Source: Pirellulales bacterium (GTDB taxonomy: Bacteria > Planctomycetota > Planctomycetia > Pirellulales > JADZDJ01). From it: a stretch of DNA of 35,931 nt. A program made the translations under genes and the position numbers. The notes beneath the pieces are model-generated. The model did no database searches, had not been told where the DNA came from, and saw only the letters and a program-made list of their open reading frames with translations. Position 1 is the first letter of the stretch, and every line of letters starts with the position of its first letter. The DNA is taken from positions 1 through 35,931 of the forward strand of contig DASRSD010000169.1 of assembly GCA_035656635.1 (NCBI GenBank), written 5' to 3'. Below are positions 1 through 35,931 of this stretch, piece after piece.

Positions 1-46
1 CTAGCGAGATTGCGAGAATGATTGAAGCCGGCCAGCAGCATTTCAT
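1..46 (-). CDS. 5' end of an unknown, probably exported protein (cut by window edge)
   Basis: An ATG at 46 (minus strand) is preceded by GGAGG with a 5-base spacer, a near-ideal ribosome binding site. The 15 visible codons read MKCCWPASIILAISL, which looks like the start of a signal peptide or lipoprotein leader: a short Lys-containing n-region, then a hydrophobic stretch. The rest of the gene lies outside the window, so no function can be given. The call rests on the ribosome binding site and the hydrophobic N-terminus only. Confidence 0.5.
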   Translation of the reverse strand, partial: MKCCWPASIILAISL

Positions 47-138
47 AAAATCCTCCATTTTCCCCATCATCTAAGACGCATCGAGAGCGCATTTCTTAGA
101 ACTGGGAAGCTTCTTAGAGGTTTGACGCCGCCGCACCG

Positions 139-729
139 CTATTTGTTCCCGTCGTTGAGAATCGATTCGCCATAGATTTCCATTTTGCTGGGGTCGGGCA
201 GAATTTCGCCTTTTGCAGTCCGCCTAAACCCCGGCAACAAATCAATTTTGCATTTCTCATGCTCGGCGGTGACAATCATTGCTTCATATCCGGGCGGTTT
301 TGTCTTTCCCGGCGCTAGCGCAATGAGCCCGCTTTGGACTTCCCAGGCGTTTTTGATTTCGGCTTTGGGATGTCGCTCCTCAATGGCCTGCCGCACCGCC
401 TTGGGCACATCGGCGACGGCAATCGGCTTTTTGATGGTGTTGACCTGATAACTGCCCGATATTCCATCGACCCCCACTTCCAACTGTTCCTTGCCGTCGA
501 TCACGGTCAGCTCCCATTCGTCGCTATCAAGCGCCGTACTGAGCAATTGGGCGCTGGCGATTTTGGCGCTGGGAAATTGTCTTTTCAATGCCGCCACAAC
601 CGGCTGCGGAACTTCGTCGACCGCAACTTTTTTGGGAAGTTTTTCGCCGGGCGCAACGCCAACCTCGACAGCAACCGCAACGTGTTGAGCAAACAGAACG
701 CTGCTGCATAGCAATCTGGCGATTAACAT
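139..729 (-). CDS. Secreted PepSY-like protein of unknown function
   Basis: A protein of about 196 residues that begins with a probable signal peptide (MLIARLLCSSVLFAQHVAVA) if the ATG at 729 is used. Longer versions from an ATG at 771 or a TTG at 789 are open but would bury the hydrophobic segment behind a polar extension. The mature part contains two similar units, V-P-Q-P-V-V-A-A-L-K-R-Q-F-P-S-A-K and V-P-K-A-V-R-Q-A-I-E-E-R-H-P-K-A-E, each followed by a beta-rich stretch. This is the pattern of PepSY-like (beta-lactamase-inhibitor-like) periplasmic proteins. No catalytic motif is visible. None of the three possible starts has a clear Shine-Dalgarno sequence. It lies between the truncated gene at the window edge and another minus-strand membrane protein. 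The family assignment is by repeat pattern only; the role is unknown. Confidence 0.65.
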   Translation of the reverse strand: MLIARLLCSSVLFAQHVAVAVEVGVAPGEKLPKKVAVDEVPQPVVAALKRQFPSAKIASAQLLSTALDSDEWELTVIDGKEQLEVGVDGISGSYQVNTIKKPIAVADVPKAVRQAIEERHPKAEIKNAWEVQSGLIALAPGKTKPPGYEAMIVTAEHEKCKIDLLPGFRRTAKGEILPDPSKMEIYGESILNDGNK

Positions 730-829
730 TGATCGCCAGCATCTGCGCGAATTCAAATTAGTGACATACATAAAAAAGTTACATGCCAAACGTTGAAGGC
801 ATTAAGTGGTGCCCACCGCGATGAGCCAA

Positions 830-1330
830 TTAGTCACTATTCTGAGATTTCCGCCAACCGCGCCAGGCAGCCGTTCCGAAAATTGCTCCCATCAGCACCC
901 CCGATCCCAGGAACGCCCATTTCGCAAGTTCCTGGTCGTGCCCAATGGCGTCGGGAATGAAATATCCCTCCGGAAAGTAATAGCCGGTGACGGTACTGCC
1001 GGCATCAACCGAATCGTAAAATTGCAGCGTTGCAGAACTGTTGATTTCCGCTGGCCGGCTGCCTCGCAAGATAACGTGCCTATAAGGCGTACCGTGCCGG
1101 CTCGCGTTGGAATACTTCCGCACGATGGTCAGCTTTTCCGGTTGAACTTCGCCCGCCAGAATGCTCTGCATTTTGGCGGCAACATCTGCTTCCGAATTAC
1201 CCGCTTTGACAAACACAAAGAGCCCAATCGCAACGGCAGCCACGGCCATCCCGGCGAACATCATCAAGTTTATGAAATTGGCCGGGCGCTGGAGTGATTT
1301 CACGTACGGGGCTAAATCGTCTCGTTCCAT
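830..1330 (-). CDS. Two-span membrane protein of unknown function
   Basis: A protein of 166 residues with two predicted membrane spans, near residues 19-42 (hydrophobic run FINLMMFAGMAVAAVAIGLF) and 138-158. Between them lies an extracytoplasmic segment of about 95 residues containing S-R-H-G-T-P-Y-R-H-V and a Y-F-P-E-G-Y motif. The architecture, two spans with one small beta-type outer domain, resembles DUF3592-type proteins, but I cannot establish membership from the sequence. The ATG at 1330 has a GGAG about 12 bases upstream. It could be co-transcribed with the following PepSY-like gene 100 bases downstream. Confidence 0.6.
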   Translation of the reverse strand: MERDDLAPYVKSLQRPANFINLMMFAGMAVAAVAIGLFVFVKAGNSEADVAAKMQSILAGEVQPEKLTIVRKYSNASRHGTPYRHVILRGSRPAEINSSATLQFYDSVDAGSTVTGYYFPEGYFIPDAIGHDQELAKWAFLGSGVLMGAIFGTAAWRGWRKSQNSD

Positions 1331-1439
1331 TCGATGGCGCCGGCTCCGAAGTAATTACCCACGAATTAGACTGAAATGCACCCCAGTATATTCGTAAATT
1401 GGACGCGATTATTCCACTGGAAGTTCCCGGAAGCAGCGG

Positions 1440-2936
1440 TCATTCCGGATTCCCTCCAGGCATGCCGTAAGGGGTTTTGCCGTGAAATTCGCCGGGCCAA
1501 TGAATTTTCCAGGCGGTAGTTTTGCCGTCCTTCAATTGCGACTTGAGGACAACTGGCAGCGGATTTTCGTGTCCTGGCAGCATGGGAGCGGTCCACTGGA
1601 GTTCCGTGGGATTTTCTGGCGTCTTTCCGGCCGCGGCCGCCTGGGCGCCTCCGCTTCCCCCAAATCCACCGCCTCCAAAACCGCCGCCTCCCAAACCGTT
1701 CCCAAAGCGGAACTGACCTGCCAACAAATCGTCTGGCGGGCCCAGCAACTCCTCGGCCTGCTGGCGTGTCATTCCCGATTTCAATTCCCCCAGCTCCTGT
1801 AGCCCGGCCCAAGCATAGGGCACGGGTGCCCAAAATGATGTCCATCTTGCAGGCGAACTTCTCGAACGCGCCAAGTGTGACAGTGCGCCGACAGCTTTGC
1901 GATGAATGTCCGAATCGTCCGGATGATCACGCAAGTAGAGAATTACCGGATCGAAGGTCGCTGAAAATCGCGGTTTGCCAGCCTCCGCCTTCTGGTTTTC
2001 ATTCTGCTTGTCGACTTCAAGAATGTATTCGGCAAGCTGCTTCAAATACGGACCGTCAATGCCGGTCTGTCCGTTATTGAGATTGCCTACTCGGGCAAGC
2101 AAAATCGGCAAGGCGTCGGCCTGGCCACTTTTGGTGATTTCGACTAGCTTTTGTGCCAAACCTTCATTTTCGGCGAGCGTAACTTCTTGGGTGAGGATGC
2201 TGGTCATCGGTTCGCCGGACGCTTCACTGGTTTTCACCTTCAACAACGCTGTCCACGCATTGAGTTGGTTTTGTTGTTCCGTCGTCACCGCGTTGTGCCG
2301 TTTTTCTACCGGCAACTCCGCCATCGTGTACGTGACTTCCCCGCTTTTAATGCTCCCTTGCCAGGCATCTCGCGGCGGATTTTTGCCAGCCACGACGGTG
2401 CACTCAATCCAGGCTTTATAATTGCCGGGGGGAACCAGCGAAAAAGGCGCAACCTGGCCCGTTTTGACATCGACCCAATTCGTATTGCTTTTGGCCAATC
2501 GAATCTCCGCGGTATACGGTTCTTCATCCCTGTCGCTGTACCGCTCCCAATCGTCGGAGTCAATTTTCGTTTCCGCATCTTTGAAATGGATTCCGCCTGG
2601 ATTCCAAGCGAATTCCCGGCCCGTGGACCCTACGATATGTACGTCGGCGAATTGCCATAACGCCGCCATAGGCACTCGTGGCCGGTGACCCAGCTCGACG
2701 TCAAATTCTAGGACGAGCTTTAGCACTTCACCAGGGTGATATTCCGTCCGCTTGATCGGCTCCAAACGCACCCCGGCTTTTAGCCCGTCGACCGGCGTCC
2801 CCCAATGCGTGTCGGCGTAGTCCGCTGCAATCACCCTCGTGCTTGCCAGCAGAAGTGCCGCGCCAAATGACGCCCGGCAAAAAATTTTTGCTTCCCAAGA
2901 AATGGCTGTTAAAAAATGGGCTTTCACGCCTCGCAA
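1440..2936 (-). CDS. Large secreted protein of unknown function
   Basis: A protein of 498 residues. The N-terminus carries a hydrophobic segment (about residues 19-37, AKIFCRASFGAALLLASTRV) ending in V-I-A-A-D, which fits a signal peptide with cleavage after Ala. The mature region opens with a segment rich in beta-type residues (about 40-230), then a mainly helical region (about 230-350), then a Gly-rich patch (about 419-437, repeated G-G-G-G-F) near the C-terminus. No known catalytic motif was recognised. There is no ATG near the N-terminus: TTG at 2936 (behind AGGGGAG and AAAGGGG) or GTG at 2927 are the options, and I kept the TTG. It is divergent from the lipoprotein gene at 3184 across a 247-base gap. 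Confidence 0.6.
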   Translation of the reverse strand: MRGVKAHFLTAISWEAKIFCRASFGAALLLASTRVIAADYADTHWGTPVDGLKAGVRLEPIKRTEYHPGEVLKLVLEFDVELGHRPRVPMAALWQFADVHIVGSTGREFAWNPGGIHFKDAETKIDSDDWERYSDRDEEPYTAEIRLAKSNTNWVDVKTGQVAPFSLVPPGNYKAWIECTVVAGKNPPRDAWQGSIKSGEVTYTMAELPVEKRHNAVTTEQQNQLNAWTALLKVKTSEASGEPMTSILTQEVTLAENEGLAQKLVEITKSGQADALPILLARVGNLNNGQTGIDGPYLKQLAEYILEVDKQNENQKAEAGKPRFSATFDPVILYLRDHPDDSDIHRKAVGALSHLARSRSSPARWTSFWAPVPYAWAGLQELGELKSGMTRQQAEELLGPPDDLLAGQFRFGNGLGGGGFGGGGFGGSGGAQAAAAGKTPENPTELQWTAPMLPGHENPLPVVLKSQLKDGKTTAWKIHWPGEFHGKTPYGMPGGNPE

Positions 2937-3183
2937 CCCCTTTCTCCCCTCGAATACTGATTTAACCCTGGAATTTAGCGAAGGTGGCGAAAACAGTTTG
3001 TAACAAGCGGTGGCGGGATACGAACTTCGGGTAACTGAGAAAGCCTCGCAGCATGACCGAGGGCATTAGCTAACCTTGCAGCAAAGTGGGGTTTTGGCGA
3101 CACTTGCGCCCCATTTTTCCGATCTTTTTCCCCTAGTGGCCGTTCGGCCCGAAATCTCGACGTTCGTCCTTCATCGCCGTTGC

Positions 3184-4146
3184 ATGCGCCCATTTCATTT
3201 ACTCACCGCGCTATCGATCATTGCCTGCGCCGCCTTGGTGCCGCTAGCCGGGTGCGGTTCGTTTAGCCGTTTTGGTCCGGCTGCGCAAAATGTTGTACCC
3301 GCGCCGACCACGCTGGTGAATCCGTCGCCCGGTTCCATTCCGATTTCGGATGCCACGGTCGGAACGTTGCCAGGTTCAAGTTCTCCGGTCGTGATTTTGG
3401 GCGCGCCGGTTCCCAACAACACGATTTTAGTGCCTGCGTTAAACTACGATTATGTATGGGATCAAATCGTTGACGTGGTCGACGACTATTTCCAAATCGA
3501 TCAGGAAGATCGCGTCAAGTTGGTGGGCGCTGTGCAGACGGAAGGACGCATCGACACTTTCCCCATTCCCGGCGCCACGCTGTTGGAGCCGTGGCGCAGA
3601 GATTCGGTCAACTTTCACGAGCGGCTGGAAAGTACGCTGCAATCAATCCGCCGTCGAAGTTTTGTGCGAGTCATTCCACAGGAGAACGGCTGCGCCGGTT
3701 ATGTGGTTGAAGTGACCGTGACGAAGGAATTGGAAGATGTGCCGCATCCCATCAATGGATCGGCCGGCGCTTCGACCTTCCGCTACGACACTTCGCTTAA
3801 TCGCGATACAGAATTCGACACGGATCCGGCCCGCATTCCTGGCGATCCGGCCAGGCCCATTGGTCCGCGGGCCGCCACCGGCGGTTGGATTCCCTTGGCC
3901 CCGGATGGCCGTGATCATGGGCTAGAGCAAGTAATTCTCGCAAAAATTCAGGCCCGTTTGGGCGGCGTGCCTTCGGTCCCCGGACCTACGCTTCCAGCAG
4001 AACCGATTGCCACGCCGGTCACTCTTCCGCCCGGCGCCATCTCGCCGCAGCCTATGCCGCGAGTATCGCAATTTCCGCCCGGCGCATTTCAATCCACACC
4101 GCCCGGCGGCATCTTGCAACCGCAAGAATTGCCCTCGCCGCAATGA
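3184..4146 (+). CDS. Probable lipoprotein of unknown function with Pro-rich C-terminus
   Basis: Starting at the ATG at 3184 gives a 320-residue protein with a typical lipoprotein signal: MRPFHLLTALSIIACAALVP followed by the lipobox L-A-G-C. An in-frame ORF extends upstream to 3076, but that extension would put the signal peptide inside the protein, so 3184 is preferred. The central part (about residues 85-230) is a mixed alpha/beta domain containing Y-V-W-D-Q-I-V-D-V-V-D-D-Y-F. The last 60 residues are rich in Pro and Gly (repeats such as P-P-G-A and P-P-G-G) and probably disordered. Similar lipoproteins of unknown role are common in planctomycetes. The stop lies only 19 bases before queC, so the two may share a transcript. 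Confidence 0.65.
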   Translation: MRPFHLLTALSIIACAALVPLAGCGSFSRFGPAAQNVVPAPTTLVNPSPGSIPISDATVGTLPGSSSPVVILGAPVPNNTILVPALNYDYVWDQIVDVVDDYFQIDQEDRVKLVGAVQTEGRIDTFPIPGATLLEPWRRDSVNFHERLESTLQSIRRRSFVRVIPQENGCAGYVVEVTVTKELEDVPHPINGSAGASTFRYDTSLNRDTEFDTDPARIPGDPARPIGPRAATGGWIPLAPDGRDHGLEQVILAKIQARLGGVPSVPGPTLPAEPIATPVTLPPGAISPQPMPRVSQFPPGAFQSTPPGGILQPQELPSPQ

Positions 4147-4165
4147 ATGTGATATATTTCGACAC

Positions 4166-4825
4166 ATGACTAACACCCTCGGCGTGCTTGTCAGCGGTGG
4201 GCTGGATAGTGCGATTCTGATTTCGTATTTGTTGAACGCAGGGGAACACGTTCAGCCGTTTTACGTCGATTGCGGCCTGCATTGGCAGCCAGCGGAATTG
4301 GCGACTTTGCATAAGTATTTGGCCGCAATTGCCACGTCTCGCTTATCGCCGCTCATTACGCTGCAGTTGCCTCTGGCCGATTTGTACGGCGACCATTGGA
4401 GCTTGACCGGCCAGAAAATTCCCGATGCGGCCACGCCTGACGAGGCCGTTTACCTGCCGGGCCGAAACCTGCTGCTAATTATCAAGCCGGCCTTGTGGTG
4501 CCAAATGCACGGCATTGGCCGATTGGCACTGGGTGTGCTCGGTAGTAATCCGTTTGATGATACTACCGCGGACTTTTTCGCGGCGCTGGAAAACGTGCTC
4601 CGCAATCTCGGTCAGCCGCCGTTGGAAATCGTGCGGCCTTTTGCCAACATGCACAAGGAAGAAGTCATGCGCGTGGGCCGCCGCTATCCGCTGGAACTGA
4701 CGTTTTCCTGCATCGCGCCAGTTGATGAACTCCACTGCGGCCGGTGTAACAAATGCGCTGAACGCCAAGCAGCGTTCCGCATGATTGAACTGCCCGATCC
4801 GACGAAATACGCCGCTGAAAACTGA
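4166..4825 (+). CDS. queC: 7-cyano-7-deazaguanine synthase QueC
   Basis: QueC converts 7-carboxy-7-deazaguanine to 7-cyano-7-deazaguanine (preQ0) using ATP and ammonia, on the route to queuosine in tRNA. The 219-residue protein starts at the ATG at 4166. It opens with the PP-loop ATP-binding motif S-G-G-L-D-S at residues 10-15, has the Y-L-P-G-R-N motif in the middle, and ends with the zinc site formed by Cys182, Cys191, Cys194 and Cys197 (C-x8-C-G-R-C-N-K-C). Length and motif order fit the family. The open frame extends upstream to 4007, but that stretch lies inside the lipoprotein gene and is not conserved-looking. queD lies 1.6 kb downstream on the same strand, separated by an opposite-strand channel gene; no queE is visible. 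Confidence 0.9.
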   Translation: MTNTLGVLVSGGLDSAILISYLLNAGEHVQPFYVDCGLHWQPAELATLHKYLAAIATSRLSPLITLQLPLADLYGDHWSLTGQKIPDAATPDEAVYLPGRNLLLIIKPALWCQMHGIGRLALGVLGSNPFDDTTADFFAALENVLRNLGQPPLEIVRPFANMHKEEVMRVGRRYPLELTFSCIAPVDELHCGRCNKCAERQAAFRMIELPDPTKYAAEN

Positions 4826-4861
4826 ACGGGGAAGAGAGTATTGCAGAGAAGCAATTTTATT

Positions 4862-4954
4862 GCCGCGAATGAACGCAAATCAACGCAAACGATAAAACAA
4901 TTCGGCAATGCAATTCTTCGGTTCTATTCGTGTGCATTCGCGTTCATTTGCGGC
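4862..4954. repeat. 19-base inverted repeat between convergent genes
   Basis: Arms at 4862-4880 (GCCGCGAATGAACGCAAAT) and 4936-4954 are reverse complements at 17 of 19 positions; in RNA one of the two differences is a G-U pair. The arms enclose a 55-base AT-rich spacer. The element sits between the ends of queC (plus) and the ExbB-type gene (minus), so the transcript of either strand could fold it. It could act as a two-way transcription stop or RNA stabiliser, or be a member of a dispersed intergenic repeat family. No U-run follows the arms, so it is not a standard intrinsic terminator. Confidence 0.6.
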
Positions 4955-4997
4955 TAATTCTCCTAAACATGCGATCGCCTGTCTTCGCGATAAAGAA

Positions 4998-6281
4998 TTA
5001 CGCTGCGCGGCTGGTCTTTTTCGGATCCAAATCGTGCCGCGCAGTCAGCAAGTGGATTGCCGCCGTCAGGCCGTGCAGAGCTTGATCCAGTTGTCCGGTT
5101 TCGCGGATGCCTTGGAGATTTTGCGCTAGCGTGTGCTGCACCTTGGCCAACTCGCCTTCGCTGCGGTTCAAACCGGCCAATGCTTCTACTAATTGGGCAA
5201 AGTGCGTTTGCAGGCCGCTCATTTGGTTCACCATCGTTTGGCTTTGAGCCGTTTGTTCCTTGCGTTGCAATTGCATGTCGCCCAGCAGCCGCAGCAGTTT
5301 TTGCTCGCGCTGGCTATCGCTCTGTTCAAATTGGGCGTGCACTTTGGTGAGCGATTGTTCCCACATTTGCCCGTGTGTTTGCAGGCGTTTTTCGCTTTCC
5401 TGTTGCAGTCGGGCAAACGCACCGCCCCAAATTTGCAATTGTTTTTCCAGCCGAGCATCCACGGCCGACAGCGTTGCGTGATTTCCGGCTTGCACGGCGT
5501 GCAAAAACGGGGTTAGGCTTTCATCGGTCACTTCAAAGCGGTTCAACAGTTCCAAATCAATGCGCCGACTGATCGAATGGATAATTCCGCGTTCAGTCTT
5601 TTCACACATAAACAAACTGAACATCATCGTGATGGCGGCGGCCAAAGCGACCGTGGTGGTATTGAACGCTGTGCCAATTTCGCCCACTACTTTTGCCAGG
5701 TTGTCGCCGATTTCGTCCACCGAGAGCCCGCCGAACGCAGAGCCGAAGTGAATGACCGTCCCCAAAATTCCCAACACGGGGGCCACCCAGCAAATAAATC
5801 GCACCAGGCCGTAATTGCCGTGCGTTTTTTCTTCGTCCTGCGTAGCCAAATAGCGCAAGTAATCGTGAAATCCGTCGGCCGATTCTTTCTCTTGCAAATA
5901 GCCCAAGGTTTTGGTCAGCCGTTGCCCATAGCGCGAATCCAAAAACCACTTGGGGCGGCCCAGCAATTGGGCATACAGAACTTTCGATTGGCCAACCGGT
6001 TCTTTGCCATTTCGCTCCGGTAAACCCGGTTGCCGCAGGGCCAATACTTCCAGCGGAAAACCGCACAGTTTGAACACGACATCGACAATGCCCCAAATGA
6101 AAAACGTCACCACCACGTACTCCACGATGTGTTCCGTGGTGTAGCGATGAATCAGCGAACCCTTGGGGAATTCGTGATATACAATCACGTAAAAAGCCAC
6201 CGTCAACAGGGCGGCCACGGCCATCGGCAAATCAACCCAATCGGGCAACGCTTTTTTCTGTTTGTTCTGTGTGTTTGTCAT
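4998..6281 (-). CDS. MotA/TolQ/ExbB-type proton-channel protein with long C-terminal coiled coil
   Basis: A 427-residue inner-membrane protein with the family signature of ion-driven motor stators: W-V-A-P-V-L-G-I-L-G-T-V-I at about residues 170-182 and G-T-A-F-N-T-T-T-V-A-L-A-A-A-I at about 204-218. Four spans are likely (about 18-38, 48-72, 165-187 and 206-230). The last 170 residues are polar and heptad-like (repeated Q-L-Q-I-W, Q-E-S-E-K-R-L-Q), predicting a long cytoplasmic coiled-coil tail absent from plain ExbB or TolQ. Such channels couple the proton or sodium gradient to movement of ExbD/TolR/MotB-type partners; the two candidates are at 7221 and 9744 on the other strand. The ATG at 6281 has AGGTGG and GAGGT just upstream. 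The gene is divergent from queD and convergent with queC. Confidence 0.8.
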   Translation of the reverse strand: MTNTQNKQKKALPDWVDLPMAVAALLTVAFYVIVYHEFPKGSLIHRYTTEHIVEYVVVTFFIWGIVDVVFKLCGFPLEVLALRQPGLPERNGKEPVGQSKVLYAQLLGRPKWFLDSRYGQRLTKTLGYLQEKESADGFHDYLRYLATQDEEKTHGNYGLVRFICWVAPVLGILGTVIHFGSAFGGLSVDEIGDNLAKVVGEIGTAFNTTTVALAAAITMMFSLFMCEKTERGIIHSISRRIDLELLNRFEVTDESLTPFLHAVQAGNHATLSAVDARLEKQLQIWGGAFARLQQESEKRLQTHGQMWEQSLTKVHAQFEQSDSQREQKLLRLLGDMQLQRKEQTAQSQTMVNQMSGLQTHFAQLVEALAGLNRSEGELAKVQHTLAQNLQGIRETGQLDQALHGLTAAIHLLTARHDLDPKKTSRAA

Positions 6282-6422
6282 ACCTCACCACCTATTTTGC
6301 ATGTGTGGCAACATGAGAAGTCTGAAACCGCCGGCTATTCATATCAACATGGCCAGTGTTAAAATCATGACTGTCGCCTTTTGATTTTTCTGTCACATTT
6401 TGATTGATCTACAAACGCTTTT

Positions 6423-6830
6423 ATGTTTCGGGTTACTCGCGAAATCGATTTTTGTTACGGTCATCGGCTGCTCAACTACGAGGGCAAGTGCCGCTACTTG
6501 CACGGCCACAACGGCCGGGCCGTCATTGTGCTGGAAGCGCCGCAGTTAGATTCCCGCGGCATGGTCTTGGATTTCTCCGACATCAAACAGGTCGTAAGCC
6601 AATGGATTGACGAAACGCTGGATCACCGCATGATTTTGTGCCGCGACGATCCCGCCGTGCCGGTGCTCAAAAAACTGGGTGAACCGTTGCACCTCATCAA
6701 CGCCAATCCCACCGCGGAAAACATCGCTAAACTCATTTTCGAATTCACCGCCCAGCGCGGGTTTCCGGTAGTGGAAACTCATCTGTGGGAAACGCCACGC
6801 TGTTACGCCACGTACCGGTCTGGAATCTAG
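6423..6830 (+). CDS. queD: 6-carboxytetrahydropterin synthase QueD
   Basis: QueD makes 6-carboxy-5,6,7,8-tetrahydropterin from dihydroneopterin triphosphate, the first dedicated step toward preQ0 and queuosine. The 135-residue protein has the zinc histidines of the 6-pyruvoyl-tetrahydropterin synthase fold, His14, His27 and His29 (H-x12-H-G-H), and the catalytic Cys23. The C-terminal W-E-T-P-R-C-Y-A-T-Y segment supplies the conserved substrate-binding Glu. Length is normal for bacterial QueD. The start at 6423 has no clear Shine-Dalgarno sequence. Its partner queC lies at 4166. No queE or queF is present, so the pathway must be completed elsewhere in the genome. Confidence 0.9.
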   Translation: MFRVTREIDFCYGHRLLNYEGKCRYLHGHNGRAVIVLEAPQLDSRGMVLDFSDIKQVVSQWIDETLDHRMILCRDDPAVPVLKKLGEPLHLINANPTAENIAKLIFEFTAQRGFPVVETHLWETPRCYATYRSGI

Positions 6831-6886
6831 TGGTCAGTGATCAGCCAATGTAAAAACTGGCCACAGATCACGTTGTTCTGCAGTTC

Positions 6887-6929
6887 AAAAAAAACAGTCC
6901 GGGCGGCCTTTTGGACCTGACCCGGACTG
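6887..6929 (-). terminator. Strong intrinsic terminator on the minus strand
   Basis: A perfect 9-base-pair stem, cagtccggg (6895-6903) with cccggactg (6921-6929), encloses a 17-base loop. On the minus strand it is followed at once by eight U (plus-strand A8 at 6887-6894). This is a textbook rho-independent terminator for a leftward transcript. No U-run follows on the plus strand, so it is not a good terminator for queD. No minus-strand protein gene ends here, which points to a non-coding transcript from about 7175 leftwards. Confidence 0.8.
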
Positions 6930-7175
6930 CGTCCCCCCTGGGATGTCAGCATCGAAGATGCCTAGTCCACCCGGTGCGAAGGTATGTATCGGTCAGGCGG
7001 TCAGCGGCGCTTTGGCAATTCTTGCCGATTGCAGAAAGAGTGATGGCCATGTCTCTGGTTTACCCAGCTTGCCACGGGCAGCCGCAAAGCGCTGCCACCG
7101 GTAATTCTCTTCATCGACTTTGCCGGTTAAGCCGATCTTTAGGTGGATTAAGACGCGCTGGCTCTACGTCCGCGC
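6887..7175 (-). ncRNA. Candidate structured non-coding RNA, about 290 nt, unassigned class
   Basis: The 390-base gap between queD and the ORF at 7221 holds no convincing gene but ends, on the minus strand, in a strong intrinsic terminator. Reading leftwards there are several short perfect hairpins: ggcagc/gctgcc, ggcaa-gaa-ttgcc, gcatc-ttc-gatgc, ctgg-gtaaa-ccag and accgg/ccggt. Possible long-range pairs join the two ends: gcgtc with gacgc, and tccacc with ggtgga. A weak promoter (TTGAGG at 7204-7209, 17-base spacer, TAGCAA at 7181-7186) would give a start near 7175. I compared it with memory of RNase P RNA, tmRNA, 6S RNA and SRP RNA and none fits. The 5' end is a guess and the RNA itself is an inference from structure. 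Confidence 0.4.
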
Positions 7176-7220
7176 GCAGCTTGCTAGCACGAACTGTTTC
7201 CAACCTCAACTGTCTCTTCC

Positions 7221-9668
7221 ATGCGTCGCTCCACCGCCGCCGGAACTCACGGCGTTAATTTGATGCCGCTGTTGGACGTGCTGCTGTGCACCATGGGCAC
7301 GCTGATCGTCATCTTGGGCGTCATCAACCGCGAAGCTCGACTGCATCCAGCTAAGCGAGTGCCTGGCAAAGCTGCGCAACAGCAGCAAGAACTAATTGAC
7401 GCCAAGGAAGATATTCAGCTGCGCATTGACGAATTAACAACCGCGCGCAAAAAAACGTTGGCCGATGTGGAAGCGAGCCGCCAGAAGCTCGCCGGCATTG
7501 AAGACTCCTCGCGGCAAATGGAAGATCAACTTCAATCGCTGGTTGCTGCCGGCAAACAGTTAAAGGCCAGCGCGTCCGACGATCCCCAGCGCGATCTGCT
7601 GCGCTCGAAGCTAGCACAACTAAATGCCCAGCGTTTGCAGTTGGAAAAAGACCTACAACACGCCCGCATGGATTCCGCCAATCGCCAGTCGGCCTATGCC
7701 GTGGTTCCCTTCGAAGGCATGTATAAAACCAATCGCCGCCCAATTTACATCGAATGCCGCGACGATTGCGTGATTTTACAGCCGGAAGGAATTGTGTTCG
7801 GTCCTGGCGATTTTCTCGGACCTGGCGGACCTAGCAATCCGTTGGCATCGGCCTTGCGAGCCGCTCAAGAATATTGGCGGCAAGCGCCCCGCCCCGCGCC
7901 GGATTTACCGAACGAACCCTATCCACTGCTGTTGGTGAGGCCCGACGGTATTATTGCCTATTATTTGGTGCGCGATGCCATGTCGTCCTGGGATGCGGAA
8001 TTCGGCTACGAACTCGTTGGGCAAGATTGGAAACTCGAATTCCCGATGCAAACTGAACCGCAATTGAAAAACCAGGAAGAACGCGCCGTAGCCGACGCCC
8101 GGCAACAACTTCAATGGTTGGCGAAAATTAGTCCGGAATTGTTCTCCCGCAAAGCGAGCAAAGTGGAGTACCATGTTTCCCCTTTTCGCGGCGGCGTTGT
8201 GCGCGATGGGGGACCTTCTCTGGGAAGCGATCCGTTTGCGGATGACCCCTTGGGCGGCTTTGGACGAACCGGTGTTCGAGGTGGCAACGGCAATTTTGCC
8301 AATGGAGGCAACAACCCCAATGGAATGCAGGCCTATGGTGGAAATGTGTCCGGTAGAAGCCTCGGCGGAAATAGTGCTTTTGGGAGCGGTCCCTCTGGCA
8401 ACGGCGGTTTTGGACAAAACGGTGCCGGCAACGGATTAAACAGTGGCGACAGATACAGCAGCGGAAGCAATAGCGGACCGGCTGGAAACGGATTGACCGG
8501 CACCGGACCCGGCGGCAACGGTCTTGCCGCGAACGGACCAAATGGCGCTGTTGCATTGACGGGTCCGGCAGGCAGCAGCGGGTTGGGCGATGGTCCCGGC
8601 TTTCCAGGCGATCAAACCAGCGGTTCAGGCAGCAGCAACTACCTCAATAATGGCGCTACAGGTAGCGGAACCGGTTCCGGCAATGGACCGGAATTTGCCA
8701 ACATCGGCCCGCGTTACGCCGGCACGGGCAACGGCACAAACGGTTTCGGAAATGGAAGCGGCAGCGCCGGAAGCAACGGCAATTCCAAATCTGGTGGCGG
8801 CGCTTCCAACACAACGAACGGCAATATGGCGAACGGCAATAACGGATCGGGCGGCAGCGGCAGTCCCAGCGAATATGGCGGCGTTCAATTGCCGGCATCA
8901 GCTTCTGGTCCATTGGTCTCCGGCATGGCATCGAATGGCTCTGGCATGGGTTCGCCCGGCGCCGGATTGCCTGCCACGGCTGGTTCAACAGGTTCGATGG
9001 GGTCGGCGGGTTCATCGCCGGGCGCGCCCGGCAACCAGTATCAATACCTGGCCAGCTCCGGATCGAGGGGCGGCGGTCCTTACAGCGCGGATGGCAACTC
9101 TGGATCGTCTAGCGGATCGGCGGGTGGCAGTGGCGGCGTGTCTTCATCCTCGGGCGGCGATTCGTCCGGCGGCAGTTCGTCCAGCAGCATGATGGGAAGC
9201 CCCGGCAGCAATTCCGAAATGCCCAGCGGCTCACCTTCCATGTCGTTCGACCTCACGCCGCAACAGCAACAAAACGCTTCGTACGACCCAGCGACACAAC
9301 AGCAATCAAGCTCTTCCCACAGCATGGCGAAAAATCGTGGTCGCAACTGGGCTTTGCCAACGAGCCATGTTTCATCGGTGCCCATCCAACGCCCCATCCG
9401 CGTGGAATGCTGGCCCGATCGACTTGTGCTGGTTCCCGATACCCGCGATCTGCAACCCCAAGTAATTCCGCTTGGCGCGCGGACCGAAGACGCCGTCGAG
9501 CCTTTGGTCGGCGCCGTGCGCACGTATACCAAAAGTTGGGGCATTGCCGGCCGCAGCATGTACTGGAAGCCGCAGTTGGTGTTGAACGTGAATCCCAACG
9601 CCGAAGCCCGCGCCGCCGATTTACAAACCCTGCTGGCCGACAGCGGCTGGGACGTGCGCCGAAAATAA
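7221..9668 (+). CDS. ExbD/MotB-like membrane-anchored protein with duplicated domain and giant Gly/Asn/Ser linker
   Basis: An 815-residue protein. One membrane span lies near the N-terminus (about residues 14-34), preceded by N-L-M-P-L-L-D-V, which matches the way ExbD, TolR and MotB enter the membrane (x-P-x-x-D-V). Residues about 50-150 form a charged coiled coil. A folded domain begins near residue 170 with R-R-P-I-Y-I-E-C and includes V-R-P-D-G-I-I-A-Y-Y-L-V-R. Residues about 330-705 are low-complexity Gly/Asn/Ser sequence. A second copy of the folded domain begins at residue 724 with R-P-I-R-V-E-C. The likely partners are the channel gene at 4998-6281 and the smaller ExbD-like gene 75 bases downstream. 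No OmpA-type peptidoglycan-binding motif was seen. There is no clear ribosome binding site. The channel-partner role is inferred; the exact function is unknown. Confidence 0.7.
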   Translation: MRRSTAAGTHGVNLMPLLDVLLCTMGTLIVILGVINREARLHPAKRVPGKAAQQQQELIDAKEDIQLRIDELTTARKKTLADVEASRQKLAGIEDSSRQMEDQLQSLVAAGKQLKASASDDPQRDLLRSKLAQLNAQRLQLEKDLQHARMDSANRQSAYAVVPFEGMYKTNRRPIYIECRDDCVILQPEGIVFGPGDFLGPGGPSNPLASALRAAQEYWRQAPRPAPDLPNEPYPLLLVRPDGIIAYYLVRDAMSSWDAEFGYELVGQDWKLEFPMQTEPQLKNQEERAVADARQQLQWLAKISPELFSRKASKVEYHVSPFRGGVVRDGGPSLGSDPFADDPLGGFGRTGVRGGNGNFANGGNNPNGMQAYGGNVSGRSLGGNSAFGSGPSGNGGFGQNGAGNGLNSGDRYSSGSNSGPAGNGLTGTGPGGNGLAANGPNGAVALTGPAGSSGLGDGPGFPGDQTSGSGSSNYLNNGATGSGTGSGNGPEFANIGPRYAGTGNGTNGFGNGSGSAGSNGNSKSGGGASNTTNGNMANGNNGSGGSGSPSEYGGVQLPASASGPLVSGMASNGSGMGSPGAGLPATAGSTGSMGSAGSSPGAPGNQYQYLASSGSRGGGPYSADGNSGSSSGSAGGSGGVSSSSGGDSSGGSSSSSMMGSPGSNSEMPSGSPSMSFDLTPQQQQNASYDPATQQQSSSSHSMAKNRGRNWALPTSHVSSVPIQRPIRVECWPDRLVLVPDTRDLQPQVIPLGARTEDAVEPLVGAVRTYTKSWGIAGRSMYWKPQLVLNVNPNAEARAADLQTLLADSGWDVRRK
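8208..9330 (+). repeat. Low-complexity Gly/Asn/Ser-coding segment
   Basis: About 1.1 kb within the 815-residue ORF encodes almost only Gly, Asn, Ser, Ala, Pro and Thr, in irregular units such as G-N-G, G-S-G and N-G-G. The repeats are degenerate in DNA (many ggcaacgg, ggcagcgg and ggaagcgg words), so this is a drifting low-complexity tract and not a tandem array of one unit. The reading frame is open throughout, which argues that it is translated. It probably forms a flexible spacer between the two folded domains. Confidence 0.75.
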
Positions 9669-9686
9669 AACCAACTTATCTTCCCG

Positions 9687-9720
9687 GTTAGCCGCGAGCC
9701 GACAGGCGAGCGCGTTAAAT
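9687..9720 (+). other. GC-rich imperfect palindrome in the gap between the two ExbD-like genes
   Basis: The 75-base gap contains gttagccgcgagccgacagg followed by cgagcgcgttaaat. The core cgcgagcc and the later ggcgagcgcg are partly self-complementary. Its look is that of a short dispersed intergenic element, but only one copy is seen here, so this cannot be decided from the window. No promoter was recognised in the gap. Confidence 0.25.
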
Positions 9721-9743
9721 CACCACCTCACCCACCCACTCTC

Positions 9744-10727
9744 ATGCAGCGCGACGACAGCACCAATATCGAACATGCTGGGCAGGACTCGTTCCTGGAT
9801 ATCACCACCAATATTGTCGGCATCCTGATTATTCTCGTGATGGTGGTCGGCATGCGGGCACAAAACCCCATCGTGCAGGAATCTACCACGCCCGTGCCAA
9901 CTGCGGAAGAGTTGGGATCGCTCAGCAAGCAGGCCGCGACCATCGAATACGACGTCCGCCGCATGGGCCAACAAATGGAAGCCCTCGATCAAGACAGCTC
10001 CGCCAAAAGTACGGCCCGCGAATCGCTAGCCACGCTAATCGCTGCCGCGGAAAAAGAACTCGGCGATCGTCGCGCACAATTCGATTCCTCGAAGCAGGAA
10101 GATTTCGACTTGCGTCGCCAGGTGGAGCAAAGCCTCGCAGCGCTGGATCGCGGCGAAGCGGAACTCAAAGACCTGGAATCGCAAAAGCCGCCCATTCAGG
10201 AAGTTCGCCATTATCCCACGCCCATCAGCCGCATGGTATTAGGGCACGAAGTCCATTTCCAGCTGCTGGGCGGACGGATTGCCTATGTGCCCATCGACGA
10301 TTTTGTCGACGATGTGCGTTCCAACTTGCGCACCTCTGGCATGGACTTGAACAACATCGCCGACCGCGTGGGCGTGGTCGGCCCGCGCAATGGTTTTGAA
10401 TTCCGCTACACCATGGATACCGTCAGCGACCGAGGCCGCATTGTCGGACTACGGGCCAAAGAATTTCAGATTGTGCCTGCCGGCATGCAGGAAGGCGAAA
10501 CGTTCGAAAAGGCGATGCTGCCGAATTCGGACTTCCATCGGGCCCTGGCCATGCACAGTCCGCACGACACCACCATTACCATGTGGACTTATCCCGACAG
10601 TTTTGAACTTTACCGGCAGCTTAAGGAAGAATTGCACCGGCTGGACTTCGCCACGGCGGGCCGCCCGCTGCCCATGGGCGTGCTCATTGGCGGCTCTGAC
10701 CACGGTACGAAATCGTCGGCACAATAA
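9744..10727 (+). CDS. Second ExbD/MotB-like membrane-anchored protein
   Basis: A 327-residue protein with one N-terminal membrane span (about residues 19-40), entered through D-S-F-L-D-I-T-T-N-I-V-G, the ExbD/TolR/MotB-like pattern with an Asp at the membrane edge. Residues about 50-150 form a coiled coil. The C-terminal domain (about 165-310) contains H-F-Q-L-L-G-G-R-I-A-Y-V-P and W-T-Y-P-D-S-F-E-L-Y-R-Q-L, which line up with P-I-Y-I-E-C and V-R-P-D-G-I-I-A-Y-Y in the 815-residue neighbour; the two probably share a domain family. It follows that gene by 75 bases, so they are likely co-transcribed and may form a heteromeric moving part for the channel at 4998-6281. Its stop is only 4 bases from the bioA stop on the other strand. 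Confidence 0.7.
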   Translation: MQRDDSTNIEHAGQDSFLDITTNIVGILIILVMVVGMRAQNPIVQESTTPVPTAEELGSLSKQAATIEYDVRRMGQQMEALDQDSSAKSTARESLATLIAAAEKELGDRRAQFDSSKQEDFDLRRQVEQSLAALDRGEAELKDLESQKPPIQEVRHYPTPISRMVLGHEVHFQLLGGRIAYVPIDDFVDDVRSNLRTSGMDLNNIADRVGVVGPRNGFEFRYTMDTVSDRGRIVGLRAKEFQIVPAGMQEGETFEKAMLPNSDFHRALAMHSPHDTTITMWTYPDSFELYRQLKEELHRLDFATAGRPLPMGVLIGGSDHGTKSSAQ

Positions 10728-10742
10728 GCAATCAATTGCTTA
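10725..10742. terminator. 18-base palindrome covering both convergent stop codons (possible two-way stop)
   Basis: TAAGCAATCAATTGCTTA is a perfect inverted repeat that includes the TAA of the ExbD-like gene and overlaps the TGA of bioA on the opposite strand. As RNA it can form a 7-base-pair stem with a 4-base loop. The stem is AT-rich and no long U-run follows on either strand, so its strength as a terminator is doubtful. The symmetry across two convergent ends is what makes a role in ending both transcripts plausible. Confidence 0.4.
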
Positions 10743-12081
10743 ACGTGGCCTCAATCCCGCGGCCTACCGCCGCGCAAATCCGATCTAGCTCATCCAGCCG
10801 AATCGCCAGCGGCGGCATGATGACCACCACATTTCCCAGCGGGCGAATGAGCACGCCTTCCGCCAGGGCCGCTTCGCAAACTTGCCATCCGCGACGCTCT
10901 TCCCAAGGATAAGGCTCTTTCGTTGCTTTCTCGCGCACCAACTCCACGCCGGCAATTAACCCACACTGGCGTACATCCCCCACCTTTGGATGCCGCGATA
11001 GTCGCGCTAAATGTTCCGCCAGGCGGACAACCTTTGGCTGCATGTTCGTTAGCGTCTGTTCTTCCTGGAACACTCGCAAATTTGCCAGGGCCACCGCAGC
11101 TCCCAAGGGATTGCCGCCATACGTGTGCCCATGGAAAAACGACCTTGACTCCGCATATGTGCCCAAAAACGCGCGCCAAATTTCGTCCGTTGTCAGCGTT
11201 GCCGCCAGCGGCATGTATCCGGCGGTAAGGCCCTTGGCCAGACACAAAAAATCGGGCGTCACCTGTTCGTGTTCACACGCAAACATCTGCCCGGTGCGGC
11301 CGAAGCCTACGGCCACTTCATCGGCGATCAGCAACACATTGTATTTCGTGCAAAGTTCGCGCACGCCGCGCAAATATCCGGCCGGATGGGTGATGATGCC
11401 GGCCGCACACTGCACGAGCGGCTCCAACACTACTGCGGCAATCTGCTGATGCTGCTCCATCAATACCCGCTCCATCTGGCCCAAATAGTGTGCCAGCGCG
11501 GTTTCGCTTGTGACACCTGGCGGCAAGCGATACATCTTGGGCATCGGCACACGAATGACTTCGAACAACAGCGGCTTGAACATGGTCTGGAACCGTTCGA
11601 CGCCGCCAACGCTAACGCTTCCCAAGCTATCGCCGTGATACGCATCTCCCAGCGCCACATACAGTGTTTTTTCCGGCCGCGGATTGGGCCGTTGCCGCCA
11701 ATATTGAAACGCCATTTTCAGCGCCACTTCGACGGCCGTGGCTCCATCATCTGAAAAAAATACGTGCTTCAAACCCGGTGGAGCCAAATCGACCAGTCGC
11801 TTTGCTAACTCGATGGTTGTCGGATTCGACATGCCCAAGTTCGTCACGTGAGCGACACACGCCAACTGTTCCACAATCGCCGCATCCAACTGCGGATGCC
11901 GATGCCCATGCAAATTGCACCATAGGCTGCTCGTGGCGTCGAGATATTCCCGTCCGTCAATATCGACTACGGTGCAACCTCGCCCGTGCTCCAGAATCAG
12001 CGGCTTGTACTCCGCCATTTGCGTAAAAGCATGCCACACAATTTCGCGGTCCCAACGGAGCAGGTCGTCGCGTGTCGGCAT
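10732..12081 (-). CDS. bioA: Adenosylmethionine--8-amino-7-oxononanoate aminotransferase (BioA)
   Basis: BioA is a PLP enzyme that converts 7-keto-8-aminopelargonate to 7,8-diaminopelargonate in biotin synthesis, with S-adenosylmethionine as amino donor. The 449-residue protein has the class-III aminotransferase landmarks: the early W-H-A-F-T-Q segment typical of BioA, A-Y-H-G-D-S-L-G at about 147-154, D-E-V-A-V-G-F-G-R-T-G from Asp254, and the PLP lysine Lys283 in L-A-K-G-L-T-A-G. The start at 12081 has GGAG 10 bases upstream; an in-frame TTG or GTG-type extension to 12123 overlaps the previous gene. The start is 4 bases after the stop of the SAM hydrolase gene, so the two are probably co-translated. 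No other bio gene is in the window. Confidence 0.9.
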   Translation of the reverse strand: MPTRDDLLRWDREIVWHAFTQMAEYKPLILEHGRGCTVVDIDGREYLDATSSLWCNLHGHRHPQLDAAIVEQLACVAHVTNLGMSNPTTIELAKRLVDLAPPGLKHVFFSDDGATAVEVALKMAFQYWRQRPNPRPEKTLYVALGDAYHGDSLGSVSVGGVERFQTMFKPLLFEVIRVPMPKMYRLPPGVTSETALAHYLGQMERVLMEQHQQIAAVVLEPLVQCAAGIITHPAGYLRGVRELCTKYNVLLIADEVAVGFGRTGQMFACEHEQVTPDFLCLAKGLTAGYMPLAATLTTDEIWRAFLGTYAESRSFFHGHTYGGNPLGAAVALANLRVFQEEQTLTNMQPKVVRLAEHLARLSRHPKVGDVRQCGLIAGVELVREKATKEPYPWEERRGWQVCEAALAEGVLIRPLGNVVVIMPPLAIRLDELDRICAAVGRGIEATLSN

Positions 12082-12085
12082 ACTT

Positions 12086-12871
12086 TCAAAACTCCACCAC
12101 GACTGGCCCGCCCACCTGGACATTCAACTTTTCTGCTGCGCTACCGTTGACCACGGCGATTTCCAAAAAACCGCTGGAACCGACCAGCGCCGCCAATTCG
12201 CCCTGCTGGCGCTGGCCGTACGCTTGGGTCAATCCGGTGATTTCGCAACCTGCGCACCGAATTCGAACGGCGGACGATTTTTCGCCTTCGCTAAGCAAGC
12301 TTGCGGGAATGTTGGTAATCGCATTACCAAACCGATCAATCCATTGCACGTCGCCTTCCACGCGATTGCCGTCGCGGCGTGCGTCGGGCCAATCGAGCGT
12401 CAACAATTTGTGCATCGCCGAGCCCAATCGCTCCGGTTCCAATCCCAGGCTCACTTGTGCGGCCACGGGCGCCAAAATATCGCGGCCATGAAACGTGCGA
12501 GAAACCTCCGGCAGCCAATATTCTGAATTGGTCAATTCCACAATCCGATCCGGTTTGCGCCGCTTCGCCAAGAGGCTCAGCAAACCATTGTCGGGCACTA
12601 AATACTGCTGATCGCCAATTCGCGCATAAAGAAGCTTCCGTGCAGTCCCGACGCCGGGATCAATTACGGCCACGTGAACGGTTCCCGCCGGAAACCACGG
12701 CGTTGTCTCGGCCAACAGCACCGCTCCTTCGCGCACATTCTGTGGCCCGACGGCGTGCGAAAGATCTACAAACCGCACCGCCGGATGCATGCCCAACATC
12801 ACACCCTTCATGGCCGCCACATACGGACTGCCAAAACCAAAATCGGTGGTCAAGGTGATAATTGCGGACAT
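12086..12871 (-). CDS. S-adenosylmethionine hydrolase (SAM hydroxide adenosyltransferase, DUF62)
   Basis: A 261-residue member of the SAM-dependent chlorinase/fluorinase-like family. Enzymes of this branch normally split S-adenosylmethionine with water into adenosine and methionine. Visible landmarks are the N-terminal I-T-L-T-T-D-F-G with its conserved Asp, V-I-D-P-G-V-G-T at about 69-76, D-N-G-L-L at about 92-97, F-H-G-R-D-I-L-A-P at about 126-134, and I-D-R-F-G-N-A-I-T-N in the C-terminal barrel. Length is normal. No chlorinase or fluorinase role is suggested by the context. The gene lies between gatB and bioA on the same strand, with bioA starting 4 bases after it. Confidence 0.85.
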   Translation of the reverse strand: MSAIITLTTDFGFGSPYVAAMKGVMLGMHPAVRFVDLSHAVGPQNVREGAVLLAETTPWFPAGTVHVAVIDPGVGTARKLLYARIGDQQYLVPDNGLLSLLAKRRKPDRIVELTNSEYWLPEVSRTFHGRDILAPVAAQVSLGLEPERLGSAMHKLLTLDWPDARRDGNRVEGDVQWIDRFGNAITNIPASLLSEGEKSSAVRIRCAGCEITGLTQAYGQRQQGELAALVGSSGFLEIAVVNGSAAEKLNVQVGGPVVVEF

Positions 12872-12916
12872 GGCAATTTCTCAGGCAAGCAGCCCACAAC
12901 AGCGACTTGGCGAATT

Positions 12917-14386
12917 TCACATCTTCCCGGCCAGTTCCAGGCAAATTTCGCGAAAGCGGGCCGGGTTGACGTTGGGATTGCGCTTTTTCGCCTGACCGAT
13001 TAAATTTCCAGCCGCTTGAGTTTTGCCAGCTTTAATATCGGCCACAATTTTGGGATTGGCGGCTAGAATTTCGCCGGCCATAGCCACCAGTTCACTTTCG
13101 TCGACTTTCGTAATGCCCAGCGCTGCCACGGCTTCGGCCACTGATTTGTCGCTCAACATCTCGGCAAACACTTCCCGGGCTCGGCTAGTGTTGAAATCGC
13201 CCGCGTGTACGCGGACAATTAAATTGGCCAAATCCGCAGCGCTAACGGGAAAACTTTCGATCGGCGTATTTTGCTCGTTCAGCACCCGCAGCACGTCTTG
13301 CGTGACCCAGTTCGCGGCGGTCTTGCCGTCTTTCACGGCCTCGGCCAGCTCCACAAAGTATGCCACAAAAGCCCGGCCTTGATTCACAATTACGTCGCTG
13401 TCGTAGGCCGTAATTCCATGAGCGGCTTCCAGACGAACCCGCAGCAGTGCAGGAAGTTCGTCCAATGAGGTTCGCACTTTTTCGATCTGCGCTGGCGCAG
13501 TTGTCACGGGCACTAAATCGGGCTCAGGAAAATAACGGTAATCGCTTGATTCTTCTTTGGCCCGTTGGCCGCGGGTAATGTTGGCCGCATCATCCCAGCC
13601 GCGGGTTTGCTTGGGGCGTTTTCCAATTTCCACGTGGTCTTCTTGCCACACCTCGTATTGTCGCTTTGCTTCGAACTCCAACGCCCGCTCCACCGCCCGA
13701 AAACTGTTCATGTTTTTGATTTCCACAATAGGCGTTTTCGCCAGCCGTCCATCCGACTGTGGAATATGCAAATTTACGTTGGCATCGACCCGCAAGCTCC
13801 CTTCCTGCATGTTGCAATCCGAAACGCCAAGATACGTGAGCAGCAGCTTCAATTCTGTCAGATATGCCTTGGCTTCCAGCGGCGAGCGCATGTCCGGCTC
13901 GCTCACAATTTCCAACAGCGGAGTGCCGGTACGATTCAAATCGATACGGCTGTCGGCCTTGCCGTGGGCCTCGTCATGCATACTTTTACCAGCGTCTTCT
14001 TCTAGGTGCGCGCGAATGATGCCAATCTGTTTGGCAGCAAACCGCTCTTTGGGATCGCTGATTTCCAAATACCCGTCGTGCGAAAACGGCAAATCAAACT
14101 GGCTGATTTGATATCCTTTGGGCAAATCGGGATAGTAGTAATTTTTGCGATCCCATTTGGTGAATGGCGCAATTTGGCAATTCAGCGCCACGGCCGTTTT
14201 TAGACCCAGCTCGAATGCCCGTCGATTCATCACTGGTAGCGTTCCTGGCATGCCAATGCACACAGGACAAGTTTGCGTATTGGGAGGCGCGCCAAACTTT
14301 GTGCTGCAACCGCAAAACAGTTTGCTGACGGTGAGCAACTGTACGTGCACTTCCAGGCCGATAATAGTGATGAACGGATCGGACAT
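12917..14386 (-). CDS. gatB: Asp-tRNA(Asn)/Glu-tRNA(Gln) amidotransferase subunit B
   Basis: GatB is the kinase-like subunit of the GatCAB complex. It activates Glu or Asp misacylated on tRNA-Gln or tRNA-Asn, and ammonia from GatA completes the amidation. The 489-residue protein opens with I-G-L-E-V-H-V-Q-L, followed by the zinc-site cysteines in L-F-C-G-C-S-T and T-C-P-V-C. The cradle domain continues with R-K-N-Y-Y-Y-P-D-L-P-K-G-Y-Q-I-S-Q and later L-N-R-T-G-T-P-L-L-E-I-V. The C-terminal helical and YqeY-type tail ends with K-R-N-P-N-V-N-P. Start chosen at the ATG at 14386; a TTG three codons upstream is also open. It sits in the order gatC-gatA-gatB, 20 bases after gatA. Confidence 0.95.
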   Translation of the reverse strand: MSDPFITIIGLEVHVQLLTVSKLFCGCSTKFGAPPNTQTCPVCIGMPGTLPVMNRRAFELGLKTAVALNCQIAPFTKWDRKNYYYPDLPKGYQISQFDLPFSHDGYLEISDPKERFAAKQIGIIRAHLEEDAGKSMHDEAHGKADSRIDLNRTGTPLLEIVSEPDMRSPLEAKAYLTELKLLLTYLGVSDCNMQEGSLRVDANVNLHIPQSDGRLAKTPIVEIKNMNSFRAVERALEFEAKRQYEVWQEDHVEIGKRPKQTRGWDDAANITRGQRAKEESSDYRYFPEPDLVPVTTAPAQIEKVRTSLDELPALLRVRLEAAHGITAYDSDVIVNQGRAFVAYFVELAEAVKDGKTAANWVTQDVLRVLNEQNTPIESFPVSAADLANLIVRVHAGDFNTSRAREVFAEMLSDKSVAEAVAALGITKVDESELVAMAGEILAANPKIVADIKAGKTQAAGNLIGQAKKRNPNVNPARFREICLELAGKM

Positions 14387-14406
14387 CGTGAACAAGATTT
14401 ATCGGG

Positions 14407-15945
14407 CTACAACGGTGGTTTGCGGATGTGCCAATCGGTGGCTGTTTGGAACATGTGCGCCGCACGCAGCAGTTTTTCTTCCTCCAGCGACGGGCCTTGC
14501 AATTGCAAGCCAATCGGCAATCCGGCGCTACTGAATCCGCACGGAAATGCGATGCCGCCCAAGCCCGCCAGATTCAGGCTGACCGTGTATAAATCGACCA
14601 AATACATCGCCAGCGGATCATCGCTCTTTTCGCCAATTTTGAAAGCCGGGGTGCTGGAGACCGGACCGGCAATTAAATCGACCTCTTTAAACGCATCGTC
14701 GTAATCTTGGCGGATTAGCCGTCGTACTTTCAGCGCTTTGAGATAATATGCATCGTAATAACCGGCGCTCAACGCGTACGTGCCCAGCATAATGCGGCGC
14801 TTCACTTCCGGGCCAAATCCTTCGGCCCGCGATTGGCGATACATCCGTACCAGCGAATTATCCATCTCGTCCAGCGCCGTTTTATTGCCGGAAGTTTGCA
14901 ACGGTTTGGCTTCTGCGGCCAACTGGGCATTCATTTCTGCCACGTCCGTGCGATAGCCATAATGCACGCCATCGTAGCGTGCCAAATTGCTGGAGGCTTC
15001 GCACGGGGCGATAATGTAATACGTGGCCACGCCGTATTTGGCGTGTGGCATGGAAAGCTCTTTTACCTGCGCGCCGAGCGATTGGTACACTTTGAACGCT
15101 TCGCGCACGGCTTGCTCCACTTCGCTGTCCAAGCCCCGTCCAAAGTGCTCGCGCACCAGCCCTAGCTTCAACCCTTTCAATGGCTCACGCACTGTTTTGG
15201 AATACTGCGGAACCGGCATGGTCAAAGAGGTTGAATCGCGCGGGTCGTGTCCGGCAATTGCTTCCAACAATAGAGCTGCGTCTTCCGCGGTACGGGCCAG
15301 CGGCCCAATTTGGTCCAAACTGCTGGCAAACGCTACCAGTCCGTATCGGCTTACTCGGCCGTACGTCGGCTTCATGCCGGTCACGCCGCATAACCCGGCC
15401 GGTTGCCGGATGGAGCCGCCCGTGTCGGTGCCGATGGAAAGGCACGCCATTCGCGCCGCCACACAGGCCGCGGCCCCGCCGCTGGAGCCGCCGGGAATGC
15501 ACGCCAAATTCCAAGGATTGCGCGTCGGGAAGAATGCCGAGTTTTCGTTGGAGCCCCCCATCGCAAATTCGTCCAAGTTGGTGCGACCCAGGAACACGGC
15601 ATCGGCGGCGCTCAGGCGTTCGATAATTGCCGCATTGTATGGCGGACGGAAATTGGCCAGCATTTTCGAAGCGCACGTCGTCAATTCACCTTTGGCACAA
15701 ATCAAATCTTTCACCGCCACCGGCAGGCCGCCCAGCAATCCAATCGGCTGTCCCTTCGACCGCCGCTCGTCAATTTCTTTGGCACGTTTTAACGCCGCTT
15801 CGGCATCGTAGCGCAAAAATGCCTTGACCTTGCCGTCCTGCTGCTCGATTTGCTCGATGTATGCTTGCGTCACTTCAGCCGAGGAAACACGCCGAGCATT
15901 CAAATCGGCAAGCAACTCGGTGGCGGTGTGATCGGTGAGCAACAT
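14407..15945 (-). CDS. gatA: Asp-tRNA(Asn)/Glu-tRNA(Gln) amidotransferase subunit A
   Basis: GatA is the glutaminase subunit of GatCAB and supplies ammonia to GatB through a tunnel. The 512-residue protein has the full amidase-signature Ser-cisSer-Lys triad: Lys79 (V-A-V-K-D), cis-Ser154 (G-G-S-S-G-G) and nucleophile Ser178 (T-D-T-G-G-S-I-R). The C-terminal half carries A-Y-Y-D-A-Y-Y-L-K and F-P-C-G-F-S, usual for GatA. The start at the ATG at 15945 gives the standard N-terminus; the open frame extends to 16011 but adds unlikely residues. It lies 117 bases after gatC and 20 bases before gatB. Confidence 0.95.
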   Translation of the reverse strand: MLLTDHTATELLADLNARRVSSAEVTQAYIEQIEQQDGKVKAFLRYDAEAALKRAKEIDERRSKGQPIGLLGGLPVAVKDLICAKGELTTCASKMLANFRPPYNAAIIERLSAADAVFLGRTNLDEFAMGGSNENSAFFPTRNPWNLACIPGGSSGGAAACVAARMACLSIGTDTGGSIRQPAGLCGVTGMKPTYGRVSRYGLVAFASSLDQIGPLARTAEDAALLLEAIAGHDPRDSTSLTMPVPQYSKTVREPLKGLKLGLVREHFGRGLDSEVEQAVREAFKVYQSLGAQVKELSMPHAKYGVATYYIIAPCEASSNLARYDGVHYGYRTDVAEMNAQLAAEAKPLQTSGNKTALDEMDNSLVRMYRQSRAEGFGPEVKRRIMLGTYALSAGYYDAYYLKALKVRRLIRQDYDDAFKEVDLIAGPVSSTPAFKIGEKSDDPLAMYLVDLYTVSLNLAGLGGIAFPCGFSSAGLPIGLQLQGPSLEEEKLLRAAHMFQTATDWHIRKPPL

Positions 15946-16062
15946 GCGAAATAGACTGGAAGAATGATGCAGCAGGATTTTGACAACTGCCTGCGTCGCC
16001 ACGGCAGCCATTGTTCCGGGCGCGGGCCAATCGACAATGCGAAAATCCTACACCTTGCAGGT

Positions 16063-16365
16063 TTATTCGCCTAGCATGGCGGGGACCAAATAGCATTGGT
16101 CGTCGTGTTGCGGAGCGTTGGCCAAAGCCTGGGCACGATCGAGCGAAGGCAGCACTTCGTCAGCCCGAAACACATTAGTCATCTCCACGGCGTGCGCCAT
16201 GGGCTGCACCTGCTTGGCTTTGATCTCATCGTCCAATTCGGCCAACTGCTCTATATAAGCCACGATTCCGCCCAGTTGCATCGTCATGCGGTCTAGCTCT
16301 TCTGGGGTCAGCAGCAGCCGCCCCAAGAGCGAAACCTTTTCCACTTCGTGATGAGTAAGCGCCAT
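16063..16365 (-). CDS. gatC: Asp-tRNA(Asn)/Glu-tRNA(Gln) amidotransferase subunit C
   Basis: GatC is the small belt subunit that holds GatA and GatB together. The 100-residue protein shows the family pattern: V-E-K-V-S-L-L-G-R-L-L-L-T near the start, a helix ending I-E-Q-L-A-E-L-D, V-Q-P-M-A-H at about residues 54-59, and F-R-A-D-E-V with Y-L-V-P-A-M at the end. The ATG at 16365 was chosen over a TTG at 16380, which only adds five residues. First gene of the gatCAB set, 71 bases downstream of rpmB on the same strand. Confidence 0.9.
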   Translation of the reverse strand: MALTHHEVEKVSLLGRLLLTPEELDRMTMQLGGIVAYIEQLAELDDEIKAKQVQPMAHAVEMTNVFRADEVLPSLDRAQALANAPQHDDQCYLVPAMLGE

Positions 16366-16436
16366 AGCGAAACGAAACAAAGAGGATCGTTGGTAGCCCC
16401 GATTCTACCGGGGCGAATGGCTGAGAATTCCAATCG

Positions 16437-16730
16437 TTAACTCGCCGCAGCGGCTTTCGCCCCTTTGCCTCCTTGCACGGTTAGCTTGAACGGAGCACGG
16501 CGGACTAGCTTGGTCACAGCGCCGCCGCGAATGCAGCTGGTGCACACCAGCATGCTGGTGTTGGTTTTGCCCACCGTTACCCGCAGGCGTTGCAAGTTGG
16601 GTTTGAACTTTCGCCGGGCGATGCCCGTAACTTTGGTGCCCACGCCGCCTAAATACTTGGCCTTGCCACGGGTGGTAACGCGGTTTCCCATACTGGCCGA
16701 TTTGCCGCAAACTTCGCACTGGCGAGCCAT
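16437..16730 (-). CDS. rpmB: 50S ribosomal protein L28
   Basis: A 97-residue basic protein of the large ribosomal subunit. It begins M-A-R-Q-C-E-V-C-G-K and has the L28 core R-K-F-K-P-N-L-Q-R-L-R-V. It keeps two cysteine pairs (C-E-V-C near the N-terminus and C-T-S-C at about residues 62-65), which would make it a zinc-binding C+ version. The C-terminal tail is Ala/Lys/Gly-rich and longer than in Escherichia coli. The ATG at 16730 has GAGGT six bases upstream; a GTG one codon earlier is possible. It is followed by gatC on the same strand. Confidence 0.95.
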   Translation of the reverse strand: MARQCEVCGKSASMGNRVTTRGKAKYLGGVGTKVTGIARRKFKPNLQRLRVTVGKTNTSMLVCTSCIRGGAVTKLVRRAPFKLTVQGGKGAKAAAAS

Positions 16731-16827
16731 CACAACCTCAAGCGTTCTAAGTCTGTTATGCCGGTGAATGACGAACTAACCAGTATATCGGTTGGGTCGC
16801 AATGAACAAGTCCGCCCAAAGCCCAAA

Positions 16828-17088
16828 CTAATACTCGTGGCTCCCAGAAAGAATCGCATTTCCCGGAATAGGCATGACAAAACCATGCTTTTTTGCCTCC
16901 GCATAGATTTCTCGCAACTCTTTTATATACCTGGATAACTCGGCGCTTTCAATTTGTGCTTCGAGCATCTTCATCTCGAATTCATCGCTGCGAGACGCTT
17001 GGTGGAAATGGTCCAATCCCCAGCCCAGCGACAAAGCGACAATCAGCGTCAGGAGCAACAATTCTCGGACGGTGAATTGCAGTTTCAT
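16828..17088 (-). CDS. Small single-span membrane protein with coiled coil (planctomycete type)
   Basis: An 86-residue protein. Residues 4-24 contain F-T-V-R-E-L-L-L-L-T followed by I-V-A-L-S-L-G-W, a hydrophobic anchor whose consensus (F-T-x-R-D/E-L-L-W/L-L-T-L-V-V-A) I recall from many small planctomycete proteins. After the span comes an amphipathic helix (about 30-65, E-M-K-M-L-E-A-Q-I-E) that may form a coiled coil. GGAGG lies six bases before the ATG at 17088. It lies 24 bases after the end of the phosphatase gene, so the pair is likely co-transcribed. Function unknown. Confidence 0.7.
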   Translation of the reverse strand: MKLQFTVRELLLLTLIVALSLGWGLDHFHQASRSDEFEMKMLEAQIESAELSRYIKELREIYAEAKKHGFVMPIPGNAILSGSHEY

Positions 17089-17112
17089 GGTGCGCCTCCA
17101 GGAAACGAAATT

Positions 17113-17901
17113 TTAGGTGCTCACCAGCCGCAGCACTTCGTCCAGCACGTGGCCGTTGGTGGCGATGCCTTCGCCGCTGTGAATGGTGGCGCGGCCTTGC
17201 CAATCGGTGAATGTCCCGCCGGCTTCTTGCAAAATCGGCAGCAGGGCGGCGGCGTCCCATACATTCATCACCGGGTCAACCATCGCCTCGGCTCGGCCAG
17301 TAGCAACGAGCATGTAACCGTAGGCATCGCCCCAGGTGCGGGTAAGCTTCGCGGTCTTGGTCAACCGTTCAAATGCCGACCAGCCGCCTGGTTTGCGGAA
17401 GCCGGAAAGGCCACTGGTGAGAAACAAACCTTCTGTCAAGGATTTTTTCGAGGAAACTTTTGCCGGCATGGGCTGTGATTTTCCCCGCGCCTGCCAAGCC
17501 CCCTGGCCGGCGGCGGCGTAAACCATTTCGTCGGTGGCGGGCAAGTGGATAACGCCAATTCGGCTTTGCCCAGAAAATTCGACGCCGATCAACACTGCAT
17601 ACAGCGGCACGCCGTGAATGAACGATTTTGTGCCGTCAATTGGATCCAAAATCCAGCGGCAGCCCGATGTACCGTGCTGTTCGCCAAATTCCTCGCCCAG
17701 AATGCCGTCCTCGGGAAACGCCTCCGCAATGCGGCGGCGAAGCAACTGCTCCGATTCCCGATCGGCCACGGTCACCGGCGAGGCATCATGCTTCAAGTCG
17801 ATCTGCAAATCGTCGCGACGAAAATAACGGAGCGTCAGTCGGCCCGCGTCTTGGGCAGCCTCGATGGCTAATTTCAATCGGGCGGAAAGGGAATCGCTCA
17901 T
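17113..17901 (-). CDS. Inositol-monophosphatase-family phosphatase, probably histidinol-phosphatase (HisN type)
   Basis: A 262-residue magnesium-dependent phosphatase. The metal-binding motifs of the inositol monophosphatase family are present: G-E-E-F-G-E at about residues 69-74, W-I-L-D-P-I-D-G-T-K-S-F at about 83-94, and N-V-W-D-A-A-A-L-L-P near the C-terminus. D-P-I-D-G-T-K-S-F-I-H-G-V-P is the form typical of HisN-type histidinol-phosphatases, so histidine biosynthesis is the best guess. Inositol-1-phosphatase or 3'-phosphoadenosine 5'-phosphate phosphatase cannot be excluded. No other his gene is nearby. The start at 17901 is an ATG without a strong Shine-Dalgarno sequence. Confidence 0.8.
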   Translation of the reverse strand: MSDSLSARLKLAIEAAQDAGRLTLRYFRRDDLQIDLKHDASPVTVADRESEQLLRRRIAEAFPEDGILGEEFGEQHGTSGCRWILDPIDGTKSFIHGVPLYAVLIGVEFSGQSRIGVIHLPATDEMVYAAAGQGAWQARGKSQPMPAKVSSKKSLTEGLFLTSGLSGFRKPGGWSAFERLTKTAKLTRTWGDAYGYMLVATGRAEAMVDPVMNVWDAAALLPILQEAGGTFTDWQGRATIHSGEGIATNGHVLDEVLRLVST

Positions 17902-18035
17902 TCCGTCCAGATTAACCGCCGTCGGGCAGAGGGGAAAGGGATATGGCGCGAAGGGGCGTGGGGTGATAGAGCGGTGTGGATGTGTGGTGATGGGGATAAC
18001 CGCGTGATGGTGAGCGTATTACCCCATCACCCCCC

Positions 18036-18437
18036 TCACTTCTTCTGCGGCACCAGCGACGAAATTTTGATACTGCTTAACTGCTTTCGGGCTTGGGCCG
18101 TTACCTGTTGCAGCGCTGTTGCCAGTTGCTCGACCGATTCTGCTGGCAATCCTTCAGCCAATGGCGCGTGAGCAAACACAGGGCCATCAATGGCTTCGAT
18201 CAAGTCCAAGAGGGAAATTTCCTCGGGCTTGCGTTCAAGGGTGTATCCCCCGTCAACGCCGCGGGTGGAATGCAAAATGCCGTGCGTCACCAAATTCCGA
18301 AGAATTTGCAGCAGAAACCGCTCTGGCATCTTGCCTTGTGCAGCCAATTGACTGCAGGGAATGGGCGTGCCAGATTCGGCTTCGGCCAATTGCAACGTGG
18401 CCTGCAGCGCGTACCCAACAGTGCGCGAAAGTTTCAT
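18036..18437 (-). CDS. Rrf2-family transcriptional regulator
   Basis: A 133-residue winged-helix regulator starting M-K-L-S-R-T-V-G-Y-A-L-Q-A-T at the ATG at 18437, with AAGGG about 8 bases upstream. The family core is clear: P-E-R-F-L-L-Q-I-L-R-N-L (recognition helix region), then G-I-L-H-S-T-R-G-V-D-G-G-Y-T-L wing, then S-L-L-D-L-I-E-A-I-D-G. The three closely spaced cysteines that bind an Fe-S cluster in IscR and NsrR are absent; only one Cys (in I-P-C-S-Q-L) is present. It therefore probably senses something else. It is the first gene downstream of the hydrogenase operon on the same strand, but 513 bases and a separate promoter lie between them, so control of the operon is only a possibility. 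Confidence 0.85.
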   Translation of the reverse strand: MKLSRTVGYALQATLQLAEAESGTPIPCSQLAAQGKMPERFLLQILRNLVTHGILHSTRGVDGGYTLERKPEEISLLDLIEAIDGPVFAHAPLAEGLPAESVEQLATALQQVTAQARKQLSSIKISSLVPQKK

Positions 18438-18595
18438 CAGAGTGCCCTTGCGTTTGCGACCGTGAGCCAATGCGAGGCGCGCTAATCCGCCTACGATGCC
18501 GACTCACAACGGCAGTTATGGCCCACAATCTTTGCCGTGGATGACAACAGGCGAACAATCGAAGCACGAATTAGAGAGAGCAGCAGCGGAGGTTA

Positions 18596-18646
18596 TTACC
18601 TCACGCCAGCCACTCTTGGGGCGGCGCTTGAAGGAGCGTCGCTCAT
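18596..18646 (-). CDS. Sixteen-residue ORF with ideal ribosome binding site (leader peptide candidate)
   Basis: The ORF MSDAPSSAAPRVAGVR follows AAAGGAGGT with a 6-base spacer, the strongest Shine-Dalgarno sequence in the neighbourhood. Its stop codon lies inside the hairpin GAGGT-AATA-ACCTC. It sits between the promoter at 18791-18819 and the Rrf2 gene, on the same strand, 158 bases upstream of the Rrf2 start. It may be a leader peptide, a small protein, or the remains of a longer gene. Confidence 0.35.
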   Translation of the reverse strand: MSDAPSSAAPRVAGVR

Positions 18647-18783
18647 CGACGTACCTCCTTTCAGCCTGATGGCCAAAGAAGTTTTAATGTTCCCTGCGAC
18701 ACGTGCGGACCATCCGACATTTTCCAGAGCCAACACAACATTCCAGGAGGAAGTACCAGCTTCCGCCAGTTTCCCCCTGGATA
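18647..18783 (-). promoter_or_regulatory. Structured leader able to hide the ribosome binding site of the 16-codon ORF
   Basis: The predicted transcript begins near 18783 with a hairpin whose outer arms are TCCAGG and CCTGGA and whose inner stem is GGAAG-CTGGTA-CTTCC. The segment GUACUUCC of this hairpin (about 18748-18755) can instead pair along its whole length, with one G-U pair, with GGAGGUAC at the Shine-Dalgarno site (about 18652-18659). Two mutually exclusive folds are the usual layout of a translational switch. A 26-codon ORF without a ribosome binding site (18661-18741) lies between. No known riboswitch class was recognised. Confidence 0.35.
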
Positions 18784-18790
18784 ACGTGGG

Positions 18791-18819
18791 ATTTTAGTGA
18801 CCGCCGACCGGCATGTCAA
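18791..18819 (-). promoter_or_regulatory. Near-consensus sigma-70 promoter
   Basis: On the minus strand TTGACA (18814-18819) and TAAAAT (18791-18796) are separated by exactly 17 bases, a perfect -35 box and a five-of-six -10 box. Transcription would start near 18783 and run through the 16-codon ORF toward the Rrf2 gene. It lies downstream of the hupE stop, so it is outside the hydrogenase operon. It is the best promoter match seen in the window. Confidence 0.7.
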
Positions 18820-18950
18820 ATGTTTCTTGGGGGAAATTTTTAAACTCATTTATAACGGGATCGCCAGCGGTTCGGTACTGTGTCAGCGAATGGTATGGCA
18901 CCGTTGGGCACATGTCGGAGCAACCCGTATCAATGCACTAAACAATGGTT

Positions 18951-19553
18951 TTACACCGGCAGGGCCAAATAGATGCCACACAAGACCAACGCGGCCCCGG
19001 CGGATCGCAGCAGCCAGCCGGAGTTAGATTGTCGGGCGAATAATCCCATGCCGACGCCGACAAAGTGCAATAGTGCGGTCGCAGCCATAAAGCCTAATCC
19101 GTACATTAACCCAGATGCTGTGTGAGGCATTTCAGCCCCATGCGCATGGCCGTGGAACAAAGCAAACGTGCCGACAATCAACACGCTTACTAGCAGCGGC
19201 AGGTGAACTGAAGCAGCAATTAGAACTCCCAAAATCAATACCGACGCCACAATTCCTGGTTCTACAAAAGGAATGCTAATTGCCATCATGCCCAGCAACC
19301 CGCCCACGGCCATCACCAAAACAAATGCCAACGGCACAAGCCAAATGGCACGGCCACCGCGCTGCGCCGCCCACAATCCTACGCCAATCATCGCGCACAG
19401 ATGATCCAAGCCACCGAGCGGATGAGCCAGTCCACTGATCAATCCCCCGCTAGCATCGCCTAGTCCGGTATGCGCATACACCAGCGCTGGCGAGCCCAAA
19501 ATGAACAATGCTGGGATCAATCCCTGCCAGGAACGACGGTAATTGTTATTCAT
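18951..19553 (-). CDS. hupE: HupE/UreJ-family membrane protein, probable nickel transporter
   Basis: A 200-residue membrane protein with an N-terminal signal-like segment ending at A-L-V-Y-A, followed by H-T-G-L-G-D at the start of the mature protein, as in HupE proteins. The metal-binding signature H-P-L-G-G-L-D-H-L-C-A-M is present, and a second His cluster H-G-H-A-H-G-A-E. Six spans are likely. HupE and UreJ proteins move nickel into the cell for hydrogenase or urease; no urease gene is here, so hydrogenase is the natural client. The ATG at 19553 has GAGGT five bases upstream, better than the ATG at 19574. Last gene of the hydrogenase operon, 30 bases after hypB. No clear terminator follows it. 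Confidence 0.85.
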   Translation of the reverse strand: MNNNYRRSWQGLIPALFILGSPALVYAHTGLGDASGGLISGLAHPLGGLDHLCAMIGVGLWAAQRGGRAIWLVPLAFVLVMAVGGLLGMMAISIPFVEPGIVASVLILGVLIAASVHLPLLVSVLIVGTFALFHGHAHGAEMPHTASGLMYGLGFMAATALLHFVGVGMGLFARQSNSGWLLRSAGAALVLCGIYLALPV

Positions 19554-19583
19554 GTTAGACCTCGATGAAATCATTGTGAGAGA

Positions 19584-20276
19584 CTATATTTGCACTGGTT
19601 CCAGTGAATCAATTGCTTGTTCGCGACGCAAATTCAGCAACTCGAGCCAATCGTTCATTCCGTTTCCGGTTTTCGCGGACACCTCCAGGATTTGCATTCC
19701 AGGTCGAACCGCATGAATGTTCGCACGGGCTGAGTCGTGATTAAATTCGACAGCCTCGGCCAAATCCATCTTGGTAATGATGGCGATATCAGCGGTATTA
19801 AAAATAGTGGGATATTTTAGCGGCTTATCTTCTCCTTCGGTCACGGAAAATAGAACAGCCCGCAAGTCTTCGCCTAAATCGTAAGAGGCCGGACAAACTA
19901 AGTTACCGACGTTTTCAATAAATAAAAAGTCGAGCTCCGCAAGTTTCCAGTCGGCCAGCGCGGCGTGAATCATTTCCGCTTCCAAATGGCAAACTGTGCC
20001 GGTTATGATTTGTTTGATGGGCACTGCAGCACGGGCCAAGCGGCAAGCGTCGTTATCGGTGGCCAAGTCGCCGACCAGAGCCGCAACCCGGAAACGATCG
20101 CGGAGCGAGCGGAGCGTGACTTCCAGGAATGCCGTTTTTCCCGTCCCGGGGCTCGATACCAAGCTGATGACCGTGACGCCGGCTTGCTGAAACTCCTGGC
20201 GCAGCGCGCGAGCCACCACGTCGTTCTGCTTCAAAATTTTCGTACGGACTTCCACCAGGCGTGTTTGACCACTCAT
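19584..20276 (-). CDS. hypB: Hydrogenase nickel-incorporation GTPase HypB
   Basis: HypB is the GTPase that, with HypA, delivers nickel to the large-subunit precursor. The 230-residue protein has the P-loop S-S-P-G-T-G-K-T at residues 41-48 and the metal site of the GTPase domain, Cys96-His97 (V-C-H-L-E-A-E) and Cys128 (N-L-V-C-P-A). I-T-K-M-D-L-A is the guanine-specificity motif. The N-terminal C-x-x-C-G-C motif of the Escherichia coli protein and the His-rich tract of other HypBs are both missing, so it has no nickel store of its own; HupE may supply nickel directly. The start at 20276 overlaps the hypA stop as ATGA. The open frame extends to 20444 inside hypA, which is not a real extension. 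Confidence 0.9.
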   Translation of the reverse strand: MSGQTRLVEVRTKILKQNDVVARALRQEFQQAGVTVISLVSSPGTGKTAFLEVTLRSLRDRFRVAALVGDLATDNDACRLARAAVPIKQIITGTVCHLEAEMIHAALADWKLAELDFLFIENVGNLVCPASYDLGEDLRAVLFSVTEGEDKPLKYPTIFNTADIAIITKMDLAEAVEFNHDSARANIHAVRPGMQILEVSAKTGNGMNDWLELLNLRREQAIDSLEPVQI

Positions 20277-20620
20277 GATTCGATCTCCAACGCGGCCACC
20301 TCGAGTTCGCGACCGCTCACCACGTCGATCTCCGCGCTTTGGCAAACGGAGCAGCGGATGTTTTGAATTGACTCCGCTGGGCACTCTGCCCCACACACAT
20401 TGCACCGGACAACAATCGGCAGCTCGTCGATGACCAGTTCGCAATTTGCCAAATTCGTTCCCTCGCGAGCCAGGTCGTAGGCGGATGCCAGAGCTTGCTT
20501 GACTACGCCCGACAAAGCCCCGAGTTTAATATGTACCGCTTTAACGACGGCATTGCTGCGGCGTGCAGCTTCCTCTTCGACAAAATCGAGAACACACAGC
20601 GCAATCGACATTTCGTGCAT
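20273..20620 (-). CDS. hypA: Hydrogenase maturation nickel metallochaperone HypA
   Basis: HypA binds nickel at its N-terminal His2 (M-H-E-M-S-I) and passes it with HypB to the hydrogenase large subunit. The 115-residue protein keeps His2 and the structural zinc site Cys73-x2-Cys76 and Cys90-x2-Cys93. This is the normal length. The ATG at 20620 is chosen because nickel binding requires the Met-His start; longer open frames to 20707 overlap the preceding small gene. The stop overlaps the hypB start by four bases (ATGA). Confidence 0.92.
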   Translation of the reverse strand: MHEMSIALCVLDFVEEEAARRSNAVVKAVHIKLGALSGVVKQALASAYDLAREGTNLANCELVIDELPIVVRCNVCGAECPAESIQNIRCSVCQSAEIDVVSGRELEVAALEIES

Positions 20621-20648
20621 GATTTCGCTCGCCGTGGCGGCCACATCC

Positions 20649-20783
20649 TTACATTCGTTTGTATTTGAAATAACGAGGCAGTTCGAACAGGCTGACGAAC
20701 AAGCCAATTAAAATCGTCACTAACGTAATGAGCAACACGACAAATCCTAAAAGATATTCGCAGAAAATGGATAACGCTTTCAT
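20649..20783 (-). CDS. 44-residue single-span membrane protein of the hydrogenase operon
   Basis: The ORF starts MKALSIFCEYLLGFVVLLI, continues as a hydrophobic helix to about residue 34, and ends with L-P-R-Y-F-K-Y-K-R-M. The single span followed by a Tyr/Arg/Lys-rich tail suggests a membrane anchor with the tail inside the cell. Its ATG overlaps the stop of the maturation protease gene as ATGA, and GGAGG lies 10 bases upstream, so it is very probably translated. Small proteins with a similar layout and tail, which I recall as DUF6893, occur in actinobacterial hydrogenase operons, but the match is from memory. It could anchor the soluble hydrogenase or help HupE. Confidence 0.65.
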   Translation of the reverse strand: MKALSIFCEYLLGFVVLLITLVTILIGLFVSLFELPRYFKYKRM

Positions 20784-21373
20784 GTCGTCGTCTCCTCCAT
20801 AGGCACTTGTGGCAGAACCGCGCGGGCTGGTGCTGGCAAAACCAGATCGAGTTGTTGGTAATCGGCAATTCCGCCGGTGCGCAATTGCTCGAGAATTGAT
20901 TTTACGATTTCGACAGCTTCCCCCACTGCTTTTTCAACCCAGGCACTGAGCGCCGATTGCATTTCGTCCTCTGAATCCAGTGGGCTCGGTTCGCACCCGA
21001 CGATCAGGACCTTGTCGATGGTCGCTCTCATCGATTGGGCCAGATGCAGCACTTTGACCGGATCCATGGTGTGCGCATCCCACAACGATTGTGACTCCGG
21101 CGGAAGCGCACCAGCAACGGCCAGGTCGGGCTCCATGACATACAAAGCGCCCGGTGCGCCGCCGCGGGGAATGGCGTCAATCAAAATGATGTGGTCCCAT
21201 GGCTCCAGCAGCGCATAAGCCAGATCAATCCCACGAATGCCGAAGTCGCGTACCTGAACTCCGTCCGGCCAGTCGAGGCGGCCTAAGCGCTGCGCGACTT
21301 CGCACCCGAAGGCATCATCGCCAAAAAAGATGTTGCCGATGCCGGCGATCAAGATTTGTTTTATTGGATTCAT
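20780..21373 (-). CDS. [NiFe]-hydrogenase maturation protease (HyaD/HupD family)
   Basis: The enzyme cuts the C-terminal extension from the nickel-loaded large subunit. The 197-residue protein begins I-L-I-A-G-I-G-N-I-F-F-G-D-D-A-F-G, the family signature. Asp20 stands where HybD has Glu16, and Asp66 (L-I-D-A-I-P-R-G-G-A-P-G) and His101 (D-A-H-T-M-D-P) complete the three nickel-sensing ligands. About 30 residues at the C-terminus beyond the usual fold are Pro/Ala-rich. Its substrate is evidently HhyL, whose tail after the last motif is 24 residues. It starts 6 bases after the 107-residue gene and its stop overlaps the small membrane protein start. Confidence 0.9.
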   Translation of the reverse strand: MNPIKQILIAGIGNIFFGDDAFGCEVAQRLGRLDWPDGVQVRDFGIRGIDLAYALLEPWDHIILIDAIPRGGAPGALYVMEPDLAVAGALPPESQSLWDAHTMDPVKVLHLAQSMRATIDKVLIVGCEPSPLDSEDEMQSALSAWVEKAVGEAVEIVKSILEQLRTGGIADYQQLDLVLPAPARAVLPQVPMEETTT

Positions 21374-21379
21374 GGAAAA

Positions 21380-21703
21380 TTAACGCTGCGAAATATTGTC
21401 GGGCAAAATCATCGGTTCGACCTCATCGAGCGAAAAGAAAAACCGATGGCCTATTTGCCGCAGATGGCCAAAATCTTTCCCCGGATCGTCGTCGACCACG
21501 ACGGCCAGGTGAATGCGGTTTTCGTAATCTTGCTCGATGGCTTCAATCGTGGCAACTTTTCCGGCCAGTGCCAAATCCATGATGTCGCCATTTTGCTTGG
21601 GCCAAAGTCGTACCTTGCTGCCCGCGCGCAACTCCACGCCCAGGTGGCGCAACAAATCAACGGGCGGCCGCTGTTCCAATTCGTTCCAAGTAAAGGCATC
21701 CAT
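21380..21703 (-). CDS. Hydrogenase-operon accessory protein, 107 residues, unknown function
   Basis: A soluble 107-residue protein. After W-N-E-L-E-Q-R-P-P-V-D at the N-terminus come the beta-type stretches V-R-L-W-P-K-Q-N-G-D-I-M-D-L-A-L, A-T-I-E-A-I-E, and L-A-V-V-V-D-D-D-P-G-K-D, then H-R-F-F-F-S-L-D-E-V-E-P. The D-D-D-P-G and H-R-F-F-F segments are, as I recall, conserved in equivalents from other group 1h operons. The pattern suggests a small beta-barrel. No cysteine is present. It starts 4 bases after the 321-residue gene and ends 6 bases before the protease gene, so it belongs to the operon. Function not known. Confidence 0.7.
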   Translation of the reverse strand: MDAFTWNELEQRPPVDLLRHLGVELRAGSKVRLWPKQNGDIMDLALAGKVATIEAIEQDYENRIHLAVVVDDDPGKDFGHLRQIGHRFFFSLDEVEPMILPDNISQR

Positions 21704-21707
21704 TGGT

Positions 21708-22673
21708 TTATCGCTCGGTGGTTTGTAATCGGCTAAGGCCGCGAATGGCTCCGTGTAATTTGCGAAATTGATCGTCGGGCAAGTTTTCAGTGCGCGCGAG
21801 GATGGCCTGAGCGCGGTGATCGGAATTGCGGATTTGCTGTTTCTCTTCGTCCGACAAGGTCATCACCCGCAGCGACAAGATCTCGTCGATTTCCGTGGCG
21901 TCAAATAAATCACCCGGGCTTTCAGCCGCCACCTGTGGATAATCGTACAAAATGATGGGCGAGCAAAGGACGGTATCTCGATCGGGCACCTGGCCGACCA
22001 AAACCGGCCAGGTGCCCTGATTTTGCTGCCTGGCGGCAAGCTCGCGCCATGGCTCCGGCGGATCAATCGCCGAGACAAACTTACCGCCCTGGGTTTGCAA
22101 AATCGTGTGGGTGGAAACAAATGCAAACAATTGTGCCGCTTCGCTCGACAGCGGCAAGCTGCCGCAAGGTGAATTGTTTTCGATCACAATGGTCACGCTA
22201 AACAAACCGTCGTCAAGCTGGACAGCTGAGCAAGTTAGCGTGCCCTGCAAAGTTGCTGGCTGCGGTGTGACTTGATTCTCCCGGCGCGACGAGAAAGTTC
22301 CATCGCCGGAAAACGTGAAGTTGATCCGACGCGGCTGCTTGGGCAGGTCTTCGGCGGTGATCGGGTCGGTTTCGACTTTGCGTTCGATCGCTTCCAGGGC
22401 ATTCCCGTCTGCGCGCTCGATAAATTGCAAAAAGCGAACTTGAACTTCCAGCTGCGTATTCTTCTCGGCTTCTAGCAAGCCCTGTGCTTCTAGCAGACAC
22501 TGCGTCTGTATTCGAAATGATTCCGCCGCCGCTTGGTTTTCGCAAAAGTCACGCGGATAAACACAGCCAAACATCATCCGTTTTTCGTTTTTCACACAGC
22601 GGCGATAAGGATAGAGCAAGTAGCCTTCGTACAGCACGGCATTGACAATCTTGTCGACTTGGACAGTATTCAT
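21708..22673 (-). CDS. Hydrogenase-operon accessory protein, 321 residues, unknown function
   Basis: Starting at the ATG at 22673, which overlaps the upstream stop as ATGA, the protein is 321 residues. It opens with Y-E-G-Y-L-L-Y-P-Y-R-R-C, then K-N-E-K-R-M-M-F-G-C-V-Y-P, and R-I-Q-T-Q-C-L-L-E. The middle is beta-rich with S-V-T-I-V-I-E-N-N-S-P and F-V-S-T-H-T-I-L. The C-terminal part is helical (S-L-R-V-M-T-L-S-D-E-E-K-Q-Q-I). The Y-L-L-Y-P-Y-R and F-G-x-x-Y-P motifs are, to my memory, found in conserved unknowns of actinobacterial hydrogenase clusters. No enzyme motif was seen. The longer open frame to 22775 lies inside the upstream gene. Confidence 0.75.
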   Translation of the reverse strand: MNTVQVDKIVNAVLYEGYLLYPYRRCVKNEKRMMFGCVYPRDFCENQAAAESFRIQTQCLLEAQGLLEAEKNTQLEVQVRFLQFIERADGNALEAIERKVETDPITAEDLPKQPRRINFTFSGDGTFSSRRENQVTPQPATLQGTLTCSAVQLDDGLFSVTIVIENNSPCGSLPLSSEAAQLFAFVSTHTILQTQGGKFVSAIDPPEPWRELAARQQNQGTWPVLVGQVPDRDTVLCSPIILYDYPQVAAESPGDLFDATEIDEILSLRVMTLSDEEKQQIRNSDHRAQAILARTENLPDDQFRKLHGAIRGLSRLQTTER

Positions 22674-23371
22674 GGGCAAGCCTCCGCCGAAATCGCTGCC
22701 GTGGAATCCACCTTGCCAGATTGCACTGCTCCGTCGGATTGGCCGGCCAGCAACTGCTCCAGCGCGTGTTCCCACGTCGGCAACGAATGACGCCGTTTGT
22801 AGTCGGCCAGCTCCTCCAACACGTCACGGCGCAAACAAAGCCAGGCGGCGTTGGGATAGTAATGATCCATCATCGTGCGCCAAATTTGCACTGGCAGGCG
22901 GAACGTGGCTTCTTTGTCCCAAGAAAGCTGCATGACCTGCAGGCTGCCGTCGTCCGATTCATAAAACACCGTTCCGCTGAACAGCAGCGACAGCGGAATT
23001 TCGCCGTCGTCCAGCGCGTCGAAATACTTGGTGGCCGCCAAATTGAAATCGAACGAACAGGGCGCCGGCAAATCGACAACCACCGAAGCGGAAAACGCCG
23101 GCACCATGGCGCTGGTGTGCAGCCATAACATGCTGCGAAGTGTCTGGCTCCAGCGGTCGGGCGTGCCGAACAAATCGCGAAGTTTCCGATGAGCCGTGGC
23201 GTTGTAGCGGCGCTTGGTGGGCTCGATGCGAATTTGGCAGCGCAATGCGATGGCTTGGATGGCACTGTGGTGTTCGCCGGTTTGAGTGATCCGCAACTTG
23301 AACGCAATTTGCGGCACTGCGGCGTAAGCCACGGCTTCCGCCAATTCGACTTGAAAAGCGAGCTCAGGCAT
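22670..23371 (-). CDS. Hydrogenase-operon accessory protein, DUF6084-like
   Basis: A 233-residue soluble protein. It opens L-A-F-Q-V-E-L-A-E-A-V-A-Y-A-A-V-P, then A-L-R-C-Q-I-R-I-E-P, L-R-S-M-L-W-L-H-T-S-A-M-V-P, and F-D-F-N-L-A-A-T-K-Y-F-D-A-L in variant form (the sequence reads D-F-N-L-A-A-T-K-Y-F-D-A-L-D-D-G-E). The central L-L-L-F-S-G-T-V-F-Y region is also distinctive. These match my recollection of DUF6084, a family found only beside hydrogenase genes. Beta-rich with few cysteines, so a metal cluster is unlikely. The start overlaps the DUF5947-like gene by 8 bases and its stop overlaps the next start as ATGA. Function unknown. Confidence 0.75.
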   Translation of the reverse strand: MPELAFQVELAEAVAYAAVPQIAFKLRITQTGEHHSAIQAIALRCQIRIEPTKRRYNATAHRKLRDLFGTPDRWSQTLRSMLWLHTSAMVPAFSASVVVDLPAPCSFDFNLAATKYFDALDDGEIPLSLLFSGTVFYESDDGSLQVMQLSWDKEATFRLPVQIWRTMMDHYYPNAAWLCLRRDVLEELADYKRRHSLPTWEHALEQLLAGQSDGAVQSGKVDSTAAISAEACP

Positions 23372-24002
23372 GGCTACTTGCTTCCGTGGTGGTGGATTTC
23401 AAGTTCTCGAAGAACAGGTGGATGGCTTCCCACACTTTGGGTCCACCCGATAATCCCTTCCAATGGGATCGAATCAGCCCGACCAACTCGTAACAGCGAT
23501 CGATGGAAACCAGGTAATAATCGAATTGGGCCGTCGTGCGATTCACCAGCAACGCTTCGACGTCCGGCCGCATCTCATCTAAACGAGGATTCGCGGCGGC
23601 AATTTCCCGCCAGGCTTCGAGATCTAATAACGATTCAGTGGCGCCGGCCGGGCTGGGATAAACGGCAATCGTTCGGCCGTTGGACGAATTCCGAAAGAAA
23701 AATGCCAGATTGATGGGAATCAGCAGGCTGTCCCATTGGGCATCGCTTAACTGAAAATCGATTAACCGTGCTGCCCATTGCGGCACGCGGCGAAACCGGG
23801 CGCCTTGTTGGCTGCTAAACAACACCGCACAGGCCTGGCATGCGCACATCAACCGACGGCTGCCCGGCTCGACGAGGTGTTCGTGCCGCGAGGCAAGTGG
23901 AGCGCTGCACAAATCGCATTTTTCGACGGGCGCAGTCGGTGGCCGTATCATGCGACGCAGCACGCCAATGGTTCCTCGAGTGATCGGAGCGGCGGCAGTC
24001 AT
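23364..24002 (-). CDS. Hydrogenase-operon accessory protein, DUF5947-like, with cysteine-rich metal site
   Basis: A 212-residue protein whose N-terminal part carries Cys29-x2-Cys32 (K-C-D-L-C-S) and, after H-E-H-L-V-E, Cys53, Cys55 and Cys58 (M-C-A-C-Q-A-C). Two C-x2-C pairs at this distance form a zinc-ribbon or rubredoxin-like site; iron is also possible. The rest is alpha/beta with W-R-E-I-A-A-A-N-P and, near the end, Y-Y-L-V-S-I-D-R-C-Y-E-L-V-G and V-W-E-A-I-H-L-F-F. I assign it to DUF5947 from memory of hydrogenase clusters. If the site is rubredoxin-like, it could carry electrons or protect the Fe-S clusters during assembly. It starts 30 bases after the Nfu-type gene. Confidence 0.75.
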   Translation of the reverse strand: MTAAAPITRGTIGVLRRMIRPPTAPVEKCDLCSAPLASRHEHLVEPGSRRLMCACQACAVLFSSQQGARFRRVPQWAARLIDFQLSDAQWDSLLIPINLAFFFRNSSNGRTIAVYPSPAGATESLLDLEAWREIAAANPRLDEMRPDVEALLVNRTTAQFDYYLVSIDRCYELVGLIRSHWKGLSGGPKVWEAIHLFFENLKSTTTEASSHA

Positions 24003-24032
24003 GGGGTGATGATTCTTTTCGGTGTTTTTAAG

Positions 24033-24608
24033 TCAATCTGCTGATGCGCAGGCCGTGGCGGGCAGGCCGTTGCTTTTGGCCAGCGCAGACAGCGAAACAA
24101 AACCTTGCGGCGCACTCGATGCAGTGTCGACCAGGCCTTCGACTTCCAGCCGAACCACGTCCGGCGCGGCAGCATAAATAGCTTGTTCAATGGTAGTTTG
24201 CATCGTGACCGCGGAGGACGGACAGCCATGGCAACTGCCTTGCATGCGGAGCCGAACCACGCCGTTATCGATGCTTAGTAATTCAACTTCACCGCCATGG
24301 GAGCGCAAATAGGGCCGTACCTTATCGAGCGCGCTCTCCACGCGTGTTTGCAAATCGACCGGATGCAAATCGTAAAGCAGCAGCAAACTCGAAACTAAAT
24401 CGTCGTCCGTCAGTTTTTGTACGACGTCAGGACCTTTCGCCTGGCGAACTGTTTCAATCAAGCGCGCGACTGCGGCGCCATGATAATCGAGCAGCGCTTG
24501 AATAATTTCTTGCAGCCGTGAGTTCGTGGCCGGATCGCCGAATTCGTCGATTTCGCGAATCAACGATTCGAGGCGTGCAAAATCACCGGTGTTATTTTCG
24601 GTTTTCAT
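24033..24608 (-). CDS. NifU C-terminal-domain (Nfu-type) iron-sulfur scaffold protein
   Basis: A 191-residue protein. The first 90 residues are helical and of unknown fold. Residues about 90-160 form an Nfu domain: V-E-S-A-L-D-K-V-R-P-Y-L-R-S-H-G-G-E-V-E-L, then Cys126-x2-Cys129 in G-S-C-H-G-C-P-S-S. Nfu domains carry a [4Fe-4S] cluster between two monomers and hand it to client proteins. Inside this operon, 3 bases after hhyL, its likely client is HhyS with its three clusters. Similar two-part Nfu proteins occur in other group 1h operons. The N-terminal part may be a client-docking domain. Confidence 0.85.
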   Translation of the reverse strand: MKTENNTGDFARLESLIREIDEFGDPATNSRLQEIIQALLDYHGAAVARLIETVRQAKGPDVVQKLTDDDLVSSLLLLYDLHPVDLQTRVESALDKVRPYLRSHGGEVELLSIDNGVVRLRMQGSCHGCPSSAVTMQTTIEQAIYAAAPDVVRLEVEGLVDTASSAPQGFVSLSALAKSNGLPATACASAD

Positions 24609-24611
24609 ACG

Positions 24612-26411
24612 TTATGAATGGGCTTGCGCTCCGAACATGGGAACGTGACGAACTTCGTTTAACAGTTTGCCGTTGCCGTTGTACATATGCACGCCGCAGG
24701 GCAGGCAAGGATCGAAACTACGGACCGCGCGCATAATGTCGATGCCTTTAAAATTGTCAGGCCCGTTCTCCTCGAAAATGGGCGTGTTCTGCACGGCATC
24801 TTCGTAAGGCCCCGGCGTGCCGTAACTATCCCGCGGAGCGGCGTTCCAGGGTGTGGGTGGATACGGATGGTAATTGGCGATTTTGCCATTGCGAATGACC
24901 GAATGATGCGACAGCACGCCGCGTACGGCCTCGTGGAAGCCGCAGCCGATGGCTTCGTCGGGCACTTTGAATTCGGCCCAGGTTTTGGTATCGCCGGAGT
25001 GGAGCGTGGCAATCGCTTGTTCGACGAAATATAGCGCGCACGCTGCCGCATACGCCTGAAAGTATGTTCGTGCGCGGTCGCGTTCGATGGCATTGCTCCA
25101 CTTGGGAATTTTCCATTCGAATTCGACTTCCGGCAGCAAAGCGGTTTTGGGCAGCATAATTTTGACACCGCCATTGCCGGCTTTGACGTAGCCGATGTCG
25201 ACCAGCCCGGAAAGTGCGGTCGACCATAGTCGGGCAATGGGGCCGCCGCCGGTGTCCAGCGCCAAGTGGTCGCCGGTGCGCTTGTCGAACCAGCGTGGCG
25301 ACATGACCCAGGTGTATTTGCTTTTGAAATCGCGTTTTTGCGGCCGGGGCGTAGTGGTTTGGTTCCAGGGATGGCGACGGTCGACGGGATTGCCGAGCGG
25401 GTCCTTTTCGACAAACATTTCCGCATTCTGCCAATCGTCGTAATACGAACTGCCGAGCAGAATTCGGATTCCCAAATTGATGTCGACCAAGTTGTTGGTA
25501 ACTAGTTGCCCGTCGACAATGACGCCGGGGGTAACGAACATGTCTTTACCCCACTTACTCATGTTCTGGTAGCGGTAATCGCACGTGTCGGGGTTGTTGA
25601 ACGCGCCCCAACAACCCAATAGAACGCGACGCTGGCCGACTTTTTCGTAACCGGGGAGCGCCTCGTACCAGAAGTCGAATAAATCTTCGTGCAGCGGCAG
25701 GCACTTTTTCATGAACTCGACATAGCGCATCAACCGTACGAGGTAATCGGTAAACAGTTGCACCGTCGGCACGGTTCCCACGCCGCCAGGATAAAGCGTC
25801 GATGGATGCACATGCCGGCCTTCCATCAGGCAGAACATTTCGCGCGTGTAGCGGCTAACCTGCAACGTTTCGCGGTAGAATTCCCCCGTGAACGGATTGA
25901 GCGCCCGCATAATATCGCCAATGGTTTTGTAGCCATGCCATTTGGCGCCGCGGGCTTCGGTTTTGTTGGCTTTTTCCAGCACGCCGGGGTTGGTTTCCTT
26001 GACCATTTGCTCGCAGAAATCGACGCCGACCAAGTTATCTTGAAAAATATTGTGGTCGAACATGTACTCGGCGGCTTCGCCCAGGTTAATGATCCATTCG
26101 CCCAGCGGCGGCGTTTTGACACCGAAAGCCATGTTTTGCGCATACACGGCGCAAGTGGCGTGATTATCACCGCAGATGCCGCAAATGCGGCTGGTGATAA
26201 AGTGCGCATCGCGCGGGTCTTTGCCCTTCATGAAGATGCTGTAGCCACGGAAAATCGACGACGTGCTGTAGCATTCCACAACCTCGCGGTTAGCAAAATC
26301 GATTTTGGTGTAGATGCCCAGACTGCCCACGATGCGTGTGATAGGATCCCACGACATTTCGACCAAGTTTCGGCTTTTGGTCGTTGGGGCGCGGTCGGTG
26401 ACAGTGGCCAT
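24612..26411 (-). CDS. hhyL: Group 1h [NiFe]-hydrogenase large subunit
   Basis: The 599-residue catalytic subunit holds the Ni-Fe(CN)2CO centre. The L1 motif R-I-C-G-I-C gives Cys77 and Cys80, with His84 after it; the L2 motif D-P-C-L-P-C-G-V-H gives Cys569 and Cys572. All four Ni ligands are therefore present. The final 24 residues after His575 (M-Y-N-G-N-G-K-L-L and so on) would be removed by the protease encoded at 20780. D-P-C-L-P-C-G-V-H-M-Y is the form I recall from the actinobacterial-type enzyme of Ralstonia. The ATG at 26411 is preceded by AAGGAG with a 9-base spacer; an upstream ATG-type extension to 26441 lacks one. It is 82 bases after hhyS and 3 bases before the Nfu-type gene. 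Confidence 0.95.
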   Translation of the reverse strand: MATVTDRAPTTKSRNLVEMSWDPITRIVGSLGIYTKIDFANREVVECYSTSSIFRGYSIFMKGKDPRDAHFITSRICGICGDNHATCAVYAQNMAFGVKTPPLGEWIINLGEAAEYMFDHNIFQDNLVGVDFCEQMVKETNPGVLEKANKTEARGAKWHGYKTIGDIMRALNPFTGEFYRETLQVSRYTREMFCLMEGRHVHPSTLYPGGVGTVPTVQLFTDYLVRLMRYVEFMKKCLPLHEDLFDFWYEALPGYEKVGQRRVLLGCWGAFNNPDTCDYRYQNMSKWGKDMFVTPGVIVDGQLVTNNLVDINLGIRILLGSSYYDDWQNAEMFVEKDPLGNPVDRRHPWNQTTTPRPQKRDFKSKYTWVMSPRWFDKRTGDHLALDTGGGPIARLWSTALSGLVDIGYVKAGNGGVKIMLPKTALLPEVEFEWKIPKWSNAIERDRARTYFQAYAAACALYFVEQAIATLHSGDTKTWAEFKVPDEAIGCGFHEAVRGVLSHHSVIRNGKIANYHPYPPTPWNAAPRDSYGTPGPYEDAVQNTPIFEENGPDNFKGIDIMRAVRSFDPCLPCGVHMYNGNGKLLNEVRHVPMFGAQAHS

Positions 26412-26493
26412 AATGGCAATCTCCTTTATCTCATAAATCAATTTTTTGTTGTCCGAATTTGCGCGATTTTTGTCAGGAAACGCGCTTGATCTT

Positions 26494-27561
26494 CTACCTT
26501 GGCGAATAAGATGTTGGTTTGTAACCGGTTGTCAATTCCGGTCGGCGGTGACGCCACTTCGGTTCTTTATTGTCGGAACGGTTGGTGATGCGTCGCAGGG
26601 ACCGAATGATCCTTCCATACACGCTGATCGCAGTGGACGACATGTGTGCCCCAGCCGGCTCATCCATGAACGGCATGAATTTGTCGGGAAAGCCTGGCAT
26701 CGTGCAGCCGATGCAAATACCTCCCACATTGGGACAGCCACCAATGCCATCCATCCATCCGCGCTTGGTGACGTTGCAATTCACGACGGGTCCCCAACAG
26801 CCGAGCTTTACTAAGCATTCCGGCTTGCCATATTCTTTGGCAAAATTAGCTTCTTCGTAGTATCCGCCACGGTCGCAACCTTCGTGTACGGTGCGCGCAC
26901 TGAATAACCAAGTGGGACGGTGTTGTTCGTCCAGTGGAATCATCGGCGCCAGTCCCGCCACCTGGTACAGCAGGTACAGCAATGTTTCCATGAAATTATC
27001 CGGCTGAACCGGACAACCCGGCACGTTGACAATCGGCAGGCCGGCCTTCGATTTCCAATTCCACCCCAGGTAATCGCACAATCCCATGCAGCCAGTCGGG
27101 TTTCCTTCCATGGCGTGGATGCCGCCGAAGGCCGAACAAGTTCCGGCCGTGACAATGGCCAGCGCTTTGGGCGCCAGGCGATCAATCCATTCGTTGGTGG
27201 TAATTGGCTGGCCTGTTTTCGCATCCGTTCCCAGCGCGGCCCAATAGCCTTCCTTCTTAATCTTTTCGTTCGGGATCGACCCTTCCACAACCAGTACGAA
27301 CGGATCCAGCTCGCCCCGTTCGGCCATGTACCAATATTTCATGAATTCATCGCCAACCTCGTAGGCCAATACCGGATTGTGCAAATGCACCTTGGGCAAC
27401 CCGGGAATGGCGCCCATCACAACTTCTTCCACGCTGGGGAGCGTAGCGGCGGTAATCGAAACCGAATCGCCATCGCAGCCCAGACCGGCGGTGATCCACA
27501 GAATATGAACTTCTTTGACCGCCGGTTGTCGTTTGGCCTGAATTGTGGATTTGGGCGCCAT
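26494..27561 (-). CDS. hhyS: Group 1h [NiFe]-hydrogenase small subunit
   Basis: The 355-residue electron-transfer subunit carries three Fe-S clusters from the active site to the surface. There is no Tat signal peptide; the protein starts with a short Lys-rich segment and then V-H-I-L-W-I-T-A-G-L-G-C, so it stays in the cytoplasm or at its membrane. Proximal-cluster ligands are Cys29, Cys142 and Cys183, and Asp32 in C-D-G-D replaces the usual fourth cysteine, the hallmark of the oxygen-insensitive group 1h enzymes. His226, Cys229, Cys249 and Cys255 fit the distal cluster, and Cys262, Cys276, Cys283 and Cys286 the medial one. The C-terminal 55 residues are Arg-rich, with no membrane span. GGAGG lies 5 bases before the ATG at 27561. 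Confidence 0.95.
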   Translation of the reverse strand: MAPKSTIQAKRQPAVKEVHILWITAGLGCDGDSVSITAATLPSVEEVVMGAIPGLPKVHLHNPVLAYEVGDEFMKYWYMAERGELDPFVLVVEGSIPNEKIKKEGYWAALGTDAKTGQPITTNEWIDRLAPKALAIVTAGTCSAFGGIHAMEGNPTGCMGLCDYLGWNWKSKAGLPIVNVPGCPVQPDNFMETLLYLLYQVAGLAPMIPLDEQHRPTWLFSARTVHEGCDRGGYYEEANFAKEYGKPECLVKLGCWGPVVNCNVTKRGWMDGIGGCPNVGGICIGCTMPGFPDKFMPFMDEPAGAHMSSTAISVYGRIIRSLRRITNRSDNKEPKWRHRRPELTTGYKPTSYSPR

Positions 27562-27665
27562 AGGAACCTCCCTTAATCAGACTGCCATATGAATTTGTCC
27601 GAATCGCTTTCAACGAAGAATGTTCTTTTTCCTTCCGCTCCAATGCCCGCTGCGAGCGCCATTGC

Positions 27666-28481
27666 CTAAGCACTTCCCTTTTCGGGCGCTGCGTGCCCGT
27701 TTTTCAACACCGCCACAAAAAATACGCCTCCCAGCGCGTTGCCAATTGTGGTGCACAACAAAAAGTAACCGTATTGAGCCAGCGTGGTCTGGCCGCCGGC
27801 AAAGTATCCGCCCAGCACCTCCACGCTGCCCAGCACGGCATGATGCGAATGCGACAGGCCAATCGCCGCCGTGACAATCCAAATAATGATGATCTGGCTG
27901 GTTGTGTCGCGCGCCGCTGCTACTAGCCAAGAAACCAATCCCATCAGCCAACCCGCCATTACTCCGCTGAGCAGAATGACCCAGCCCGGATGCTCGACGA
28001 TCCTCGTTGAAATTGCTTCGAATGCGCTGGCTTCCGCAACTTTCATCGAGGTGGCAACCCAAACGATCCAGGCGGCACACACTGCGGCGCCGATCACATT
28101 TCCGATCAGCACGACGACCCATAACCGGGCCACTTTGCCGAAGGTCGTTTTGCCGGCTAATAGCGGCAAAATGGCTAAAGTAGTTTGCTCGGTGAACAAC
28201 TCCGAACGACCCAAGATCACGACGATAAAGCCGAACGAATACATCAGGGCCATGAGCAGCTCGAAGACCAAACGGTCGAGAGCTCCTTCGGCCAGCGTTT
28301 TGACAATTCCCAAGAGCAACAAGCTCAAGCCAATTTCGATGCCCGCCGCAAATGCCGAAATCATCAACCGCCCCATGGGGCGCTCCAGCGCATCGACCCC
28401 TTCGGCAACTTCCTGGCGAAAAATTCGGTTCGACGATTTTTTCGGCGCCAGGTCGTCGGGGTTTTTGATGGGGGTGGGCAT
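27666..28481 (-). CDS. Formate/nitrite transporter (FNT) family channel, YfdC-like
   Basis: A 271-residue membrane protein with about six spans and a 40-residue polar N-terminus. A-A-G-I-E-I-G-L-S-L-L-L-L-G and G-R-S-E-L-F-T-E-Q-T-T at about 93-103 are typical of the YfdC-like branch of FNT channels. The pore histidine region reads G-L-S-H-S-H-H-A-V-L-G instead of the E-H-S-x-A-N of FocA. Members of this family pass formate, nitrite, hydrosulfide or other small weak acids, but this branch has no settled substrate. It lies inside the operon, 68 bases after hypE and 104 bases before hhyS. No ribosome binding site was recognised before the ATG at 28481. Confidence 0.85.
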   Translation of the reverse strand: MPTPIKNPDDLAPKKSSNRIFRQEVAEGVDALERPMGRLMISAFAAGIEIGLSLLLLGIVKTLAEGALDRLVFELLMALMYSFGFIVVILGRSELFTEQTTLAILPLLAGKTTFGKVARLWVVVLIGNVIGAAVCAAWIVWVATSMKVAEASAFEAISTRIVEHPGWVILLSGVMAGWLMGLVSWLVAAARDTTSQIIIIWIVTAAIGLSHSHHAVLGSVEVLGGYFAGGQTTLAQYGYFLLCTTIGNALGGVFFVAVLKNGHAAPEKGSA

Positions 28482-28549
28482 GAAATGGCATATTCGCTGA
28501 CCTGAAAATCAAAATTCTTTTTAAGCGTGAGACTAGTTGATACGTGCTT

Positions 28550-29638
28550 TCAGCAAATTCGTGGTAATTGTTCGCCCGCTAACATGGTGACCACGCGCTC
28601 GCCGCCGATGAGCGTGCGCTGCACCACCATGCCAGGGTGATCGTCGACTACCTCGCCAATGATGGCCGCGTTGGCCCCCAGGGAATGACTGCGCATTGCC
28701 TGCAAAAGTTGAGCCGCATCTTCCGCCTGGGCGACGGCAATCAACTTTCCTTCATTGGCCACGTAGAGCGGATCCAACCCGAGCATTTCGCAGGCCGCAT
28801 GCACTTCCGGACGAATTGGCACGGCGGCTTCGTCCACTTTGATGCCTACCCTAGCGGCACTGGCAAGTTCGTTCAGAGTGCTGGAGACGCCGCCCCGGGT
28901 GGGATCGCGCATCCAGCGGATCGATGGGCAGGCTTGGAGCATGGTTCGCGCTAAATCATGCAGCGGCGCAGTATCGCTTTCCAGCACAGTCTCGAATTCG
29001 ATTCCTTCGCGCACGGACATAATCGCGATGCCATGATCGGCAATGGTTCCAGAAATTAAAATTTGGTCTCCGGCCTTGACGTTGCGGATCGAAAGCCGCC
29101 GGCCTGGCGGTGTTATTCCGATTCCCGAAGTAATAATAAAAATTTGGTCACCCTTGCCACGATCGACGACTTTGGTGTCGCCTGTGACCAATTGCACCCC
29201 GGCTTGGTTACAAGCCGCGCGCATGGAAGCTACGATGCGATGCAAATCTTCCAGCGGCAAGCCTTCTTCCAGAATGAATGCGGCAGAAAGGAACATCGGC
29301 GTGGCCCCGCCTACAGCCAAATCGTTCACCGTGCCATGAACCGCCAGCCGGCCGATATCGCCGCCGGGAAAAAATAACGGCCGCACGACAAAGGCATCGG
29401 TCGTGAACGCAATTCGGCCTGCCTCGTGGGCGTAGCCGTTCAGACTAAAAGTTGCTTGATCTTCCAGTTCCGCAAGCAAAGGATTGTCAAAGCCTGGCAG
29501 AAACACTTTTTGAATCAAATCCGCACTCAACATGCCTCCACTGCCATGACCCAACAGAATTCGGTCGTACCGGTTTTGCGGAACCGGACAGGTTGTAAAG
29601 ACCGCTGGATCGTCGATGGTGGGAATCGGCGTGGCCAT
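28550..29638 (-). CDS. hypE: Hydrogenase maturation protein HypE
   Basis: HypE takes the carbamoyl group from HypF on its C-terminal Cys and dehydrates it to a thiocyanate, the source of the cyanide ligands. The 362-residue protein has the PurM-like ATP-binding landmarks G-H-G-S-G-G at about 30-35, F-T-T-D-A-F-V-V-R-P, D-I-G-R-L-A-V-H-G-T-V-N-D-L-A and M-R-D-P-T-R-G-G-V. It ends P-R-I-C with the catalytic Cys as last residue. The start at 29638 overlaps the previous stop as TAATG, and GGAGG lies about 10 bases before it. The open frame to 29761 lies inside the isomerase gene and is not part of HypE. Confidence 0.95.
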   Translation of the reverse strand: MATPIPTIDDPAVFTTCPVPQNRYDRILLGHGSGGMLSADLIQKVFLPGFDNPLLAELEDQATFSLNGYAHEAGRIAFTTDAFVVRPLFFPGGDIGRLAVHGTVNDLAVGGATPMFLSAAFILEEGLPLEDLHRIVASMRAACNQAGVQLVTGDTKVVDRGKGDQIFIITSGIGITPPGRRLSIRNVKAGDQILISGTIADHGIAIMSVREGIEFETVLESDTAPLHDLARTMLQACPSIRWMRDPTRGGVSSTLNELASAARVGIKVDEAAVPIRPEVHAACEMLGLDPLYVANEGKLIAVAQAEDAAQLLQAMRSHSLGANAAIIGEVVDDHPGMVVQRTLIGGERVVTMLAGEQLPRIC

Positions 29639-30282
29639 TAAATTACATCCTCCGCGCCACGAATTACGTGGATTAAATCCCACATGATGTGCAACAACGT
29701 TTCTTGCGTTTCCTGGATGCGCGGAATGCTGAAACTGGGGACCACAAAACAATGATCGCACAGGGGAGGCATTTTTCCGCCGTCACGGCCCGCATAGCCT
29801 ACCGTCAGCATGTTCATTTCCCGAGCAGCTTGCAGGGCACGATTGACATTGGCTGACTTACCGCTGGTGGAAATGCCCAGGGCAATGCCGCCATTGCGTC
29901 CCAGCAATTTTAGTTGCTTCACATAGGCCAGCGAAAAGTCCATGTCATTGCCGATCGCAGTCAAAACTGCGGTGTCGTTATTTAACGAAATGGCTGGCAG
30001 GCCCGTGCGCTTTTCGATGATCGGATGCATGCACTCTACCGCCATGTGGGCGGCATCACACGAACTACCGCCGTTGCCGAATACCAATAAGTGCGCTCCG
30101 CGATCAAACGCATCGGCCATGGCTACGCAGCACTCGACAATTCGCGAGGCGTTTTCACTGAAGAATTTTTGTTTGACGTCGATTACTTCGTTGCACTGCC
30201 GCATAACTTTGGCCGCGAGTTCGTCCGATGAGTACATAGCAGCCTGCGGCGGCAGTTGCACCGCTTCCGTCATGGGTGTCAT
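29638..30282 (-). CDS. GmhA-like SIS-domain sugar phosphate isomerase
   Basis: A 214-residue SIS-domain protein related to sedoheptulose-7-phosphate isomerase. Landmarks are [16 protein letters not shown] (phosphate loop), [28 protein letters not shown] and the C-terminal [11 protein letters not shown]. It lies between hypD (ATGA overlap at 30279-30282) and hypE (TAATG overlap), so it is translationally coupled to hyp genes. No other heptose gene is nearby. Such genes recur at this place in group 1h operons, to my memory; a role in carbon monoxide ligand supply or in cofactor chemistry is only a guess. Start chosen at 30282 because the open frame to 30375 lies inside hypD. Confidence 0.85.
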
Positions 30283-31427
30283 GCGATACCTCCAATAGGC
30301 ACTAGCGGCTCGGGTATGGCAGCGTGAGTACGACACGCTTCCAAGTGTCGGCCGTAGGCATAGTAAGCCGCGCAAGCCCCTTCACTGGAGACCATGGTTG
30401 CTCCTAGCGGCGTTTGTGGCGTGCAAGTTTTTCCAAATGCGGGGCATTGGTGCGGTTTCATTAGTCCGCGCAAAATTCGGCCGCTGATGCAAATGCTGGA
30501 TTCCTGGGTTTCAATGTCTTTGACTTCAAACAGCCGCTCGGCATCGTAATTCCGATACTCATACTTCAGCTTGTAGCCGCTCTTGGGAATAATGCCGACC
30601 CCGCGCCACTTGCGATCGGTGATTTCAAAAATTTCGTCGATTAGTTTTTTCGATTCCAAATTGCCGCTGCGCTGCACCGCACGGCTGTATTGATTTTCGA
30701 CCGTGGCCGAACCCGCCTCCAATTGGCGCAGGGTCATCAACACGCCTTCGAGCATGTCGACCGGTTCGAATCCGGTGATCACAATGGGCACACGATATTG
30801 TCGGGCAATCGGCTCGTATTCTTCGTAGCCCATCACGGTGCAGACATGGCCCGGTCCTAAAAATCCCTGCACCCGGTTGCCCGGCGACTGCAAAATGGCA
30901 GTGATCGAAGGAGGCACCAGCACGTGCGAAACCAACACGCTGAAATTCGTTAACTTGCGCCGACTTGCTAACCACACGGCCATGGCATTGGGCGGGGCAG
31001 TCGTTTCAAAACCGATGGCGAAAAAGACCACATGCCGATTGGGGTTTGCCGCCGCTAAGTTGACCGCATCGAGCGGCGAGTAAACAATGCGCACGTCGGC
31101 GCCTTGGCTTTTCAGTTGCAACAGGTCGCCGCGCGAACCGGGCACGCGCAACATGTCTCCAAACGAAGTGAAAATAACCTCTGGCCGCGCCGCAATGGCA
31201 TGCGCGCGATCGATCATCTCCAGAGATGTTACGCACACCGGGCAACCGGGGCCGTGCACCAATTCCACCCCGTCGGGCAGCATTTTGTCGACGCCGTACT
31301 TTACAATCGTGTGCGTCTGTCCGCCGCACACTTCCATAATGACCCACGGTTGGGTGACGGTACGGCGGATGGCGTCGGTCAGTCTTTTGACCGTTTGGGC
31401 ATCGCGGTATTCGTCCAGGTATTTCAT
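30279..31427 (-). CDS. hypD: Hydrogenase maturation protein HypD
   Basis: HypD with HypC forms the scaffold on which Fe(CN)2CO is built. The 382-residue protein has the first Cys motif [10 protein letters not shown] (Cys34), G-P-G-C-P-V-C-V-T (Cys62 and Cys65), and G-F-E-T-T-A-P in the second domain. The C-terminal Cys set, from S-I-C-I-S-G-R to [16 protein letters not shown], binds the [4Fe-4S] cluster. Normal length. The ATG at 31427 overlaps the hypC stop by four bases, and its own stop overlaps the isomerase start as ATGA. Confidence 0.95.
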
Positions 31428-31675
31428 GATGATGGCGCCTGTAACTCGTCGAGCTGGTTCATGCTGGCCAGAAACTCGAACACGCGACCCGCTTCGTCCT
31501 CATCGATTTTCGATAGGGCAAAACCGACATGCACCAGGACATATTGGCCAAGGCGAACATCGGAAACGTGTTCCAGGCAAACGCGCTTTGAGACGCCGCC
31601 AAAATCGACCTTGCCCATCAGCACGTCGTGTTCCTCGTAGGTTTCAATTACTTTGCCGGGAATGCCGAGGCACAT
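31424..31675 (-). CDS. hypC: Hydrogenase assembly chaperone HypC
   Basis: HypC carries the Fe(CN)2CO unit from HypD to the large subunit, using Cys2. The 83-residue protein begins M-C-L-G-I-P-G-K-V, the family signature with Cys2, and keeps V-D-F-G-G-V and [19 protein letters not shown] lies upstream of the ATG at 31675. It follows hypF by 32 bases and overlaps hypD. Confidence 0.95.
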
Positions 31676-31707
31676 AAAATTTCATTTCCTGGAAATCGGT
31701 TTGCTTT

Positions 31708-34071
31708 TCATTTTTGAGTTAACTGCGGCTCGCGCTGACGGCGGACCGGTGCTGGCTCGCTGGTTTGCAGGTTAGGCATTTGTTGGTGTGCCGCTGCCAC
31801 AGCCAATTGGCCGAGCGACAATCCGCCGTCGTTTGGGGGGACCAATCGGTGCCGATACACCTGAAATCCATCGTCAGTCAACCGCATCGCTACTTCTTCA
31901 GTGAGAATCGCATTCATAAATACCCCGCCGCTCAGCACGACGGAACTGTATCCACAGGAATTGCGAATTCGCTTGCATACATCGATGATGATGGCTGCCA
32001 GCGTGGCATGGAAACGTCGAGCGATACGGTAGATGTCGACGTGATCATGAACATCTTTCGCCACGGCTTGAATCATGGGCCGTGTATCAATGACCAACGG
32101 GCTCGATTCAACTTGGAATGGATAGGAATTCTCCTCAGTCGCCTTGTGGCAATGCCATTCCAATTGCATCGCCGCTTGTCCTTCGAATGTTGTGAAGTCG
32201 CACAGGCCCGCAATTGAGGCGACCGCATCAAACAGCCGACCCGCGCTGGAAGTGAGGGGACAGTTAACGCGCCGTGAAATTATGGTTTTTGTGGCGTTAA
32301 CGACGGAGGACGAAATGCGGTTTTCGATTAACGACAAGTCGCAATGTGCGTCCATCAAATATGCCAGCGCCATGCGCCACGGCTCGTGGATGGCCTTGTC
32401 GCCGCCGGGCATCGGCACATTGCGCAAATGCGCCGCACGGCAAAACTGCTGGTAATCGCCGACCAAAAACTCGCCGCCCCAAATCGTCGCTTCCCCCGTC
32501 GCTTCGTCCTGGCCGTATCCCGTGCCGTCGAAAGTTACCCCGATTACTGATTCAGTCAATCGATTTTCCGCCATGCAACTAGCCATGTGGGCATGATGAT
32601 GCTGCACCGGGAATGTTGGCAGATGATCTCGTTGGGCTCGCCGGCGCGCGTATCTTGTTGAGGCATAGTCGGGATGCAAATCATGAACGATCAAGTCCGG
32701 CGCGAATTGGAAAAGTTCTTCATAAAGATCAATATCGCGCTCGAATTGTTGACTTGCCTCAAAATCCTCCAAATCGCCGAGGTGATGGCTGAGAAACGCT
32801 TGCCGATTGCGCCCCAGCGCGAACACGCCCTTGAATTGCCCACCGACGGCCAATATGGGCGCAACGCATGGTTGCGGTAAACGAATTGGCTGCGGTGCAT
32901 ACCCGCGCGATCTTCGAATCGGCAGTTCCGCATGGCCTACGATTCGTGTTACGGAATCGTCGCATCGAACATGAATTGGCCGATTGTGCCGCAGAAAAAT
33001 ATCGGCAACTGTTCTCAAGCGAACAAGCGCATCTGTATCTTGATAGGCGATCGGTTCATGCGACCGATTGCCGCTGGTCATAACCAGCGGGACATCACCC
33101 ATGTTTCTTAGCAAAAGATGATGCAAAGGCGTATAGGGAAGCATAACGCCCAAATATGGATTGCCTGGCGCGACTGCTTCACACACAGAGCTCGACGTAT
33201 TCTCTCGGCGGCGCAAAAGAACAATTGGCCGCTGAGGCGAGTTGATAAATGCGCTTTCTTCGGGAGTGATGAAGCAAAGTTTTTCGGCGGCTTCAATGCT
33301 GCCCACCATGACGGCCAGCGGCATTTCTTCCCGCTGTTTTCGCCGCCGCAATGAGCAAACCACTTCTTGATTGCGGGCATCACAAACCAGGTGATAACCG
33401 CCCAAACCTTTCAGGGCTCCAATTTGGCCGTTTTGCAGGACGGAAACAAAAGTAGCGAGTGGATCGCTCGTTTCAATCCGATTTCCCGCTGAATTAACTA
33501 ATTCCAATTGTGGCCCACACTTGGGACAGGCGGTGGGCTGAGCATGAAAGCGGCGATCGTTTGGATCATCGTATTCGGTTTGGCACTCGGCGCACATTTC
33601 AAACTGCGCCATCGTGGTGCGCCGCCGGTCATAGGGAGCGCCTTGAATAATTGTCAGACGCGGTCCACAGTTCGTGCAATTTAAAAATGGATAGCGGAAA
33701 CGCCGGTTGCGCGGATCAAATAACTCGGCCAAGCAGTCTTGGCAAACTGCCACGTCCGGTGAGAAGTAAATCGCCTCTTGGCCCGTGATTGCACTATGTG
33801 CGATGGAAAATCGCTGGTCGCGCTGGGCGTATTGCTTTGCGAGTGGACGCCACGAGACAGCGTCGATTTTGGCGAGCGGTGGTGCATCTTGTTCCAGTCG
33901 CAATCGGAATTTATTTAAGGCTGCGTTTTCGCCTTCAATTTCGATGTAAACCGAACCCGCATCATTCCTTACTAATCCTTGCAGCCCCAGATCGGAAGCC
34001 AGCCGGAAAACAAAGGGTCGAAATCCGACCCCCTGTACGATACCGGTTACGGTAATCGCCCGGCACTCCAT
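31708..34071 (-). CDS. hypF: Carbamoyltransferase HypF
   Basis: HypF turns carbamoyl phosphate and ATP into carbamoyl-AMP and loads HypE. The 787-residue protein shows the domains in order: acylphosphatase (residues 1-90, V-Q-G-V-G-F-R-P-F-V-F-R), two zinc fingers (C-x2-C pairs at about 110-190, for example C-Q-D-C and C-A-E-C), a YrdC-like domain (about 200-380, with L-K-G-L-G-G-Y-H-L-V-C-D), and a Kae1-like domain (about 395-765, with H-H-H-A-H-M-A and F-D-G-T-G-Y-G). Full length. GGAGG lies 9 bases before the ATG at 34071. This is the first gene of the operon. The last 20 residues are Gln/Pro/Arg-rich. Confidence 0.95.
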   Translation of the reverse strand: MECRAITVTGIVQGVGFRPFVFRLASDLGLQGLVRNDAGSVYIEIEGENAALNKFRLRLEQDAPPLAKIDAVSWRPLAKQYAQRDQRFSIAHSAITGQEAIYFSPDVAVCQDCLAELFDPRNRRFRYPFLNCTNCGPRLTIIQGAPYDRRRTTMAQFEMCAECQTEYDDPNDRRFHAQPTACPKCGPQLELVNSAGNRIETSDPLATFVSVLQNGQIGALKGLGGYHLVCDARNQEVVCSLRRRKQREEMPLAVMVGSIEAAEKLCFITPEESAFINSPQRPIVLLRRRENTSSSVCEAVAPGNPYLGVMLPYTPLHHLLLRNMGDVPLVMTSGNRSHEPIAYQDTDALVRLRTVADIFLRHNRPIHVRCDDSVTRIVGHAELPIRRSRGYAPQPIRLPQPCVAPILAVGGQFKGVFALGRNRQAFLSHHLGDLEDFEASQQFERDIDLYEELFQFAPDLIVHDLHPDYASTRYARRRAQRDHLPTFPVQHHHAHMASCMAENRLTESVIGVTFDGTGYGQDEATGEATIWGGEFLVGDYQQFCRAAHLRNVPMPGGDKAIHEPWRMALAYLMDAHCDLSLIENRISSSVVNATKTIISRRVNCPLTSSAGRLFDAVASIAGLCDFTTFEGQAAMQLEWHCHKATEENSYPFQVESSPLVIDTRPMIQAVAKDVHDHVDIYRIARRFHATLAAIIIDVCKRIRNSCGYSSVVLSGGVFMNAILTEEVAMRLTDDGFQVYRHRLVPPNDGGLSLGQLAVAAAHQQMPNLQTSEPAPVRRQREPQLTQK

Positions 34072-34374
34072 AAAGCCCGTCCTCCGGCTTTAACGCGAAT
34101 CAGCGCGTATAGAAAATTTGCGTAAAGTGCGGAGGCGAAGCTGCGAATTTCATGCCGCGGTATCAGACATCAATCAATCGTCGAAAGCGAGAGCAATTTA
34201 TAAATGGCTGATCGTTCAACGGTCAAACTGAACGAAGATAGTGCTATCCCGATATGTTACTGGAATCTCAATGAAGTTTGCGCAATGTCACGCGGCGCAA
34301 AAATTGCATCCGCTCCCACAGCAACTTTACCCCAAAGAAGCACCAAATTCGAAATCAGGGATGGGAGACGTATC
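34072..34374. other. Gap between hypF and the dehydrogenase gene; probable promoter region of the hydrogenase operon
   Basis: No gene is supported in these 303 bases. An open frame runs from 34204 into the dehydrogenase but the extension is not convincing. The hypF promoter must lie here on the minus strand, yet no -35/-10 pair close to consensus was found. A GG-N10-GC element (minus strand, at 34143-34156) resembles a sigma-54 site but mismatches it at several positions. Confidence 0.35.
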
Positions 34375-35295
34375 ATGCCGACACATTCAACAGCAACAGT
34401 TCAAACAAAATCAAACGATATGCCTTCCCTTAGGCCCGAACCCCCGTTTCCAAAACGGAAGCTCAAGAAGCCAGGCCTTGAGAAAGACTTGGAACCAAAA
34501 CCACAATTTGAAGGCGCTCAATACAAAGCGGCGGGAAAGCTAATAGGCAAATCGGCATTGATTACCGGCGGCGATTCGGGAATTGGCCGGTCGGTTGCGG
34601 TCCTATTTGCCAAAGAAGGGGCGGATGTGGCCATTAATTATTTGCCGGCCGAACAATCGGATGCCGATGAAGTCAAACGCCACGTCGAAGCAACCGGCCG
34701 ACGATGCGTGCAATTGCCGGGCGATTTGACCGATGCAAGTTTCTGTCGGCACTTGGTTGAATCGGCAATTCAAAAGTTGGGAAAGCTCGATATCCTCGTC
34801 AGCAATGCGGCATATGAAAATCGACGACAATCGCTCGACGAAATCACGGAAAAGGATTGGGAGACAACCTTCCGCACGAATATCGATGCGTTATTCTTTC
34901 TGACGCGCGCCGCATTGCCGCACTTGAAGCGTGGATCATCGATCATAGCCACCAGTTCCGAGACAGGCTTATTTGGCAATCGACAATTGTTGGATTATGC
35001 GGCAACGAAAGGCGCCATCAATGCGTTTGTAAAGTCGTTGGCTCAAAATCTTGTCGAAAAAGGAATCCGTGTCAACGCCGTTGCACCCGGACCGGTGTGG
35101 ACACCTTTAAATCCGGCCGACGAAGGAGAGTCTGTAGAACAACTTTCTAAATTCGGTAGCAAGACCCCGATGGGGAGGCCGGCTCAGCCGGACGAAATAG
35201 CACCCGCCTATGTGTTTTTTGCGTCAAATGCGGATTCCAGTTACATCAGCGGCCATGTATTGCCGCTTATTGGCGGAGACGTGACGAGCGGGTAA
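34375..35295 (+). CDS. Short-chain dehydrogenase/reductase of the stress-protein type
   Basis: A 306-residue NAD(P)-dependent oxidoreductase. A 55-residue polar, Lys/Pro-rich N-terminal extension precedes the Rossmann fold; this layout is that of the YhdF/YhxD-like general stress proteins. The coenzyme motif T-G-G-D-S-G-I-G is at residues 64-71, S-N-A-A follows beta-4, and the catalytic Ser and Y-A-A-T-K give the Ser-Tyr-Lys set. P-G-P-V-W-T-P is the usual loop after the active site. GGGAG lies 7 bases before the ATG at 34375, better than the ATG at 34204. Substrate unknown. It is divergent from hypF and 90 bases upstream of the DUF6496-like gene. Confidence 0.85.
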   Translation: MPTHSTATVQTKSNDMPSLRPEPPFPKRKLKKPGLEKDLEPKPQFEGAQYKAAGKLIGKSALITGGDSGIGRSVAVLFAKEGADVAINYLPAEQSDADEVKRHVEATGRRCVQLPGDLTDASFCRHLVESAIQKLGKLDILVSNAAYENRRQSLDEITEKDWETTFRTNIDALFFLTRAALPHLKRGSSIIATSSETGLFGNRQLLDYAATKGAINAFVKSLAQNLVEKGIRVNAVAPGPVWTPLNPADEGESVEQLSKFGSKTPMGRPAQPDEIAPAYVFFASNADSSYISGHVLPLIGGDVTSG

Positions 35296-35385
35296 TTGGT
35301 TTCTCATCGCACAATCACGGCACAGGAGTTGCGACCTGACAGCAAAAGTTCCTCTCCACTACTTTATTAAACAACGAGGACGACA

Positions 35386-35574
35386 ATGGCAAAGTACGGC
35401 AAAAAAGCTCAAAGCTCGATAAAAAGAGCGATGCACAAAAAAAAGAGAGGTCAACTTCACAGTGGGAAAGGAAAGAAAAAAGTGACGAGTCGCAAACAAG
35501 CAATCGCGATCGGCTTGTCCGAAGCGCGGAAAAAGGGTGCTAAAGTACCCAAGAAAAAGAAGCGAAGTGGATAG
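35386..35574 (+). CDS. Small Lys-rich basic protein, DUF6496-like
   Basis: A 62-residue protein starting M-A-K-Y-G-K-K-A-Q-S, with G-K-K-K-V-T-S-R-K-Q-A-I-A-I-G-L-S-E-A-R near the middle and a Lys-rich end. The block from the T-S-R-K-Q-A-I-A-I-G-L-S-E-A-R motif to the A-K-V-P-K-K-K end fits DUF6496, to my memory. Charge and size suggest a nucleic-acid-binding protein; function is not established. GAGG lies 8 bases before the ATG at 35386. It follows the stress-type dehydrogenase on the same strand, so it may be part of a stress response. Confidence 0.75.
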   Translation: MAKYGKKAQSSIKRAMHKKKRGQLHSGKGKKKVTSRKQAIAIGLSEARKKGAKVPKKKKRSG

Positions 35575-35600
35575 CGAATTTGTAAGCGATTGTTGCATAG

Positions 35601-35615
35601 CCCTAACAGGGTTTT
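35601..35615 (+). terminator. Weak intrinsic terminator candidate
   Basis: ccct-aac-aggg forms a 4-base-pair stem followed by four T, 26 bases after the DUF6496-like stop. It is short, so it may be only a pause site. It lies between convergent genes. Confidence 0.3.
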
Positions 35616-35648
35616 CCCGATCCTACTTTCATTACCGCATCTAATTGC

Positions 35649-35931
35649 CTAAAGTTTTGTGGAAATTCTAATGCCGACGGCCTGCTCCAGCGGAACATTC
35701 CACGTGCTGGTGGCATCTTTGGCATTCCGGCTCAGAAATGCATAGAACCGCTTTCGCCACTTCGCCATTTTGCTATTGCCAGTGAGCATAATATCGTCGC
35801 TGCGTACGAAATACGTAATTTGCGAGCCCGTTTTCAGAATTCCTGTCTCTTCGGCGGCAGCCATCACCCGTTGTACACTGGGACTTTGCATAAACCCGTA
35901 GTGGGCAATCACGCGCGTAAATCCCGGCGCT
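35649..35931 (-). CDS. kup: C-terminal end of a Kup-type potassium transporter (cut by window edge)
   Basis: The last 93 codons of a longer gene. The frame stays open to the window edge, reading A-P-G-F-T-R-V-I-A-H-Y-G-F-M-Q-S-P-S-V. The pattern R-V-x-A-x-Y-G-F-M-x-x-P, then T-Y-F-V-R-S-D-D-I, then W-R-K-R-F-Y-A-F-L-S-R-N-A, fits the cytoplasmic C-terminal domain of Kup potassium uptake proteins. In this family that domain follows twelve membrane spans; none of those is in the window. Symbol given by family only. Confidence 0.8.
   Translation of the reverse strand, partial: APGFTRVIAHYGFMQSPSVQRVMAAAEETGILKTGSQITYFVRSDDIMLTGNSKMAKWRKRFYAFLSRNAKDATSTWNVPLEQAVGIRISTKL

Follow-up and report, generated by a model that had tools for sequence, protein, structure and literature searches.

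Well-studied motors of the 5:2 type, including flagellar stators, TolQR, ExbBD, Zorya, and gliding motors, are understood with an ion-binding aspartate on each rotor helix. AglRQS, the motor for gliding and sporulation in Myxococcus, consists of a TolQ-type channel and two different TolR-type partners, encoded by three linked genes (PMC3169522). Furthermore, TolQ-like genes have been described that occur with a heterologous pair, either tolR-like or of transpore vWA proteins; the spans of the vWA pairs sit in the pore, and an ion-binding aspartate is found on each of their two rotor helices (PMC12204202).

The stretch of DNA analyzed here (referred to as the window; 35,931 nucleotides, contig DASRSD010000169.1 of the Pirellulales assembly GCA_035656635.1) encodes a MotA/TolQ/ExbB-type channel (A) and two membrane-anchored partners (B and C). 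An earlier note, made from the sequence alone, had placed a channel gene and two membrane-anchored partner genes as listed below; all three reading frames were confirmed at these positions, and the observation of a trio was real and largely right.

4998..6281, minus strand: A, MotA/TolQ/ExbB-type channel of type A2 (427 aa; PF01618, E 1.4e-12)
5001..5591, minus strand: cytoplasmic tail of A (aa 231-427), helical and probably a coiled coil (dN/dS 0.11; weak heptad signal)
5655..5669, minus strand: pore motif AFNTT of A (aa 205-209), with N207 where the operonic A1 channel mostly has Asp
5730..5810, minus strand: third hydrophobic segment of A (aa 158-184), with the GxLGTV pore motif
7221..9668, plus strand: B, membrane-anchored partner (815 aa) of the conserved A-B-C trio
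7263..7343, plus strand: membrane span of B (aa 15-41; AF2 helix and alignment), Asp19 codon at 7275-7277
7347..7682, plus strand: helical hairpin stem of B (aa 43-154), predicted (AF2 model)
7698..8045, plus strand: head D1 of B (aa 160-275), predicted TolR-like strand/helix order (VIA Z 6.4 to E. coli TolR 5by4)
8232..9302, plus strand: disordered Gly/Ser/Asn-rich linker of B (aa 338-694; pLDDT < 50)
9327..9665, plus strand: head D2 of B (aa 703-815), predicted ExbD-like fold (pLDDT ~97)
9744..10727, plus strand: C, membrane-anchored partner (327 aa) with an almost invariant Asp
9786..9863, plus strand: membrane span of C (aa 15-40; DSFLD motif; AF2 helix), Asp15 codon at 9786-9788 and Asp19 codon at 9798-9800
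9903..10181, plus strand: helical hairpin stem of C (aa 54-146), predicted (AF2 model)
10221..10709, plus strand: head of C (aa 160-322), predicted ExbD/TolR strand/helix order with an insert of ~75 aa (AF2 model)

All three genes were under purifying selection: the dN/dS values against the closest relative (77-90% identical) were 0.06, 0.17, and 0.09 for A, B, and C, respectively. The queD gene lies between A and the B-C pair, and queC is located on the other side of A. As the earlier note had claimed, the window genes that were scanned with Pfam included no TonB-, Pal-, OmpA-, or flagellar-type gene. Elsewhere in the same genome, a canonical flagellar MotA-MotB-like pair was present (L305:2313-4022), which makes it unlikely that the trio serves this genome as a flagellar stator. 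The window also contains a [NiFe] hydrogenase cluster (18951-34071: large and small subunits, HupE/UreJ, maturation protease, HypD, HypF, and an AIR-synthase type protein).

A belongs to the MotA_ExbB family (PF01618), with a score of 47.9 bits against a cut-off of 22.9, and has four hydrophobic segments (aa 15-38, 51-82, 158-184, and 208-227). In the pore, LGT and T208/T209 were invariant among 26 sequences, and the Thr residues and the GxLGTV motif as a whole were invariant or nearly so. The nearest solved structures were those of TolQ, and 8vvi_F was also matched. A coiled-coil tail of 170 residues had been proposed for A; a tail of ~200 residues is indeed present, while its heptad periodicity, estimated from a single sequence, was only weakly supported (P ~0.06 overall and 0.01 in the last part).

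B and C had no family match in Pfam, NCBIfam, or PADLOC beyond chance coiled-coil or weak generic matches: PF02472 (ExbD/TolR) was not matched up to E 1, no vWA domain was found with Pfam or NCBIfam, and a PDB sequence search retrieved coiled-coil proteins only. In both proteins of the window, an N-terminal span with Asp19 precedes a helical hairpin. Asp19 of C was invariant in 63 of 63 sequences, so that this subunit has an Asp at the proton-binding position known from the ExbD/TolR family. The AlphaFold model of C (63 input sequences; mean pLDDT 84.5) consisted of the span, the helical hairpin, and a head; that of B (49 input sequences) showed the same plan, together with a disordered linker and a confident second head. 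The linker (76% GSNQPAT) varies from 68 to 373 residues among relatives. By VIA-align, D2 of B was superimposed on ExbD (8vgd_B) over 69 of 72 residues (Z 6.6, rmsd 2.6), and D1 on E. coli TolR (5by4) over 86 residues (rmsd 3.5); both Z values were tied with unrelated folds. The resemblance of the predicted heads of B to the periplasmic domains of TolR/ExbD is, at Z values of only 6-7, supported rather than proven. The head of C had no clear structural match in the PDB; its best VIA matches, with Z up to 6.3 (YqgF, CD38, and pantothenate kinase), seem to reflect a widespread alpha/beta arrangement and were dismissed. Foldseek found nothing under E 0.001 with either C or B.

Profile comparisons (hhalign) related the spans of B and C to each other (P 92, E 5e-7), and D1 to D2 inside B (P 80, E 1e-5). 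On the other hand, no support was obtained for a relationship between the heads of B and C (P < 1), or between any head and a planctomycete ExbD profile (P < 5). The earlier note had assigned an ExbD/MotB-like span and a related C-terminal domain to both partners: the former held, with Asp19 in both of the related spans, and the latter held within B (D1 and D2), and was unsupported by profile between B and C.

The trio was widely conserved. C was present in 74 of 78 relatives, nearly always in a single copy, and B in 309 of 327 genomes of Pirellulales (230 of 236 among the better genomes). In a sample of the phylum, the full trio was detected in 7/7 Pirellulales and 19/20 genomes of a second order of the class; the sole exception lacked all three genes. 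The gene order A>B>C was collinear in most Pirellulales and in the second order, often with a 4-base overlap between A and B. When the neighbors of ~80 loci were clustered, A, B, and C were the only genes common to both orders, and no other conserved gene was found beside the trio in both. A functional link to queC/queD, a class-III aminotransferase, or gatB was rejected: this synteny is limited to Pirellulales, and none of these genes lies near the trio in the other order. Outside the class, the phylum sample contained only shorter or more distant relatives, in which B had no linker or second head. A second, shorter trio was observed at seven loci (L061, L075, L145, L297, L298, L299, and L304), also outside the class, with a B of ~270 aa (without the linker and second head) and a C with a DSLLDTM span. 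In one genome, a canonical ExbD gene adjoins the trio (locus L045), directly downstream of C (G016:C231:48112-48504). The trio, which very probably encodes an ion-driven motor, is kept by nearly all of the class Planctomycetia and is absent from protein-family catalogues, and no description of the A-B-C family was found in the literature searched.

The channel of the window (referred to as A2) formed a clade separate from the operonic channel of both orders (referred to as A1), with full support in the tree (100*). A2 stands alone or inverted, and that of the window is inverted and apart from B-C. Four genomes had a B-C pair without an adjacent A, and a window-type A was found elsewhere in all four, as predicted beforehand. 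In nine cases of an unlinked A2, no neighbors were constant, and pairing with a further local partner was ruled out for lack of an ExbD-like gene beside A2 in the nine genomes examined. Additional A2 genomes occurred in two more families (order-wide sample), and in G036, G528, and the genus g258, A2 closely precedes either B or the old A1 slot. Genomes with A2 proper contained no intact A1. A2 has replaced the usual operonic channel several times. Co-occurrence of the three families in planctomycetes, the check proposed in the earlier note, was thus confirmed, as an operon in Pirellulales and the second order; one correction, invisible from the window alone, is that the inverted channel is an exception to the A>B>C arrangement.

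In G066 and five genomes of the genus g258 with A2, the A1 slot still holds a reading frame without the GxLGTV and AFDTT motifs. The g258 relics grouped inside the A1 of their own family and showed dN/dS values of 0.07-0.17; therefore, a decaying pseudogene was rejected for g258. Operonic A1 genes without pore motifs, whose frames stay open, were observed at L110:5435-6460, L333:5045-6580, L335:3863-5623, L336:3804-5336, and L337:4890-6419. A role of the pore-less A1 as a ring or scaffold subunit beside a working A2 is conceivable.

The residue of B at the ExbD-Asp position went with the type of channel. Among the A1 genomes (n=75), this position was never acidic (Ala in 73, Ser in 1, and Thr in 1), whereas 18 of the 19 A2 genomes had an acidic residue (Asp in 17 and Glu in 1); the exception was L071, with Ser. 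The same position in C was Asp throughout (almost invariant). In a tree of B+C, built without the membrane spans, there were a minimum of 9 changes in channel type and 8 in acidity. Independent contrasts, restricted to well-supported (starred) branches, showed that the two shifted together in 5 to 6 of 6 contrasts and never oppositely (sign test, p 0.03-0.06); a tree of 67 rows agreed with this. The acidic residue of B is repeatedly coupled to channel type. G482, which has an A2-like gene together with an intact A1, keeps Ala in B. Since A1 is only a relic in G066/g258, and B retains Ala in G482, the acid in B follows the loss of the A1 pore and not the mere presence of an A2-type channel. A one-for-one exchange of the acid between A and B was rejected as a rule: B remains Ala with some A1 channels in which the motif reads AFNTT, AFATT, or AFGTT. 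A conserved Asp in the spans, which the earlier note had made a test of its proposal, thus holds for C, and for B only with the channel type of the window (Ala elsewhere).

With each of these repeated evolutionary exchanges of the channel subunit, the rotor probably changed to match. A bolder reading, which we regard as falling short of an even chance, is that the ancestral rotor was lopsided, with a single proton-binding carboxylate (in C only) and a ring with its own acidic residue; A2 would then have repeatedly made a two-carboxylate rotor, and the old channel would persist in some lineages as a pore-less, selected subunit. If true, this provides a natural series for testing how many ions are needed per turn of a 5:2 motor. 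The span of B, normally without Asp and gaining it upon channel exchange, lets the ion-coupling step be examined in a natural experiment.

The analysis shows three families that are linked and co-occur, with conserved pore motifs and a conserved Asp, and with a predicted layout of the domains. We propose that A, B, and C probably constitute one ion-driven motor acting on the cell envelope. The channel family is the basis for inferring the stoichiometry (5:(1+1)), ion flow, and movement, without a model of the complex or direct evidence for ion flow, and the envelope as the target is also inferred. In this scheme, a ring of A, probably five, would surround a heterodimer made of a single helix each from B and C; ions flowing past Asp19 of C (and Asp19 of B in A2 genomes) against the Thr ring of A would move the B/C pair, and the helical hairpins would carry this motion into the periplasm. 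The TolR/ExbD-like heads of C and B, together with the tethered D2, may act on the cell wall or outer membrane, such that B would combine parts elsewhere split into ExbD-type and TonB-type proteins. The proposal of an ion-driven machine is thus supported, and "undescribed," as the earlier note had put it, is right for the family and not for the principle of one channel with two partners.

No Pal above the curated cut-off was found in any of 40 genomes, with weaker OmpA-type matches in 37. At about a dozen Pirellulales loci (L042:2594-3475, L071:1585-2478, and L072:18046-18813, among others), the opposite strand encodes a Pal-like OmpA-domain lipoprotein at a distance of 5-8 kb upstream from the trio. 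Because of the absence of a Pal at the curated score and this upstream lipoprotein, Tol-Pal-like maintenance is our first guess for the envelope role, inferred and no more than possible. In a class of planctomycetes with an unusual envelope and no Pal at that score (0/40), an envelope motor could fill a known gap.

Other explanations were considered. The trio may be two separate machines, A2 being an orphan with an unidentified partner and B-C working with another channel. A2 is indeed not co-transcribed with B and C in the window and in the majority of A2 genomes; however, genomes with A2 proper contain no intact A1, no other ExbD-like gene was found beside A2 in the nine genomes examined, the acidic residue of B tracks the channel type, and A2 closely precedes B or the old A1 slot in G036, G528, and g258. 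We consider this alternative unlikely. Also improbable is an energizer of TonB-like uptake, in which B is the force transducer and its second head binds outer-membrane transporters. The layout of B (a span, a disordered linker, and a small ExbD-like end domain) is that of TonB; however, canonical ExbB-ExbD pairs are present in the same genomes, and a pore-lining span, as proposed for B, would differ from TonB, which binds beside the motor (PMC12204202).

Two further possibilities appear very unlikely. A Zorya-like motor for defense or signaling, with the long cytoplasmic tail of A recruiting effectors, is favored by this tail, by the match to 8vvi_F, by a weak ZorA match of A (17 bits, E 5e-4), and by a weak match of C to the ZorB model (E 0.015). 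On the other hand, the trio is a stable, single-copy core set of the whole class, unlike defense islands; neighbor clustering revealed no effector gene conserved beside it; and the neighbors in the window are housekeeping genes. The earlier note had likewise seen a resemblance to Zorya in the tail, but not in the neighbors. A motor for gliding or surface movement like AglRQS would similarly combine one TolQ-type with two TolR-type proteins (PMC3169522), whereas B and C contain no PF02472 domain, and no conserved neighbor could be a Glt-like partner. Gliding would not be expected throughout a class whose cells are mostly sessile or budding.

We return to a single A-B-C motor and its relationship to known systems. 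As in AglRQS, one channel is linked to two partners, while homology of B and C to TolR is unsupported by sequence. AglQ and AglS are proteins of 162-194 aa with Pfam ExbD, whereas B and C lack an ExbD match, their helical stems are long, and a disordered linker in B carries a second head. ZorAB likewise contains a MotA-type channel with a long cytoplasmic tail and a membrane-anchored partner; the trio differed in its two different partners, core gene distribution, and weak scores with the ZorA/ZorB models, and neither zorC/zorD nor zorE was found among the Pfam-scanned window genes or the conserved neighbors of the trio. TolQR/ExbBD share the channel family and the strand/helix order of the predicted heads, and the predicted D2 aligns with ExbD over 69 of 72 residues; however, the trio has a four-span channel with a long tail, an inferred heterodimeric partner, and a second head, and its surroundings contain neither TolA nor TonB nor a strict Pal.

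TolQ with paired vWA proteins (PMC12204202) resembled the trio in channel type, in its heterologous pair of partners, and in a similar span motif (FLDALTCGLGA in L302 vs FLAVLLCTMGA). On the other hand, the heads of the trio are predicted to be TolR/ExbD-like, not vWA, and the non-acidic span of B in A1 genomes is not described in that study. A locus like these motors was observed at L302:6977-11396, where a TolQ-like channel is followed by a partner with the transpore span FLDALTCGLGA and a vWA-like region. The comparison shows that the principle is already known from AglRQS and from TolQ with paired vWA proteins; the new elements are the heads (predicted by modeling), the additional head on a tether, and the usual absence of the Asp from one partner.

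Follow-up and report, generated by a model that had tools for sequence, protein, structure and literature searches.

A complete, mostly ordinary group 1h [NiFe]-hydrogenase cassette in a member of the planctomycete order Pirellulales

The window analysed here is a 35,931-nucleotide stretch of DNA from a Pirellulales bacterium (contig DASRSD010000169.1 of assembly GCA_035656635.1). Its minus strand carries, from position 34071 down to 18951, a series of 17 consecutive genes. The original prediction had counted 18, although every gene that it named is found at its expected place on this single strand. The genes are listed below in their order along that strand, with the ORF coordinates given within the window, and are followed by the short stretch that borders them.

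31708..34071, minus strand: hypF, carbamoyltransferase for CN ligand synthesis (Pfam HypF_C_2, zf-HYPF, Sua5, acylphosphatase)
31424..31675, minus strand: hypC (PF01455, 1.9e-25)
30279..31427, minus strand: hypD (PF01924, 1.9e-153)
29638..30282, minus strand: SIS-domain protein, GmhA-like, between hypD and hypE (PF13580)
28550..29638, minus strand: hypE (TIGR02124, 449 bits, cut-off 252)
27666..28481, minus strand: FNT-family (formate/nitrite) channel (PF01226, 1.5e-48)
26494..27561, minus strand: hhyS, group 1h small subunit (5aa5_A, 629 bits)
24612..26411, minus strand: hhyL, group 1h large subunit (5aa5_C, 1141 bits)
24033..24608, minus strand: NifU-domain protein, a shortened HhyE (PF01106 spans residues 90-154 of 191)
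23364..24002, minus strand: DUF5947, predicted metal-binding protein (PF19372, 1e-72)
22670..23371, minus strand: DUF6084 (PF19562, 3.5e-89)
21708..22673, minus strand: unkA, without a match in Pfam or NCBIfam and conserved among hhy loci
21380..21703, minus strand: unkB, no Pfam or NCBIfam match
20780..21373, minus strand: HycI/HyaD-type maturation protease (PF01750, 4e-15)
20273..20620, minus strand: hypA (PF01155, 2e-28)
19584..20276, minus strand: hypB (PF02492, 1.7e-18)
18951..19574, minus strand: hupE, nickel permease type (PF04955, 4.5e-57)
18840..18950, no strand: stretch at which the synteny with the genus mate breaks off (last match ends at 18839)

The genes are tightly packed, as had been proposed. 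Indeed, 12 of the 16 joins overlap or span at most 32 bases (six overlaps of 1-8 bases, four joins within 10 bases, and two of 30 and 32 bases), and the wider gaps are limited to hypE-FNT, FNT-hhyS, hhyS-hhyL and HycI-hypA, with 68, 104, 52 and 159 bases respectively. The third of these becomes 82 bases when hhyL is started at the ATG at 26411, which is preceded by AAAGGAG, in place of the TTG that opens the listed frame at 26441. The Pfam cut-off is passed by 15 of the 17 proteins, and the two exceptions, unkA and unkB, have homologues in the same position in the hhy loci of other phyla, so that this gene cluster lies far beyond chance. A scan for operon borders returned 10 promoter-like sites against 10.4 in shuffled sequences, and 30 terminator-like sites against 21.7 (sd 5.1); promoter-like sites showed no excess, and the scan was not used to set borders.

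The best PDB match of both structural subunits is the group 1h enzyme of Cupriavidus necator, and the next PDB matches fall to 157 bits for HhyL and 161 bits for HhyS. The two cysteine pairs of the NiFe site of HhyL (C87/C90 and C579/C582 in the listed frame) are conserved in 99-100% of 86 rows. In HhyS, Asp32 occupies the position held in 1cc1 by the second cysteine of the first CxxC, the window protein and 5aa5_A reading CDGD where 1cc1 reads CTGC, and this aspartate is shared by all 80 ungapped rows of the 81 compared, the window being one of the 81. According to the 5aa5 work, one of the cysteines that bind the proximal Fe-S cluster is reportedly replaced by the aspartate. The 80 relatives that were kept share 76-84% identity with HhyL of the window and include Edaphobacter and Granulicella, both named as group 1h carriers (PMC8027828). 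In a comparison made up of PDB chains, 1h-like rows and HoxG, HhyL falls within a set of 66 further 1h-like rows, HoxG serving as the outgroup on a very long branch. The structural match, the Asp32 signature and this placement together sustain the proposed class, and by sequence HhyL and HhyS are the catalytic pair of a group 1h (Hhy) [NiFe]-hydrogenase.

The claim of a full hyp set holds as well: hypA to hypF are all matched, hypF reaching 805 bits for TIGR00143 (cut-off 466) and hypB sharing 35-72% identity with frames of other hhy loci, while the hypD of the window is the single HypD match in the whole genome. By sequence, HypA-F, the HycI protease and HupE constitute the set for maturation and nickel supply.

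The remaining genes form an accessory set. The NifU-domain protein is encoded beside the hydrogenase, as is HhyE in Mycobacterium smegmatis (PMC6883350). The mycobacterial protein carries two CxxC motifs in its C-terminal part, whereas the 191-residue window protein ends soon after its NifU domain and, on inspection of its sequence, lacks this pair; it resembles the truncated HhyE forms that exist in some species (PMC6883350). The CxxC pair is present in the loci L010 (Schlesneria) and L154. DUF5947 carries seven residues (C29, C32, H40, H42, C53, C55, C58) that are invariant in 52 rows. Its structure model (pLDDT 87.5) gave no Foldseek match in the PDB at E <= 0.001, and VIA-align was too weak for a fold assignment, its best hit being a B-box protein (Z 4.0), aligned to 42 residues of the Cys/His end of DUF5947, followed by L24e-like ribosomal proteins. 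The unkA gene is matched in 74 of 85 hhy loci, and it is fused to unkB in one frame in 33 of 80. When a model of the unkA-unkB protein of locus L079 was submitted to Foldseek, the three rows at E < 0.001 were discarded (TM about 0.1); PetP rows at E 0.008-0.009, for an unspecified portion of the model, are a lead only. The SIS protein belongs to its family and finds phosphoheptose isomerases in the PDB (best 1tk9, 127 bits), and stays below the curated GmhA cut-off (TIGR00441, 144 bits versus 209); the gene is matched in 49 of 85 hhy loci. The order hhyS-hhyL-nifU-DUF5947-DUF6084-unkA-unkB-HycI recurs exactly in 57 of 80 loci, the eight genes are present in another order in 7, and they are incomplete in 16, mostly short or cut stretches. 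By gene content and order, the accessory cassette is the usual one for group 1h loci across many phyla.

The same eight-gene order is found on pHG1 of C. necator (Ralstonia eutropha) H16, which encodes the 5aa5 enzyme (HofGK; 79% identity to the window for HhyL and 77% for HhyS). BLAST matches extend from these structural genes to nifU, DUF5947, DUF6084, unkA-unkB and the protease, and also to hypF, hypC, the SIS gene, hypD, hypE, hypA and hypB. The pHG1 locus differs in that its hyp genes lie downstream, unkA and unkB share one frame, a HoxN-type nickel transporter gene stands in place of hupE, and its 28.6 kb stretch has no BLAST match to the FNT gene or hupE of the window. Among planctomycete group 1h loci, those of Gemmataceae RYN_437 (L040), Schlesneria (L010), Singulisphaera GP187 (L069) and a relative of the same order (G020) all have hypF-C-D-E upstream of hhyS-hhyL, as in the window. 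L040 differs by its two FNT genes and by nifU lying before hhyS, and the stretches of L010, L069 and G020 lack an SIS match. Life on trace hydrogen had been presented as little described in planctomycetes. This is right only in part, as group 1h genes have already been listed in print for members of the phylum, Singulisphaera acidiphila being one of them (PMC8027828). The locus is therefore real but for the most part ordinary, its kit having been reported from the phylum before.

The host is indeed a planctomycete, as had been supposed: RpoB places the genome inside Planctomycetota with support of 100/100. The contig is syntenic with the genus mate G001 between 9104 and 18839 (76-84% DNA identity), and this synteny stops 112 bp past hupE. 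Neither hhyL nor hypD was found in G001, the only genus mate searched, and hhyL is rare in the order (5 of 246 genomes searched). On these three grounds we infer that this lineage acquired the cassette, at any rate when compared with its genus mate, the polarity of gain versus loss being unproven. A clean insertion site could not be reconstructed: by eye, an lspA-like gene adjoins an Rrf2 gene in G001, while the lspA-like match of the host lies on another contig (C45) near kdp-like genes, and 1.9 kb beyond hypF the window contig comes to an end.

The operon might instead be an old vertical trait of planctomycetes lost across most of the order, a possibility to which we give about one chance in four. 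The HhyL tree comprised 68 rows (87 hhyL proteins collected, 21 close relatives removed by hand, the window and HoxG added), and 40 of these rows entered the AU test. In this test a single clade of eight chosen planctomycete copies was not rejected (p 0.147), with L064, L147 and L150 placed outside the constrained group and L190 absent from the tree; a horizontal transfer is thus not proven by the tree. The order hypFCDE-FNT-hhySL, common to G020 and L010 and nearly so to L040, also agrees with vertical descent. Against it stand the scarcity of the operon in the order and the free trees, which scatter the planctomycete copies, with weak support, among Acidobacteriota. In the two trees, no starred branch fixes the position of the window protein; most of the rows at the shortest path distance are acidobacterial, the closest protein by identity (84%) comes from a MAG labelled Chloroflexota (L060), and the HoxG branch is too long for the tree to be rooted.

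Taken together, the locus is very probably a complete group 1h cassette, gained in its lineage, of an aerobic and probably heterotrophic planctomycete that would oxidise H2 for maintenance or mixotrophy. HhyL and HhyS would oxidise H2 and pass the electrons, perhaps with the aid of the accessory proteins, to an aerobic respiratory chain; the host is considered aerobic because its genome contains haem-copper oxidase matches. The reaction would yield maintenance energy or mixotrophic growth and not autotrophy. Indeed, no match to the RuBisCO large chain was found in any of the six genomes searched, which makes atmospheric chemosynthesis through RuBisCO unlikely and a mixotrophic or survival role likelier. 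Form I CO dehydrogenase was also considered and set aside, as its motif AYxCSFR is absent from the four host proteins with a MoCoBD_1 domain.

Affinity cannot be read from sequence, and the H2 physiology of the window enzyme is stated here as a prediction. A low- or mid-affinity enzyme, living on local H2 from fermenting or N2-fixing neighbours and not on air-level H2, is conceivable, if unlikely. In R. eutropha, the group 1h enzyme has a Km of 3.6 uM and atmospheric H2 is out of the strain's reach (PMC7174314), so that membership of the class does not by itself imply the use of air-level H2; the identity of the pHG1 subunits to those of the window and the short NifU protein point the same way. 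The nearest HhyL rows, however, are those mostly acidobacterial ones, and pure cultures of mesophilic acidobacteria are stated to scavenge H2 (PMC8027828).

The FNT channel gene is the least ordinary feature of the locus. Its product reaches 166 bits for PF01226 (cut-off 34.6), stays below the curated FocA/NirC subfamily cut-off (TIGR00790, 82 bits versus 232), and matches NirC (59 bits) and LCIA (48 bits) in the PDB. The gene is present in 4 of the 11 planctomycete hhy loci examined, lying between hypE and hhyS in L010, L040 and G020 as in the window, while L069 and L005 have no FNT match. It could be imagined that some planctomycetes possess a distinct Hhy build, in which the channel would import formate or bicarbonate, feeding the CO/CN ligand pathway or balancing charge during H2 oxidation, and DUF5947 would act in the electron path as a new metal protein, replacing the missing HhyE tail; we consider this improbable. 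A hydrogenase-specific role was not upheld by co-occurrence in 246 genomes of the order, where FNT at E < 1e-30 is found in seven, three with hhyL and four without, and two further genomes have hhyL without it. By eye, the FNT neighbourhoods of G114, G252, G170, G223 and G018 have no common partner.

A binning or assembly error that brought in an operon from another phylum, for instance Acidobacteriota, is very improbable: the assembly consists of 190 contigs with 2.0% contamination and the nearest HhyL rows do come mostly from that phylum, but the left half of the contig is planctomycetal by its synteny, hypC, hypD and hypE have planctomycete copies as their nearest ones (L005, L040, L069; 66-78% identity), and other planctomycete loci have the FNT gene in the same place.

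With this locus a further planctomycete lineage, from an order in which the gene is rare, joins the candidate H2 oxidisers, and the genus offers a natural pair, in which one member has the cassette and the other lacks it. DUF5947, DUF6084, unkA, unkB and the SIS protein pose a lasting question about group 1h systems, one that can be tested in laboratory strains.

The predicted one-strand hydrogenase cassette is real. It occupies the minus strand of the window (contig C169, bases 1-35931, of a 4.9 Mb genome in 190 contigs, 95.6% complete) and comprises 17 genes rather than the 18 claimed, no additional gene being seen in the interval.

34071 to 18951, minus strand: hydrogenase cassette of 17 genes, transcribed in the order hypF, hypC, hypD, SIS, hypE, FNT, hhyS, hhyL, NifU-domain gene, DUF5947, DUF6084, unkA, unkB, HycI protease, hypA, hypB, hupE
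27666-28481, minus strand: channel gene of the formate/nitrite (FNT) family, between hypE and hhyS

Overlaps or spacings of at most 32 bases are found at 12 of the 16 gene joins, and the ATG at 26411, with AAAGGAG nine bases ahead, is the likeliest start of hhyL. Elsewhere in the window, an 815-residue open frame (7221-9668) gave no Pfam match at E 0.01.

The assignment to group 1h, made against references without groups 1l and 1m, proved correct. In phmmer searches, the closest PDB chains are far ahead of all others and belong to the group 1h enzyme 5aa5, namely HofG (5aa5_C, 1141 bits, next 157) for HhyL and HofK (5aa5_A, 629 bits, next 161) for HhyS. The Cys pairs of the NiFe site are kept in HhyL. 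In HhyS, the motif CDGD stands where 1cc1 has CTGC, and this replacement of the second Cys by Asp, the proximal-cluster signature of group 1h, is found in all 80 ungapped rows of an 81-row alignment. A genome scan with HhyL yielded at least 577 confirmed relatives, of which the 80 best (76-84% identity) were kept; these belong to Acidobacteriota, Pseudomonadota, Chloroflexota, Verrucomicrobiota and Actinomycetota, with five from Planctomycetota, and the top identity, 84%, is to a MAG labelled Chloroflexota (L060). In a 68-row tree, the window HhyL falls within a set supported at SH-aLRT 89, whose 27 rows come from Acidobacteriota, Planctomycetota and relatives of the window's order, and its nearest rows by path are acidobacterial; in a 40-row tree its partner, at weak support (82/58), is a single acidobacterial row. 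Neither tree has a starred branch that settles where the window HhyL belongs. The planctomycete nature of the host was borne out by a 25-row RpoB tree, which places the genome within Planctomycetota (100/100), grouped with a Schlesneria MAG (98/98) and separate from the Gemmataceae and Isosphaeraceae rows; the order may be Pirellulales.

Full-length hhyL is present in 5 of 246 genomes of the order, that of the window included, and neither hhyL nor hypD was found in the one genus mate (G001) and one family mate (G002) searched. Window 9104-18839 is collinear with G001, with gaps between matches, and the match ends 112 bases from the hupE end (18951). By eye, the G001 gene past Rrf2 resembles lspA, and its counterpart in the window's genome lies on another contig (C45), adjoining kdp-like genes; the neighbourhood is therefore broken at this site. 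The cassette may have been lost in G001, and a single clade of eight chosen planctomycete HhyL copies was not rejected (p 0.147). Gain in the window's genome is nevertheless favoured because hhyL is rare in the order. The Rrf2-family regulator gene adjoining the cassette (18036-18470) is conserved in G001, and a sigma-70-like site (11/12, 18819-18791, minus strand) lies within the conserved block; both seem to be part of the old neighbourhood and not of the cassette. At the end of the window contig, bases 35649-35912 encode the C-terminal part of a potassium transporter (K_trans_C); the kdp-like genes seen by eye next to the old neighbour lspA on C45 are potassium genes too. A second hhyL copy occurs in two order relatives, G018 and G024. 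In these genomes, loci L147 and L150, respectively, hold an hhyS-hhyL pair with no BLAST match to accessory genes. In a third relative (G119, L190), apparently only a protease-like gene stands beside the pair, as judged by eye.

Among the 80 best of the at least 577 relatives, the order hhyS-hhyL-nifU-DUF5947-DUF6084-unkA-unkB-HycI is kept at 57 loci, as it is from hhyS to HycI in C. necator pHG1 and a M. intracellulare plasmid. In both of these, hhyS is annotated 'hydrogenase expression protein HypE' (L153 10471-11526, 77% to HhyS; L154 8188-9243, 69%). All eight genes are present in a different order at seven loci (the Gemmataceae locus L040, five Verrucomicrobiota loci and L082), and fewer were seen at 16, mostly short or cut stretches; L064 lacks a match to three of them, yet 20.6 kb is present. 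The genes unkA and unkB, without Pfam match in the window, share one frame at 33 of the 80 loci. The L079 unkA-unkB model resembles the cytochrome b6f protein PetP in an alignment of about 73 columns (E 0.008, TM 0.78 by target), a likeness assumed to reside in the modelled unkB portion. The SIS gene (29638-30282, among the hyp genes) encodes a GmhA-like protein scoring under the GmhA cut-off; 49 of 85 loci of group 1h give a match to it, which makes it a frequent companion. The NifU-domain protein is a short form of HhyE, which, according to PMC6883350, is required for M. smegmatis Hhy activity and is truncated in some species. Directly after it comes DUF5947, in which seven Cys/His positions among the first 60 residues are invariant across 52 rows; its confidently predicted structure (pLDDT 87.5) had no PDB match at E 0.001. 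That DUF5947 substitutes for the missing metal domain of the short NifU protein is a conjecture only, since M. intracellulare has a long NifU protein and DUF5947 together. Neither DUF5947 nor DUF6084 appeared among the matches listed in a literature search of partial coverage.

FNT separates hypE from hhyS in the window, in Schlesneria (L010), in Gemmataceae (L040, two copies) and in the order relative G020, that is, by BLAST, at 4 of 11 planctomycete hhySL loci; the G119 locus (L190) was inspected by eye. The 75 other loci among the best 80 gave one FNT match (L078, 29%). The closest PDB chains to the protein are NirC and the LCIA protein. Some order genomes without hhyL also carry FNT, which is therefore not hydrogenase-specific. 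In one order relative (G114, L186), FNT (6967-7830) stands beside an apparent type II CRISPR locus (8196-12678, by eye). A literature search found no paper joining formate nitrite transporter, hydrogenase and hypE, slash spellings possibly being missed.

The original prediction held life on trace hydrogen to be little described in planctomycetes. PMC8027828 already records group 1h genes there, together with an acidobacterial-planctomycete clade that has Singulisphaera acidiphila among its members; their rarity in the phylum stands, and the 5 of 246 genomes agree with the under 3% reported there for such phyla. Air-level affinity of the window enzyme does not follow from its group 1h type, the enzyme of R. 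eutropha being low-affinity and that of Methylacidiphilum high-affinity if membrane-associated, as stated in PMC7174314. Literature on planctomycetes and hydrogenase, partially covered, yielded no H2-uptake measurement on a planctomycete culture. Haem-copper oxidase matches are present in the window's genome, the form I CO dehydrogenase motif is absent from its four MoCoBD_1 proteins, and RuBisCO was found in none of the six genomes searched. The cassette is ordinary in kind, since it adds to a known family within a phylum that already had known, rare carriers, and the likeliest role of the predicted H2 use is as a supplement or for survival.
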